A stretch of 64,000 nt of DNA from NCBI GenBank assembly GCA_943736015.1, contig OX031063.1, positions 40,068,672 through 40,132,671 on the forward strand, in the 5' to 3' direction. The notes beneath the pieces are model-generated. The model was not told where the DNA came from. It made no database searches and worked only from the letters and a program-made list of their open reading frames with translations. How positions within the stretch are numbered: the stretch's first letter is position 1; the number at the start of each line of letters is the position of its first letter. Below, in pieces: positions 1 to 64,000 of this stretch. The position numbers and the translations under genes were made by a program. Source of the stretch: Tridacna crocea (lineage: Eukaryota; Mollusca; Bivalvia; Cardiida; Cardiidae).

Positions 1-19
1 TCCCCTTTTGCTAGGGTAT

Positions 20-575
20 GGCTCATATACATGTATAATGTACATCGACGTGGCTCATATAAACATGTATAATGTACATCGACGTGGCTCATATGGGCGG
101 CAACACGCAAAAAGGGACATTCGGACATTTGCGTAATGTGTCGTTTCGGATCAGCCTGCGCAGTCCGTGCAGGCTGATCCGAAACGACACTTTTCGTTTC
201 TACATAATAGTCTGTTTTGTAAAAGTCTATACTGTAGCAAGAGATCTAGTGTAGTCGTAAAATGCCGTCTCGGATTAGCCTGCGCGGACTGCGCAGGCTG
301 ATCCGAGACGACACTTTACGCAAATGTCCGAATGCCCCTATTCGCGTGTTGCAAGGCATATATGCATGTATAATGTACATCGACGTGGCTCATATACACG
401 TATAATGTACATCGACGTGGCTCATATATGCATGTATAATGTACATCGACGTGGCTCATATACATGTATAATGTACATCGACGTGGCTCATATACATGTA
501 TAATGCACATCGACGTGGCTCATATACACATATATAATGTACATCGACGTGGCTCATAAACATATTAATGTACAT
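20..575. repeat. 31-34 bp minisatellite, split by an inserted element
   Basis: About nine copies of a unit containing ATGTACATCGACGTGGCTCA, spaced 31-34 bp because a short TATAC/TATGC linker varies. Two to three copies lie at 20-90 and six at 362-575, with the inverted-repeat element 95-357 between them. Both strands stay open across several units, so short repetitive reading frames appear by chance. Confidence 0.9.
95..357. mobile_element. Inverted-repeat MITE-like element (family D) inside the minisatellite
   Basis: The ends are inverted: CAACACGC then GACATTCGGACATTTGCGTAA at the left, and its near complement at the right. Inside each arm is a smaller palindrome built on CAGCCTGCGCAGTCC and GCAGGCTGATCCG. 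Related copies are at 25275-25515 and 32938-33177. No coding capacity. Confidence 0.75.
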
Positions 576-737
576 CACCGAATATTTTCTTTTTTTTTAA
601 TAAATGTTTTCAACCACTTATTTAAAATAGCAGAGTACTTTTTGAAAAGAAGAGTCAAACGTCTCGTTCAATGGAAGAACACCATACTCACATGTCTTTC
701 GAACCATATCTCATCTTTGTGGATTATTGGCTCTTGA

Positions 738-743
738 TTTAAT
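738..743 (-). promoter_or_regulatory. Possible polyadenylation signal (ATTAAA) of the GMC gene
   Basis: On the minus strand ATTAAA lies about 45 bases after the stop codon of the GMC oxidoreductase. The motif is short and common in AT-rich sequence; only its position supports it. Confidence 0.3.
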
Positions 744-787
744 AGTAAAGCTGTTATTGGGTAGCATTTGTTTTTAAACAAAAACAA

Positions 788-2596
788 TCAGATTCTCCCT
801 CTTAAATGATTAACAGAATCGACTCCTCGAATCATGTCTGCCGCCTTTTCTGCGATCATGATTACGGGCGCATTCGTGTTTCCGGAAGTGACATTTGGCA
901 TGATGGAAGCGTCTACAACCCGAAGTCCTTTGATACCGCGTACCTTTAGTTCTGGATCTACGACTGCAGTTTCATCATTCTCACTTCCCATCTTACACGT
1001 GCCTGTAGGATGATAGATAGCGTAAACTACTTGGCGAATCACACACTCCCAGTATTCGTCGGTCTGAAAAGTATACTCGTAACAGAACGATAACTTCATG
1101 TGGTTCACTGAAGCACCAATTTTCTGCATTGCTGGTGTTTCAATAATTTTTTCCCATACTCGAATACCCCTGATTAAGGCCTGAACATCTCGTTTGTCCT
1201 CCAAGTAGTGAGGGTCGATCAACGGATAGTCGAACGGATCTGCTGACTTCAGTTTTATTGTTCCTTTACTTCTTGGATCATTCAGACAAATCACTGACGT
1301 AAAACCAGGCGACACGGTATCTGCAAGATATTCGTTCGCTATTTCGTCTCTGTAACCAAAAGCGTTATGGTAAATGTAAGAGGAAAAGGAGGTAATCTGA
1401 ATATCGGTTTTACAGTCCGCGGTTTTATTAGAACTTGTACAGAAAAAGGAAACTGTTCCAACCCCTGTTGTGGACAATACTCCACTTCCGAACAGGTAGT
1501 ATTGCATCTTGGATTTGAAACTCGGCGCCTGACTTAATGATAGCTCTATATCCCGGGCCAAAGGACTATAAGCAAAAAGTACGGGATGATCTTGGAGGTT
1601 CTCCCCAACTGGGAGGTCGGCCAAAACATTTATACCGAGTTCCTCAAGATGCTGTCTTGGCCCAATACCAGATAGCATTAATATTTGTGGAGAGTTCACT
1701 GCTCCCGCAGATACGATCACTTCCTTCAGTGCTTTGACATAAAATTTTCTGTTATGTTTAATAAAATAAACACCAGTCGCCTCTTTATTCTCGACATTTA
1801 TCTTAGTAGCGTGACTTCCCAGACTAATGTGTAAGTTACTTCTGCCTCGGGCTGCTTTTCCGAGAAATTCTACAGATGTGCTGCTTCTAGTTCCGTACCT
1901 GATCGTATATTGTGCCCGACCAAACCCAGCCTGTGACTCTCCATTAAAGTCTACAATATCGTATCCGAGTTCTCTACCAGCTTGTAACCACTCATCAGTA
2001 ATATCGTATACACTCTCTGTGCTAACAGCTAGATAACCACCCGTGTTGTGATATTTTGAATCTTTTAATTCCTCAGAAAGCATATCCTCGGATTTAAGAA
2101 AGTAGGGAAGAACGTCTTTGTATCCCCATCCAGTGCAGCCCCCGTCAGCCCATTCATCAAAATCTTTTGGATTCCCACGCACATAAAGCATTGAATTGAT
2201 AATGCTGGAGCCTCCAAGCACCTTTCCACGAGGCCAAGTGCATCTATTATTCTTATATCCAAACATGGAATAGCGCTGAGGCTCAGTGTAATATTGCCAA
2301 TCTACAGATGTGTTTAAAAGCTGAGGCCATGAAAGTGGGATGTGGTGCAAACTATTTTCTTTATAGTCACCACCGCTCTCTAAGAGAAGAACGCGCGTGT
2401 GTTTGTTTTCTGATAACCGAGATGCAAGCACAGATCCGGCTGATCCTCCACCAATTATAATGTAATCATAGCTGTAGTTAACGTAGTTTATTGTGTCGAC
2501 TACAGGAATATTTGGTTGCAGTAACGTATCGGAGTAGTGATACAAAATGGCTGCTAATAGTACAATCATAACCGGAAGAACTTGTAACGCAGACAT
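788..2596 (-). CDS. GMC-family FAD-dependent oxidoreductase (glucose/choline dehydrogenase type)
   Basis: A 602-residue flavoprotein, full length for the family. Residues 3-20 form one hydrophobic segment, a signal anchor or signal peptide, so the enzyme is probably secretory or membrane-bound. [14 protein letters not shown] at 45-59 is the FAD dinucleotide-binding loop. [18 protein letters not shown] at 124-141 matches GMC signature 1 and [16 protein letters not shown] mid-protein matches signature 2. [10 protein letters not shown] near 528 carries the expected catalytic His, and SGNTNAP near 571-577 supplies the second active-site position as Asn. The family oxidises alcohols or sugars with FAD; the substrate cannot be read from sequence. 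The coding part is one exon without breaks. On the minus strand TTCTTTAAATTTCAG ends six bases before the ATG, a good splice acceptor, so the leader is probably spliced and the first exon lies further upstream. The nearest recognised gene is the CLC exchanger 16.6 kb away, apparently unrelated. Confidence 0.93.
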
Positions 2597-2603
2597 TCTC
2601 CCT
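2597..2603 (-). promoter_or_regulatory. Likely splice acceptor in the GMC 5' leader
   Basis: Reading the minus strand, a pyrimidine-rich TTCTTTAAATTTCAG ends at 2602, leaving GGAGA before the ATG at 2596. If used, exon 2 starts at 2601 and holds the whole coding sequence. The matching donor was not located. Confidence 0.45.
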
Positions 2604-2639
2604 GAAATTTAAAGAATCATTATCTCCCGCTAGATGGCA

Positions 2640-4960
2640 TTCTATAAATACTCATCTGTCGAATCTTCGAATAATATGACATGCGCAGACAAAGTTTAAA
2701 GAATATACAAATAATTCAGTGAAGTGAGCTGCACGTATATGAGAAACACATAGAGGGAGCTGTAATAATATGAATTTAGGCAAAGCCTAAAGGCGAGCAG
2801 CACTGCAAGTTTTTGCTACGTTCATAAAGTATGCGTAAATTTTCTTATCAAATGCCTACAAATTATACAGGGGTAAATCTAGATCTATCTCACGATATCT
2901 TAGATTTTTTATTATCTCACTGATATTGAAAATTAATGAATCTCATAATTAAGCAAAGTAACTGCAGCTGAAGCACCAGAAAAATGAAAGACAAATGAAT
3001 AGAATGTTAAGAATCCACCCTCCCTCACCCCATCCCCTGCTAGTTTTCTTTCAAGCTATTGATTACTTTTCTAAAATGCATCTGAAGTGAGAGGCTAAAA
3101 GTTGTTGGAAATATAGTATGCCTGAACTGTGTATAGAACCCACAACCACCGGGTCATGAGTCGGGTACATTACAAACCACCAAGTTACCTTGCCAGGATG
3201 GTATCATTTCAGAGTTAGACAAAGGTGATAAGAAACGTAAATTGATCAGTAATATGCATTTATTGTATGTGATTGTATTCAAATTAGTATGATTATGTCT
3301 TATTTGCTGGCAAAGCAGTAAACAGAGTAACGTATTGCAAATCACATCTATTATTTGAACACAAAATTTGCACCTTTTTCTTGTACTAACCACATGGTGG
3401 CATATTTCTGCCACAAGATGCACGGTAACTAGTGTGATAGTTTGAGAAAACTACTACCATAAAACTTTCCTGGAAATATTATCTAAATAATAAAGAAAAC
3501 TTTCACGGTAAAAATAGCTGATAATTCTCACTGGAAACTTATCATGATTTCTTTATGTTCGTGCCTACAACTGACATTCATGGTATTTATGATTAGATAC
3601 GGTTTTTAGAACTTGTTGATTTCCAACCTTATGAATTCTCCTTTTCCCTGAATGGTTTGAAGGTTGTTCGTAAGAGGCATTTCAATTCATCTTTGTGTTT
3701 AACAGACCAGTTCATTTCATGACTTGTGTAGTCAAAATTTAACAATGAAGCTACAATTGTAAATAATTCATATTATAACTGCCATCATACAGCCAACTTG
3801 TGCAGTCAAAAACTACTAAGTTCGTTCAAATGGTGACTGAAGTTTTTATAGATGTTGAGAAATAGGTAGAACTATTACGATAATTTCATCTTGAATATCA
3901 CCATTTGCATCAGTAATAAATTTTGTGTAAAAATATGACCTGATCAATGTACAATTTTCTTGATACCAGAGCTTATCATGATTTCGTTTTTTTTTTTTCA
4001 GGAAACTTCTCACTATCTAAATAAATATATTCTGGGAAATGTAGGATCAGCATCCAAAGAGTTTTGAGTTTTCTTGGATAGCTTAGTGCTGAAGGTGTTG
4101 AGTCAGTAATCTTAAGTTCCTGTGTTAGATCCTAAGCCAAGATAATGCTTTACTTGTATGGCAGTTTGTATGGGTAAGGAAAGCCACATCCAAGACAAGG
4201 ACTACTTGTAAAACCAAGGAAAATAATTATATGAATTGAGCTGTCACATGTGTCAGCTTGATACAACTGAAATGACTTTGAAATGGGAGTACAACAGCAA
4301 CTGATCAATCCAAAAAAGTCGTAGTTTCAAAAAGGATAAGGCCAAAACAGCCTGGTTAAATATCACGGGCCTGATTATTATCTGACATTGGCATTTAAAC
4401 TGAATTCATATTCATGTAGTCAAACTCAATGGTCTATATATAAAATGCATATTGGTACATTTGCCATGCTCAGAACCAGGCTTTTATATGTTTTTTGTGC
4501 AAAACTGAATTGTTTTTCTTTAAAGTGATGTATATTTGTATATTCTTCTAGCAATTTTCCTGTTAAATTGACTATTCAAGGAAAAGTGTGTTAAATCCAG
4601 TTTATGCTGAATTTTGTAACTGTATATACCTTTTTCACAAGCGAATTTCTCGGAAACGAGCACGGGGACCCCCCTTTTTTTTCAATGTAATCTACAAGAG
4701 ACATGATGAGCTTTGTATGTGCAAAGTTTTAAAAAAATCTGTCCGTTGGAAGAATTTGTCATAAACGTCTTTAATAAATCTGCAGATTAGATATTTAAGA
4801 GCACGGTAGGTGTGTTTACGTTGGCTAATGTTGATTTGACCGCATTTTCAGAGATGATTTTCGGTGACAGTCGTGTCAAATTTTGATCGGAAATCCGTTG
4901 CATTCCTTGTGTATTTTATAATAGAGAGTGACCACTTCGGCTGACATTTAGCTATTTTCA
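2640..4960. other. AT-rich spacer, nothing recognised
   Basis: No reading frame with recognisable protein sequence, no tandem repeats and no TTAA palindromic copies. It could hold the leader exon and promoter of the GMC gene, but no motif fixes this. Confidence 0.5.
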
Positions 4961-4987
4961 CCAAATAAACGTCCGATTCCTGTGAAT

Positions 4988-6405
4988 AGAGCTTTGATAA
5001 TTAGTATGTAGCATCTCTCAGTGGACCTCTCCCAAGTTGGTTCATATGATGCCCCAGGGTCCAAAACTGGCACCGCCCCGGGGGTCACAATTTCGAAAGA
5101 GGAACAGAAAACGAAATCTTTAAAACTCTGGTTGCCATACCAACCAAAAGGAACAAAAAAAAGCAAAATCTTTGAAAATCTTCTTCTCTGAAACTGGAGG
5201 GAATAGAGCTTAATAATTTGGTATGTAGAATCTCCTAGTGGACCTCTACCAAGTCTTTTCATATGATGCCCCTGGGATCAAAACTGACCCTCCCCTGGGG
5301 GATCACAATTTTGAACATAGGAACAAAGAAGGGAAACTTTAAAACTCTTCTTCTCTGAAACTGGAAGGAGTACAGCTGTGATATTTTGTATGAAGCATCT
5401 CCTAGTAAACCTCTGCCAAGTATTTTCATATGCTGCTTCTGGGGTCCATACTGGCCCCACCCCAGGGGTCACAAGTTTGAACATTGGAACAAAGAAGGAA
5501 AACTTTAAAATTCTTCTTCTCTGAAACTAGAAGGTGTAGAGCTTTGATATTTGGTATGTAGCATCTCCTAGTAGACCTCTACCAAGTTTGTTCATATGAT
5601 GCCCTTGGGGTCAAAACTGGCCCCGCCCCGGGGGTCACAAAATTGAAACATATGAACAAAGAAGGGAAACTTTAAAAATCTTCTTCTCTGAAACTGGACG
5701 GAATAGAGCTTTGATAATTGGTATGTAGCATCTCTCAGTGGACTTCTACCAAGTTTGTTCATATGATGCCCCAGGGGTCAAAACTGGCCCCGCCCCGGGG
5801 GGGGGGGGTCACTAGTTCGAAAAAGGAACAAAGAACGAAATCTTTAAAATTATTCGTCTCTGAAACTGGAAGACGTAGAGCTTTGATATTTTGTATAATG
5901 CATCTCCTAGTAGACCTCTGCCAAATTTGTTCATATGATGCCCCTGGGGTCCAAACTGGCCCCATCCCAGGGGTCACAAGTTTGAACAAGAGGGGCAAAA
6001 AAGGAAAACTTTAAAATTCTTCTTATTTGAAACCAGGTGTTAAGCTTTGGTATTTGGTATAAAGCATTCTAGTGAATGTCTGCCAAGTTTATTTATATAA
6101 TGCCCAACTTGGGTCATAATTTGCCCAGCCCCGTGGGTCACAAGTTCAAACATGGGAACTAAAAATGAAAAATTTAAAATTATTCTTCTCTGAAACTAGA
6201 GGGTGTAGAGCTTTGATATTTGGTATGTAGAATCGACTAATAGACCTCTACCATGTTTGTTCATAAGATGCCCCTGGGGTAAAAACTGGCCCTGCCCAAG
6301 GAGTCACAAGTTCTAAACATAGGAACAAAAAGGACAAATTTAAAATTCTTCGGAGAGATTTGATATTTGGTATGTAGTGAATCTGTTCAAAGTTTGTTAG
6401 CCCTC
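4988..6405. repeat. Tandem array, about nine units of about 165 bp
   Basis: Units begin near 4988, 5206, 5372, 5539, 5706, 5877, 6033, 6208 and 6355. Each carries AGCTTTGATATTTGGTATGT, then ACCAAGTTTGTTCATATGAT, a GC-rich CTGGCCCCGCCCC(A/G)GGGGTCAC block and CTTCTTCTCTGAAACTGGA. Units are diverged, and one has a run of G at 5796-5808. The array is the core of the element whose 5' ends lie at 6868-7060 on the minus strand. Confidence 0.85.
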
Positions 6406-7060
6406 CCGAGCACATGTGCAGTGAGGTCAAAATTGGGTCACCTTGGGTCGATCTTAAACTAGGTCACTCTGTTAAATTAAAGAAATACCTTGTGGGCACT
6501 CTAGAGGTCACATTTTCTTGCTCAGCTGACTTGAAAATTGGTCGGAATGTTTGTCTTGATAAAATCTCACACGAGTCTGCATTTAGAGCTTGTCTGGAGT
6601 ATAACTTTGTCATCTCAAGTCATAACGACTTCAAACTTAGTATGCATATATGTTGCAATATTACCGAGTACTGTGTGCAAGAACAGTAACTCTACCTAGT
6701 ACATATTCTGAGTAATTCCACTTTGATATTTATTTTTACAGAAGTTCTTGCTTGTCCAGAATGGAACTTTGAAGTCTCAAGTCAAATTGACTTGAGACTT
6801 GGTGAACATGTTTGTTGTATTGCCTGCCCTTTCAACTATTATACGTCCCCGACAACTGGCGGTGGGATGGGCATATCTTGCGACAATTTGCCGCTCTTGT
6901 TTCATTATCATTTGGCATTGAATCTCAATATGTGGTATTTATTTTCATTGTAGACCTTTACTGTTTTGTACTCAGGTGAGGGAAATAGGACCACCATGGT
7001 CTTCTTGTTTCTTATTAGCCAATAGAGCGATACAGGGCCATCATGGCACTCTTGCTTGAT
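6405..7060 (-). mobile_element. Flank and stacked 5' ends of tandem-repeat (pearl-like) elements
   Basis: Reading the minus strand, three different 5' termini follow each other: one near 7055 (GAGTGCCATGATGGCCCTGT then ATCGCTC), one near 7008 (AACAAGAAGACCATGGTGGT then CCTATTTCCCTCACCTGAG), and one near 6903 (ACAAGAGCGGCAAATTGTCG then CAAGATATGCCCATC). The last matches the 5' end of the element at 20911. The array 4988-6405 lies downstream in this orientation. No 3' hairpin was found near 4900-5000, so the element may be truncated there. Confidence 0.55.
6772..6800. repeat. Perfect short palindrome
   Basis: AAGTCTCAAGTCAA, one A, then the exact complement: 14 bp arms with a single-base spacer. 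It lies between the tandem array and the stacked 5' ends. Confidence 0.85.
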
Positions 7061-7274
7061 CTCAGCATTACCAAAGTGAAAGCTTGCTGATTTAACCGGA
7101 TCAAAAAAGTTTGCCACATTCTGCTAAGAGCGGTGGGGGAGGGGTGTAAAATGCATTACACCAACCAAATTATCATGATTTATATAATTGTAGATCCATC
7201 AATCTGTTTTGTCTAATGACCGACTAAATCAAGAGATAGCATGGTGTTTTGAATGATCATGAAAAAAACACTAG

Positions 7275-7335
7275 TAAAACGTTTTGACTCACGCCAGCCT
7301 GTGCGGACTGTGCAGGCTGACCTGAGTCGATATTT
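7275..7335. mobile_element. Short palindrome of the CAGCCTG family (family C)
   Basis: GACTCACGCCAGCCTGTGC and GCAGGCTGACCTGAGTC form an imperfect hairpin. Related pieces occur at 9845-9895, 13500-13620, 15005-15070, 15850-15905 and 17380-17490. The longer ones are followed by AATTTTCTACATTT and AAAGGACCAGTCTACCTCAT. Confidence 0.6.
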
Positions 7336-7569
7336 CTTTTTGCAGATACTCTAGGCATCCTTTTCACGGCTCACATAAAAGATTTAAACAAACATTTACC
7401 TTAATTGTTTTGTAACAGATCTACTTAGTATTCCTGCATACCCTCACTATAAATTTATTCTCCCGGTAAAAGACAACACAAAATTGAAGATATGCAATGT
7501 AACGCGCTTTGAATAGATATCCGCTCTCGAGTGGAAACAAAAATGTGCACACAGTAAAACAAGTTGATA

Positions 7570-7735
7570 TGATACCAAACGACAAAATTTTGCAATTACC
7601 GAGACTGAAAACTTTTGCAGACAACGTAATAATTGTGACTCAAAATTTGAAATTTCTAAAACGTTGCGGGATAAGGAGAAAATAATAATGAACATTTTGT
7701 TTTTCACCAATGTTTTCAAATGGCCAGTTCCTTAA
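7570..7735 (-). mobile_element. Family A TTAA element, degraded
   Basis: ATACCAAACGACAAAATTTT and CTTTTGCAGACAAC show the long (L) arm; the central hairpin is decayed. It ends at the TTAA where the next copy begins. Confidence 0.5.
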
Positions 7736-7949
7736 CCCTGTACCAAACAATCCCTGGTTTTAAACGACCCTGAGATAGAAGCCTTTTGAAAACACTGTGG
7801 GAAAAGTAGAAAGTGCATTTTCTGCTTTTCCCACAATGTTCTCTGCCCTGCTGGAAACAAATTTCATTTTTTGAGTTACTTTTATTTTCTCGTCAGTAAG
7901 TGCTTTCAATTAGGACAGGCTAAAATGGTGTCGTTTGGTAAAGAGTTAA
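7732..7949 (+). mobile_element. Family A TTAA element with shortened hairpin tip
   Basis: TTAA at both ends; short arm (R, ACCAAACAATCCCTGG) at left and long arm (L) at right. The centre reads GGGAAAAGTAGAAAGTGC and ATTTTCTGCTTTTCCC: the GTAGAAA/TTTCTGC stem differs from the usual GGAGAAA/TTTCTCC. Confidence 0.8.
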
Positions 7950-7999
7950 TAAGGTCAAAAGTCAGGATTGCCCGGTAAAGGCTTAACTCTTGTCATGTT

Positions 8000-8206
8000 T
8001 CATGACCGTAAAAATTGGAAAAGGGCTTTTGAAAACAATTTCGGAAAAGAAAAATATGCTGGTAAGCAGCATTTACTCCATTTAACGCAACGTTTTAAAA
8101 CCATTATAAGACAAACTCCATCAGTTGAGCAAAATTTTGTTTTTTGATTACAGATGCTTTAACAATGGAGAAGTAAAAATTTTATCGGTTGGTAAAATAA
8201 TGCAGC
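8000..8206 (+). mobile_element. Family A element, degraded
   Basis: GCTTTTGAAAACAATTTCGG, ATGCTGGTAAGCAGCAT and TCGGTTGGTAAAA are the remaining landmarks; both terminal TTAA sites are gone. Confidence 0.5.
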
Positions 8207-8227
8207 TTTGATTGAAAGGTCTAGTTA

Positions 8228-8441
8228 TTAACCCTTTACCAAACAATCCCTGGTTTCTACGACCCTTAGACGGAAGCCTTTTGAAAACATTGTGGGAAAA
8301 GGAGAAAATGCTGGTACAAGCATTTTCTCCTTTCCCATAATTTTTTCTACCTTGCTGGAAGCAAATTTCAATTTTTGAGTTACGATTACTACTTCGTCGT
8401 CTGCAAGTGCTTGCAGATTTTGTTGATTTGTAAAGGGTGAA
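8228..8441 (+). mobile_element. Family A TTAA element
   Basis: Left TTAA and R arm intact; hairpin AATGCTGGTACAAGCATT; the right end decays to GTAAAGGGTGA. Confidence 0.75.
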
Positions 8442-8582
8442 AGGCACAGTGGTTGCCAAAATGCAATCACGTTTAAAACAGTAGTGTTGGAAATAGTTCA
8501 GAGGGACTATAGCCCATTAGGATGATATCATAAATACCAAGTCAAAGGTGGCCAAGTTGCTCTATCTTTTAGATCTTCCTGG

Positions 8583-8866
8583 TTTAACTCTTTAGCAAAC
8601 TTTAGCAAACAACAAAATCTTAGACTGGTCAAAATTGAAAGCATTTGCAGATGACAAAATAAATGTAACTCAAGAACTGAAATTCATCTTTGGAAGAATA
8701 GAAAACATTGTAAGAAAAAGGTAGTAAACTACATTTTCTTCTTTTCCCACAATGTTTTTTTCTCATTCCAAAAGAGATTTCAGTTTTTGAGGAACATTTA
8801 TTCTTGGATCTGCAAATCCTTTCAATTTAAACAAGTGTATAATTTTGTTGTTTGGTAAAGAGTTAA
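8583..8866. mobile_element. Family A element, symmetrised (two L arms), 284 bp
   Basis: Both halves carry the long arm: AAATTGAAAGCATTTGCAGA at left and TCTGCAAATCCTTTCAATTT at right, each continuing to a CAACAAAAT-type end and a TTAA. Most copies pair one L arm with one R arm. Central tip AGTAAACTACATTTTCTTC is decayed. Confidence 0.8.
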
Positions 8867-9231
8867 GAGGTCTCTGTTTCCTGGTTATTATCAGAAGATC
8901 CTAGCCTGATCTTCGCTGGTGGCTCTGGTGACATAAAAATGTCCTTTGCAGGGCTCTTTGAAACCCAAGCCTCAAACTGTACATAATGGTAAAGAGACTT
9001 TAAAAACCCTTTTTTTCACTATACTGAATTTCAATAACCCTGGGGGCCAAAAAGCAAATAATAAGATATTGGAGAAGAAACAAATGATGGTAATCAGCAT
9101 TCTTGAGACAAAAGGAAATGATGATAATCAGCATTTATTCCATACTCAGCAAAATTTCCTATCCTATCAATAACAAATCCTATTGTTTTCAACACATATA
9201 ATTCATAGTCTGCAAAGTGCTTTCAAACTGA

Positions 9232-9460
9232 TTAACCCTTTACCGCACAATGACAACTTTTAATGGCCCTGAGGAAGAAGCCTTTTTAAAACTTTATGGG
9301 AAAAGGAGAAAATGCTGGTAACAAGCATTTCTCTTTTTCCCACAAAGTTTTATACCCAATCAAAGCATAATTGCACCATTTGAGCCACTTTGAAATTGTT
9401 GTCTGCAAATGCTTTTAATTGGGATATGTCTTAAAATTTTGCTGTGTGGTAATAGGTTAA
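9232..9460 (+). mobile_element. Family A TTAA element
   Basis: TTAA to TTAA, R arm left, L arm right; hairpin GGAGAAAATGCTGGTAACA then AGCATTTCTC. Confidence 0.8.
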
Positions 9461-9525
9461 GTCTTCATTTTTTCATATGCCTAAAAGGTTTTGCTATGGC
9501 CATGATCTGTCAGTCTTTTTGCCTA

Positions 9526-9550
9526 TCTGTCTGTCTGTCTGTCTGTCTGT
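9526..9550. repeat. (CTGT)n microsatellite
   Basis: Six uninterrupted CTGT units. Confidence 0.85.
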
Positions 9551-9589
9551 CCATCTATTAGCAATTTCTTGAGTGTACAACTTCTCCAA

Positions 9590-9680
9590 CCGTTTCTATT
9601 GGAATTACCACAATGAATCTCTATGATGTGAAGTTGTGCATGTGACTCTTAAAATTAGGATCTCTCTAGGTGTTCTCACT
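9590..9680 (-). repeat. Dispersed repeat E, partial copy
   Basis: Its complement contains TTTTAAGAGTCACATGCACA and CATCATAGAGATTCATTGTG, shared with 50025-50205 and 61795-61990. Type unknown. Confidence 0.6.
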
Positions 9681-10033
9681 TTTAACCCATTCCATTGACA
9701 AGCTCCTTTAGGTGTATATGTGCTGCTCTGCAAAGCTCCTATTTGTCAGGCCAAGGGTTTGGCACATATGTAACTGGATTTGAACACCATCATTTTTACA
9801 CCCATTCCCTGTGAAAACTGAATTCAATGCATCTTCAAAAAACATTGGTCTTAATCACCCTACACAGTGTGTGAAGGCTGACCTGGGTTGAATCTTAGTG
9901 CTTTTGATAAAGTTTCTGCAAGTACATAGACAATTTTACAACAAGATTTTGCTAGTTATAAGACAAAATAGACTATATGGCCCCATCATTCTAGGATGAA
10001 TTGCTTGGTGTAATGAATCGGATATGTTAACCC

Positions 10034-10208
10034 TTAACCCTTCACCAAACCATCCCTGGTTTTTACTACCCTGAGATGGAAGCCTTTTGAAAACATTGTG
10101 GGAAAAGGAGAAAATGCTGATAACCAGCATTTTCTCTTTTCCCGCAATGTTTTCAAAGCCCTCTCTTACAGGGGTGTTAAAAGTCGTCACTGTGTGGTAA
10201 AGGGTTAA
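10034..10208. mobile_element. Family A element, symmetrised (two R arms), 175 bp
   Basis: Left CCCTTCACCAAACCATCCCT and right GTCACTGTGTGGTAAAGGG, both R ends, between TTAA sites; an extra TTAA is at 10027. This is the reciprocal of the L-L copy at 8583. Confidence 0.8.
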
Positions 10209-10332
10209 ACGCCTTTTTTGTACTTTGTATAGAAACAGGTGCTTTGTCCTATTTATTCTTTGCCCAAATCAAGCTTAATTTTAACAATAATGCAAAAGAT
10301 ATGGTTTCGCAATACCCACATTTCCGTAACTA

Positions 10333-10558
10333 TTTCTTACCAGACAATAAAATTTTGGACTTGATAGAATCAAAAGTATTTGAAGACGACAAATTAGATG
10401 TAGCTCAAATGACGAGTTATGTTTTAAATAGGATAGAAAACATTGTGGAAAAAGGAAATAAATGCTGGTTACCAGCATTTTCTCTTTTTCCCATAATGTT
10501 TTCAAAAGCCCTCTTCTTCTGGCTCGTTAAAACTCTGGTCTGTGTGGTAAAAAGTTAA
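10333..10558 (-). mobile_element. Family A TTAA element
   Basis: L arm left, centre ATGCTGGTTACCAGCAT, R arm right, ending in a TTAA shared with the next copy. Confidence 0.75.
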
Positions 10559-10766
10559 CTCTTTACCAGACAAAAAAATTATGGACTTTACCAAATTGAA
10601 AGTGTTTCAAGATGTCAAATTAGATTTAGCTCAAAAGATGAGTTATTTTGAAAACGTGGTGGGAAAGGAAAAAATGCTGGTAATCAGCAATTTCTCCTTT
10701 CCTCACGTTTTCTAAAGGCTTCTATCCCAGAGCCATGAAAAGTCGGGATTTTGTGTAAAGGGTTAA
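10555..10766 (-). mobile_element. Family A TTAA element with paired arm changes
   Basis: Left core AAAACGTGGTGGG, right core CCTCACGTTTT: the family norm is AAAACATTGTGGG / CCCACAATGTTTT, so AAAACG faces CGTTTT. Shares its left TTAA with the previous copy. Confidence 0.8.
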
Positions 10767-10855
10767 ATATTCTGCATTTTTACACAGACATTTGGCTGTT
10801 TGTTGGCTTAATTTCAACACAAAATGCAACAGGTATGGTTTCACATTACCCACAC

Positions 10856-11081
10856 TTAACTCTGTACTACACGACAAAATTTTAGACTTGTTCAAATTGA
10901 AAGCATTTGCAGACGACAAATAAAGGTGACTGTAAAATTGAAATTTGATCTGGGAAGTGTAGAAAACTGTGGGAAAAAGAGAAAATGCTGGTTACCAACA
11001 TTTTCTCCTTTTCCCACAGTGTTTTCAAAAGGCTTCTTTCTCAGGGGCGTCAAAAGTAGGGATTGTGTGGTAATGGGTTAA
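10856..11081 (-). mobile_element. Family A TTAA element
   Basis: Complete; L arm left, R arm right with AGGGATTGTGTGGTAATGGG before TTAA. Confidence 0.85.
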
Positions 11082-11275
11082 CTCTTTATCAGACAGCAAA
11101 ATTTTGGTCTTGACCGAATCGAAAGCATATGCATATGGTCCAAATTGAAAGCAGACGACAATGAAGCTCAAAGGATATAGTATCTGTCAGGTTACCAGTA
11201 ATTTTCCATTTACCACAATGTTTCCATAGTCAAGTTTACTATGGAACCATATGGGGCCTTCATCAGACACCTTAT
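11078..11275 (-). mobile_element. Family A element, degraded
   Basis: Starts at the TTAA of the previous copy; L arm with an internal repeat of ATATGCATATGGTCCAAATT; right end lost. Confidence 0.5.
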
Positions 11276-11487
11276 CTAACAATCCTGAGTTTTAACAACC
11301 TTGATAAAGAAGGCCTTTAAGAACATTGTGGGAAATGGAGAAAATGCTGATAACCAGCCATTTTCTGCTTTCCCATGTTTTCTACCCTTCCCAAAACCAA
11401 TTTTGATTTTTCAGTGACATTTTTCATCACCTGCAAATGCTTTCTATTTAGACCAGTGTTAAATTTTGATGTTTGGTAAAGAAGAGT
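11270..11487 (+). mobile_element. Family A element, ends decayed
   Basis: R arm with ACAATCCTGAGTTTT, hairpin AAATGCTGATAACCAGCCATTT, L end TTTGATGTTTGGTAAAGA. Confidence 0.65.
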
Positions 11488-11574
11488 TTTGGCCCTCTTC
11501 TTGCTGTTGTGAGCAGGCTCAGAAAGCACAGACCTTGCAGTCTGCTCAATAGTACTCAATGTCTTATATTTCAA

Positions 11575-11960
11575 CCCTACCATACAACAAAGTTGGGAAT
11601 CATCCAAAGCATTTGCAGGCGACAAATTAAATATGCTCAAATGATATAGCCACATAAAAAGAACGTTTTTGGGGATATACTGTCCGTCTCTGCTTGCGCC
11701 CATCTGTGCGTCAGTTTGTGTGTCCATCTGTGTGTCTGTATGTGTACATAATACTGTCAAAGTGCTTCCAGGGGTATAAAGTCACATTGACATGCTGTAG
11801 TTTTTCCTTGAAGAAAGCTATCAGTATGTTGTCTGTATTGAAACATTCTTGGAAAAAGCAGAAATACTGCTTACCAGCATTTCTCTCTTTTCCCTTGTTT
11901 TCAAAAGAATAGTTCTTTTCGTGTGGTGAAAATTATTTGGTAAACTGTTAAACATTCTGG
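11575..11960. mobile_element. Fragments of family A
   Basis: 11575-11645 is an L-arm end (CATTTGCAGGCGACAAAT); 11840-11955 holds a decayed core (AAATACTGCTTACCAGCATTT) and an R end. Between them is unrelated T/G-rich sequence. Confidence 0.45.
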
Positions 11961-12295
11961 CATAATCAATTTTCAATCTTGAATATTTACCCATGATTAC
12001 CATTTCATGCATACATGACCGAGAAGAAAAAGTAGTGCAGAACTATTTGCATACAGCAGGATTACACAAACATAGTATTACCCTTATTACCATAATGTAA
12101 GCTTAGCTTTTATAACTTGTTATGAATTATCCGCTGTGCCTATAGTAGTATAAGAGATCTGGCATTATAGTAAGAAATCTGAAAGAGGTCCAATAAAGGG
12201 CAATTTATGCCCATTTATAGAGAGTTCCAAATGTGGTTTTGGAATCAAAGAATTTCATATTTTCAAATATTTCCAGGTTTACTGCCATCACAACT

Positions 12296-12475
12296 AGAGC
12301 TTCACATGAATTCCAGAGTACAATGGCAGGATCAATTCTGTTGGTCTAAACTGTATGAGAGATGGAAGAACAGATGTCTGAAATAATTCAACATGTGTGC
12401 CAATGGATGCAAAGAAGACTCGGGTCCATGATGTAAGCTCCCTGGCCTCGGCCAGTGGATCAAAAGGTTGCATTT
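12296..12475 (+). mobile_element. 3' part of a tandem-repeat (pearl-like) element
   Basis: ATGGCAGGATCAATTCTG near the start and CTGGCCTCGGCCAGTGGAT then CAAAAG at the end match the 3' region of the element at 44030-44931. The hairpin CTGGCCTCGGCCAG remains, but the usual CTAA is lost. Confidence 0.5.
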
Positions 12476-12624
12476 TTAGGATACATAAAATTGAAAATCA
12501 AGACATTAGACATCTCTTTCATCGTGTTTAATATTGCCAACATAATATACTCATCAATAATATTAATGAAACAAAACATGAAAGTACAGTACAGGATCAC
12601 CAACAACACTTGCCACACCACATT

Positions 12625-12855
12625 CAATTTTATCCTAATCCAAAAGACCCGCTATTAATGGTCTGAAGGAAGAGGACTTTTGAAAACATTGTTACACAGA
12701 CAGAAATTGCTGGTTACCAGAATTTTTCTCCTTTTCCCCACAATACTTCCTACCCTTTCTAAGGCAAGATCCATGATTTGATGCAAATTGTTCTCTACAA
12801 GGTTTAGTCATTTAAATCTGGACCAGTCTTAAATTCTGAAATCTGGTGAAAAATT
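12625..12855 (+). mobile_element. Family A element, degraded
   Basis: CTTTTGAAAACATTG, ATTGCTGGTTACCAGAATTT and CCCACAATACTTCCTACC remain. Confidence 0.5.
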
Positions 12856-12924
12856 GAGTTTTAACGAGATAGCCAGCTATTTTTGACATATAGTAATCTC
12901 TCTATCAAATACAGCAAATCTAAA

Positions 12925-13180
12925 CTAAATATTTGACCAATTTAAAAGCATTTGCTGACAACAAGCCAATTGTGACCCAAAGGATAAAATTTGTTCTGAA
13001 AGGGGCAGAAAACATTTGGGAAAAAAGGAGAAAATGCTAAAAAACAAAATTCTTTTTCCACTTTGTTATATATGCTTTTGATGGCAAATATGCAGGGTCT
13101 CTTTTGCCATACTTAGCATGTTCTCTGCAGATACTTTCAATTTAGACAAGTCTAGTATTTCTTTCATTTCGTGAAAGATG
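12925..13180. mobile_element. Family A element, strongly degraded
   Basis: CCAATTTAAAAGCATTTGC, GAAAACATTTGGG and GGAGAAAATGCT mark the left half; the right half is hard to follow. Confidence 0.35.
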
Positions 13181-13499
13181 GAATAGTATATACCTTTAAT
13201 TCTTTACCAAACAGCAAAATTTCACACTAATCCTATTAGAAAGCATTTTGCTAGCAAAAAATTAACTGTGGCTCAATTTTCACTCTTCCATTTTGAAAGA
13301 TTTTGCAAATAACAAGTAATAAATGGCTGTATCAACAGAATGTGTCTGTTACGGGGTTAAACGCTTGACAGGAAAAATAGAAAATGCTCGATACCGGCAC
13401 TCTCTCAGGACGTTATCAAAGCTTCTCTTCCTTCATTTTAAACTCTAGATCACCAAGTAGAGCTATGCTCTGTGAAAAGGGGGCTTAATGCATCTGTGA

Positions 13500-13620
13500 A
13501 AAGTATCGACCCAGGTCAGCCTGAGCAGTCCACATAGGCTGACCTGGGCCAAACTTTTAGCTATTGGTCCATTTTCTGTTTGTCATAGGACCAGCCTACC
13601 TCATGGTTAAGTTGGTTATA
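13500..13620. mobile_element. Family C palindrome with flank
   Basis: GACCCAGGTCAGCCTGAGCA and ATAGGCTGACCTGGGCC form a hairpin of about 17 bp per arm, followed by GGACCAGCCTACCTCATGG as at 17475. Confidence 0.6.
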
Positions 13621-13691
13621 TGTAAAGGTGGCTCTTACAGATTTATAATCATGTGATGAATTGGGTCGAAATCATGTATCACTCTGATGTA

Positions 13692-13920
13692 TTAACCCAT
13701 TACCACACAATCCCTATTTTTGACGCCCCTGAGACAGAAGTCTTTAGAAAACACTGTGGGAAAAGGAGAAAATGCTGGTAACCAGCATTTTCTCCTTTTC
13801 CCACAATGTTTTCTGTCCTTCACAAAACAAATTTCAAATTTTCAGTCACTTTTATTTTGTTGTCTGCAAATGCTTTTGATTTGGATAAGCCTAAAATATT
13901 GTTGTTTGGTAAAGAGTTAA
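13692..13920 (+). mobile_element. Family A TTAA element
   Basis: A near-intact reference copy: R end CCCATTACCACACAATCCC, centre GCTGGTAACCAGC, L end TTGTTTGGTAAAGAG, TTAA on both sides. Confidence 0.9.
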
Positions 13921-14145
13921 CCCTTTACCAAACGACAATATTTCAGACTGGTACAAAGTGAAAGCACTTGCATACAGCAAGAGAAACCCGACTCAAAAAT
14001 TGAAATTTGTTTTGGGAAGGGAAAAAAACATTGTGGGAAAAGGAGAAAATGCTGGTTACCAGCATTTTCTCCTTTTCCCATGATGTTTTCAAAAGGCTTC
14101 TATCTCAGGGTCGTAAAAACCAGGGATTGTTTTGTAAAGGATTAA
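13917..14145 (-). mobile_element. Family A TTAA element, back to back with the previous copy
   Basis: Shares the TTAA at 13917-13920; opposite orientation; centre GCTGGTTACCAGC intact. Confidence 0.9.
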
Positions 14146-14177
14146 GCCCCCTTTTGCTAGAGCATGACTCAGTAAAT

Positions 14178-14384
14178 GGTTTACCTTCACAAAGGGACAA
14201 AATTTTAAACTTTTTCAAATGCAATGCATATGTAGACAACAAATTCAATGTGGCCCAATGACAGAAAACTGTGGGAAAAGGAGAAAATCCTGCTCACTGG
14301 CTTCTTCTACTTTTCCCACTATATTTCCATACACCTTCTCAATCAGGGTTGTTATAACTTGGCATTAATTTGTAAAGTGTTAAT
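14178..14384 (-). mobile_element. Family A element, degraded core
   Basis: L end ACAAAGGGACAAAATTTT; core GGAGAAAATCCTGCTCACTG; ends GTAAAGTGTTAA. Confidence 0.55.
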
Positions 14385-14786
14385 CTAATAATAAAACTTT
14401 GGAAATGAAACATGATTTTTTTCTTAAAAAACAAAAGACTTGCTTTCAAAATTCAACCAAAAAAAGGGGACATAAATGAGAGACACTAACAGAAAGGATA
14501 ATGTATTTTTTTGAATCACAGAAACACTGTTGGAAAAGGAACTGCACATAATTACATTAATTTTCAAAACTCTACTTACAATACAAAGAAAATATCACAG
14601 TGCTAAAATGGTCAAATGAAAAGATACTAACAAATACCATATATACAAATACGATGTAACTAAAGCTATCTCTCTTATAAAAATTCTTACTGCACAGTTC
14701 ACTTACAAACATATGATCTATGCTCTGTAGAAAAGTGCATCTGTCAAGATTATAACCCAAAGTATCCTTGTACAATCTGCACAAGT

Positions 14787-15003
14787 GGACTAAAACAACC
14801 CCTGATTTTTACGGGTATGGAATAGTAGCCTTTTGAAAACATTGTGGGAAAAGGAGAAAATGCTGGTAACCTGCATTTTCTCCTTTTCCCACTATGTTTT
14901 CTACCCTAGACAGAAATCATCTTTTCAGCAAGTGTTGAATTATCATCTGCAAATGCTTTCAATTTGGTCTAGTCCAAAAGTTTATCCTTTGGGAAAGGGT
15001 TAA
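14787..15003 (+). mobile_element. Family A element
   Basis: Left TTAA lost (CTAAAACAACCCCTG); hairpin ATGCTGGTAACCTGCAT; right TTAA present. Confidence 0.75.
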
Positions 15004-15365
15004 TTTATTTTTTTGCTATCAGTAAATTTTCTACATGTCAAAGGACCATCCAACCTCATAATTTTGCGAGTTGTTAGACATGTGTTATAAAATAATTTGG
15101 TTGCATTATGGGTATGCTACTCACTTTTCACACAGCACCATTTATACGTAATCTATAAAGTAAATATACAAGGGCTGTTTGGAACGTGTCATAACTTTTT
15201 TGAGAACATAAATTTTTCAAAAAACAATTTCTTTCTACAACAATTTTAAATAGAGATACTTGTTAGAATTCAATATACAATATACATAGTAAACAATTGC
15301 AAATTCCCAAATCACTGAGTCACTATAGCAATGTAGACTAGCTTTGAACAGAGCAAACGCAATCA

Positions 15366-15593
15366 TTAACCCTTTACCACACAATCCCCACTTTTAACAA
15401 TCCCAAGAAGGAAGCCTTTTAAAAATACGGTGAGAAAATGAGAAAATTCAGGTAACCAGCATTTTCTCCTTTTCCCATTATGTTTTCTAACTAAAGAACA
15501 AAAAGTTTCGTTCTTTGAAAACATGACAATATTTCCTTGTGAATATCCTCAGTGTGAAAGAGTATGAAATTTTGTTGTGTGATAAAGGGTTAA
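15366..15593 (+). mobile_element. Family A TTAA element
   Basis: TTAA to TTAA; left hairpin arm damaged (AAATTCAGGTAACCAGC). Confidence 0.8.
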
Positions 15594-15802
15594 CCATTTA
15601 CTAAACAATCCCTGGTTTTTAACGACCCTGAGATAGAAGCCTTCTGAAAACACTGTAGGAAAAGGAGAAACTCCTTTACCAACAATGTTCTCTACCCTGC
15701 TGGAAAACAAAATTCCATGTTTTAGTAATTCTTCTTCTGTCATCTGCAAATGCTTTCAATTTGGACCAGTCTAAAGTTCTATGCCATGTGGTAAAGGATT
15801 AA
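15590..15802 (+). mobile_element. Family A TTAA element with collapsed hairpin
   Basis: Shares the TTAA with the previous copy. The tip is deleted: GGAAAAGGAGAAACTCCTTT, leaving a short palindrome. Confidence 0.8.
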
Positions 15803-15904
15803 AGGTCTCAAATCTTTATAATTTATCTAAAGGATCCAAAAAGGGTGTTTCATGCATCTGCAAAAAGTACAGACCCAAGTCAGCCTGTGTAGTCGACCCT
15901 GGCT

Positions 15905-16129
15905 GACCTTTACTCCATAGATACTCATTTCTACGCATTGCCTGTAGGAGCCTTTGGAAAACATTGTGGCAAAAGGTGAAATTGCTTGTCACGAGCAATT
16001 TCACCCTTTGTCACAATGTTTTCTATGCTCTAAACAGGTGTCATACACACATAAGAAACGGCTTCGTCCTTGCTGTTATCTAGGGTCAATAACAGATTAC
16101 ATAGAAATGTCTTATGGGGTAAAGGGTTA
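15905..16129 (+). mobile_element. Family B element
   Basis: CCTTTACTCCATAGATACTC at left, GGGGTAAAGGGTTAG at right, hairpin GTGAAATTGCTTGTCACGAG with its complement. The left end is fused to a family C palindrome (15850-15905). Confidence 0.8.
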
Positions 16130-16215
16130 GAAATTTTTTGATCATGGTAAATTAACCGTATTTCCAAGGACCATTCTACCTTTGGATGCACTTTAGACAC
16201 TTAAGATGACATTCC

Positions 16216-16332
16216 TTAAACCCTTTACCAGATGGCATAACTTTATATATATCCTATTTGCCTTCTCTCACAATGTCTTCAAAAAAATCTCTTTTCTCAG
16301 GGACGTTTAAATACTGGTGTAACTGTATGGTA
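16216..16332 (-). mobile_element. Family A fragment
   Basis: CTTAAACCCTTTACCAGATG at left and an R arm (CTCAGGGACGTTTAAATAC) at right; the left core is deleted. Confidence 0.5.
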
Positions 16333-16557
16333 CAAGATGAACTCTTTACCAAATGACAAATTTTTGGACTGGACCAAATTCAAAGCATCTGCAGACAACA
16401 AATTTAAAACCTTGGTAAAATGAAGATTTCTGACTCTGATAGGGTAGAAAATATTGTGGGAAAAAGAGAAAATCCTGGTTACCAGCATTTTCTTCTGTTT
16501 TCCATGGGCTTCATTCTCAGGGTCATTAAAAGTCAGGATTGTGTGGTATAAAGTTAA
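16330..16557 (-). mobile_element. Family A element
   Basis: CTCTTTACCAAATGACAA to AAAGTTAA; centre CCTGGTTACCAGCATT. Confidence 0.7.
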
Positions 16558-17033
16558 ATACTGCAACAGATAAAAGCGCCTGCATTTCGGAAGAAAATAA
16601 TGGAGATAATTTCTATGAAGTGTGAACTACATACACTGGTAAATGCCATCATCTCAACAACAAAACCCGTGAAATATACCAATCACTAAGTTTAAATATG
16701 AAAATGTCTTTTTTAAAAATAAATTAAAACTGAAATATACATATGACTGGCTAAATTTAGTTAAAAACAGAACAGAGAGGTAATTCATGGAATGATAGAG
16801 TCTTGAGGTCTTTATTCTAACAACAATTCAATATCATAAATTACAGCCAAAATACTCTTTTAGCAAATCTTCTAAAGAAACTAGCAAGCTGCTTATCTTT
16901 ACTTTACATTTAAGTCTCTGTGATGAAACTATCCCATGGCCAAGGGGAAGATAGATTTTGAAATCACCGAGTGAAAAGGAGAATATGCAGGTATCTGCAT
17001 TTTCTCCTTTTGCCCCAGTATTTTCCACTTTTC

Positions 17034-17260
17034 AACTCATTACCAAACGACAGTGTTTTAGGCTTGTCCAAATAGAAAGCATTTGCAGACGACAAAATAA
17101 AAGTGACTGAAAATTTGAAATTTGTTTTGTGAAGAGTAGAAAACATTGTGGGAAAAGGAGAAAATGCTGGTTACCCGCGTTTTCTCCTTTTCCCACAATG
17201 TTTTCTAAAGGCTTCTTTTTCAGGGGCGTCAAAAGTAGGGATTGTGTGGTAAAATGGGTT
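17034..17260 (-). mobile_element. Family A element
   Basis: Full hairpin with one tip change (GGTTACCCGCG); a small core fragment of another copy adjoins at 16960-17033. Confidence 0.8.
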
Positions 17261-17502
17261 AGAGGAGAAGTCCCAACATCCGAATCACATTTTCTTGCAA
17301 CCTGCCAATGCTTTCAAAATCTAAAAATTCTGTATTCTAGTTGTAAGTTGAAGAGTGAAAATATATGAGTCGTGCTTTGGGAGATGGGTTTTTGTGCACC
17401 TGTAAAGAGTACTGACCTGCAGGGTGACCTGGGTCGAAAAATTTTGCTATTGACTCAATTTTCTACATTTTAAAGGACCAGTCTACCTCATGACTATGTC
17501 CC

Positions 17503-17830
17503 TCGCTCTTTACTAAACAACTTTAGAGTGTTCCAAATTGAAAGCATTTGTAGACAACAACATTAATGTGACTCAAAAATTGAAATTCGTTTCCAGCGGG
17601 TTAGAAAACATTGTGGGAAAAGGAGAAAATGCTGGTTACCAGCATTTTCTCCTTTTCCCATGATGTTTACAAAAGGCTTCTTCCTCAGGGAAGAAAAATT
17701 GAAATTTTAGCTTGGGAGGGGTAGAAAACATTATGGGAAATGGAGAAAATGCTGGTTACCAGCATTCTCTCCTTTTCTCGCAATGTTTTCAAAAGGCATA
17801 AAAGCAAGGGATTGTTTTGGAAAGGTTTAA
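17503..17830 (-). mobile_element. Family A element with two hairpin cores
   Basis: One L end and one R end, but the core (AGAAAACATTGTGGGAAAAG through GCTGGTTACCAGC) occurs twice, at 17600-17670 and 17725-17795, separated by a repeat of the inner L segment (AAAAATTGAAATTTTAGC). An internal tandem duplication. Confidence 0.8.
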
Positions 17831-18132
17831 ACACAATGGATTTTATGTATCCATGGTTATTAGATTATTGACAAAAGTTGAATAATGTTCTTATCTCAAA
17901 ATGCCAATCAAATCTGTCCTCCATGGACATAAAAAATGTTGAATTTTTTGTTAGTACTTAACGCAAGACATAAAATAATAATGATCCAAATCACTCCGCA
18001 GTCTTCATGCATTCTGATCTTAATTTACATTATTCTCAGGACCATGTAATGTCATCACTGACAGTCTGTAGATCAATGACAGATTTTCTTTACCAGGTGG
18101 GCGATGACGGCCCTGTATCCCTCTATTACCTT

Positions 18133-18367
18133 TTAACTCTTTACCAAACGACAAAAGTTTAGACTTGTCTGAATTGAAAGCAGTTGCAGATGACATAGTG
18201 AATGTGACTTAAAAAGTGAAATTTGTTCTGTGAAGGGTAGGAAACATAGCGGGAAAAGGAGAAACTGCTGGTTACCAGCATTTTCTCCTTTCCCTATAAT
18301 GTTTTCTAAAGGCTTCCTTCTAAAGGCTTCCGTCGTCAAAAGTAGGGATTGTGTGGTAATGGGTTAA
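18133..18367 (-). mobile_element. Family A TTAA element
   Basis: TTAA to TTAA; a small repeat of TCTAAAGGCTTCC in the R arm at 18303-18331. Confidence 0.85.
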
Positions 18368-18426
18368 CTCTTTACATGATGACTTAACTTTTAGACTTGT
18401 CTAAATCCAATTCTTTGAAATGATTC

Positions 18427-18815
18427 TTAACTCTTTACCAAACGACAAAATTTTAGACTAATCCAAATTGACAGCACTTACAGACGACAAAATATACACA
18501 ACTCAAAAATTGAAATGTGTTCCCAGCAGGGTAGAAAACATTGTGGGAAAAGGAGAAAATGCTGGTTACCAGCATTTTCTCCTTTTCCTACAATGTTTTC
18601 AAAGGGCTTCCATCTCGGGGTTGTTTTTTTTTTTTGTTTTTAATGGTGTTTTACGCCGCTTTCAACAGTATTTCAGTCATATCACGGCGACAGTTCACAT
18701 ATTCATGTTTCCTGGGTTTCACCAGTACTAGGCTAGGCTCTGAAGTGTCTTACCCAAGGACACTCCTGTGCTCGGGGTTGTAAAAACCAGGGATTGTTCA
18801 GCTGACCAGGGTTAA
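18427..18815 (-). mobile_element. Family A TTAA element interrupted by a SINE-like insertion
   Basis: Left 18427-18624 and right 18782-18815 join into one normal copy when 18625-18781 is removed. Confidence 0.85.
18625..18770 (-). mobile_element. SINE-like retroelement with 11-bp target duplication
   Basis: On the minus strand it ends in an A-rich tail (the T run at 18624-18635). It is flanked by direct repeats CTCGGGGTTGT at 18614-18624 and 18771-18781. The conserved part reads TGGTGTTTTACGCCGCTTTC then AACAGTATTTCAGTCATAT on the plus strand, a block I associate with bivalve SINEs. No tRNA-like promoter was seen, so it may be 5' truncated. Relatives: 22500-22740, 55085-55205 and perhaps 60330-60440. 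Confidence 0.75.
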
Positions 18816-18820
18816 GAGCA

Positions 18821-18990
18821 ACATGGCAGAATCATTTGTGTGAAATCTTGTCAAAATTGGACGGATAGTTTCAGAAATGATGTTTGAAATACAATTTAAT
18901 GCACAGATGGACAGAATGATGCATCCACACGAGACAAACACAGTGCCATGGCATCCTAAGCTCATTGGTTTCTGCCCAGTTGAGCTAAAA
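18821..18990 (+). mobile_element. 3' part of a tandem-repeat (pearl-like) element
   Basis: AACATGGCAGAATCATTTGT and AAAATTGGACGGATAGTTTC match 44750-44820; ends in a hairpin-like GGTTTCTGCCCAGTTGAG followed by CTAAAA. Confidence 0.55.
18895..18900 (-). promoter_or_regulatory. Possible polyadenylation signal (ATTAAA) of the CLC gene
   Basis: About 290 bases after the stop on the minus strand, but inside the repeat 18821-18990. Weak. Confidence 0.15.
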
Positions 18991-19192
18991 TGAAAATATT
19001 TTTGGAGTATTATATGATATACAATAAATTATGTTCCTATTACAACAACAGTGATTATGCACACAGAACAACACTTGAATTGGTTTGTATACTACACAGC
19101 ATCCATGGAAATAAGAGAGTTTCATCTCTATCATAGTTCAAGCGCACATTGCAATCAGTTCCCCATGACAACACTGACACAGAAACCAAATT

Positions 19193-19283
19193 CTAGTTGA
19201 ACAGGATGGAGTCTGGATCTTGATTTTGCAGCTGAACAATGTGTCTCAACACATCTTTCTTGGTGATTATGCCTAGGAGACGT
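19193..19283 (-). CDS. CLC exon 18 (end of CBS2, stop)
   Basis: Acceptor TTTTTGCAG; encodes [12 protein letters not shown] through DPDSILFN and TAG at 19193-19195. Enters one base short of a codon, matching exon 17. Confidence 0.93.
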
Positions 19284-22200
19284 CTGCAAAAAGAAGAAAA
19301 CAAGAAAATGATTTTTTAGTTGAATTGCAGCGACTGAAATGTATAAACTATACCATGTTTAACCCTTTACCACACAATCCCAACTTTTCACAACCTTGTA
19401 GAAAGAGGCTTTTCAAAACACTGTATTAAACCATTACTACACAACCCCTACTTTTGATGCCCCTGAGAAAGAAGCCTGTAGAAAACATTGTGGGAAAAGG
19501 AGAAAATGCTGGTAACCAGCATTTTCTTCTTTTCCCGCAATGTTTACTACCCTTCACAAAACAAATTTCAAATTTTCAGTCACTTTTATTTTTTCGTCTG
19601 CATATGCTTTCGATTTGGACAAGCCTAAAATATTGTCGTTTGGTAATGAGTTAAAAGGAGAAAGTGCTGGTACCAGTATTTTCTCCTTTTCACATAATAT
19701 TTCCTGCTCTATCATAGACTTCTTGTCTACTGCAAATGCTTTTAACTTGTTAGAGGCCAAAATTTTGTCGTCTTTTACAACAAAATCCCGAGATTTAAAG
19801 ACCATGACAAAGATGCCTTTTGAAAACATTGTTAGAAAAAGAGGAAATGTTTTCTACTCTATCCATCAAATTCTATGAGCTAAATTTTAATTGTCGTCTG
19901 TTAATGCTTTCAATTGGGACAAGTTTATGTTTTTGTAGTGTGGTAAAGAGTTAACCTATTTGATGCCATAATTTATCCTGCAGCAGACTACTTTTCATTG
20001 AGAATTTACTTGTAACTAGGATTTTTATCTTTGAACTATGATGCATTCAATTTCACATAAAAGTCAATGTTCCACCTTTATCCATGTTGGATTTCCTTAT
20101 TTACGAAAAACATTTTAACCCTTTACCACTTGACAAAATTTTAGACTGGTCCAAATTGAAAGCACTTGCAGACAACAAATTTCAGCAGAATAGAAAACAT
20201 TGTGGGAAAAGGAGAAAATGCTGGTTATCAGCATTTTCTCTTTTTCCCGCAATTTTTTCAAAAGGCTTCTATCTCAGGGTCATGAAAACCAGTGATTGTT
20301 TGTTAAAGAGTAAAGTCATTTGCTCCAAATTAATTTCACTGGTAACCAGCATTTTCTCCTTTTCTCACAATATTTTTGAAAGCTTTCTTCTCCTGGGATG
20401 TTAAAAGTTAGGATTGTGCGGTAGAAGGATAAGATTTTCTCTATGTAATGGCGAGATATGGTACATACCCATTGACTGTGACTAGAGTCTGACGTAGACC
20501 TAACTTTCTGAACATTTCTACAACTGTCTCCATCGGAGTTTGATCTGTTATCGTCACAGGGGCCTGAAGAAGAAAAAACTTGCGTCATTTCAAAACCTTA
20601 TATTGAAGATACAGCAGATGACTTTATCAAATGACAAAATTTTAGACTGCTCCAACTTGAAAGCACTTGCAGACGACAAAATAAATATAACTCAGCATTT
20701 TCTCCTTTCCCACAATGTTTTCAAAAGGTTTCTATCTCAGGGTCGTAAAAACCAGGATTGTTTGGGAAAGGGTTAAATGTAAAAATCTGCTTGGTTAACT
20801 CTTTACCAAACGAGAAAATTTCAGGCTGGTCCAGATTAAGAGTATTTGCAGACAACAAAGCAAAAGTGCTTGAAAAATTGAAATTTGGAAGGTTAGAAAA
20901 CATTGTGGGAACAAGAGCGGCAAATTGTCGCAAGATACGCCCGTCTTACCCCAAGTTGTAAAGGTGGGGCATGCACCGGACAAAATTCAAGTATGAAAAA
21001 CAACAAAGGGCAATAACTCAAAAATAAAGCAAGCAAGAGTTGTGATTCCTGTGCACTGCACTCCCCATGGATGAGATCTATCCACCCATGAAATTTCATA
21101 ACCCTAGCTACTATAGTTTTGGAGATATGCTCCGTACAAAAATCAAGTATGAAAAACGACAAAGGGCAATAACTCAAAAATTAAGCAAGCAAGAGTTATG
21201 ATTCTTATGCACTGCACACACCCTCGGTAAGATCTATCCAGCCATGAAATTTCATAACCCTAGCTAGTATAGTTTTGGAGATATGCTCCGGACATAATTC
21301 AAGTATGAAAAACAACAATGGGCAATAACTCAAAAATAAGCAAGCAAGAGTTATGATTCCTGTGCACTGCACTCCCCGTCAATGAGATCTATCCACCCAT
21401 AAAATTTCATAACCCTAGCTAGTATAGTTTTGGAGATATGCTTCGGACAAAATTCAAGTTTGAAAAACAACAAAGGGCAATAACTCAAAAATTACGCAAG
21501 CAAGACTTATGATTCCTGTGCACTGCACTCCCCCTCGGTGAGATCTATCCACCCATGAAATTTCATAACCCTAGCTACTATAGTTTTGAAGATATGCTCC
21601 GGACAAAATTCAAGTATGAAAAACGACAAAGGGCAATATCTCAAAAATTAAGCAAGCAAGAGTTATGATTCCTGTGCACTGCACTCCCCGTCAATGAGAT
21701 CTATCCACCCATGAAATTTCATAACCCTAGCTAGTATAGTTTTGGAGATATGCTCCGGACAAAATTCAAGTATGAAAAACAACAAAGGGCAATAACTCAA
21801 AAATTAAGCGAGCAAGAGTTATGATTCTTGTGCACTGCACTCCCCGTCAATGAGATCTATCCAGCCATGAAATTTCATAACCCTAGCTAGTATAGTTTTG
21901 GAGATATGCTCCGGACAAAATTCAAGTATGAAAAACAACAAAGGGCAATAACTCAAAAATTAAGCGAGCAAGAGTTATGATTCTTGTGCACTGCACTCCC
22001 CCTTGATGAGATCTATCCACCCATGAAATTTCATAACCCTAGCCAGTATAGTTTTGGAGATATGCTCCGGACAAAATTCAAGTATGAAAAACAACAAAGG
22101 GCAATAACTCAAAAATTAAGCTAGCAAGAGTTATGATTCTTGTGCACTGCACTCCCCCTCGATGAGATGTATCCACCCATGAAATTTCATAACCCTAGCT

Positions 22201-25200
22201 AGTATAGTTTTGGAGATATGCTCCGGACAAAGAACTGGACGCTGCCCGCCCGCCCGGACGCCCGCCACGGGTGATCCCATAATACGTCCCGTCTTCGACG
22301 GGCGTATAAAAAGGAGAAAATGCTGGTCACCAGAATTTTCTCCTTTTGCCACAATTTTTTCAAAAGGCTTTTTCCTCAGGTCGTCAAAAGTCATGATTGT
22401 GTGGTAAAGGGTTAAATTTTTTCTTAACCCATAGGCTACTAAGTACATTTAAATGACCTTTTGCTGACAGTGAAGATCAAGATCAGACTGCACAAAATGT
22501 GCATGTATGGCATTTAATGGCATTTTCAACATTATTTCAGTTATATCGCAGCACCTAGGGTACCTATCCATACTTTCCTAAAGTTTTTATTTTTACCAGT
22601 GCTCCACACAATATTCTTTTCAAGTCACTGGCTCCTTTTCCACATAACCATCACCAAAACAAAGATCAGCAGTGAGAAAGGAATGAATCCTGTCACAATG
22701 ACCATCATCAATCCTTGGAGAGAAATTGAACAAGCAGGGGATTGAACCCTGTTCTTGAGTCCTGTATGCTACCTGCTGATCCAGGCTGGTCAGTAAAGCT
22801 TAAAATCGAAAAAGAGTAAAAAGTCTTACCAAATCCAAAATTTTTCTGAGTTTCAGCGGAGCTGGGCCTGAGACATTACTTGGAACTTGGCTTGTAAAGT
22901 ATACAATGGAATCACTCACGATACCTTCTATATTTTTTCTGGCATTTGCTGGAGCAAAATAATTTATTAATTAAACTTAAAAATCCTTTAACTTGTTACC
23001 AAATGAAAAAATTTTAGACTTACACAAATTAGAGGTAATTTAACCCTTTCCCAAACAAGGCCTGATTTTTACGTGTCTGCAGTAAAAGTCTTTTGAAACC
23101 ACTGCGGGAAAAGGAGAAATTGCTCGTAACAAGCAATTTCTCCTTTTCCCACAGTGTTTTCTACCCTTTTTGAGAACTTTCTGCCATTTTCTCCAAATCA
23201 AAAATTGTCATCTGCAAACTCTTGCGTTTTGGAAGGGTCCAAAATTTGTCGTTTGGGAATGGGTCAAGACATAAAACAAGATGTATATAAAATTATTTCA
23301 TTTGTCTTTGAAAGTACAGAAAACAGTGTGGGGAAAAAAAAAAGAAAATGCTGCTTTCCAGCATTCTCTACTTTTCCCTCATTTTTTTTTTTTTTTTCAA
23401 AAGCTTTTCCTTGGAGTTGTCAAATCTAAGAATTGATTGCTAAAAAGTTAAATTAATACCTCCTTGACAAAGTTGCAAAACATGACTTCAAAACTGTTGC
23501 CGTTAAGCCATGGATTATCCACAAGACTAATGTTTAACATGAATGTTTAAAAAAAAAATGCGGCATAAGGTTATTAAGAAAGTTTTGTTTTTATTCATCT
23601 CTCATAAGTATTCTCTAATGCATGTTGTCTATACCAGTCAATTGCCAAATCTTAGAATTCAAAATTCCTACAACTCAAAGTCCAATGAAATAACTCTAAT
23701 ACTGCCTATGAGTGCAGAATACGGTATCTTATTCCATATTGGATGATGTTGAGTCTGACATGGAAATTTTCATAAAGAAGCAAGAGTTCAATATGGATTT
23801 TTCAAAATGAGGCTAATATCAATATTTGACTGGAAGAGTAGTGCACCGAAGTCTGTTGTCAACAAAACAATTCTTATAATATGTGTTTTTCAATTACTTA
23901 AAATGAAATGGCCCTATTCTTGTTGTTTACTTTAAAGTCAATACGGAAGTGTAAAATAATGAGGTCATTTAACATGTTTGGATACAATACTGAATTATAC
24001 TGGAAAAGTACACTGCAGAACCAGCCTATATTTTGGACGAGGCAAAAATTCTGAATTCTATTGGATGTGGCCTCGTCCAAATTATTGACTGGTTCTACTG
24101 TGTACTCATCCAATAGAATTCAGTATTGTGCTCAAGTATATCAAATAACCTCAAATACTTGGTTGGTGTAATGCATCCGGGAAGATGAATTAAACTCTCT
24201 TGTACCAGATCATAGCTCACATATAGGTTAAATATAGAAAAGTGATAAATCCTACCTATTGCAAGTATCAGATCTCTTCGTGTTGCAAATCCGACTAAAT
24301 ACTGAGATTCTAAAGACACCACCACAGGAAAACCATTATGTTCTGTCTCTTTTAAAAGAGTTTCTGGAAAATTCAGACATAAAATAAATAACACTCTGAA
24401 AATGGGACCTGTTTATCTTTCATTATGGTGCAACTCACAAGTTGAGCTTTCAGAACTACACAAGATTTAAGAAACTGTGCTTTAACCCATTACCACACAA
24501 TCCCTACTTTTGACGCCCCTTAGAAAGAGGCCTTTTGAAAACACTGTGGGAAAAGGAGAAAATGCTGGTAACCAGCATTTTCTCCATTTCCCACAGTGTT
24601 TTCTACCCTTCCTAGAACAACTTTTAATTTTTCAGTCACCTGTATTTTGTCGTCTGCAAATGCTCTCAATTTGGATCAGTCTAAAATTTTCTCGTGTGGT
24701 AAAGAGTTAAAGAAAATCAGATAGGATACAGATGTTGCACTTGTATTAACCCTACAAAAAACAATCCCGAGTTCAACGACCTAAACAAAGTATTACAAGC
24801 ACAAAATGTCAATCAGTAACATTTTCTCCTGTTCCCAAAATGTTTTCACCTTATCCAAGGGCAAGCTCTATCATTTAAACCACATGTGTCTTCTGCACAT
24901 GCTTTGGAATTGGACAAAGGCTAAAATTTTGTTAACTCTTTACCAAAGGACAAAATTTAAGCCTGGTCCAAATTGAAAGCATTTGCAGACGACAAAATAA
25001 AAGTAACTGAAAATTTCGAATTTCTTTTGTGAAGGGCAGAAAAAATTGTAGAAAAAGGAGAAAATGCTGGTTACCAGCATTAATGCTGGTTACCAGCATT
25101 TTCTCATTTTTCCATAATTTGTTCAAAATGCTTCTTTTTCCGGTTCGTTAAAAGTCGGGATTGTGTGGTAAAGAGTTAGAGATAACCTTTCACAAGACAA

Positions 25201-28200
25201 GTCCCTGCTATTGCACTGACAGACACCAAAATCAACATAGTGGAATTTGCCCTTTAATCCTTTTACATATGGTTTGCCACATGCGAAAAGGGGCTTTCGG
25301 ACATTTGCGTAAAGTGTCGTCTCAGATCAGCCTGCACAGGCTAATCCGAGACGGCACTTATGACTACATTAGATTTTGTACTACAGCAGACTTGCGCAAG
25401 ACAGAAATTACATAAAAACCGAAAGTGCTTTCTTGGATTAGCCTGCGTGGACTACGCAGGCTGATCTGAGACAAAACATTTACGCAAATATCCGAATATC
25501 CCTTTACGCGAGTTGAGGCCATAATTATAACAAAAATTCAAGCTTTTCCAAACAATTCACTTGCACAAGATGCATGTGGCTCAAACTATGGCATTCATCT
25601 TTGATATGATAGAAACAATTTCTTGAATGCTGGTTACAAGCAATTTTTCTTCTTTCCACAATGATTTCAAAGTTTTTCTTTCCCCAGATCATTACAACAC
25701 CTCATTGTCCAATAGTTCAACACAAGTTTTGATTGATCTTTTAGGCAGTTGGTATAATTTTCCATTCTGGCTTAACTGGTGTTTTTCTATCCACAGTTTT
25801 GTGTTCACCTCATAGCGACAGCTCATGTATATCACACTTTTCCAAATAGAAAACATCTGCAAATTACAAATTGAATATGTTTCGAATAGCGAGATCTGTC
25901 TTTAAAACGGAAGAAAACATGGCTAGAAAAAGAGAAAATGCTGGACCAGTGGTTTAAAGTATTTCCCAGCAATACTTCTAGAAAAAAAAGTTTTCTCAAG
26001 TTTGAGACCTTTCCACACTAGGTTGTTGGGGAAAGTGATCTGCATAGCTGCACATACCTATTTGTTCAAGCTTCATGCTGTCTTGAGTAATAACACATAA
26101 TGGTGGATCATTGCGTCTGAAATGAAAGAAATGGAAGAAATCAATGAAATTTGACAAATAAAATGTTCAAGGAAAAAAGATACTGTGAGAATGTAACTGC
26201 AGTTACATAGTCATATAAACTCATGAAACAAATTTGCAGACAAACTTGATATTTGTATACATTGCGTTCCCTATACTGAGTCTGAAATGCTCTTTAACTC
26301 TTAAACCCTTACCACACAATCCCTACTTTTGACGACCTTGAGAATGAAGCCTTTAGAAAACATTGTGGGAAAAGGAGAAAATGCTGGCCACCAGCATTTT
26401 CTCCTTTTCCCACAATGTTTTCTACCCTTCACAAAACAAATTTCAAATTTTCAGTCACTTTTATTTTGTAGTCTGCAAATGCTTTCGATTTGGACAAGCC
26501 TAAAATATTGTTGTTTGGTAATGAGTTAAACTGTTATGTGGGACTCACAGACCTTTTCCCAACAATGTTGATCAAAATCAGACTGTACAGAATGTGTTGT
26601 CTGATCTTGGATCAACACTTTTCAATAAGGAGATATTATTAATATTAAACATAACTCTGAAATAGCAAAACTTGGGTTTTACTAATGAAATGAACACTGC
26701 TTACTTTATATTTGTTATTTAGCAGGATAAATGGTTCATAAACATAAAGGATTCCACTTAAAAAAATATCAATGTTTTCAAAAGCCTTCCCTTGAGTTGT
26801 TAATATTGAGAATCATTTAGTAAGGAGCTACTCCTGCATTTTTTTTAAAAAGAAAATCATCAAACCTAACACATCAGCTAACCTGTATGGGTCTGGCAAG
26901 AATTGATAGCCAATAAAGTGTCTCTTAGAAGATGCTGTAAGAATCAGTCTATATCAAAATCTATAGAACTTGACCCCTACTTCTAATGACCTTGAGAAGA
27001 AAGCCCTATAAAACTACTGTTTTAAGCAACAATGATTTTGTCACCTGCAAATGCGTTCAGTTTGGATCAGTCTAAAATTGTGTTCTTTGCTGAGGATAAA
27101 AGCCATTTTATATATCCTTTACCATTAACCAAACAATCCCAGGTTTTCACGACCTTGAGAAAGAAGCCTTCTGAAAACATTATGGGAAAGGAGAAAATGC
27201 TGTTAACCAGCATTTTCTCCTTTTCCCACAATGTTTTCTGTCCTTCCCAAAACAAACTTCAATTTTTGAGACACGTTAATTTTGTTGTCTGCAAATACTT
27301 TCAAATTAGAAGTCTATAATTTTTTTGTTTGGTAAAAAGAGTTAACTGGAGCTTTTATCTAGACCCTAGATGAAAGGAAATAATTCCTTCTGCAAGGACT
27401 GTTGTAAACTCTTTCCATACAGTCCTGCATTTTTAAAAGCCCCAAGAAAAACCCTTTTGAAAACGCTGTGATTAAGAGCACTGCACTTGGGTGCCAGTTT
27501 GTGGCTGCAGTTTTGATTTTCAGTGAAAGTTCCAAGTCAAAAAAAAAAAAGGGCATAACTGTGTCAAAAATACTTTGATGTCACCAGCCATTGTTACATA
27601 TGAAAACCCCTTTTGGTAATTAACAAATTGTCCAAGTTTGGTAAATATCTTAGGTTACAAACAGATATAAAATGTTCAAGCTTTTGCACAACAACCATGC
27701 AGGCGACAATGGGCTATTGAAAAGATTTTTTCTTTGAAAAAGTTCCTGCTAAAAGTTCAGCTGAACAAAAGGGTAATGATGGCCCTTTATCACTGCACTG
27801 GCTTATCACTCTTTACCAAACAACAAAATTTTAGACTTGTCAAAATTGAAAGCATTAAAGTTAATGCATACACAGACAAACATTGGACACAGGGCAATGA
27901 CATAAGCCTCCTGGCCTTTAGCCAGTGGAGCTAAAAATTGAAGAAACACTGGCACACAGTATTCTCTCCTTTTTTTGCAGATATTTTTTCTTTTTTTTTT
28001 TATAGGAAAATCTTTTCATCTGAGCTACAGCCAATAATTATGTCAAATGCTTTGGAATGGAAAATGAACATTAAAATATTTTGTTGTTTTAGGTATTGAT
28101 AAACCCATTACCACACAATCTCTACTTTTGACGAAACTGAGAAAGAACCCTTTAGAAAACATTGTGGGAAAAGGAGAAAATGCTGGTAACCAGCGTTTTC

Positions 28201-31200
28201 TCCTTTTCCCACACTAATTTCTACCCTTCACAAAACAAATTTCAAAGTTTTAGTCACTTTTATTTTGTTGTCAGCAAATGCTTTTGATTTGGACAAACCA
28301 AAGATTTTGTCGTTGGTAATGAGTTAATGCAGCCATAAATATTCTTGATGCAAAAACCTTAAAGCAAATTAATCAGCCACTAAAGACAAACTAGCATGAA
28401 ATGAAAATATAAATATAAGTAAGGTAGCTATAAAATTAATACAAGTTCATCTACCATGGGCATCTTAATTAGCTTTATGAGTGAATATTAATTTAGCAAA
28501 CAAAGCAAACTGACTTTCACATGAAAAACTGTTAGTTTGAAATTTAAGGGGAAAGAAAATGGTCATCATGGCCCTAAATTGCTCACCTCAGTGTTTGTAT
28601 CTTTAGGAGAGTGCAAATAGGCCCTAAAAACTTGTATGACATTATGTGTTGTAGAATTACATAGTACAGTACTGGCTAGGCACCCTGAATGTGTCATCAA
28701 CACAAACTTTTTCATGAATACTGTACAGAAAATGAGGCCTTTAAAGCTTTACACAAGTGTTTTCAAAAATTTAGCCTAGTGACTTACTTATTCCTAGGTA
28801 ATCCATTTTCGAAATTCCAAGAAATTATCACACAAAAAGAATCTGATCAAGCTTCATGAGCACTGGACTCAAAGTGTGGCCCCCAGAACCATACATAATG
28901 AGTGTTCACCATACATGACAGAAAACTGACACTGCACGATCACAGCAGCTCACTCTGAGCACTTATGCTCAGGTGTGTTAGATAAAAACAAATAACAAAA
29001 CTACAAAAACAAAACAAACACACAAACAGATACTTATGCTGTAAAAAAATTCAAAATGCAACTCAAAAATAATTTATCAATTCAGTGTAAACACAATATG
29101 TTGAAACTTACACTTCTAGCCCATAACGCCAGCATCTTAAAAAGAATAAGTCAAAATGGAACAAAATGTATGAAAAATGAAGCTGAAACAAAAATCTATA
29201 ATCCAGCCAACCTTTCATCACTTTTTGTCAGAGCTTTCCTCCAGTGCTTAAAAGCTTTTGCAGACAACAATATCAGTGTAGTGCAAATGTTGCAATTTTT
29301 ATCGATAAGGTAGAAAACATTGCAGGAAAAGGAGAAAGTGCTGGTTATCAGTATTTTCTCCTTTTCCTACAATGTTTTCCAAAGGCTTCTTCCTCAGGCT
29401 CACTAATATACCGCTTTGTGTGGTAAAGGCTTAACTCTTTACCACTTTTAACAAACCTGAGAAAGAAGCCTATTGAAAACACTGTAGGAAAAGGAGATAA
29501 TGCTGGTAATCAGCATTTTCTCCTTTTCATACCATATTTCCTACCCTTTCCAGACTAAATTTCAATTTTTCTTTCACATTATTATATTGTCGCCTGCAAC
29601 TGCTTTCAATTTTAATCAGTCTATAAATTTGTCGTTTGGTAAAGGGTTAACTCTTTACCAAACTACAAAATTTTGGTCAGGTCCAAATTGAAAACATTTG
29701 CAGATGACAAAATAAATGTGATTAATGAATTGAACTTGTTTTAGGAAAAGAAGAAAACATTGTGGGAAAAGGAGAAAATGCTGGTTACCAGCATTTTCTC
29801 CTTTTCCCACAATGTTTTTAGAAGGCTTCTTTTTCAGGGTTGTGAAAACTCGAGATTGTTTGGTAAAGGGCTAAACTGCTTTTGTACACACTAGAGAGTC
29901 AGAGAGCACAGCACACAGAAAACATGGTACTGCTTGACCCATCAGCACATCATACATAATGAGGATATTCTTTGGATAGTTTTTCATCCAATAAAACTGA
30001 CAGATATGTTTTTTTATGATGAAAGTTAACTTGTTTGGTCAGAACACTTCGACTACAAAAGAATATTTAAAAAAAAAAAAAACTGTTAGAGTACAATAAA
30101 AATGACTCAGTATTGAAATCTTGGTTATTCAGTAGCCATAAAATTTATAGAAAGTCTTATTCACATTTTCTATTAACTCTTTACCACACAATCCCGACTT
30201 TTAACGACCCCGAGAAAGAAGCCTTCTAAAAACATTGTGGGAAAAGGAGAAAATGCTGGTAACCAGCATTTTCTCCTTTTCCCACAATGTTTTCTTCCCT
30301 TCACAAAACAAATTTCATATTTTCATACACCTTTATTTTGTCGTCTGCAACTGCTTTCAATTTGGACCATTCTAAAATCTTGTCGTTTGGTAAAGAGTTA
30401 AAAAGCATTTATAAAATCTTATTTTTTATACTTTTACCCATCTTCTATTCTAACCAACTGCTTGGTCTTCTGGTATAATGACTACAAGTATCTCAATAAA
30501 TATTAGTGATCGACCTAATTTTTTGTCCAATCAGAGAGGAGTATTTGTGGAAATTTTCTACCTCTAAAAGTCCATAAAATTTTGTCTGCTTGAAATAAAA
30601 ACAGCCGTTCCGCACGTATGAATTCTACTGGCTCCTCCCACATCTACATAAAATTAATTCATGCTCCTCCCAACCATTTAAAGCACGATTTGAAATTTGT
30701 TACAACACAACCTAAACCCTTTACCAAGTAATCCTGTATGTCATCGGTGAAAGTTTGATTTTAGAAAATATTGCAGAAAAAGGGGAAATTGCAATAGAAG
30801 AATTGAATAATAAAACAAAATCTGATTTTTCTTCTCCATATTTTTACCCCCAATAAATTTTACACCCAAATGGACGACCCAAGTAGCTTTTGCGTACTTT
30901 AACGATCAATCTGCAGAGAACGTGTAGTCGGATCATGAATTTAAACATTGTGCTAAACAGAGCAATGTTAAAATTTATGGTCTGATTGAATGTTGTTCGT
31001 TCTGTATCATGACAAAAATTTGACAACAAAGAAATGACATTTGAAAATCTCGAAAGTAAAAAAGATTATCTACAGCAAGAGCCAACTGATTAGTTTTTAG
31101 AAAAGTTCAACTTGTCCTTTTTTTTTCTTTTAAAAATAACCCTTAAAAAAGATAGTATTTAGCAAGTACAGGTTTAAAGGAAAGTCCGAAAATGCTTGCC

Positions 31201-34200
31201 ATGCACTCTTTACAAGATGCCAAAACTTAAGCCCGGCTCTAGCATATTAAAAGCAGCCCAGCCACGTATAATGGTTAGTATATCTGACTCGTAACCTGGA
31301 GGTTACAGGTTCGATACCTGGTTGCGCCGAACTCTCTTTCCGGTAAACTTTTGCATCTCACCTCTCATGCATATGTGAGAAAATTAGTCAGTGGCTTTGG
31401 AAAGAAAGTTGTGTCAGTACAGGTGTGAAAAAGCCAGGAAACAGAAGCGGTGTAAAATAACAATCATCAATAAATTAACCGATCATTCAATCTCTTAAAA
31501 TGTCGACCTCATGTGATAACAATTGATAACGAGGAACAACAACAATTGAGGTGGTAGATTGTTTACAAATGTCATATCTAGATTATCTTATATATCCAAG
31601 GACAACGCATTTATAAATGAAAAGTGGATACATTTGTGATACCTAAATTGTTGACATTGAAAAATCAACATATACTAAAATTAATAGTGTTTTGCATGTA
31701 CCCTAAAGAACGAAATCTATTGATAAACATACGAACTTGCATTATTTGAAAAAAAGAAAAAAAGGACTGCAATCATAAATCATATCAGTTACCTGTTTTT
31801 ACAAGTTCTTGTGTGAGCAATTGCAACAATTGCGTACATGATATATCCTTGAAAATTTCGTCTAAGTCATTTCCTAAGAAAAGGTCAAAATGTGGTTTGG
31901 CTTCCGCCATTGTAAAGAAAGCAAAGCTATGCACTTTTCTTTCGCAAAATTTGGGCTTGGAGACACGCATAACATGAGGGTACTGTGCATGAGGAAATCC
32001 ACGTCATAGTGCTGTTTTCTCGTGTTTCGGGCGTGTCTTTACAATAAAACAAAACAATGAAATTTGATGAAAGTCATGTTTCTTGATATACTTATGTCAT
32101 GTGGGCGTGTCTATAGGGTCATGCGGTAATGAAGGCATGTCTTTGCATAATATCTAGGACAAACTTTATAGAGAATGCAGTCTCTATAAAATGATTTATA
32201 TAAAAACCCAGTCGATCACTAAGTTGGTTAGAGCACAAAAAGAGAATTCTTCGAGAAAATAAAAGCTACGGCGCAGAGCGCCTTCGCTTTTATTTTCTCG
32301 AAGAATTCTCTTTTTTGTGCTCTAACCATTACGTAGATCTTAACCCTTTCCCAAACAACAAAATTTTAGACTGGTCCAAATTGAAAGCACTTGCAGACGA
32401 CAATATAAATGTGATTCAAAAATTGAAACTTGACTTTAGAAGAGTGGAATACATTGTGGGAAAAGGAGAAAATGCTGGTTACCAGCATTTTCTCCTTTTC
32501 CCACATTTTTTTAAAGAGGGCTACTTCCTCTGGGTCGTAAAAACCAGGGATTGTTTGGTAAAGAGTTAAAACAGACAGTAACCTTTAACAAAGACAATCC
32601 TGTGTTATAACAACCCTGAGGAAAACAGGCTGCTGAAAGCATGGTGGGAATATGTTACATGTATTTGCAATTTTCACTGCTGATTGAAACAGTCAGCTGG
32701 CTCATTTTCCAGAGGAAGAATAATAAAAAAATGGTAAAGAAAAAAGTGATAAATTAGCTCACTCAGATCCCTAACAGACAAGCTTACACTCCAGATACAT
32801 GGTAATATCTCAGTTGCTTCTCACACCCAAAATAAAATTGCAGTGAAACTCCTAATACAGCTTGTATTGAAAGTGAATTGCAACAGTTTATCAACTGAAT
32901 TTCACTTTTTAATTCATAACGTGGCATGCAACACAGGAATAGGGGCATTCGGACATTATGTCTAAAGTGTTGTCTCTGATCAGTCCACACAGGCTAATCA
33001 GAGATGGCAATTTGCATCCGTATTAGATTTTGTCTTATAGTAGATTTGCGTGAAACAGGAAACCTTACACAATCGGAACATGTTGTCTCAGATCAGCCTA
33101 TGCTGACTGCGCAGGCTGATCCGAAATGATACTTCATCCTAATGTCCAAATGCCCCTTTTTTCATGTTTCAGGCCATGTATATTTAGTAATATACATGTA
33201 TGTTCATAACACTTTATCACACAAGCAAATAATAGACCAGTCCATATTAAAAGCATTTTGGAGATGACAAAATAAATGCAGTTTGAATCAAATTTGTGTT
33301 CGATACGGTAGAAAACATCAGAAACACAATGATTTTGAAAGACTTCTTCCTCAGGGTCATTAAAACTCTGGATTGTTTGATAAAAGTAGTTAACTATTGT
33401 AACCAGTGAACTGCAGAGTGTAAGCTTTCAGTTGGACAGAATTTCACATTTTGGCAATAAGACAGGACATGGTTGAAGACAGAATGCATGCTGAAGTCAA
33501 TGATGTCACTGATTCCGGCCAAAGACGCCGTACTAATGCGTATGAAACATTATGTAAAATTGAGTATTTTTTATCATTTTGAAGAAATACAGGATACAAG
33601 TCTCATAAAGACAAACTGGTAATGTCCTTTTCCTTTTTATTGTTTCTTTTAAGCAATGACACTAGTATATAACAGAAGTCTTAAACTTTTTTTTTTACAA
33701 CTTTTTGATACCCCTTCTTCCAATTCAATCTCATATCTTAAGACAAAACTGAGATGAGAATTTTATGACAAATGCAGTTGTTGGTAATTTTGAGCTACAT
33801 GTACTTCTTTATTTGTTAAAATATTTACAAAAGATTCTTCTGCAAAGTTGCCAAAAGGGCACTCATAGTCAAAGTGTGTTTGTGGAGATAAGTTTGAAAT
33901 GTCATAAAGATAAAAGTGTTAATTCTAGTTCACTCTGACATACCTGGACTTTTTTAATCTATTGAGAAAAAAAAAAAGAAATAACAAATGCTTTATTCTT
34001 CAGTTTTATGAGAGATAGGACAAGTACTTTCAAAGATCAATAGCCAACAGTTTCAAAAGATGGTTTGAGCTAAGAGTGGCTCAAATGAACAATACCTATG
34101 ACTAAATTGTAACAAGGAATCAACTCCTTGTCCCTATAGTGCATGAAGCAATAACCTCACTTGGTTAGCAAATCTAGCTTGTAACAGTAACAAAGCTGTC

Positions 34201-37200
34201 TTTAAAAAGAATACCAATTAAACTATCCGTCAGTGTTAATCAACGACCAGGCTGCATGTTCTGCACATTAAGAGAAGTCTTATATTGATTTACACTGTCT
34301 GCACAGGCAGCTTACGATGCTCTCTGTATGCCTAGCCATTAAACCTTTCCAATAAGACAAATTTTAGACTGTTCCAAACTGAGCTTTAGGTCTCTGATAG
34401 GGTAAAAAACATGGCAAAGGAGAAGCTGGTTACCAGCATTTTTCTCCTTTTCCCAAAATGTTTTCAAAAGGCTTCTGTGTTTGGTAAAGGGTTAAGGAAA
34501 CAATGCTTTTACAAGCCTTTGAGATGAAGCTGCTGAAAACAATGTAAGAAAAGGAAAAAAAATGCTCAAAACCAGTATTTCCTCCTTTTTCCACAAGCTT
34601 TCTATCCCATCAAGGGCATATCTCATCACTGTGCCACATTTCAATTGTTCTCTGCAAATGCCTCAAATTTGTTGTGTGATCATGAACTTAAAGAAAAAAA
34701 AAATCTTCAAGGTTTTAAAAGATAGCTGGTCTGCTCTGAATAAGATGCAATATGATCAAATTCTTGTTTCTTATACCTGATTACCAAGTAAATAAGCATG
34801 GTTAGAATTAGTAAATCGAAAATAAATCTGTAACAGGCAAAATATCTAACCATACTGGGGTATAAAAATATAAAACAAGAGGGCCAAGATGGCCCTGGAT
34901 CGCTCACCTGAATTTTTTAAGGGGACTATAGCCTATTTTTTTTTTTAGGTATTGAAACATTGGAAACAAAATTATTATTTTGCCAAGTAATTTTCAAAAG
35001 GTCACCTGTAAAAGTCATTTCAAAAACTGACCATCAGTTTCAGAAAAGAAGAATTTTTAAGAATTTCTTCATTTCTTTATAGTGCAAGTAGCCCCCATTC
35101 ACCAGAGCCATGTTTCTTGATGGATCACAATTTAGCGAACACTTTTTGAAAAGGGTCATTCAAGTAACATCCCTGTGAAATTATTTTAAAATGTAGCCAG
35201 CGGTTTCAGAGAAGAAGAATCTTCAATAATTTCTTCATGTCTATATAGTGCAAGTAGCCATCATTCACCAGAGCCATGTTTCTTGACAGATCAAAATTTC
35301 GCAAACAATTTTTGAAAAGGGTCACCCAAGGAACATTGCTGTGAAATTATTCTAAAATCTGACCAGCGGTTTCAGAGAAGAAGAATTTTCAAGAATGTCT
35401 TCATTTCCATATAGTGCGAGTAGCCCCTATTCACCAGAGCCATGTTTCTTAACTGATCAAAATTTCACGAACACTTTTTGAAAAGGGTCACCCAAGGAAT
35501 ATCTCTGTGAAATTATTTTAAAATCTGACCTGCCGTTTCAGAGAAGAAGAATTTTCAAGAATTTCTTCATTTCTGTATAGTTCAAGTAGCCCCCATTCAC
35601 CAGAGCCATGTTTCTTAACATATCAAAATTTCGCGAACAATTTTTTGAAAAGGGTCACCCAAAGAACATCTCTGAGAAATTATTTCAAATTCTGACCTGC
35701 CGTTTCAGAGAAGAAGAATTTTTAAGAATTTCTTCATTTCTGTATAGTGCAATTAGCCCCCATTCACCAGAGCCATATTTCTTGACTGATCAAAATTTCG
35801 CAAACAATTTTTGAAAAGGGTCACCCAAGGAACATCCCTGTGAAATCATTTTAAAATCTGGCGAGCGGTTTCAGAGAAGAAGATTTTTAAAGAATTTCTT
35901 TGAAAATTCCATTTGGTTGCCATGGCAACCAGAGTTTTTGATGAAATCAAATTCTGTGAACAATTTTTAAAGAGGACCTCCCAAGGAACAATCCAGCCAA
36001 GTTTGGTCTAAATTAGCCCAGCAGTTTAGGAGGAGTTGATGTTTAAAGAATTGTTCACAACGACCGACAGACACCAGGTGATCCTAAAAGCTCCCCTTGA
36101 GCACGTCGTGCTCAGGTGAGCTAAAAACAATGTGGAAGCTACGTGCTACAAAATATTGCTGAACTCTTTCCCACACAATCCCGACTTTTGATGACCCAGA
36201 GAAAGAAAGCTTTTGAAAACATTGTGGAAAAAAGAGAAAATGCTGGTAACTAGCATTTTCTCCTTTACCCACAGTGTTTCCTACCCTTCCCAGCACAAAT
36301 TTCAAAGTTTGAGTAACACATATTTTGTTGTCGGCAAATGCTTTTGATTTAGACCAGTCTCAGATTTTGTCGTAAAGAGTTAATCCTTTAACGCACAATC
36401 ACAAGTGTTAACAACCTTGAAGAAGAGACCTTTTGACAAAATGCTGGTAACCAGCATTTTCTCCTTTTCCCATTTTGTTTTCTTACCAATCAATGACAAC
36501 TTCCATTGTTTAAATTGCATGTAGACTGTTGTTTTCAAATGCTGTCAATTTGAACAGACCAATGTTTTTGCCATTTTGTAAAGAGTTAAATCATTACAAA
36601 TTACAAATTTATATGGATCTGAGAGATTCTCCAGAAAACCAAAGAAATTATGACTAAAATGATGAAAGAAAAGGATAGAAAACATTGCATGTAAAGGAGA
36701 ATATTCTGGTAACCAACACTTTGTCTTTCCACAATGCTTTCAAAAGGCCTCTTTTTCATGGTAATCAAAACGTGGGATAGTTTGGTAAAAGTTCTATCAG
36801 TTATGCTTTATTGAAATTAAATTCTAACTAAAGGAGTTATGGCTTTTGAGCCAGCTAAAGACCTGATTATATGGGTGCAGTGTTGACTAAGAAATAAATT
36901 TTAACCATTTATTGAACAATTCATTTTTAGACTCATCCACAATGAAATCATTTGCGTACAAAAAAGTCGAATGGAAGTTGAATGACATGGCTCTATGAAA
37001 GAGTAAACAACATTGTGTGAAAAGAAGAAAGTGTTGGTATGCAGCAATTTCTCCTTCACTCACTATGTTTTCAAACATTGTTTTCTCAGGATCATCAAGA
37101 CATGGGACTGTATGGTAAAGAGTTAATACCTTATGAGATTACAAACCTATACTGTGTGTATGAAACAGCAGTAAGTTTAAAGTTTTATCAAAACAATCCC

Positions 37201-40200
37201 TGGTTTTTTACAACTATGAGATGGAAGCCTTTTGAAAAAGTTGTGGGAAAAGGAGAAAATGATGGTGACCAGCATTTTCTCCTATTCCCACAATTTTTTC
37301 TAACCCTGCTGGAAACAAGTTTCAATTTTTGGATTACATTTCTTCTGTCGTCTGCAAGTGCTTTCAATTTTGACCCATCTAAAATTTTATCGTTTAGTAA
37401 AGGGTTAAGCCTTTACCACACAATCCCAACTTTTAATGACTCTGAGAAAGAAAGCCTTTGAAAACATTGTGGAAAATAGAGAAGATGCTGCGACCAGCAT
37501 TTTCTCCTTTTCCCACAATGTTTTCAACCCTTTCCAAATCAACTTTCCATTTTTGAGTCACATTTATTTTGTTGCTGCGAGTGCTTTCAATTTTGACCCA
37601 TCTAAAATTTTGTTGTTTGGAATGGGGTTAACATACCTGGGTCTCATAACATCTGCTGCAATGGTTGTATGTGTAAATTCTTCTTTATTGTCTAGGTATG
37701 GGTATCCATTTAGGCGGATATGTGCGTCATAGCTAATCAAAATGTTAAGGTCAAATAATAAGTTGAAAAACAAAGAGCGACAAAACACCTCTAAACTTCT
37801 AACCCCGACAGAGCATTTCATGGCTTCATTTGTCTTGCCACCCAGTGTACTTAATAATCAGAATTCACAGAAAGTAATCTTTTGAAAACATTTTGGAAAA
37901 AAGGATAACAATGCTAGTAAACACCATTTTTCCATTTCCCCAAATTTTTTCTGCCTTAGCCAAATTAAATTTCTTGCCTCAAAATGCTTTAAAATTTGTT
38001 CATTCTAAAAATTTTGTCCTTTGGAGAAAAGTGTAATATCTGCAAATTATAGTGTTAACCCTTTACTCCATAAGGCATTTCTATGGCATCTCTAATTGAC
38101 CCTAAATAACAGCAAGGATGAAGCTGTTTCTTATGTGTAAATGACACCTTTTGATAGCAAAGAAAACATTGTGACAAAAGGTGAAATTGCTCGTCACGAG
38201 CAATTTCACCTTTTGCCACAATGTTTTCCAAAGGCTCTGACAAGCAATGCGTAGAAATGAGTATCTATGGAGTACACGGTTAAAGGATTTGATATTTGCA
38301 AATGACAGTTTTGCATTTTCTAACCAAACAGTGTTTCTCTGACCCTGGAGATGACACTTAAATTTCAAAACATCATGAAAAAAGGTGAAAATGCTGGTAA
38401 TCAGTGTTTTCCGTTTTACAACAATGTTTTCTACCCTTTGTCAGAAAAATCCCTTCATTCAAACTACATTTAATCAATTACTGCACAATGCAAAGTTTTA
38501 ATTACCTTTGGAAGCTAGACTTTTGAAACATTGTGGGAAAATGCTGGTAGCCAGCATTTTCTTTTCCAAAATTGCTTTATAACCCTTTCCTCCATCGATA
38601 CTCATTTCTACGCATTGCTTGTAGGGGCCTTTGGAAAACATTGTGGCAAAAGGTGAAATTTCACCTTTTGCCACAATGTTTTCTATGCTATCAAAAGGTG
38701 TCATATATACATAAGAAACAGCTGCAGCCTTGCTGTTATTTAGGGTCAATTAGCAATACCATAGAAATGCCTTATGTGGTAAAAGGTTAACTACCCTTTC
38801 AGTAACATATCTAACTTTAATACAAATGGTTTAAATGTAAACCAGTCTACAATATTGCTTTGTAGTAAGTAGTTAACATATTGTCTGCAAACACTTGGAA
38901 TTTGGTCAAGTCTAAAATTTTGTGGTATGATAAAGAGTAAAAAGGTTTAACCTTTGAATACATAAATCTTTTTTTGTACTTGAAGAAAGTGTGTGCTGGC
39001 TTAAAAACAAATTATTAGACTATAATGTCTGCTGTAAAGGATACATTCCCTGTTTTCCAAGAGCATCTCCCACCCATTTGCTTGCCATTACTGCAGCCAT
39101 CAATGGGACGATGTACTGCAAACCACCAGTCAGTTCAAACATAATTACAACCAGTGATACTGTAATGAAGACAGTTTGAAGTAAGTTCCAATATAACAAC
39201 AACATATGATAGTGTACATGCACTGAATAATACATCTTATCAACCAGTGATACTGCATTAATATTAATTGATAAAAAAAGATCAAAATAACACTTTATAT
39301 AACAGATGATACACTGGTTTTTGTAATCTGTATTCCATTCTAATACCAGATATTAAGACTCTGGAACCTTCTTGACACATTCTGTTTTAGTCAATACCAT
39401 TTTATATCATAAAAGTTGACTTCAGAAAGATCCATGGATAAAGTCGAAGGGAAGAAACACCCTTTGAATTGAAACATAAAAGACTGAAAGAAAAGAAAAA
39501 ATACTGGTTACTCGCAATTTCTCCTTTTCTCGCAATGCTTTGAAAAGTCTTCGCTCTCAGCTTTAATGTAAATATAGGATTGTTTAGTAAAGGATCTTAT
39601 CTGATGATTATCTGTATTTTATAAAAATGTAGTCAGAGGCATTTGATATGTTTCAGGCTGTAATGAGTTCACCATTTTTCAGGCAATAGTCATATAACAA
39701 TCCTGAGAAAGAGGGCTTTAGAAAACAATGAATGAATGAATTAATAGTGTTTTATGGCCCTTCGACAACTTAGGTCATATTGGGCGCACTTACTTAGTAA
39801 ACAATAATGCGAGGTGAAAATAACATACATGTGCAACATAAGACAAACATGATAAATGAGGAATGGATGAAACACAAAATGATGCCCCTTTTGTCGCCTT
39901 TTACGACATGCATGCTGTCACTTTTGTTCCGCCAGATGAAATGGCAGATGTGACGATCGCGGGACTGCAGTGGTTTATTCTTATACCCCCGATTAAACCA
40001 CACGGGGTCCCACAGGCCAACTGATTCCCATTCCAAACCCTATTTACATCAAGAAAAAAAATATAGGATTTGGAATAAGAACTACCCAGCCTGCTGCAAT
40101 CCTACGAATTACGAGGAAAGCAGCCGTTTGTCTCTAATTATAGTCGCCTTCTACGACATGCCATAGAGAAAGGCCGAGGTCCTATTCTATAAAGTAAAAA

Positions 40201-43200
40201 ACCCCCGGGACCCCACGGGGACTTTAGAAAACATTGTAGGAAAAGAAAATGCTGGTAACAAGCATTTTCTTTGTATCCATGTTTTCCATTCCAAACCCTA
40301 TTTACATCAAGAAAAAAAATATAGGATTTGGAATAAGAACTACCCAGCCTGCTGCAATCCTACGAATTACGAGGAAAGCAGCCGTTTGTCTCTAATTATA
40401 GTCGCCTTCTACGACATGCCATAGAGAAAGGCCGAGGTCCTATTCTATAAAGTAAAAAACCCCCGGGACCCCACGGGGACTTTAGAAAACATTGTAGGAA
40501 AAGAAAATGCTGGTAACAAGCATTTTCTTTGTATCCATGTTTTCAACATATTCAAAGAAGAATCTAATAATTTGACCTGTATTGAATCTGTCTTTTGCAA
40601 ATGCTTTCAGTTTTAAAGAATCTAGAATTTTGTGGTGTGATAACGAGCCATTGGTTTACCTGTCATACGAGTCACCCCTCCTAAAGCAGCCGCTGCTCCC
40701 ACCATGGCATACAAACCTGGTGTTATTATACACTGGTTTTCTGATTGACACATACTTTTAAATAAGGGATTGTCATGGTTAGCACTGAAAAGGGAAAGTA
40801 CATAAAAATCAACTCATTTCTTAAATCATTACCAAACAAAAATATTTTAGGCTTGTCCAAATCAAAAGCATTTGTAGATGACAAAATAAAAGTGACTGAA
40901 AATTTAAAGTTTGTTTTGTGAAGGGTAGAAAACATTGTGGGAAAAGGAGAAAATGCTGGTAACCAGCATTTTCTCCTTTTCCCACGATGTTTTCTAAAGG
41001 CTTCTTTCTCAGGGTCGTCAAAAGAAGGGATTGTGTGATAATAGGTTAATGTGGCATTGGAGATAGTGTATATTATGATCAGACTGACCAAAACAACTTC
41101 TACAGCCCTACCACGAACTTAATTGAATAAAATTGCGTCAAAATACTGTTATATGGTATGATATTCAGCAAAAATCTGGCTTACATTGTTGTTCTGAGTC
41201 TTTAATTTGAACCCCTACAACACTGACACTGAATTAAGACTCTTATGTGTACAGTGTAGGTGAAAATCAGACAACACAGAATGTGCAGTCTAATCTTTAA
41301 TCTACATTGGCTGCTTTTTTGCCAGAGATTCTGACACAATGGCCTGGACAAATTTGAAAGACCTAACTATCATACCAGTCTTTCATGTGAAAATTTACCT
41401 CATTAGCAATTTCAATATACACAGCCTTACAACTGAAATATCTGCATGTTTTGTACTGCTTTACTCTTTAGCAAACAATGAATTGGGAAACTCTACTAAA
41501 TCGAAAGATTCTGCAGACAATAAATTTGAAAGTGACACAAATTAACCAAAGATCTTTGACAGGGTAAAAAACATGGTGGGAAAGAAGAAAATGCTGATTA
41601 CCTGCATTTTCTCCTTTTCCCATCATGTTTTTAAAGGCCCTCTCCTTCAAGGTACTTAAAACTCAGGACGGTACAGTAATAAATAGTCTGCTTCATTACT
41701 TAGCACTTCAAGATGAATCATCACAAAGTCTTTCATCTGAAACTTTACATCGTGAGTAAATTCTCCTTTTGACTGAATGTTTTTTAACCCTTTACTCCAT
41801 AGATACTCATTTCTACGCATTGCTTGTAGGAGCCTTTGGAAAACATTGTGGCAAAAGGTGAAATTGCTCATCACGAGCAATTTCACCTTTTGTCACAATG
41901 TTTTCTATGCTTTCAAAAGGTGTCATACACACATAAAAAACGGCTTCATCCTTGCTGTTATTTAGGGTCAATTAGAGATACCATAGAAATGCCTTATGGG
42001 GTAAAGGGTTAAAAAGATCTGCCAACATGAAAAAAGCATCATCTGCAGGAAACAATTTTTCAATGGAAGTAAGAAAACAAAATTTATTAAGACTACTTAC
42101 ATAACAAGCTGTTCCATGCCAATACCAATGATACGCCCCATGATGGCTCCAACAGCCATACTAGGGATGAAGAGACCTGATGGTACCTGAAATCAACATA
42201 ACGTATAGGTAAACTAGATAGTAAACCTTGTAAAAGTCTCTTTTTTTGTATAAATCTTATTAAAACCAACAAGGAAGTGAGAAGAAATCTTATTTAAGTG
42301 TTAATCGTAACTGGCAAAGATTTAGATCTGCTCTATCACTAATGGCTAACTATCACCTTATTTTTGTTTAATTCTTTAAAAACAACAATATTCTAGACAA
42401 TTAAACTGATAGAATTTTCATGCAACAAATTTATTGTACCTTTACAGATGATTTCTGTTTTTGAAATGGTAGAAAAAAAGTGATTATCAGCATAGTATCT
42501 TTTTCCTACTGTATCTTCAAACATTTTCTTTCTCATGGTTGCTACAGGTTAAACAATAAAAGATTTATGCCAATCATCCAATATCAAGAAGTACTGCTGT
42601 TGGTATTTTGCATCTCTAGGTACCAGCACATATTCCAGTTGCCTCTAAAATTAACTAGCCATAAACTTTTTCATATGAATCCCTGAAACATATTCTTCTT
42701 AATTTCCATTCACCTTGGAGCTATCAGGACACTATTTTCTTGTACTAAATGTACTTGGCAAAACTGATTATCAGAATATCAGAAAATGGTCTATGGGCTG
42801 AAAAAAAAAAAAAAAAAAGTTTTGGGTCTACTCACTTTCATGCCGAATGTAAAAATTGTTATTACACCTTTAAATATAACAGCCAGAGCAAGCTGCCAGA
42901 GCGCCCTTTTGACCCCATCTCCAGCATAAGTACTAGACATGTAGGATTGTGGATCAGAAAAGTTTCTTTTATAGTCACTGAAATAGATTTTCAAAAATAT
43001 CATAGCCTCTCCTACTAAACATTGCGAGTTCCTTATCACAATAAGCACATGAAAGACCTTTGGAGCTACCTATTTCTTGTCCCAAGTATTGCTTAAGCCT
43101 TTATTCCGCAATCCTGAGTTTTAATAACCCTGAAAAAAAAGGGCTTTTAAAACATTGCAAAAAAGAGAAAATACTGCTAAATAGCATTTTCTCCTTTTTC

Positions 43201-46200
43201 CACAATGTTTTCTGTTTGAATGGGTATGAAACATTGTGCAAGAAGGACAAAAATGCTTATGTCTTTCTACTTCAGTGTTGAGTTTTTATGAGCCTGAACA
43301 AGAAGGTTTTTGAAAACATAACCAGCTGGTAACCACCATTTTCTGCTCTTCCCACTATGTTTTTCCACCCTGTCAAACACATAAGTCGTCATTTCAGCTT
43401 CATTTGATATGGTGACTACACATGCTTTCAATCTGGTCAAGTCTTATATTTTGTTGTTTGATAAATAGATGAGATATAAAGAAAAGATGTTCATAAAAAG
43501 ACTTACCGTAACTCTTTACCAAACGACAATATTTTAGGTTTGTCCAAATCGAAAACATTTGCAGACGACAAAATAAAAGTGACTGAAAGCTTGAAATTTG
43601 TTTTGTGAAGGGTAGAAAACATTGCTGGAAAAGGAGAAAATGCTGGTTACCAGCATTTTCTCCTTTTCCTACAATGTTTTCTAAAGGTTTCTTTCTCAGG
43701 GTCTTCAAAAGTAGGGATTTTGTGGTAATGCGTTAATTATTACTCTGAATATTCAATGAGAATAATGAAATATCAAACAAGACTTTTTTCTGAAAAAGAG
43801 ACAGATTAAGACCTACCATAGGTCATTTGTATCCTCTGGACCACATCGGCTGACTAACTGTCTTATCATCTCACTGGTGTTCATTCTAGTGTAAGGATTG
43901 GGAAAACTTAACAATGTTGTGATAAAGGCAACAATTAGCACCTGAAATATATGTGACACAGCATCTGTAGAAAACAGAGATTATGTGACAGCATTATACA
44001 GTGAGTGGACATAGAGAAATAACTGAATAACAAGAGGGCCATGATGGCCCTGTATCGCTCCACTGGTTAATAAGTAAAACCACTACATGCCAAACTTAAC
44101 AATACTTGGCAAATTGGTTTTGAACATGAGACCCCTGAAACAGGACTTAAATTTGCAGCCCAGTCTTATAGTCAGTAACAAAAAGATTTCTCAAGTTTTC
44201 ACTATATAAGCCTATTTAAAACTTCTGACCCCTGAGGCAGGGCTACAATATGGGCAATCTTGGTAGAGGGCAACTATATATAGCTACATGCAAAATTTGG
44301 TAGCCCTAGGCTTTATGATCAAGTATAGTGAGATTTCTAAAGTTTTCATCATATATGCCCATGTAAAACTTGTAATCCGGGGGTGGGGCCAAATTCGACC
44401 CCAGGGCTATAATTTGGGTACTCTTGGTAGGGGCCCACTAGATAAAGCCACATGCGAAATTTGGTAGACCTAGGCCTTATGCTTAGGTGCAGGGAGACTT
44501 CTAAAGTTTTCTTTATAGAAGCCCATGTAAAACTTGTGACCCCCTGGGGTGGGGCCAATTTTGACCAAAGGGCTATAATTTGAAGAAACTTGACAGAGGT
44601 CTACTAGATAAAGCTACATGCCAAATTTGGTAGCCTTAGGCCCTATGGTTTCAGACAAGAAAGTTTTCAAAGATTTCCAATATTTTTAAGTTTTGTTGCA
44701 ATGGCAACCAGACTTTTTGAAGGAATCAAATTCTTTCATGAAGTTCTGAAGAAAACCATGGCAGGATCATTTCTGTGACATTTCATCAAAATTGGATGTG
44801 TAGTTTCAAAGAAGAAGATGTTTGAAGTAAAAGTTAATGCACGCAAGGACGGACGGATGCACAGACGCATGCAAGCAAGACAGACACCAGGCCATAACAT
44901 GAACCCGCTGGCCTTCTGCCAGTGGAGCTAAAAATGATATCCATGAATTTTGCTAGTTAAGACTTTTTAGAAACTTCAAAAAGTATGGAAAATGTTTACA
45001 TGTTGGTTTTGAATGAAAAGACCATTCAAAGTTACACAAAGGAGAAGTAAACAAATGAAAGACTGTCTTAGACTCTTTACCTTACTAAAACATTTTGTAC
45101 AAGTCCAAATTGAAAGCATTTCATATGAAAATAGAATGGCAATAACTTAGGGCAAAAAGAATTATGCCTTTTCCCATGGTAATTTCCAAAGCTACAACTG
45201 CAGAGGTATAAAGATTTGCTTTGTTACAATGAAGTATTCAGTGAAACATGAATGGCATAAAGCAAGTTACATTGACTTACTTCAATAATTGGATATTTTC
45301 CTAAAACAGACGTTTTTCTATACCGGCACCATTTGATGTTCAAATATATAAATAGGCTCCCATACAGGCCCTGAAAAAGCAATGAACCACATAAATGTAA
45401 GCATTCAACAATTGATGTAGAAATACACTGATTTTCAGAGAAAACTCTAAGCTCAAAAAGGGGTATGACTGCCAAAAAATTTTGATAAACAGCTGTATTG
45501 GTATTTGTTCCCTTATATAAGTTAACAACATTCAGAGTTTGAACTAAGGCCAGAATTTTTTTATAAGTTGATTTACGAGATCTTTTTTTCAAATTTAGGG
45601 TCGGGGGACGAAAAAAAAATAAAATAAAAAGCTCTAAAAATGTTCAGTCGATAAAAAAATATAAAAAAAAGAGATTTTTCTTTTCATTATTTTTTTTCCT
45701 ACCAATACCGCAAGAAACTTAAAATTTTAACTAGTGAGGTAAACCAACAGTCTGTATTATAGTTACATCTTTCAAGTTACCATAATTTTCCTAAAAATCT
45801 ATTCTGGATACCTTAAAAACTGTAATGACCACCTTTAATAATGTCATGCCACAGATCAATGAGGTCCAAAGACACATTCAGAATAGCAAACATTGAAGAT
45901 TCTGATCGAATTTGCTCCTTTACAAGAAGTCTGATCTGGCTCTACGACGTTTGCTGCCAAATGAATTCTTAAAACTTAGGCTCTGTATGATTGTCTGACA
46001 AGAAAAGAAACAGAAAGTCGCACAAACCACAACATTAGCTAAGAAGTTCTGAAGTTCCAATAAATTTAGCACAATCTTACAGAAACAGTTCTGGAAATTC
46101 ATTGCAGTGAATCTACAAAAAACAGACATGTTTTTTTTTTCTCATAATGTTTTCCTAAGTCACCTCTATTGAGGTCGTTATGAAGTTGGCATTGTTTGAG

Positions 46201-49200
46201 CTCCCAAAACAAAACAAAAACAATTGAGCTATCACTAAATGTGATCATACCCCAAACCAGCTCCTTGTCACTAAACAGCTCTTTGTCATAGAATGCAGAA
46301 CGGTTTAGTACAAAAGAGTTTAAAAAAATATATATTACAAAGGGCTATAACTCTGAAAACAGTGGGAAAAGATTTATGGTTCTTGCACAGTGCACTTTAC
46401 TTTGATGTGATTCAAAATCATATGAAGTTTGAAGTGACTAACTTTTGTACTTTGCAAGTTATGCCCCATTTTAAAAATCCAAAGTTAAAATTAACAAAGG
46501 GCAATAACTCTAAATGTAGCAGGAACAGAGTTATAGTTATGAAAACTGCACTTCTTGTTAATGTGGTCCATCTGTATATGAAGTTTGAAGGTACTAGCTT
46601 TTATACTTGGAAAGTTATGCCCCAGACAAAAATCCAAATTAAAATTTACAAAGGGAAATAAATTGAAATAGTGGGAATATAGTTATGGTACTGGTAAAGT
46701 GCTCTTTTTTTTATGGTGATCTAATTATATATGAAGTTTGAAGTCCGTAGCTTTTGTACTTTGGAAATTAAGCCCCAGATAAAAATCCAATGTTAAATAT
46801 ACAAAAAGATATAACCTTTAAAATAGTGGAAAAAGTTATGCTTCTTGTACACTGCACTTCTCTTTAATGTGGCCGATCTGTACATGAAGTTTTTAGTTGC
46901 TAGCTGTTTTATTTTGGAAGTTAAGCCTCGAACAAAAATCCAAAGTTTGAAGTCACTAGCTTTTCTACTTTGGAAGTTATGCCAAGCTTTTAGTGACACA
47001 CGGAAAGACAGACATGGTGACTCCAGTATACATCCCCCATACTTTGTTTATGGGGGGTATAAGCATGATAAAAACACATAATGTAGTTAAATTTGTTTGA
47101 ATCTAGAAGCAGACTTGTGCTGCAAGTAGACAGTATCCCTTTCTTGAACCTAACAAAAGAAAGTATGTGATGAGAGAATTTCTGTATGCCTTCCATGGAA
47201 GAAAAGAAGTTGCACCTAACTATCCCTTTTGGATATGATTTGCTATATCAAAGAAAAACAATTAGTAAGGATTTCTATCCTGGCTATTTGTTGACTCAAA
47301 AGCACATTATCAGACCATTTTGTTTTTGATTGCCTATGACCCCATTGATGCAGAGTTACACTTAACTCAAAAACTCCAACATTTCTCATCAGATTACAAA
47401 TAGTGTCCAGACTGGTAAGAAGAGAAAAAAAAACTTCTTTATGCCTGTGATGGGGACCACAATCTTGATTCAAAAACATGATAATGACTTGTTAAAGTTT
47501 AAAAGAAACTTAACAAGATCTATAGAGATGTAATCTATTAGTCAGTAAACTAGCTGATAAGGAGGAAAAGGCGTAGAGTATTCTAAAAATAGAACACTAC
47601 ACTGCATATTTTGCTAAGTTGCCGACATGAGGAAGGCAAATGATCGTCTTTAAGATTTTTCTAATCCTTCACTTTACCATTATAATTTATTTAAAATATG
47701 TTTGGAAAAAATATCTCCAGCTGTAAGAGGTGGTAATTCAAGTTTATTTTATAACTATTCATGTTTTGAGAATCAGTAATGATCGATAGTGTGACGTCAT
47801 TTAAACAAATATCCAGACGCTTTACCTGTGGGAAAAAAAGTGTGATTTTCGTAGGATAAAGGGGTGGATTTAGTGAGTTAGTAACAGGTAAGGATCATAA
47901 CACTCTGCTGTCTTGTCCAAATTGATAAAGTTAATTAGTGATAACCTGTCATCCTTTGTCTTCGATTGCCGATATTTCATGAATATAGGCCTGGTCGGGA
48001 CTGTTTGTTAGGCGAAGTTTTTTCGCTGTGAAAGCTTGATGATGCAAATTTGAGTCAATGAAGACGACTTTTTCACCCTGTACCATACTTCCTCAAGTTC
48101 CTGCTTCAGTCTTTCTCCACTTATCTCATGAGTTGAGACAAAAATGTCAATAAAAAATCCTTTCGACACTTATTTTCGCCAGTTAAAGAAAAACTACAAC
48201 TGGCGAAAATGGCGACAGGCAGCGTGGGTCCCGCTGCTGCATGTTATTGATCTTCGTATCGGAAGGTTACAGGAGACAAGACGGGTACCAGTTTAAAAGT
48301 TTGAGTTGATGTTCGCTTTAAATACAGATTTTTTGTGACAAAACGAATAATGGTTAGGGTCGGCGGAAAAATTTTAAAAAAATGTTTTGGAACCTTCTTA
48401 TATTTTTTTTCTGGTTTTGGGAAAATTGCAGTCGGCGGGTTTGTAAATCAACTAATAAAAAAATTCTCGCCTAAATATGTTCAGTACTGACAGAGATATC
48501 ATAAAATGTTAAACAAGGATGATGACTGCGACCACATTAGGCCTATGATAATAACTTGTTTTTCCCCATGTAAACATTCAAGCTAAAACTAAATGGCTCC
48601 TGAAGACATTTGCAGCAGAAAACTACTTTATTGATTTCAAATAAAGATTTTTTTTTTAATTTGCCAAATAATAAACACTTTGTTTTACGTAGCTTTTAAT
48701 CAGGAGTGCAATTTATGATGAAAAACACCTGTACTTACCCCTAAAGCCCCTATAATCATAAATGGGATCAGCTCCTGCAGGTACCAAGGTTCATTATATT
48801 CTATATAAAACATGACTAGGTGATCGTTGCCAAATGGATTGATGGATCGGAGGACAAATGCAGCAACCAGGGCACAGAAAAAGGACCTCCAGAGAGTCTT
48901 CAATGGGAAGTAGTAGCTCACCTGTAGAAATAGAGAATTATTACGAGGTTTTGAACCATTCATTTGCTGGCTAATTCTCGAAAGAAAACTACTACGAATG
49001 ATGAGATCTCGAAAAAATTTACAGGCAATGCAAAAGTAACTAAAATGAACACCTTAATTTACAGAGAATATGGGGTCTTATCTTTGCTTTAACTCTTTAC
49101 CAAACGACAAAATTTTAGACTGGTTCAAATTGAAAGCATTTGCAGACAACAAAATAAAGGTGCCTGAAAAATTGAAATTTGTTCTGGGAAGGGTAGAAAA

Positions 49201-52200
49201 CACTGTGGGAAAAGGAGAAAATGCTGGTTACCAGCAATTTTCTCCTTTTCCTACAGTGTTTTCAAAAGGCTTCTTTCTCAAGGGCGTCAAAAGTAGGAAT
49301 GTGTGGTAATGGGTTAAAATGTATATTATCTCAATCAAAAATCAAAGAATCTACATCTATTTCTCTAGCTGAAAAAGTTAAAACATTCTGACAGTCTGCA
49401 GTATTCAATCATTAGTGTAGGGCACAAATTTGAGAAACTTTCTGACAAATAATGCCTTTATTCAAAATATCTGGAATTTTCAAACACCAATTTCATTCAT
49501 TTAGTGCATGAAAGGTTCTGCATTTCATTAGTCAATAACACAACTTTGATTCCTCTCTGCTGTATATTTTCTCACAACTCACTGAGTGGAATTAGATTAA
49601 CTGTTCTCCTTCTTAAGCATTCACAATTTATCAACAAACATAAAGAAAGCGACTGTGTTAAACAAAAAAAGAAACACTTACCTCTTCCAAACTGAAGAGT
49701 ACACCACCAATAGGAGCACCAAAAGCTACACTAACACCTGCTGCAGATGCAGCAGACAACACCTGGAAACATAGCACAGAATCATTGTAAATACAAGCAA
49801 TCATGGCATATGGGTTTCAGATGATCAGATTCTATTTAATGTATTTGTATTGACAAGATATTCTATAGGTTTATTCCCTTCATGATTCCCCTGCAGCTTA
49901 TGCTTTGAAATATCCTTATGTATTACCTGCTATATCTTCTTTTTTCCAATGTTTTAAAAAGCCCCTCTTCCTCATGGTGATTAAGGCAAGGAACATTAAA
50001 CAAGAGCTTCACATAGCGGCACTTAAGCACGAGGGGCTTGTCAAAGAAATGGCTTAAAACTAAGAACACCTGCAGATATCCAAATATTAAAAGTCACAAG
50101 CACAACTACACATCATAGAGATTTATTGTTGTGAGTTTGAAAATGAAAACAGCAGGAGGAGTTGTGCATTCAAGAAATTGTTGATGGAAAGATGGAAGAC
50201 TAGAGCCATATCATTATATGACCTTTTGGGTGTATAAAAAGTAAACTGATAATCCTTAGCCTGCTAAAATAATTATTGAAATAAATAATTTCTAGTCATT
50301 AGTAACAATTTAAAGTTATTTTCAACATCCAAAGCGTTAAAAGTCTTTACACAAAGTTCTAAAATATTTCTGAAACCCTGGACACATGGAATGAAAACTC
50401 TATACTATCGGTAAATGGAATCAACTAGACCTGTCACAATGAGAACCTTCACATCCCCAACAAAAGTGACAAAGGAGGAGGATGTGCATGGTATACAAAA
50501 AGCAGCTGAATTCAACAAGCGATACAAAAAGTTCCCTCCTGCACATGTACAGTTTCTGCTTGACAGGTTTGCAAAGTTTAAGTACATTGAGAGCAAAACT
50601 GAGGGAAGAGTCTTTTTTATAAAGTCATTATGCACAGACTCATTTTAAGCAATAAAAAAGTCTATTTCAATATTTTTGCTAAGTACAGGTACATTTTAAT
50701 ATATCTGTCTTCTCTGGAAACTCATCTTGTGCTTGTTTAACCCATTATCAAACAACAAAGTTTTAGGTTCATCCAAAATCAAAAGCCTTTGCAGACAACA
50801 AATTAAAAGTGACTGAAAATTTGATTTTTTTTTGTGAAGGGTAGAAAACATTGTGGAAAAAGGAGAAAATGCTGGTTACCAGCATTTTCTCCTTTTCCCA
50901 CAGTGTTTTCTAAAGGCTTCTTTCTCAAGGTCGTCAAAAGTAGGGATTGTGTGGTAATGGGTTAACTCTGTAATAAACAACAAAGTTTTGGAATGTATCA
51001 GTTAAAGTATATGCTGTTAACAAGAAAGGTGGCTAAAATGAAGAAAGCAGTCCTTAACAGGGTAGAAAACATTTCCGGTAAAGGAGAAAATGCTGGTTAC
51101 CAGTATTTTCTCCTTTTCCAACTATGTTTTCATAAGCGTTCTTTCTCACAGTCGTTAAAAGTCATGATTGTTTGGTAATGGGTTAAATCAGGTTATTTGT
51201 TCCATAGATGTGATCACTGAGACAGGATTAACCGTATACCTATATGTGTGTCCACACAAAGACAACCTGACCTCAGTTCACCTCAAAAATGTTTGGAAGG
51301 GCATAAAAACAAACTAACCTCTCTCTTTTTAGCCTCATTACTCCCATACTTGGGAAACAAGTAGGAGAAAAAGTTCCCACAGCAGCAAGCCACATGAACA
51401 TAGGGTCCTTCTTTGCCAAGGCTCAAACCTGCTGCCACAGACAGCATCATACCAACAGACTTGGTCAGCAAGGTCCACTTGCCAAGATAACCTCTGATGA
51501 TAAAACCACTCAAAATGGTTTTGATCTGAAGTGAAAACAAGAGTGCTATTAGTCCTTAAGTGCTAACCTGAGTAAGGTCATTTAAGACGGACAAAGCTGA
51601 GATCCTGGTTGTGATGATGTACAGACTGTAAGTGACCTATCTTTTTACCAACTTGACTTATTGTTTTATTAGTTAGAGATTTTATCAAGACAAACATTCT
51701 GAAAAAATTTCGTCAGTATTTGACCAAATTTTGAGCTTTGTATATCAAGACAGACATTCTGACAAATTTTACTGGTATCTGACTGAAAATGTGGCTTCTA
51801 GAGTGCACAACAGGTAAATGATGATAACCTCACAGAGCATGCCAGACACAACATGATTATAAAAGCTTGCCTTGAACACTTTGCGCTCAGAAGAGCTAAA
51901 AATAGTCACAGCTCGGAAGTGAACTAGCAAACCTTCAGTTTTAAGCCCTGTTTGTTATAAACCCTTTCCCAAACAATCCCTGGTTTTTACGGGTCAGGAA
52001 TAGAAGCCTTTTGAAAACATTATGGGAAACAGAGAAAATGCTGGTAAATGGCATTTTCTCCTTTTCCCACAATGTTTTCTTCCCTATCATATAGAAAAAT
52101 CATCTTTTTAGCAACTTTTAATTTGTCATCTGCAAAATACTTTCAATTTGGTCTGATCCAAAATTTGCCGTTTGGGAAAGGGTTAAATGAGGTAACAGTC

Positions 52201-55200
52201 TTGACACTGAGGGAAGCACTGGAACTGACATTGTTTCAAGGAGGAGGTTGGGTGGGGGGGGGGGGGGGACATTGCTGGAGAAGAGGAAATACTGGTCACC
52301 AGTCGCACTTAAGTCTTTACCAGACGACTAATTTTCAGACTTATTCCGATATTTTGCAGATGGCAAATTACATGTGATTCAAATGAAGGGACTTTTCTGT
52401 GATAAGGTAGGAAACATTGTGGAAACAAAAGAAAATGCTCTATACCAACATTTTCTCCTGTTCCAACAACCAGATTTTCTCCTTTTCCAACAAAGTTATC
52501 AACAGCCTTTAAAGTTACGGCAGTTGCTGAAATTCGGGATTTTTTTATTCATGGGTTAAAATATAATTTTAGACCATAATGTGAATAATTCTACAATACA
52601 TTAATTTTAATACTACATCATTCTTACCTCTGGGATACCAGATCCACATGCGTAGGGGGCGAACACACGAACAAAGAGAGCGGCAGTCAGGGCAAACAGA
52701 CAGCCCCAAATCATATAAAAGAAATATTTAATCATATAAGACCCTCCTCCACTTGTCCCAATTCCAAACATCTCTGCCCAGGAAAACCACTGAAAATGAT
52801 TAGATTAAAACATTGAAAAAGTGTAGAAGAAATTTACTTAACTCTTTACCAAACAACAAAATTTTAGACTGGTCCAAATTGAAAGCATTTGCATACGTCA
52901 AAATAGAAGTGACTGAATTTTGAAATTTGTTTCAGGATGGGTAGAAAACACTGTGGCAAAAAAAGAAAATGCTGGTTACCAGCATTTTCTCCTTTTCCCA
53001 CAATGTTTTTAAAAGGCTTTTTCTTCAAGGGCATCAAAACTCGAAATAGTGTGGTAAAGAGTTAACCCATTTCAATACAATCCCTACTTTTGACGCCCCT
53101 GAGAAAGAAGCCTTCTGATAACACTGTAGGAAAAGGAGAAAATGCTGGTAACCAGCATTTTCTCCTTTACCCACAGTGTTTTCTACCCTTTCCAGAACAA
53201 ATTTCAATTTTTCAGTCACCTTTATTTTGTCGTCTGCAAATGCTTTCAATTTGAACCAGTCTAAAATTTTGTCGTGTGGAAATGAGTTAAGAAATGAAAC
53301 GAAATGAATCGAATTTGAGGAAAACCCAAGATTTATATACGGAAGGCTAGAAAACATTTCTGGAAAAGGAGACTATGATGATTACCATGCAGAATTAAGT
53401 TTCGACCCTTTACTCCATAGATACTAATTTCTATGCATTGCTTGTAGGAGCCTTTAGAAAACATTGTGACAAAAGGTGAAATTGCTCGTGACGAGCAATT
53501 TCACCTTTTGTCACAATGTTTTCTATGCTAAAAAGGTGTCATATACACATAAGAAACCGCTTCATCCTTGCTGTTATTAAGGGTCAATTAGGGATACCAT
53601 AGAAATGCCTCATGGAGTAAAGGGTTAAATACTAGTCTTCTTTAGCAGACGGGAAAACCAAGGTTAATCCTTGACCACAAAATCCATAGTGTTTAACAAC
53701 CTGGGGGAAAAGCCTCTACAATACATGGTGGGAAAGAAGGAACTGCTGGTAACCATGCTAATTTTATGTTTCAATTACAATTTAACCCCTGCTAAATAAA
53801 CAAAGTGAAACTGAAAAGCCCACAGTAAAAACAAAATTTTTGCAATTTTTAAGGTAATTTTTTGTAGGAAAACTTGTCCTTCTTCGGCAGTTCAAATCGA
53901 AGATCAGACTGCACAAAACATGCCGTCTGATTTTGATCTACACTATCCACAAAAGGTCAGTGCACTGCAATTAGCAGCCTCAGATATAATTTGTTGCCTG
54001 CAAATGACTTCAATTTAGACAATTCTAAAATTTTGATACTTGGTAGAGAGTTGTATCACTTTGCAAAGGACAAATTCAATGTACTTCAAAATATGAAATT
54101 TGTGTTTACAAGAACAGAAAACACAGTGGGAAAAGGCAAAAATGCTGATGAACAGCATTTTTCCTTATTCCACTGTGTTTTCTAAGGCTTTATCCTTTAA
54201 CCCTTTACTCCATAGATACTCATTTCTACATATTGCTTGTAGCAGCCTTTGAAAAACATTGTGGCAAAAAGTGAAACTGCTCAGGACGAGCAATTTCACC
54301 TTCCAACAATGTTTTCTACACTATCAAAAGGTGTCATATACACATAAGAAATGGCTTTCATCCTTGCTGTTATTTAGGCTCAATTAGAGATACCATAGAA
54401 ATGCTTTATGGGGTAAAGTGTTCAGGTCATCAAAACACCGGATAGTTTAGTAACAGGATACCTGTGAGCATCTCTCTTCATCCAGTGTTGTATCATTGGC
54501 TGACCAGCAGCACTGTTCTCTATTTAACCAGAATGCATCTCTACAAACCCCTTCCTTGATATCTGATAACCAGGATGCACCTATATCTATAAGACCAGCT
54601 AAAGCACCTGAAATTGAAACAGAATAGAATCTCCATTGTTGGAGGACAAGAAGGGTCCAGAAATTTGCTTGCTTGGCTGTTTGGTGTTCAACTCTTTACC
54701 ACACAATCCACAAGTTTTAACGGCCCTGAGGAAGGCACCTTTCGAAAACACTGCAGGAACTCCCAATGTTTTCTACCCTGATGGAAACAAATTTCAATTT
54801 CAAGTTACACTTATTTTGTCGTCTGAAATGTTTTCAATTTGAACCAGTCTAAAATTTTGTTGTTTGGTAAAGAACTAACCCATTACCACAATCCTGGGTT
54901 TTTTCTATGCTGAAGAAATTGTGGTAAAAAGAGGAAATGCTGGTAAGCAGCATTTTCTACTATTCCCGAAATTGTGTCTACTTTTTCAGACACAAATTCT
55001 ATAAGTTGAGCAACATTTAGTTGTTGCTTCAAATGCTTTCAAGTTGGACCATTCTAAAGTTTCATTGTTTGGTAAAGAGTTAATATGGTTTTCAACATTA
55101 CTTCAGTTACCTTGAAGTGTCCATTGTACTTATCCATAATTTCGAGGACTTTTTTCTTACCAGTGCTTTGCAGAACATTCATTCCCAGCCACTGGCTGCA

Positions 55201-56185
55201 TTCCCACTTAATTCTTTACCAAATGACAAAATTTTAGGTTTGTCCAAATCGAAACCATTTGCAGACGACAAAATAAAAGTGACTGAAAATTTGAAATTAG
55301 TTTTGTGAAGAGTAGAAAATATTGTGGGAAAAGGAGAAAATGCTGAACAATTATTGTGGTGTTCTTTACAATGGTCACAAAATATTAATCATGTAAAAAG
55401 ACTGATGTCCTAAATACAGAATGACAAATTTTTACACTCCTTCAGTTGGACTTATCCAAATTCAAAGCATTTGCAGATACCAAAAAAAAAATGAAGCTCA
55501 TTGTGGGGCAGGGTTTTCCCTAGTCTCATACTGTGGTCATTTAGCAACTTTTAACCCTTTACCACACAATCCCTAGTTTTAACGAACCTAATGAGAAGAC
55601 CTTTTGAAACACTGCAGGAAAAGGAGAAACCAGCATTTTCTCCTTTTCAAACAATGTTTTCTCCACTTCTCAAATCATATTTCAAATAACTCATTACTAT
55701 AGTCACATTTTAGTGATTTTACCACACCAAACACTGTTGCAATCTACAACAACCCAAGTTGCGCTAAGTTATCTAAAGGATGACATCAACAACACTTCTG
55801 TTACTATAACAAGTTGTTCACATCATCCACCCTGGCAAAAATGGACATCCATGAGATACTATCATGTTAAATGTTCTGCACAATCTGATCCTAATCTACA
55901 CCTACATAAAATGCAACGGAAGTTATGCTTAACAACCTGAAAGGTACATGTACCATCCTAACTTACCCGATGCTATGCCAACAAGTAACACACACATCCA
56001 CCCAGACCATGCGTCATGCGCACCCTTGAGATACTCAAAGCAGCCATCTTGTTTTTTCTTGACAACCTGCCGGTGGCGCATACGATCCCTAGCAACATCT
56101 CTCAGCCAATCAATGGTGTGGAAATCTTCATACTGACCAATCCCTGGTGGCAGGTCATCCAGTGTGTCCATCAAATTGGATGAAC
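19193..56185 (-). CDS. CLC chloride/proton exchanger, ClC-3/4/5 group (18 coding exons)
   Basis: An intracellular-type 2Cl-/H+ antiporter of endosomal membranes by family. The exons listed below join with matching phases and GT-AG borders to 748 codons plus stop. Counting from the Met in exon 1 (56171) gives 744 residues, close to vertebrate ClC-5 (746). Selectivity filter GSGIP is at 166-170 (Ser 167), gating Glu 210 in GKEGP, proton Glu 267 in FSLEE, inner-gate Tyr 557 in IYDAH, so it should be an exchanger, not a channel. CBS domain 1 is about 583-645, CBS 2 about 682-740, and the end DPDSILFN is the family C-terminus. The vertebrate ClC-5 PPxY ubiquitin-ligase motif is missing (655-664 reads [10 protein letters not shown]). 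The adenine-stacking Tyr 617 of ClC-5 is His 616 here. Introns total about 35 kb and are packed with TTAA palindromic elements. The first exon begins within a codon, so at least one upstream exon exists. Exons: 55967-56185, 54462-54607, 52628-52789, 51319-51525, 49682-49762, 48739-48921, 45281-45370, 43817-43941, 42836-42977, 42101-42186, 40660-40784, 39045-39159, 37637-37732, 26058-26116, 24256-24363, 22830-22948, 20469-20563, 19193-19283. Confidence 0.95.
19359..19429 (+). mobile_element. Family A half element (R end only)
   Basis: TTAACCCTTTACCACACAAT through AAAACACTGTA, then the TTAA of the next copy; the rest is missing. Confidence 0.7.
19426..19654 (+). mobile_element. Family A TTAA element
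   Basis: Complete, with GTAACCAGCATTTTCTTC at the centre. Confidence 0.85.
19651..19954 (+). mobile_element. Two degraded family A pieces in tandem
   Basis: 19656-19775 keeps core and L end (TTTTGTCGTCTTTTACAACA); 19776-19954 keeps R arm, a deleted core and an L end before TTAA. Confidence 0.6.
20115..20314 (-). mobile_element. Family A element
   Basis: L arm shortened (CAACAAATTTCAGCAG); hairpin GCTGGTTATCAGC; right TTAA decayed. Confidence 0.75.
20335..20431 (-). mobile_element. Family A fragment (right half)
   Basis: Starts in the hairpin (ACTGGTAACCAGCATTTTC) and runs to an R end near CLC exon 17. Confidence 0.6.
20469..20563 (-). CDS. CLC exon 17 (CBS2)
   Basis: Acceptor CTTCAG, donor GTATGT. 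Encodes [20 protein letters not shown] and [11 protein letters not shown]; ends two bases into a Gly codon. Confidence 0.93.
20615..20776 (-). mobile_element. Family A element lacking the left hairpin arm
   Basis: The L arm runs directly into CAGCATTTTCTCCTTTCCCA, so about 65 bp are deleted. Confidence 0.7.
20795..22415 (-). mobile_element. Family A TTAA element interrupted by a 1.4 kb insertion
   Basis: 20795-20910 ends in ACATTGTGGGA and 22310-22415 resumes with AAAGGAGAAAATGCTGG. Joined, they restore the usual GTGGGAAAAGGAG without gained or lost bases. Confidence 0.88.
20911..22309 (+). mobile_element. Tandem-repeat (pearl-like) element, complete
   Basis: Starts ACAAGAGCGGCAAATTGTCG, with subterminal GATACGCCCGTC at 20934-20945. 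About eight units of about 156 bp follow, marked by GGGCAATAACTCAAAAATTA, GAGATCTATCCACCCATG and CCTAGCTAGTATAGTTTTGG. A GC-rich CGCCCGCCCGGACGCCCGCC stretch precedes the 3' hairpin CCCGTC-TTC-GACGGG and CGTATAA. The 3' GACGGGCGTAT is the complement of the 5' motif. No reading frame for a transposase. Exact ends are given by the family A copy it sits in. Confidence 0.88.
22500..22740 (-). mobile_element. SINE-like element, diverged
   Basis: TGGCATTTTCAACATTATTT then CAGTTATATCGCAGCACC, ATCCATACTTTCCTAAAG and TTTACCAGTGCTCCACA. Same family as 18625-18770 but longer. Confidence 0.6.
22830..22948 (-). CDS. CLC exon 16 (inter-CBS linker)
   Basis: Acceptor TGCTCCAG, donor GTAAGA. Encodes [20 protein letters not shown] to LKLRKILDL. 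The ClC-5 PPxY region corresponds to [10 protein letters not shown], with no PPxY. Confidence 0.92.
23039..23269 (+). mobile_element. Family A element with A-to-B intermediate hairpin
   Basis: Core GGAGAAATTGCTCGTAACAA and GCAATTTCTCC: both arms carry the ATTGC change typical of family B while keeping GGAG/CTCC of family A. An L-end fragment adjoins at 22990-23038. Confidence 0.8.
23270..23453 (-). mobile_element. Family A element, degraded
   Basis: GAAAACAGTGTGGGG, AAATGCTGCTTTCCAGCATT and a long T run at 23380-23397. Confidence 0.55.
23984..24129. repeat. Foldback element, about 59 bp arms
   Basis: ACAATACTGAATT, GCAGAACCAG and TTTGGACGAGGC at left are mirrored by GCCTCGTCCAAA, CTGGTTCTACTG and AATTCAGTATTGT at right. 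The loop is about 26 bp. Confidence 0.8.
24256..24363 (-). CDS. CLC exon 15 (CBS1)
   Basis: Acceptor TTTTCCAG, donor GTAGGA. Encodes [20 protein letters not shown] and [15 protein letters not shown]. His 616 stands where ClC-5 has its ATP-stacking Tyr. Confidence 0.93.
24482..24710 (+). mobile_element. Family A TTAA element with paired arm change
   Basis: AAAACACTGTGGG faces CCCACAGTGTTTT: T to C on one arm, A to G on the other. Confidence 0.88.
24745..24935 (+). mobile_element. Family A element, degraded
   Basis: CAATCCCGAGTTCAACGACC at left, TTGGACAAAGGCTAAAATTT at right, hairpin mostly lost. Confidence 0.55.
24932..25179 (-). mobile_element. Family A element with duplicated hairpin tip
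   Basis: The tip AATGCTGGTTACCAGCATT occurs twice in a row (25064-25101). Shares its left TTAA with the previous piece. Confidence 0.85.
25275..25515. mobile_element. Family D inverted-repeat element
   Basis: GGACATTTGCGTAAAGTGTC at left, AAACATTTACGCAAATATCC at right; inner CAGCCTGCACAGGCT and CAGGCTGATCTGAGAC palindromes, as at 95-357. Confidence 0.75.
25527..25697 (-). mobile_element. Family A element, degraded
   Basis: GAATGCTGGTTACAAGCAATT and CCACAATGATTTCAAAG. A second very decayed copy lies at 25838-25985. Confidence 0.4.
26058..26116 (-). CDS. CLC exon 14 (CBS1)
   Basis: A 59 bp exon; acceptor TTTCAG, donor GTATGT. Encodes [19 protein letters not shown]. Phases fit exons 13 and 15 exactly. 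Confidence 0.9.
26301..26529 (+). mobile_element. Family A TTAA element
   Basis: Complete; tip reads GCTGGCCACCAGC. Confidence 0.88.
26967..27100 (+). mobile_element. Family A element with internal deletion
   Basis: R arm joined to the distal L arm, hairpin missing. Confidence 0.5.
27117..27345 (+). mobile_element. Family A element
   Basis: Hairpin GCTGTTAACCAGC; right TTAA intact. Confidence 0.8.
27405..27480 (+). mobile_element. Family A fragment (R arm)
   Basis: CTCTTTCCATACAGTCCTGC to AAAACGCTGTG, then unrelated sequence. Confidence 0.5.
27762..27934 (+). mobile_element. Minimal tandem-repeat (pearl-like) element
   Basis: 5' end AACAAAAGGGTAATGATGGC with CACTGCACTGGC; 3' end CTGGCCTTTAGCCAGTGGAG then CTAA. 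No array remains; a family A L-end fragment (27806-27856) lies inside. Confidence 0.6.
28100..28327 (+). mobile_element. Family A element
   Basis: Hairpin intact except CCAGCG at the tip and CCCACACTAAT on the right stem. Confidence 0.82.
28548..28985 (+). mobile_element. Tandem-repeat (pearl-like) element, degraded
   Basis: 5' region GGTCATCATGGCCCTAAATT then GCTCACCTCAG; 3' region CACTCTGAGCACTTATGCTC then AGGTGTGTTAGA, a decayed form of the 36098-36124 hairpin. Confidence 0.5.
29247..29434 (-). mobile_element. Family A element
   Basis: L end truncated; core AAGTGCTGGTTATCAGTATT. Confidence 0.75.
29431..29650 (+). mobile_element. Family A element, second of three in a row
   Basis: Shares a TTAA with both neighbours; R arm short. 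Confidence 0.82.
29647..29874 (-). mobile_element. Family A element, third of three
   Basis: Perfect hairpin with GCTGGTTACCAGC; right TTAA changed to CTAA. Confidence 0.85.
30173..30401 (+). mobile_element. Family A TTAA element
   Basis: Complete and little diverged. Confidence 0.88.
30844..31001 (-). CDS. Candidate exon 2 of an unrecognised gene nested in a CLC intron
   Basis: On the minus strand an acceptor ending GTCATGATACAG opens a frame of 52 codons ([20 protein letters not shown] ... [11 protein letters not shown]) ending in TAA. It supplies the two bases needed after exon 1 (31793-31910), so the join is in phase. The middle is hydrophobic and probably helical. No family recognised. 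Confidence 0.3.
31261..31335 (+). mobile_element. tRNA-derived sequence, probably SINE head
   Basis: TAATGGTTAGTATATCTGAC resembles an A box region and GGTTCGATACC matches the B box; TCGTAAC sits where a Thr (CGT) anticodon loop would be. The 5' acceptor strand does not pair with the 3' GTTGCGCC, so a working tRNA is unlikely. Confidence 0.6.
31793..31910 (-). CDS. Candidate first exon of an unrecognised gene nested in a CLC intron
   Basis: ATG in a good context (ACAATGGCGG) opens [20 protein letters not shown] and [19 protein letters not shown], then a donor CAG|GTAACT after the first base of a codon. Acidic then amphipathic helical sequence, more protein-like than nearby chance frames. Same strand as CLC, inside its 11.5 kb intron. 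With exon 30844-31001 the product would be 91 residues. It could also be an alternative CLC promoter exon, or chance. Confidence 0.4.
32226..32327. repeat. Long near-perfect foldback, about 41 bp arms
   Basis: GGTTAGAGCACAAAAAGAGA at left returns as TCTCTTTTTTGTGCTCTAACC at right, with GAATTCTTCGAGAAAATAAA inside. Only one base of length difference. The loop holds a second small hairpin, GGCGC-AGA-GCGCC. Confidence 0.92.
32340..32569 (-). mobile_element. Family A TTAA element
   Basis: Begins 13 bp after the foldback; hairpin intact to CCCACATTTTTTT. Confidence 0.85.
32938..33177. mobile_element. Family D inverted-repeat element
   Basis: AGGGGCATTCGGACATTATG at left, CTAATGTCCAAATGCCCCTT at right, with CAGTCCACACAGGCTAATC and GCGCAGGCTGATCCG inside. 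Confidence 0.75.
33212..33396 (-). mobile_element. Family A element, core deleted
   Basis: L arm with ATTAAAAGCATTTTGGAGAT; R arm CCTCAGGGTCATTAAAACTC; hairpin gone. Confidence 0.55.
34339..34496 (-). mobile_element. Family A TTAA element, shortened
   Basis: TTAA to TTAA, 158 bp; L arm and R arm both have deletions. Confidence 0.72.
34497..34690 (+). mobile_element. Family A element, degraded
   Basis: AAAATGCTCAAAACCAGTAT core; L end TTTGTTGTGTGATCATGA. Confidence 0.55.
34875..36124 (+). mobile_element. Tandem-repeat (pearl-like) element, complete
   Basis: 5' ACAAGAGGGCCAAGATGGCC with GCTCACCTG at 34902-34910; about five units of about 175 bp marked by CACCAGAGCCATGTTTCTT and GAAAAGGGTCACCCAAGGAA; then GTTGCCATGGCAACCAGA; 3' hairpin TGAGCACG-T-CGTGCTCA at 36098-36114 and GGTGAGCTAA. 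The 3' CAGGTGAGC complements the 5' motif. The hairpin plus CTAA end is Helitron-like. Confidence 0.85.
36161..36383 (+). mobile_element. Family A element
   Basis: GCTGGTAACTAGC tip; L end lacks the GTTTGG step (GTCGTAAAGAG). Confidence 0.8.
36380..36589 (+). mobile_element. Family A element, left stem deleted
   Basis: CTTTTGACAAAATGCTGGTA: about 20 bp of the left stem are missing. Shares the left TTAA. Confidence 0.75.
36640..36795 (-). mobile_element. Family A element, degraded
   Basis: GATAGAAAACATTGCATG, ATTCTGGTAACCAACACTTT and TTGGTAAAAG. Confidence 0.45.
36901..37126 (-). mobile_element. Family A TTAA element, diverged
   Basis: TTAA to TTAA; hairpin GTGTTGGTATGCAGC. Confidence 0.7.
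37187..37408 (+). mobile_element. Family A element
   Basis: Left TTAA lost; tip GATGGTGACCAGC. Confidence 0.8.
37405..37631 (+). mobile_element. Family A TTAA element touching the CLC exon 13 splice donor
   Basis: Ends in the TTAA at 37628-37631, which is positions 6-9 of the CLC intron (GTATGTTAA on the minus strand). Hairpin tip deleted by two bases (GCTGCGACCAGC). Confidence 0.88.
37637..37732 (-). CDS. CLC exon 13 (inner-gate Tyr, start of CBS1)
   Basis: Acceptor TTTTGATTAG, donor GTATGT. Encodes [20 protein letters not shown] and [11 protein letters not shown]; the first codon is Tyr 557, equivalent to ClC-5 Tyr 558. Confidence 0.93.
37850..38035 (+). mobile_element. Family A element, degraded
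   Basis: CTTTTGAAAACATTTTGG and AATGCTAGTAAACACCATT. Confidence 0.5.
38055..38283 (-). mobile_element. Family B TTAA element
   Basis: Complete: TTAACCCTTTACTCCATAAG to TACACGGTTAA; hairpin GAAATTGCTCGTCACGAGC. Confidence 0.9.
38330..38584 (+). mobile_element. Two short degraded family A copies
   Basis: 38330-38470 with AAATGCTGGTAATCAGTGTT; 38469-38584 with a compact hairpin GGGAAAATGCTGGTAGCCAG. Confidence 0.55.
38578..38790 (+). mobile_element. Family B element with shortened perfect hairpin
   Basis: The tip is deleted symmetrically: AAAAGGTGAAATTTCACCTTTT remains a perfect palindrome within GTGGC/GCCAC. Confidence 0.88.
38787..38945 (+). mobile_element. Family A L-end fragments
   Basis: Two L-type ends in a row (CCAGTCTACAATATTGC and TGGTCAAGTCTAAAATTTTG); no core. 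Confidence 0.5.
39045..39159 (-). CDS. CLC exon 12 (helices O-Q region)
   Basis: Acceptor CTTCATTACAG, donor GTATCC. Encodes [20 protein letters not shown] and [17 protein letters not shown]. Confidence 0.93.
39440..39600 (-). mobile_element. Family A element, degraded
   Basis: AAAATACTGGTTACTCGCAATT and TTTAGTAAAGGATC. Confidence 0.45.
39728..40221 (-). mobile_element. SINE-like retroelement with 12-bp target duplication
   Basis: Flanked by CTTTAGAAAACA at 39716-39727 and 40222-40233. A simple ATGAATGAATGAATT tail is at the left, so it reads on the minus strand from GTCCCCGTGGGGTCCCGGGG. Two related internal blocks carry ATGTCGTA(G/A)AAGGCGAC. No reading frame. Confidence 0.8.
40028..40543. 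repeat. Exact 258-bp tandem duplication
   Basis: 40028-40285 is repeated at 40286-40543 with no difference seen. The unit includes part of the SINE-like element and the family A core (GGAAAAGAAAATGCTGGTAA). Confidence 0.92.
40660..40784 (-). CDS. CLC exon 11 (helices N-O region)
   Basis: Acceptor CTTTTCAG, donor GTAAAC. Encodes [20 protein letters not shown] and [21 protein letters not shown]. Confidence 0.93.
40821..41049 (-). mobile_element. Family A TTAA element
   Basis: 36 bp upstream of exon 11. L arm left; centre GGTAACC, the opposite of most copies in this orientation. Confidence 0.88.
41459..41685 (-). mobile_element. Family A element, diverged
   Basis: AAATGCTGATTACCTGCATTT core. 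Confidence 0.65.
41784..42012 (+). mobile_element. Family B TTAA element
   Basis: Complete; hairpin GAAATTGCTCATCACGAGC. Confidence 0.9.
42101..42186 (-). CDS. CLC exon 10 (second chloride-site helix)
   Basis: Acceptor TGATTTCAG, donor GTAAGT. Encodes [20 protein letters not shown] and GIGMEQLV, carrying the conserved GLFIPS of helix N. Confidence 0.93.
42365..42560 (-). mobile_element. Family A element, very degraded
   Basis: Only AAACAACAATATTCTAGAC and the TCATGGTTGCTACAGGTTAA end are recognisable. Confidence 0.3.
42836..42977 (-). CDS. CLC exon 9 (extracytosolic loop and helix L-M region)
   Basis: Acceptor CTATTTCAG, donor GTGAGT. Encodes [20 protein letters not shown] and [27 protein letters not shown]. 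The loop before GVKRALWQ is the most diverged part. Confidence 0.92.
43093..43468 (+). mobile_element. Two incomplete family A copies
   Basis: 43093-43215 has R arm and hairpin (ATACTGCTAAATAGCAT); 43276-43468 has R arm, damaged core and L end. Confidence 0.6.
43508..43736 (-). mobile_element. Family A element
   Basis: Complete except the left TTAA (GTAACTC); stem GCTGGAAAAGG/CCTTTTCC. Confidence 0.86.
43817..43941 (-). CDS. CLC exon 8
   Basis: Acceptor ATATTTCAG, donor GTAGGT. Encodes [20 protein letters not shown] and [21 protein letters not shown]. Confidence 0.93.
44030..44931 (+). mobile_element. Tandem-repeat (pearl-like) element, complete
   Basis: 5' ACAAGAGGGCCATGATGGCC with GCTCCACTGG at 44057-44066; about three units of about 165 bp marked by AAATTTGGTAG(C/A)CCTAGGC and CCATGTAAAACTTGT; GCAATGGCAACCAGACTTTT; then GGACGGACGGATGCACAGAC, hairpin CTGGC-CTTCT-GCCAG and TGGAGCTAA. 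The 3' CCAGTGGAGC is the exact complement of the 5' motif. Confidence 0.85.
45070..45225 (-). mobile_element. Family A element, very degraded
   Basis: GTCCAAATTGAAAGCATTTC and CTTTTCCCATGGTAATTTCC only. Confidence 0.35.
45281..45370 (-). CDS. CLC exon 7
   Basis: Acceptor GCTTTTTCAG, donor GTAAGT. Encodes [20 protein letters not shown] and [10 protein letters not shown]. Confidence 0.93.
45547..45680 (+). repeat. Dispersed repeat F, copy 1
   Basis: GGCCAGAATTTTTTTATAAG then TTGATTTAC and TTAGGGTCGGGGGAC, shared with the complement of 48345-48472. Possibly the end of a retroelement; type unknown. Confidence 0.5.
46310..47062 (+). mobile_element. Tandem-repeat (pearl-like) element with GTATAA end
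   Basis: About four units of about 152 bp marked by AAAGGGCAATAACTCT, TATATGAAGTTTGAAG and TTTGGAAGTTATGCCCC; 3' hairpin ACATCCCCCAT / ATGGGGGGTAT then AA. The 5' end is unclear. Several units drift in sequence. Confidence 0.65.
48172..48210. repeat. Hairpin with perfect 13-bp arms
   Basis: ATTTTCGCCAGTT, 13-base loop, AACTGGCGAAAAT. Confidence 0.85.
48345..48472 (-). repeat. Dispersed repeat F, copy 2
   Basis: Complement begins GGCGAGAATTTTTTTATTAG and TTGATTTACAAACCCGCCG, then CCGCCGACCCTAA. Confidence 0.5.
48739..48921 (-). CDS. CLC exon 6
   Basis: Acceptor TTTCTACAG, donor GTAAGT. Encodes [40 protein letters not shown] and [21 protein letters not shown], nearly identical to vertebrate ClC-3/4/5. 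Confidence 0.95.
49089..49317 (-). mobile_element. Family A TTAA element with paired arm change
   Basis: AAAACACTGTGGG faces CCTACAGTGTTTT; one extra A in the right arm (CAGCAATTTTC). Confidence 0.88.
49682..49762 (-). CDS. CLC exon 5 (proton glutamate)
   Basis: Acceptor GTTTCCAG, donor GTAAGT. Encodes [20 protein letters not shown] and VLFSLEE; the last Glu (267) matches ClC-5 Glu 268. Confidence 0.95.
50000..50210 (+). repeat. Dispersed repeat E
   Basis: Begins AACAAGAGCTTCACATAGCG and GAGGGGCTTGTCAAAGAAAT; contains TAAAAGTCACAAGCACAAC and CATCATAGAGATTTATTGTT. Also at 61795-61990 and, partly, 9590-9680. Confidence 0.65.
50415..50648 (+). CDS. Short open frame of unknown origin, 77 codons
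   Basis: ATG at 50415 to TAA at 50646, in a CLC intron on the opposite strand. The product is Lys/Glu-rich ([20 protein letters not shown], then [20 protein letters not shown]) and looks more coding-like than nearby frames. No family recognised; it may be a transposon fragment or a pseudogene piece. Confidence 0.25.
   Translation: MESTRPVTMRTFTSPTKVTKEEDVHGIQKAAEFNKRYKKFPPAHVQFLLDRFAKFKYIESKTEGRVFFIKSLCTDSF
50737..50965 (-). mobile_element. Family A TTAA element
   Basis: Complete; a T run (50825-50833) in the L arm. Confidence 0.88.
50962..51186 (-). mobile_element. Family A TTAA element, sharing a TTAA
   Basis: Diverged L arm; core GCTGGTTACCAGTATTTTC. Confidence 0.8.
51319..51525 (-). 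CDS. CLC exon 4 (gating glutamate)
   Basis: Acceptor TTCACTTCAG, donor GTTAGT. Encodes [20 protein letters not shown] through [18 protein letters not shown] to GSNEAKKRE. Glu 210 in GKEGP is the gate. Confidence 0.95.
51790..51905 (+). mobile_element. 3' end of a degraded tandem-repeat (pearl-like) element
   Basis: GCCAGACACAACATGATTAT and TTGAACACTTTGCGCTCAGA then AGAGCTAAAAA, resembling 36070-36124. Confidence 0.4.
51957..52186 (+). mobile_element. Family A element
   Basis: Left TTAA reads TAAA; hairpin ATGCTGGTAAATGGCAT. Confidence 0.82.
52308..52559 (-). mobile_element. Family A element with small duplication
   Basis: TTTTCTCCTGTTCCAACAA is followed by a second TTTTCTCCTTTTCCAACAA. Confidence 0.65.
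52628..52789 (-). CDS. CLC exon 3 (selectivity filter)
   Basis: Acceptor TCATTTTCAG, donor GTAAGA. Encodes [40 protein letters not shown] and [14 protein letters not shown]. Ser 167 is the chloride-coordinating residue. Confidence 0.94.
52838..53065 (-). mobile_element. Family A TTAA element
   Basis: Left stem GTGGCAAAAAAAGAAAATG is damaged; rest intact. Confidence 0.85.
53062..53290 (+). mobile_element. Family A TTAA element, sharing a TTAA
   Basis: ACACTGTAGG faces CCCACAGTGTT, the C/G variant of the stem. Confidence 0.85.
53400..53628 (+). mobile_element. Family B element
   Basis: Left TTAA reads TCGA; stem ATTGTGACAAAAGG and CCTTTTGTCACAAT change together; tip GCTCGTGACGAGC. Confidence 0.88.
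53975..54460 (-). mobile_element. Family A element ending at the CLC exon 2 donor, split by family B
   Basis: An L-end fragment at 53975-54051, core AAAATGCTGATGAACAGCATT at 54110-54185, then after the family B insertion CAGGTCATCAAAACACCGGA and TAGTTTAGTAACAGGATA. The end runs into the donor at 54456-54461. Confidence 0.6.
54197..54424 (+). mobile_element. Family B element nested in family A
   Basis: TTAACCCTTTACTCCATAGA to GGGGTAAAGTGTTCA; right TTAA mutated to TTCA; tip GCTCAGGACGAGC, right stem partly deleted. Confidence 0.85.
54462..54607 (-). CDS. CLC exon 2
   Basis: Acceptor CAATTTCAG, donor GTATCC. Encodes [40 protein letters not shown] and LDEERCSQ. Confidence 0.92.
54688..54878 (+). 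mobile_element. Family A element without hairpin tip
   Basis: AACACTGCAGGAACTCCCAATG: the core is deleted between the outer stems. Confidence 0.78.
54875..55083 (+). mobile_element. Family A element
   Basis: Core AAATGCTGGTAAGCAGCATTT; R arm shortened; shares the junction (CTAA) with the previous copy. Confidence 0.75.
55085..55205 (-). mobile_element. SINE-like element fragment
   Basis: GGTTTTCAACATTACTTCAG, TTACCAGTGCTTTGCAGAAC and CATTCCCAGCCACTGGCTGC, as in 22500-22740. Confidence 0.55.
55209..55344 (-). mobile_element. Family A element cut at the hairpin
   Basis: A complete L half through GGAGAAAATGCTG, then unrelated AACAATTATTGTGG. The break is at the palindrome centre. Confidence 0.8.
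55552..55705 (+). mobile_element. Family A element with shortened hairpin
   Basis: GGAAAAGGAGAAACCAGCAT: left tip lost; right end truncated. Confidence 0.7.
55967..56185 (-). CDS. CLC exon 1 of those found (N-terminus)
   Basis: Acceptor TTTCATTTTCAG, donor GTAAGT. Encodes [40 protein letters not shown] and the first membrane helix to GIAS. The Met at 56171 aligns with the start of ClC-5 (MDFLEEPIPG). Because the exon opens two bases into a codon after an acceptor, further N-terminal coding sequence lies upstream. Confidence 0.92.
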
Positions 56186-56298
56186 CTGAAAATGAAAATA
56201 AAAATCCCATTATACTTGGCCAGACAAGTAATGAAACTGTCCATTTTCCTACTTCAAAGCATTTGCAGACAACAAACCAAATGCTCCAGGTATGTCTT

Positions 56299-56526
56299 TT
56301 AACCCATTGCCACACAATCCCTACTTTTGACGCCCCTGAGAAAGAAGCCTTTAGAAAACATCGTGGGAAAAGGAGAAAATGCTGGTAACCAGCATTTTCT
56401 CCTTTTCCCACAATGTTTTCTACCCTTCACAAAACAATTTTAAATTTTCAGTCACTTTTATCTTGTTGTCTGCAAATGCTTTCAATTTGGACAAACTTAA
56501 AATATTGTCGTTTGGTAATGACTTAA
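56299..56526 (+). mobile_element. Family A TTAA element
   Basis: Complete, little diverged. Confidence 0.88.
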
Positions 56527-56751
56527 CTCTTTACCAAAATATAAAATTTTAGACTTGTCCAAGTTAAAAGCATTTGCAGATGACAAAATAAACATGGTTC
56601 AAAACTCAAAATCGGTTTTGGGAAGGGTAGAAAACATTGAGGGAAAGGAGAAATTGCTGGTTACCAGTATTTTCTTATTTTCCCAAACTGTTTTCAAAAG
56701 GTGTCTTTCTCAGGGTTGTTAAAACTAAGGTTTGTATGGCAAAGAGTAAAA
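56523..56751 (-). mobile_element. Family A element, sharing a TTAA
   Basis: Core AATTGCTGGTTACCAGTATT; right TTAA decayed. Confidence 0.8.
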
Positions 56752-56829
56752 TGTTAGTGAAATGCATCTCAAATAAAAACCTCAAGTCTGACTCTGAGTC
56801 TGTAAGCTGATTCTAACAAAATACCAGAC

Positions 56830-57058
56830 TTAACCTTTACCAAACAATCCCTTGTTTTCACCACTTGGGGAAGTAAGGTTTTTGAAAATCTTTGTGGGAA
56901 AAGGAGAAAATGCTGGTAACCAGCATTTTCTCCTTTACTCACAATGTTTTCTACCCTATGAAAGACAGAAATCATCATTTGAGCTACATTTTAACTGATG
57001 ACTTCAAATGCTTTTGGTTTGATCTGGTCCAAAATTTCATCATGTGGTGAGGAGTTAA
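56830..57058 (+). mobile_element. Family A TTAA element
   Basis: Complete; outer stem diverged (AAAATCTTTGTGGG). Confidence 0.85.
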
Positions 57059-57188
57059 TTTTTTTCTGAAACGGGGCCCAGGTACTTAATTTTTCCCATG
57101 GTCAGAGACCGCACTTCTGATCTCGTATCATTCAAATTTGCCTGGTAAATTTTCCCCGCCATCCACCGTTGTTCGTATATTTTCTTAC

Positions 57189-57237
57189 GGTTGATTGTTT
57201 TGCTGATCTTGATGATTATTCGCATCTTTCCATCCAT
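57189..57237 (-). CDS. Weak candidate for an upstream CLC exon
   Basis: On the minus strand ATG at 57237 opens MDGKMRIIIKISKTIN and reaches ACC|GTAAGA, a strong donor, one base into a codon. That phase fits exon 55967-56185 (giving NRSSNLMD). Known ClC-3 or ClC-5 N-termini are not basic like this, so the match rests on phase and donor only. Confidence 0.22.
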
Positions 57238-57304
57238 AATGATGGAGCACTCCGGAGACAATCTTCAAAATCAATACAAGCCTCTCTCGCTGCGACCTTT
57301 CCAT

Positions 57305-57528
57305 CTCAACCCTTTACCTCACAATCCCAAATTTTCACAACCCTTAGAAAAAAAAGGCTTTTTCAGAACATTGTGGGAAAAGGAGAAAATGCTGGTAACC
57401 AGCATTTTCTCCATTTCCCACAATGTTTCCACCCTATCGTAGATATTCAGCTCAGTACCAATATAATATCATCTGCAGATGTTTTGAGTTTGAGACAGTA
57501 TAAAATTTGTTATTTAGGAAAGATTTAA
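57305..57528 (+). mobile_element. Family A element
   Basis: Left TTAA reads CTCA; hairpin intact. Confidence 0.83.
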
Positions 57529-57700
57529 CCCTTTACCAAAGTAAAAAAAATTAAGATTTGCTGATTGTGAAAGCTTCTGCCGTTGACATAGTAATTGAAA
57601 TGAGATGACAAATGATGAGCTATTCTTTTAGCAAATATTGTGAAGAAAGAAGAAAATGCACTGTCTCTTTTTCTCACAAAGCTTTCTAAGGTTTATTAAT
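57525..57700 (-). mobile_element. Family A element, degraded
   Basis: CCCTTTACCAAAGTAAAAAA and GAAAATGCACTGTCTC. Confidence 0.45.
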
Positions 57701-57862
57701 CCCTTACCAAACAACCCAAACTTTCGATGAACCTGAAAACACTTTGGGAAAAGGAGCAAATGCTCCTTTCCTCACAATGTTTTCTACCCTTCCAGAAACA
57801 ATCTTTGAAATTTGAGTCACAATTACAGTATTTTATTGTCTGCAAATGCTTTTAATCTGTCT
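57697..57862 (+). mobile_element. Family A element with a minimal palindrome
   Basis: The hairpin is reduced to GGAAAAGGAGCAAATGCTCC then TTTCC. Confidence 0.72.
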
Positions 57863-57869
57863 TTAGAAA

Positions 57870-58750
57870 GGAAACAGGAATACTTTTCCCAATAAAAGAT
57901 GTAAATATTCATTCATGCAGACTGAAGTCCTATTTTACAAGGGTATTTTTCCAAGTCATCAGCTGAAAATTTGTTTCAATAGATACAGATTTGATTCTGT
58001 TATAGGCAGACTACTGTATCTCATACAATCAGAAAGTGCAGATCCAAAATAGACTTCAACTACTCCAAGTATTCTGATCCTGATGTATATGTAGTCTGTC
58101 AATAAGATCAAATGAATAATTGCATTTTTTGGCATCCTACAAAATGAATTATAGCATTGCAACCCTATAATGTTTTTACAGTCTACATCATACAGAGTGC
58201 ATTTAAGAATACACAGTATTTTCTTTAATCTTAAATCCGCTTCTTAGCCAAATATTTTGACAAAGCAGGATCGAATCCCATTATTGGCATCTTTTACATT
58301 TCGTATCTTTTTGAAATTGAGTTTGTCTGTTTCATTTACATGTATTTCGCACTAAGTCAGTAATGAATATCTTTTCTCTTTCTCTGTGTCTTATTTTAGA
58401 CACTTATTTATTGTGACCTGTTTGACAAATTAAATTTTGTATTGATCAGTCTGATTTAGATACTAATTTTATGGAACCTGTTTGACAAATTAAATTTTGT
58501 ATCAGACTTTTCGCCTGTTAAACTGATTTTGTCTTTTCACTGGTCAAAAGACAGCCCTTATTTTATTTTCATAAATCTTTTCTGTTTATAGGCAACAGTT
58601 TTGTGATGCATATCCAATTTCTACAGGCATTCCTGTTGCTACTAGCAAGACTGACAATAATTAATATCCTGTAAAGTCTTATTTGTACAGAATGCACTCA
58701 TCTCTAACTACTTTTTATTTCATGCTTTCCGGAAGGATATCAAGAAATAG
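57870..58750. other. AT-rich spacer, nothing recognised
   Basis: One direct repeat, CCTGTTTGACAAATTAAATT, at 58419 and 58479. No frame or element otherwise. Confidence 0.5.
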
Positions 58751-59002
58751 CAGTGAAAATATTTTTCGATCTTACACTGGTACCACCGGTGAAAATAACA
58801 ATTTTCACATTCTTGTTGCCTAGGTAAATTGCGCATGCCTAACAACCAGATCGGAAATATGACGTCATATACCTTACATTTCACGCGCTTGACGTAACGT
58901 TGCTATGCGGGAGGGGTACGCCATGGGGAATAAGGGAAAAAAACTGTACTGAATTTTGATAAAGCTCCTCCAAGAAAGGGTTAAAAGCATACAATAAATA
59001 GA

Positions 59003-59163
59003 ATATTTGTGTTTTTTTTTTTTGGTGAAAGATCGAAATTTATTTAATCTTGTGAACACCATCGGTAATATTTTCACGAGTGGCACAGCCACGAGTGAAA
59101 ATATTACCGATTATGTCCACTCCATGAAATAAATTTCGATCTTACACCGAAAAAAACAAATAT
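59003..59163. mobile_element. Foldback element, about 78 bp arms (family G)
   Basis: ATATTTGTGTTTTTT at left and its complement at right, with GATCGAAATTTATTT / AAATAAATTTCGATC and ATCGGTAATATTTTCACGAG / CGAGTGAAAATATTACCGAT meeting at TGGCACAGCCA. A related half lies at 58750-58800 (TTTTTCGATCTTACACTGGT). Confidence 0.88.
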
Positions 59164-59173
59164 CCTCTATATC

Positions 59174-59456
59174 TTAACTCTTTACCACACAACGATTGCT
59201 TAGACTTGTCCAAATTGAAGGCATTTGCAGACAACAAAATAAATGCCGCCAAAAAAATGATGAAACTTGATACTGAAAATAAAGAAAACACTGTGGGAAA
59301 AGGAGAAAATGCTGGTAACCAGCATTTTCTCCTTTTACCACAATGTTTTCAACCCTCCCAGAAAAAGTTTTAACTCTTAAGTCAAGTTAATTTTGTTGTC
59401 TAAAAATACTTTGAATTTTGAACAGTCTAAAATTTTGTCATATGCAAAAGAGTTAA
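59174..59456. mobile_element. Family A element, symmetrised (two L arms), 283 bp
   Basis: CCAAATTGAAGGCATTTGCA at left and a matching TTTGTTGTCTAAAAATACTT and AACAGTCTAAAATTTTGTC at right, TTAA on both sides. Second L-L copy in the window. Confidence 0.82.
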
Positions 59457-59459
59457 ATT

Positions 59460-59717
59460 TAACTTTTTACCAAATGACAATTTAACAAAAAAATAACTTT
59501 TTTCAAAACATCAATGTTTTAGACAGTTCTAATTTGAAAGCACTTGCAGACGAAAAAATGTTTATGGCACAAATGAATAGCAATCAGTATCAGTCTAGAA
59601 AACATCGTAAGAAAAGGGAAAAATGCTGGTTACCAGCATTTCTCTTTTTCCCACAATTTTTTTAAAAGACCTAATTCTGAAGGTCATTAAAACTTGTGAT
59701 TGTGTGGTACAAAGTAA
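59460..59717 (-). mobile_element. Family A element
   Basis: L arm with an insertion (AACAAAAAAATAAC...); core AAATGCTGGTTACCAGCATT; R end GTGTGGTACAAAGTAAC. Confidence 0.68.
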
Positions 59718-59719
59718 CT

Positions 59720-60190
59720 GTAATTGGCATGTTGGTAAAAGAGAAAATGTAAAATAACACAGTAACCATTGACTACGTTCTCCTTTTTTCCAGATCGTTT
59801 TTAAAAACCTCTTTCCTCACTGTTTTCAATACAATGTGACTGTTTGGTGAAGGTTTAAAATTTCCTCCCAACTAGTCCATTAATAAAATGTCTTTCACCC
59901 ATAGAAAAAAGAACATCCATTACTAAAATAACAATGTCTTCAAAGAGTGTCTAAAAATGGAAGACTGGTGTTCTCTGCACATTTATGGTGCTTCCATGAC
60001 AAAGAACTTTCATTTACCACTGTAAAAATTACATCTTCAAACAATGTTTACAATAATGAAATTGTTTAACACTTTACCAGAAAATCCATGGTTTTACAGC
60101 ACCTGGAAAAGGTGACTTTTTAAAACAGTGGTGGAAAAAGAGAAAATAAAAAGCTGTTTTAAATCACTTTTCACATCAAGACAGTAACTG
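59720..60190. mobile_element. Two family A remnants in spacer
   Basis: Around 59745-59860 (GTAACCATTGACTACGTTCT) and 60068-60180 (TTTACCAGAAAATCCATGGT). Too decayed for exact limits. Confidence 0.35.
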
Positions 60191-60329
60191 TTATAAAGTG
60201 TGTATATACCCACAACATTTTGCTCTACGAAAGATAAAATGACGCTGTTGGAACTAATTCTCTCATCTTTTTTTTTATTTGCTTGGCTTTCAATGTTTTT
60301 ATTTCTTTTATTTCTTCAAATTTTACATT

Positions 60330-60440
60330 ATTCAAATTATATGGCAGAAGCCTGTGCATCTATCCATGCTTTCCTAGTGTTTCTCAACCAATACTACCGT
60401 CAACATTCTTTCAAAGCCACTGTAAGGCTGCTTTCCAACA
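60330..60440. mobile_element. Possible SINE-like fragment
   Basis: ATCTATCCATGCTTTCCTAG and TCAACATTCTTTCAAAGCCA recall 22560-22630 but are distant. Confidence 0.3.
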
Positions 60441-60675
60441 CAAACTTTGACAAAACAAAGTTTTCAGGGGTTAGAGTGGAATCAATACTGTTTCTATGAC
60501 AATATTCAAATTCTGAAGACAGAACTTGGCAAAGCTGAAAATGGAAAAGTCAATGATTTTAAGATTAAGATTAAAGCATAACCATCAGAGGTAATACTAA
60601 CTCCCAATGACAGGGGCGCCAGCCATTATAAGGCTCATAACTTAGCATAACCAGTCTGCGCTTGCTTGGTTACTA

Positions 60676-60903
60676 TTAAATCATTACCAAACAACAAAAT
60701 TTTAGGTTTGCTAAATAGAAAGCATTTGCAGACGACAAATTAAAAGTAACTGAAAACTTGAAATTTGTTTTGTGAAGAGTAGAAAACATTGTGGGGAAAG
60801 GAGAAAATGCTGGTTACCAGCATTTTCTCCTTTTCCCACAGTGTTTTCAAAATACTTCTTTCTCAGGGTCGTCAAAAGTAGGGATTGTGTGGTAATGGGT
60901 TAA
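60676..60903 (-). mobile_element. Family A TTAA element
   Basis: Complete; stem reads GTGGGGAAAGG. Confidence 0.88.
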
Positions 60904-61129
60904 GCCAATTTACCACACAATCCCTACTTTTAACGACCTTGAGAAAGAAACCTCTAGATAACATTGTGGGTAAAGGAGAAAATACTGGTAACCACCATTT
61001 TCTCCTTTCCCACAATGTTTTCTACTCTTCACAAAACAACTTTCAAATTTTCAGTCACTTTCATTTTGTAGTCTGCAAATGTTTTCAATTTGGTCAATCC
61101 TAAAATATTGTTGTTTGGTAATGAGTTAA
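60900..61129 (+). mobile_element. Family A TTAA element, sharing a TTAA
   Basis: Back to back with the previous copy; tip ACTGGTAACCACC. Confidence 0.87.
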
Positions 61130-61287
61130 ACCACATATAGAAACAGCTTTTAGGTACTAGACATAGAGGAAAGCCATTAGGAATAAATTCAAAGACTCTG
61201 GAAGTATGCTTGTTTGTCAATAAAACGGGGGTTTTTTTTTGTCCTGATCCAATTAGAAGCACTTACACTGCAGGTGCTTGTGGGGGA

Positions 61288-61430
61288 TTAACCTTTTCCC
61301 CTCACAGCAGATGACCTGGCTCCATCTCCTACTCGACCACTTTTGAAAATATTGTGACAAAATAAGAAATTTCTCATAATGAGCAATGTCTCCTCTGATA
61401 CAATAATTTCATGGTAATCCATAAATCAAA
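61288..61430. mobile_element. Family B-like remnant
   Basis: TTAACCTTTTCCCCTCAC, AATATTGTGACAAAATAAGA and TCTCATAATGAGCAATGTC recall the B hairpin. Confidence 0.4.
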
Positions 61431-61794
61431 CATTTTTTTATTATGATGTTCAAAATGTTACAAAAATGCTTTTAGAACTTGTCTGCAACCAATTTCTCTG
61501 AGAAGATGAAGACATAAATGTCAATAACCTGTCCAATATTTCCAATAACTTGCACTGATCATATCGATCTGTTTGACAGTAAATTGAAATAAAAGATGAT
61601 AAATATCATAGTAAATCCAGTTCTTGGCAACAGCTTCATTAAATGCTTTTTTTGTCATGTAATTTTATTTGAAACGGAAAACATAGGCAATGGTAATGGC
61701 ACATGAAAAGGAACAGCGAAAGTTAACCCTTTCTCAAACAAGCTGGAGTTTCAACAATCAGGACAAGAAAAAACCTCTGAAAAATCTCTGAAAA

Positions 61795-61990
61795 CACATA
61801 TATGCCAGAAGGGGCTTGTCAGTAAAATGGTTTTAAATCGAGAACACCAGTGGAAATAGTTAAAATTTTAAGAGTCAAATGCACAACTTAACATCATACA
61901 GATTTATTGTGGTAAGTTTGGAGTTATTCCGATGAAAACTTTAGGAAGAGTTGGGCACAAAAGAAATTACTGACGGACACACAAATGTAC
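61795..61990 (+). repeat. Dispersed repeat E
   Basis: GAAGGGGCTTGTCAGTAAAA, TTTTAAGAGTCAAATGCACA and CATCATACAGATTTATTGTG, as at 50000-50210. It adjoins an R-end fragment of family A at 61723-61790. Confidence 0.65.
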
Positions 61991-62395
61991 TGACCGATGG
62001 CTGATAAGGGCCAGCCTTGACATGATACAATCCTTCATGCATATTAAACGGGTAGAAATTACAAAAGCAACACATGTGGGTGCCAAAAGTATCTGCAATA
62101 TTATTTGTTTTTAGTGAAAGCTCCGTAGGTTGTAAAAGAAACATAACTGTATCCAAAATATTGATGGTTATCTGCCCTGTTGTATGGGTTCCTCATTTGA
62201 TAGTCAAAAACTTATCCAAAGGTTGAAGTAAAGATTTCAATTATGACAAAGTATAAAATGCCAAATTTTTTTTCAGGGCACAGCAGTACCTCCATTTTTC
62301 TTCAAAAACAGCAAAGCTAAAAATCATAGCAAAAGCTGACTGCCAACAATGAGCAATATCTTTCTTTTCACATGTATTTATATTTATAACACATT

Positions 62396-62632
62396 TTAAC
62401 CCTTTATCACACAATCCCAACTCGTAACAACCCTGAAAAAAAAAGGCTTTTGAAAACAGTGTGCAGAAGAGGAGAAAATGCTGGATGCTGGTAACCAGGA
62501 TTTTCTCCTTTTCCCTCTATGTTTTCTACCCTTCCCACGAAAGATTTCAGCCTTTCAGACTGATATTTTCATTGTTGTCTGCAAATTCTTTTCATTTGGA
62601 TTTGTCTAAAGTTTTGTCATATGCTGAAGACT
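62396..62632 (+). mobile_element. Family A element with tip micro-duplication
   Basis: AAATGCTGGATGCTGGTAAC: ATGCTGG is repeated on the left arm only. Right TTAA lost. Confidence 0.8.
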
Positions 62633-62645
62633 GAACGCCGTTTAT

Positions 62646-62874
62646 TTAACCCTTTACCCCATAAGGCATTCCTGTGGCATCTCTAATTGACCCTAAATAA
62701 CAGCAAGGATGATGCCGTTTCTTATGTGTGAATGACACCTTTTGATAGCATAGAAAACATTGTGGCAAAAGGTGAAATTGCTCGTCACGAGCAATTTCAC
62801 CTTTTGCCACAATGTTTTCCAAAGGGTCCTGTAAGCAATGTGTAGAAATGAGTATCTATGGAGTAAAGGGTTAA
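62646..62874 (-). mobile_element. Family B TTAA element
   Basis: Complete, perfect hairpin GAAATTGCTCGTCACGAGC. Confidence 0.92.
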
Positions 62875-62882
62875 ATAACTCC

Positions 62883-63111
62883 TTAACTCTTTACCACACG
62901 AGAAAATTTTAGACTGGCCCAAACTGAAAGCATTTGCAGACGACAAAATATAAGAGACTGAAAATCTGAAATTTGTGTTGGGAAGGTTAGAAAACTTTGT
63001 GGGAAAAGGAGAAAATGCTGGTAACCAGCATTTTCTCCTTTTCCCACAATGTTTTCTAAATGCTTCTTTTTCAGGGGTGTCAAAAGTAGGGATTGTGTGG
63101 TAATGGGTTAA
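62883..63111 (-). mobile_element. Family A TTAA element
   Basis: Complete; starts nine bases after the B copy. Confidence 0.9.
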
Positions 63112-63371
63112 GATGGTTTCTAAGTAGTCTGCTGCAAATTTGCTTCAGAAGGTTTAAAGTTAAGTGATAATCATATTGATCATGTATTGATACGAAGCAA
63201 GATCAATGCAAACTCCTGGACAAAACACACACTTCTTTCTACAACTAATTGACTTTTTTTTCCCCACCTGTAAAGAAACCCTTTCCATCCCTTGATCAAA
63301 CAGCACATTTCAGCTTCATTCATATTTCAATTGCACATTACATATGTGGCACAAGGGTTGGAATTTGTGGC

Positions 63372-63600
63372 TTAACCCATTACCACACAATCCCTATTTT
63401 TGACGACCCTGAGAAAGAGGCCTTTAGAAAACATTGTTGGAAAAGGAGAAAATGCTGGTAATCAGCATTTTCTCCTTTTCCAACATTGTTTTCTACTCTT
63501 CACAAAACAAATTTTAAATTTTCAGTCGCTTTTATTTTTTCGTCTGCAAATGCTTTGAATTTGGACAAGCCTAAAATATTGTCGTTTGGTAATGAGTTAA
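63372..63600 (+). mobile_element. Family A TTAA element with paired arm change
   Basis: TGTTGGAAAAGG faces CCTTTTCCAACA; the usual pair is TGTGGGAAAAGG / CCTTTTCCCACA. Confidence 0.9.
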
Positions 63601-63621
63601 AGAGATTAAAAACAAATGCTT

Positions 63622-63843
63622 TTAACTTTTTATCAAACAACAAAATTTCGGACTGGTCCAAATTGAAAGCACTTGCAGACTACAAACTAAATGTAACTCA
63701 AAAAGTTGGAATTTATTTCCAGCAGGGTAGAAAAAATTGTGGGAAAAGGAAGAAAAAGCTGGTTACCAGCATTTTCTCCTTCTTCCACCACATTTTCAAA
63801 AGACTTCTAACTCAGGGTCGTAAATTGTTTGGTAAAGGGTTAA
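63622..63843 (-). mobile_element. Family A TTAA element
   Basis: TTAA to TTAA; left stem GGAAGAAAAAGCTGG, right stem CTCCTTCTTCCACC. Confidence 0.82.
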
Positions 63844-64000
63844 CAAGCATTTTTCCCCTTTGTACAAGAAGTTTCTTAGACAAACTTCTTTCTTGGGGAC
63901 ATAGAAAAGGGAGTATTTTGGTTAAAGATTCAATTCTTCCAACTCTTAACTTTTATTATTTTCTTTAGATAACACTCCATGTTAAAAGGATGACAAAATA

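Follow-up and report, generated by a model that had tools for sequence, protein, structure and literature searches.

Do the two arms of a repeated hairpin change together because selection keeps the fold, or because one arm is repeatedly copied from the other? The question is raised by a window of 64,000 nucleotides from the bivalve Tridacna crocea (the whole stretch of DNA that was analysed here), which hosts a ClC-type transporter gene amid dense copies of a MITE. We recognise about 97 copies of this element, a piggyBac-like MITE of about 230 bp that is flanked by TTAA and has a core formed by a 71-nt near-perfect palindrome. MITEs often fold into hairpins, which may have a function or may merely be a by-product. 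Separating the changes acquired by landed copies from those fixed in amplifying lineages is a direct test of whether the fold is used. The original prediction listed several copies with matched changes on both arms, and proposed either selection or template switching as the cause.

The element and its copies

Ninety-seven core rows were kept at a core score of at least 14, from 113 clusters, and these consist of 90 copies of a family A and seven of a family B. The element is short, homogeneous in length and present in high copy number, as is typical of MITEs. One core with a duplicated tip is counted twice among the 97 rows (25039 and 25082), which also include a tandem duplicate (40226 and 40484); all four are absent from the set of 70 family A copies, with a core score of at least 25, that was used to analyse arm pairing. 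Core positions are numbered 1 to 71, so that the partner of position i is 72-i.

The seed copies and consensuses of both families carry TTAACYCTTTACC-like terminal inverted repeats at both ends. Compared with the CC[C/T]T terminal motif of piggyBac-type MITEs, family B and many A ends have CCCT, the other A ends being CTCT, CTCA or CCCA. Of the 57 A-profile hits that span the whole element, 47 have TTAA near the left end, 43 near the right end and 37 at both, as raw counts without a shuffled control. A Pfam scan of ten window ORFs found no transposase or autonomous element: seven had no match and three belong to host-type families. Rfam 15 gave no match at the gathering score across the whole window. 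Sequence patterns had no matches in viral contigs (two patterns) or prokaryotic contigs (one pattern), results that say little because these collections contain only viruses and prokaryotes.

When folded as single-stranded DNA, three of four cores gave strong hairpins (z -13.6 to -15.7). A well-preserved family A copy (40815..41050, plus strand, core 40926-40996) has a predicted unbroken stem of 34 bp with one G.T pair, and a family B copy (62633..62882, minus strand, core 62751-62821) one of 32 bp. Further B copies are located at 15895..16140 (plus, core 15955-16025), 38044..38289 (minus, core 38160-38230) and 41778..42022 (plus, core 41837-41907), with a decayed one at 54192..54424 (plus, core 54250-54318). 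The fourth folded core (z only -2.9) is a single old core, here called C (61343..61412, minus), whose flanks are matched by neither the A nor the B profile. Slippage-like products also occur at the hairpin tip, namely a 19-nt duplication at 25063-25100, a 7-nt insertion in 62450-62528 and tip deletions.

Matched arms in individual copies

The matched arm variants that were originally listed do exist, but most of them fail as independent paired changes. The CACTG/CAGTG arms at 24482 and 49089 reflect a change at pair 10 from T-A to C-G, a state that is found in six A copies (24482, 49089, 53062, 23095, 16960 and 54116). The two copies concerned (24481..24716, minus, core 24535-24605; 49084..49317, plus, core 49194-49265) form one subfamily with a third (53061..53296, minus, core 53115-53185). 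Flank sequences place all three in a single five-copy clade (support 0.87), in which 62989 is T-A at pair 10 and 10963 is deleted there; the C-G state they share is therefore most simply explained by one event. The AAAACG/CGTTTT arms of the family A copy at 10554..10766 (plus, core 10648-10714) turn out to be a coincidence: in the alignment they result from two substitutions on the left arm and the loss of 3 nt from the right, with no paired substitution. The family A copy at 63370..63605 (minus, core 63425-63495) does host a private paired change, as predicted from its TGTTGG/CCAACA arms, with pair 14 going from G-C to T-A.

Three of the examples involve family B. The GTGACA/TGTCAC arms at 53400 correspond to an A-T at pair 15, but the copy is a member of family B (53397..53633, plus, core 53455-53525), in which pair 15 is G-C in three of the seven copies, a one-sided intermediate in three and A-T in this one. 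The arm change at 23039 is real (pair 28 T-A), yet it is part of a B-type tip, together with a T.G at pair 33. The copy itself (23040..23273, minus, core 23093-23163) is C-G at pair 10 and A-type at pairs 16 and 23, its flanks match family A along the full element length, and it could be an A/B recombinant. The symmetric tip deletion at 38578 is also real, removing 17 nt flanked by AATT from a family B copy (38572..38802, plus, core 38632-38685), but it can be explained by a single slippage between AATT words; as AATT is self-complementary, the product of such a slippage is symmetric. Descent of the paired variants from a few ancestral subfamilies had been named in advance as evidence against the prediction, and for the listed examples this is largely what we find.

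Paired changes in resident copies

Across the 70 family A copies there are 303 cells with a change on one arm and 37 with changes on both, 19 of which are Watson-Crick. A plain shuffle of the arms gives a mean of 9.6 such pairs and reaches 19 in 1 of 1000 trials. However, this excess shrinks once copies are matched for age: shuffles within strata of 14, 7 and 5 copies give means of 13.8, 13.5 and 12.4, and reach 19 in 169, 97 and 28 of 2000 trials, respectively. With pair 10 left out, the 13 observed pairs compare with means of 12.2, 11.4 and 10.4, and are reached in 898, 697 and 416 of 2000 trials. We thus reject widespread private compensation in resident copies. The expected excess of pairing over chance is seen against the plain shuffle, but against age-matched shuffles the resident A copies lie at or slightly above chance.

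A set of 40 ungapped cores that includes family B contains 30 both-arm cells, against 7.7 in shuffles (reached in 0 of 500) and 6-12 when the partners are slid, and 21 of the 30 belong to the four pairs that distinguish A from B. Eight pairs show a both-arm change in at least one of these cores, which does not exceed shuffles (5.9; 86 of 500) or slides (6-8). Taken with the collapse of most named copies into subfamilies, and with the chance-level private pairing that is left without pair 10, this is what would be expected if there were no structural constraint, that is, if the paired variants came from chance and common descent, with the core conserved as a sequence-specific site that is symmetric by accident. 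We consider this quite unlikely. All four A/B arm pairs have changed in a complementary manner on both sides, sequence conservation alone would not favour changes in the partner, and the excess of the true partners over slid positions argues against it too, although that excess comes mostly from one family.

The mismatches in the stem carry no mark of selection on an RNA strand, an explanation that we reject on the near-equal counts of G.T and A.C (91:80 on the element strand and 89:82 on the strand of the ClC gene). With no bias of G.T over A.C, nothing indicates that an RNA is maintained in each copy. Tip deletions are a weak sign of a DNA hairpin, with 5 in the tip bin among about 88 copies against 0-4 in other bins.

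Changes between source elements

Ten of the 67 columns distinguish the consensus core of A from that of B. Eight of these positions form four complementary partner pairs (16, 23, 28 and 33), which leaves the central base and a change on a single arm at pair 15. Random placement of four plus four changes would give such full partnering with a probability of about 3e-7. Within family A, the consensuses of deep, mid and young groups (delimited by eye on a midpoint-rooted tree of the flanks) have an identical core, with 0/67 changes, whereas their flanks differ at 20/146 positions between deep and young (p 6e-4 against the core), 12/143 between deep and mid (p 0.011) and 13/149 between mid and young (p 0.011). 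The core of the C-G subfamily differs from all three by pair 10 alone; for this clade the contrast of core with flanks is not significant, either against mid (2/67 vs 10/149, p 0.35) or against young (2/67 vs 13/152, p 0.16).

At the level of source elements there are five paired and no one-sided changes, against 19:303 cells in copies (p 1e-6). This contrast persists when pair 15 is put in the one-sided class (p 8e-6) and when the whole B stem is treated as one event (p 0.004). It comes from a single window and from few independent events in source elements, which are carried by one stem (B) and one clade (C-G). The possibility that the A/B flips arose from an ancestral same-base mismatch that was resolved in two ways was rejected on the pattern of such mismatches in A copies: A.A occurs at pair 28 in four copies, but no same-base mismatch is seen at pair 23, and those at pairs 16 and 33 are sporadic and vary in type.

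The same paired differences could have been produced by copying from arm to arm, through template switching or quasi-palindrome correction, in rare source elements. A single event at the birth of a family could then make several paired changes without any selection on the fold. Template switching is reported to make and keep perfect hairpins (PMC8794818), the slippage-like tip products described above are in keeping with it, and the A/B arm differences are all paired save for one side of pair 15. Nevertheless we regard this explanation as unlikely. Arm-to-arm copying should affect resident copies as well, where both-arm changes are at or slightly above age-matched chance. It also leaves unexplained why shared changes avoid the core (see below). 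The B changes are incomplete in two copies, 23095 (the copy at 23040..23273) and core C, which is B-type at pairs 16, 28 and 33, A-type at pair 23 and has paired states of its own at pairs 8 and 34. These mixed states suggest several steps rather than a single copying event. The idea that one arm is repeatedly rewritten from the other is not supported in its steady form, since resident copies should show its marks and do not, while rare events in source elements may have occurred.

Divergence of core and flanks

Within each group, the core shows less raw divergence than the flanks, in deep A (231/1520 vs 747/2957, p ~1e-15), mid A (100/1370 vs 470/2995, p ~1e-15), young A (30/803 vs 121/1820, p 0.003, or 0.027 without CpG) and family B (16/450 vs 70/1104, p 0.03). 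This is not an artefact of having found copies by their cores, as the core is present in 77 of 79 long-flank hits and in 69 of 75 short-flank hits that extend to the core side. A crude MK-type test in which A and B were each left undivided gave no significant result (p 0.21).

Nineteen young copies allow old and new changes to be separated. Changes private to one of these copies are similarly frequent in the core (29/1270) and the flanks (81/2768; p 0.30), whereas changes common to at least two of them are depleted in the core (25/1270 vs 141/2768, p 1e-6), and the interaction between private or shared and core or flank has a p of 0.03. We attribute the lower raw divergence of the core to shared source-level differences, on the basis of the 19 young copies. 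An earlier version of the private-change test, which defined rarity over all 90 A copies (at most 3 copies; core 15/1270, flanks 29/2768, p 0.74), was superseded because the flanks, being more variable, are filtered more strictly by that definition.

A host could in principle keep these copies because each gives rise to an RNA hairpin of miRNA or siRNA type, or forms a structure with a regulatory role. Low raw divergence of the core, the strong hairpins predicted for three of four folded cores (as single-stranded DNA) and the MITE-derived miRNA families on record (PMC1784062) would fit such a role. The comparable frequency of private changes inside and outside the core in the 19 young copies, the balance of G.T and A.C on both element and gene strands, and the absence of Rfam matches at the gathering score all make it very improbable.

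Discussion

That selection keeps the hairpin is supported in source lineages, where the arms of A and B are paired bar one side of pair 15 and shared changes spare the core, but not in resident copies, where paired changes are at or slightly above age-matched chance. We lean, by a small degree, towards the explanation that selection acts on the palindrome in the source elements while they amplify, and not in landed copies. Under this explanation, related non-autonomous piggyBac-like (TTAA) MITE families would have one palindromic core in common. While a lineage amplifies, changes that break the palindrome would mostly be purged and changes that are complementary between the arms would persist; once a copy has landed, its core would decay at the same pace as the remainder of the copy. 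When the element is mobilised, the palindrome may work in cis. A DNA-binding protein that acts as a dimer, be it the transposase or a factor of the host, might recognise it as a symmetric site, or it might be extruded as a DNA hairpin. The results suggest that the hairpin aids the spread of the element rather than serving the host; neither steady arm-to-arm copying nor an RNA function of every copy in the host is supported.

A bolder proposal, which we offer tentatively and think possible rather than probable, is that the core is a transferable hairpin cassette, found across the barely similar MITE bodies A, B and C. Amplification would need the fold and not the exact letters, and the cassette would evolve by paired substitutions as structured RNAs do, while being selected within mobile DNA.

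Among the closest likenesses that we have found are the CMITEs of Acropora corals, small TTAA-flanked piggyBac-like families of about 100 bp, in which an internal region of 75 nt is described as more conserved between families than the ends, and for which a role in transposition was suggested (Wang et al. 2010, PMC2872659). The element described here also has a conserved interior, as far as the description of the CMITE internal sequences allows a comparison, but it is longer at about 230 bp and adds the paired evolution of arms; a term count for that paper gives no occurrence of hairpin or palindrome. Stem loops of IS605-type elements on Borrelia plasmids, free-standing ones included, are reported to keep their pairing via compensatory changes and G-U pairs (PMC2775950). 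These are likewise stem loops of mobile elements with compensatory base-pair changes. However, they are bacterial and flank their elements, whereas the palindrome here lies inside a eukaryotic TTAA element and its paired changes occur between families, with little or none in resident copies.

The ends of piggyBac and piggyBat host palindromic motifs that are reported to be bound by paired cysteine-rich domains of a transposase dimer (PMC11707139). These are short, 19 bp in piggyBac and about 14 bp and imperfect in piggyBat, compared with the internal 71 nt found here. Hairpins ascribed to template switching share the perfect stems and paired changes of our element (PMC8794818); if it acted steadily, switching should also leave its mark on resident copies, which here show little or no excess. 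The MITE family MADE1 is reported as a source of hsa-mir-548 miRNA genes (PMC1784062), but a processed RNA is not indicated here. Among the papers listed by our literature search we saw none on the paired evolution of hairpin arms in TTAA MITEs of eukaryotes.

In this window, separating landed copies from amplifying lineages indicates that selection acts on an internal palindrome in the lineages that spread, and not on every copy that has landed. If this holds genome-wide, it could explain the conserved interior of some piggyBac-like MITEs, such as that reported for corals, and would suggest that amplification has a structural requirement in cis.

A piggyBac-like MITE with a palindromic core

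The window is eukaryotic and probably animal DNA whose introns are packed with one repeat. The full element is about 230 bp long with TTAACYCTTTACC-like ends, and among 57 element-length hits of family A, one of two families of copies (A and B), TTAA lies near the left end in 47, the right end in 43 and both ends in 37. Sixteen of 76 neighbouring element pairs abut (-16 to +6 nt apart; 13691-14147, 29249-29875, 36159-36792, 62396-63112 and others), and the junction at 13894-13943 is a single TTAA. The length, ends, TTAA flanks and abutting elements fit a piggyBac-like MITE; the abutting copies and the single-TTAA junction suggest that the TTAA of older elements may be reused by new insertions.

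A core search of the window gave 113 clusters; those scoring 14 or more for the core, 97 in all, went into the alignment, 90 from family A and seven from family B. One of the sixteen weaker clusters left out of the alignment, 61343-61412, was recovered by a covariance model at 44.6 bits. The cores at 40225 and 40483 are not independent, because a 258-bp unit found twice at 100% identity (40028-40544) duplicates one MITE core.

The core consensus is a 71-nt palindrome, with 35-base arms around one central base, so that position i pairs with 72-i. Four cores were folded as single-stranded DNA, and the predicted stem is an unbroken 34 bp at 40926 (z -13.7), 32 bp at 62751 (z -15.7), nearly unbroken at 23093 (z -13.6) and weak in the old core 61343 (z -2.9). 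Rfam gave no match at the gathering score over the whole window. At one hairpin tip there is an exact 19-nt tandem duplication (25063-25100, AATGCTGGTTACCAGCATT twice), which is a slippage or template-switch product.

Pfam scans of ten ORFs matched a GMC oxidoreductase (788-2608) and two ClC chloride-channel exons (39020-39352 and 48700-49053), all on the minus strand, with no match for the other seven; the three PDB sequences matched by the exon at 48700-49053 are all H(+)/Cl(-) exchange transporter 3. Tandem arrays with a period of 153-167 bp occupy five places (5157-6351, 20971-22231, 35005-35900, 44238-44647 and 46335-46947). Two more long hairpins with sequences of their own, 32237-32315 and 59029-59143, are perhaps other mobile elements. 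Short palindromes at 138-190, 256-320, 13510-13548 and 25312-25359, the clearest type being CGGATCAGCCTGCGCAG...GCAGGCTGATCCG, are by eye unlike the MITE core.

Paired differences between families

The consensus cores of A and B differ at 10 of 67 columns. Pairs 16, 23, 28 and 33 are changed on both arms, all four complementarily, switching G-C to C-G or A-T to T-A. The other two columns are the central base and one member of pair 15, a pair that varies among the seven B copies (G-C in three, one-sided in three, A-T in one). Both-arm cells number 30 in 40 ungapped cores, where shuffles give 7.7 (0/500 as high) and slid partners 6-12; since 21 of the 30 come from those four pairs, this total mirrors ancestry plus pairing. 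Eight different pairs show at least one both-arm change, a count that does not stand out from shuffles (5.9; 86/500 as high) or slides (6-8).

Two copies are mixed. The first, 23095, has T-A at pair 28 and T.G at pair 33 with A-type pairs 16 and 23, while 61343, in the model alignment, is B-type at 16, 28 and 33 and A-type at 23, with paired states of its own at 8 and 34 and numerous unpaired differences besides. If these are not recombinants, the A/B changes arose stepwise, each keeping those positions paired.

Paired changes in landed copies

The original prediction listed matched arms in seven copies, and every pattern is present, but most are not independent paired changes. C10-G62 is real in 24482 and 49089, yet is common to 53062 within one flank clade (support 0.87) that also holds 10963 (pair 10 deletion) and 62989 (T-A). 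Copies 53400 and 38578 belong to family B, and 23039 is an A element carrying a B-type tip. A single slippage event between a pair of AATT words would give the symmetric loss of the tip in 38578, since the self-complementary AATT occurs as a direct repeat in both arms. The arms of 10555 match, though through two substitutions and a deletion, and 63372 is a genuine paired change, private to that copy.

Across pairs 3-35 of the 70 family A cores that score at least 25, there are 303 one-arm and 37 both-arm cells, 19 of the latter Watson-Crick. Plain shuffling of right arms gave 9.6 (1/1000 as high), but this null pools young and old copies; age-stratified shuffles gave 13.8, 13.5 and 12.4 for strata of n=14, 7 and 5, with 169, 97 and 28 of 2000 reaching 19. 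Without pair 10, 13 were seen against 12.2, 11.4 and 10.4 (898, 697 and 416 of 2000 as high). The excess in resident A copies is therefore small at most and centred on pair 10 (C-G in 6, T.G in 12, C.A in 4), the only pair at which change may have recurred. With age matched, paired changes in individual copies lie at or slightly above chance.

This bears on the repeated copying of one arm from the other. Template switching can create and repair hairpins, according to excerpts of PMC8794818, and would match the arms, but its steady action should leave a paired-change excess in resident copies, where hardly any is seen; it may have happened, rarely, in source elements (amplifying lineages). An RNA role for each copy is not supported, since G.T mismatches are roughly as frequent as A.C on both the element strand (91:80) and the ClC strand (89:82).

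Proposed constraint in source lineages

Three groups of A copies, deep (n=24), mid (n=22) and young (n=12), were delimited by eye on a tree built from the flanks of 81 of the 97 copies. Their consensus cores are identical across 67 columns, whereas 12-20 of the 143-149 flank positions compared are different (p 6e-4 to 0.011). The C-G clade, A copies that differ at pair 10, yields weaker comparisons (p 0.016 against deep, 0.16 against young and 0.35 against mid). Flank-only profiles reach the core in 77/79 and 69/75, so core conservation does not come purely from finding copies by their core.

In 19 young copies, also picked by eye and with CpG sites excluded, private changes are alike in core (29/1270) and flanks (81/2768, p 0.30), whereas changes in at least two copies are scarce in the core (25/1270 against 141/2768, p 1e-6; interaction p 0.03). 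We infer that shared changes are mostly source-inherited and private ones mostly post-insertion, and the core thus seems to be under constraint during amplification and to change freely once a copy has landed. This reading draws on one window, two informative source-level branches and hand-picked groups. Two results go against it. An initial MK test, with the groups left undivided, did not reach significance (p 0.21), and cores show less raw within-group divergence than flanks (deep 231/1520 against 747/2957, mid 100/1370 against 470/2995, young 30/803 against 121/1820, B 16/450 against 70/1104, and the C-G clade 11/333 against 42/758, p 0.13), which we would explain by shared differences, an explanation checked in the young set only.

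Our main reading is that the symmetric core would be selected in source elements, acting as a dimer-binding site or an extruded hairpin; the proposal that selection keeps the hairpin is supported in this form, but not as an RNA role of each copy. Paired cysteine-rich domains of piggyBac-type transposases bind palindromes, although the sites described in excerpts of PMC11707139 are short and near the ends, unlike the core here.

Among described elements, the coral CMITEs come nearest: TTAA MITE families whose interiors are conserved and whose ends diverge (PMC2872659), a likeness at the level of description. Compensatory changes in mobile-element stem loops are described for IS605-type loops in Borrelia (excerpts of PMC2775950), another kind of transposon. 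What this case adds is that the arms evolve in pairs between MITE families, with little or no such change in landed copies.
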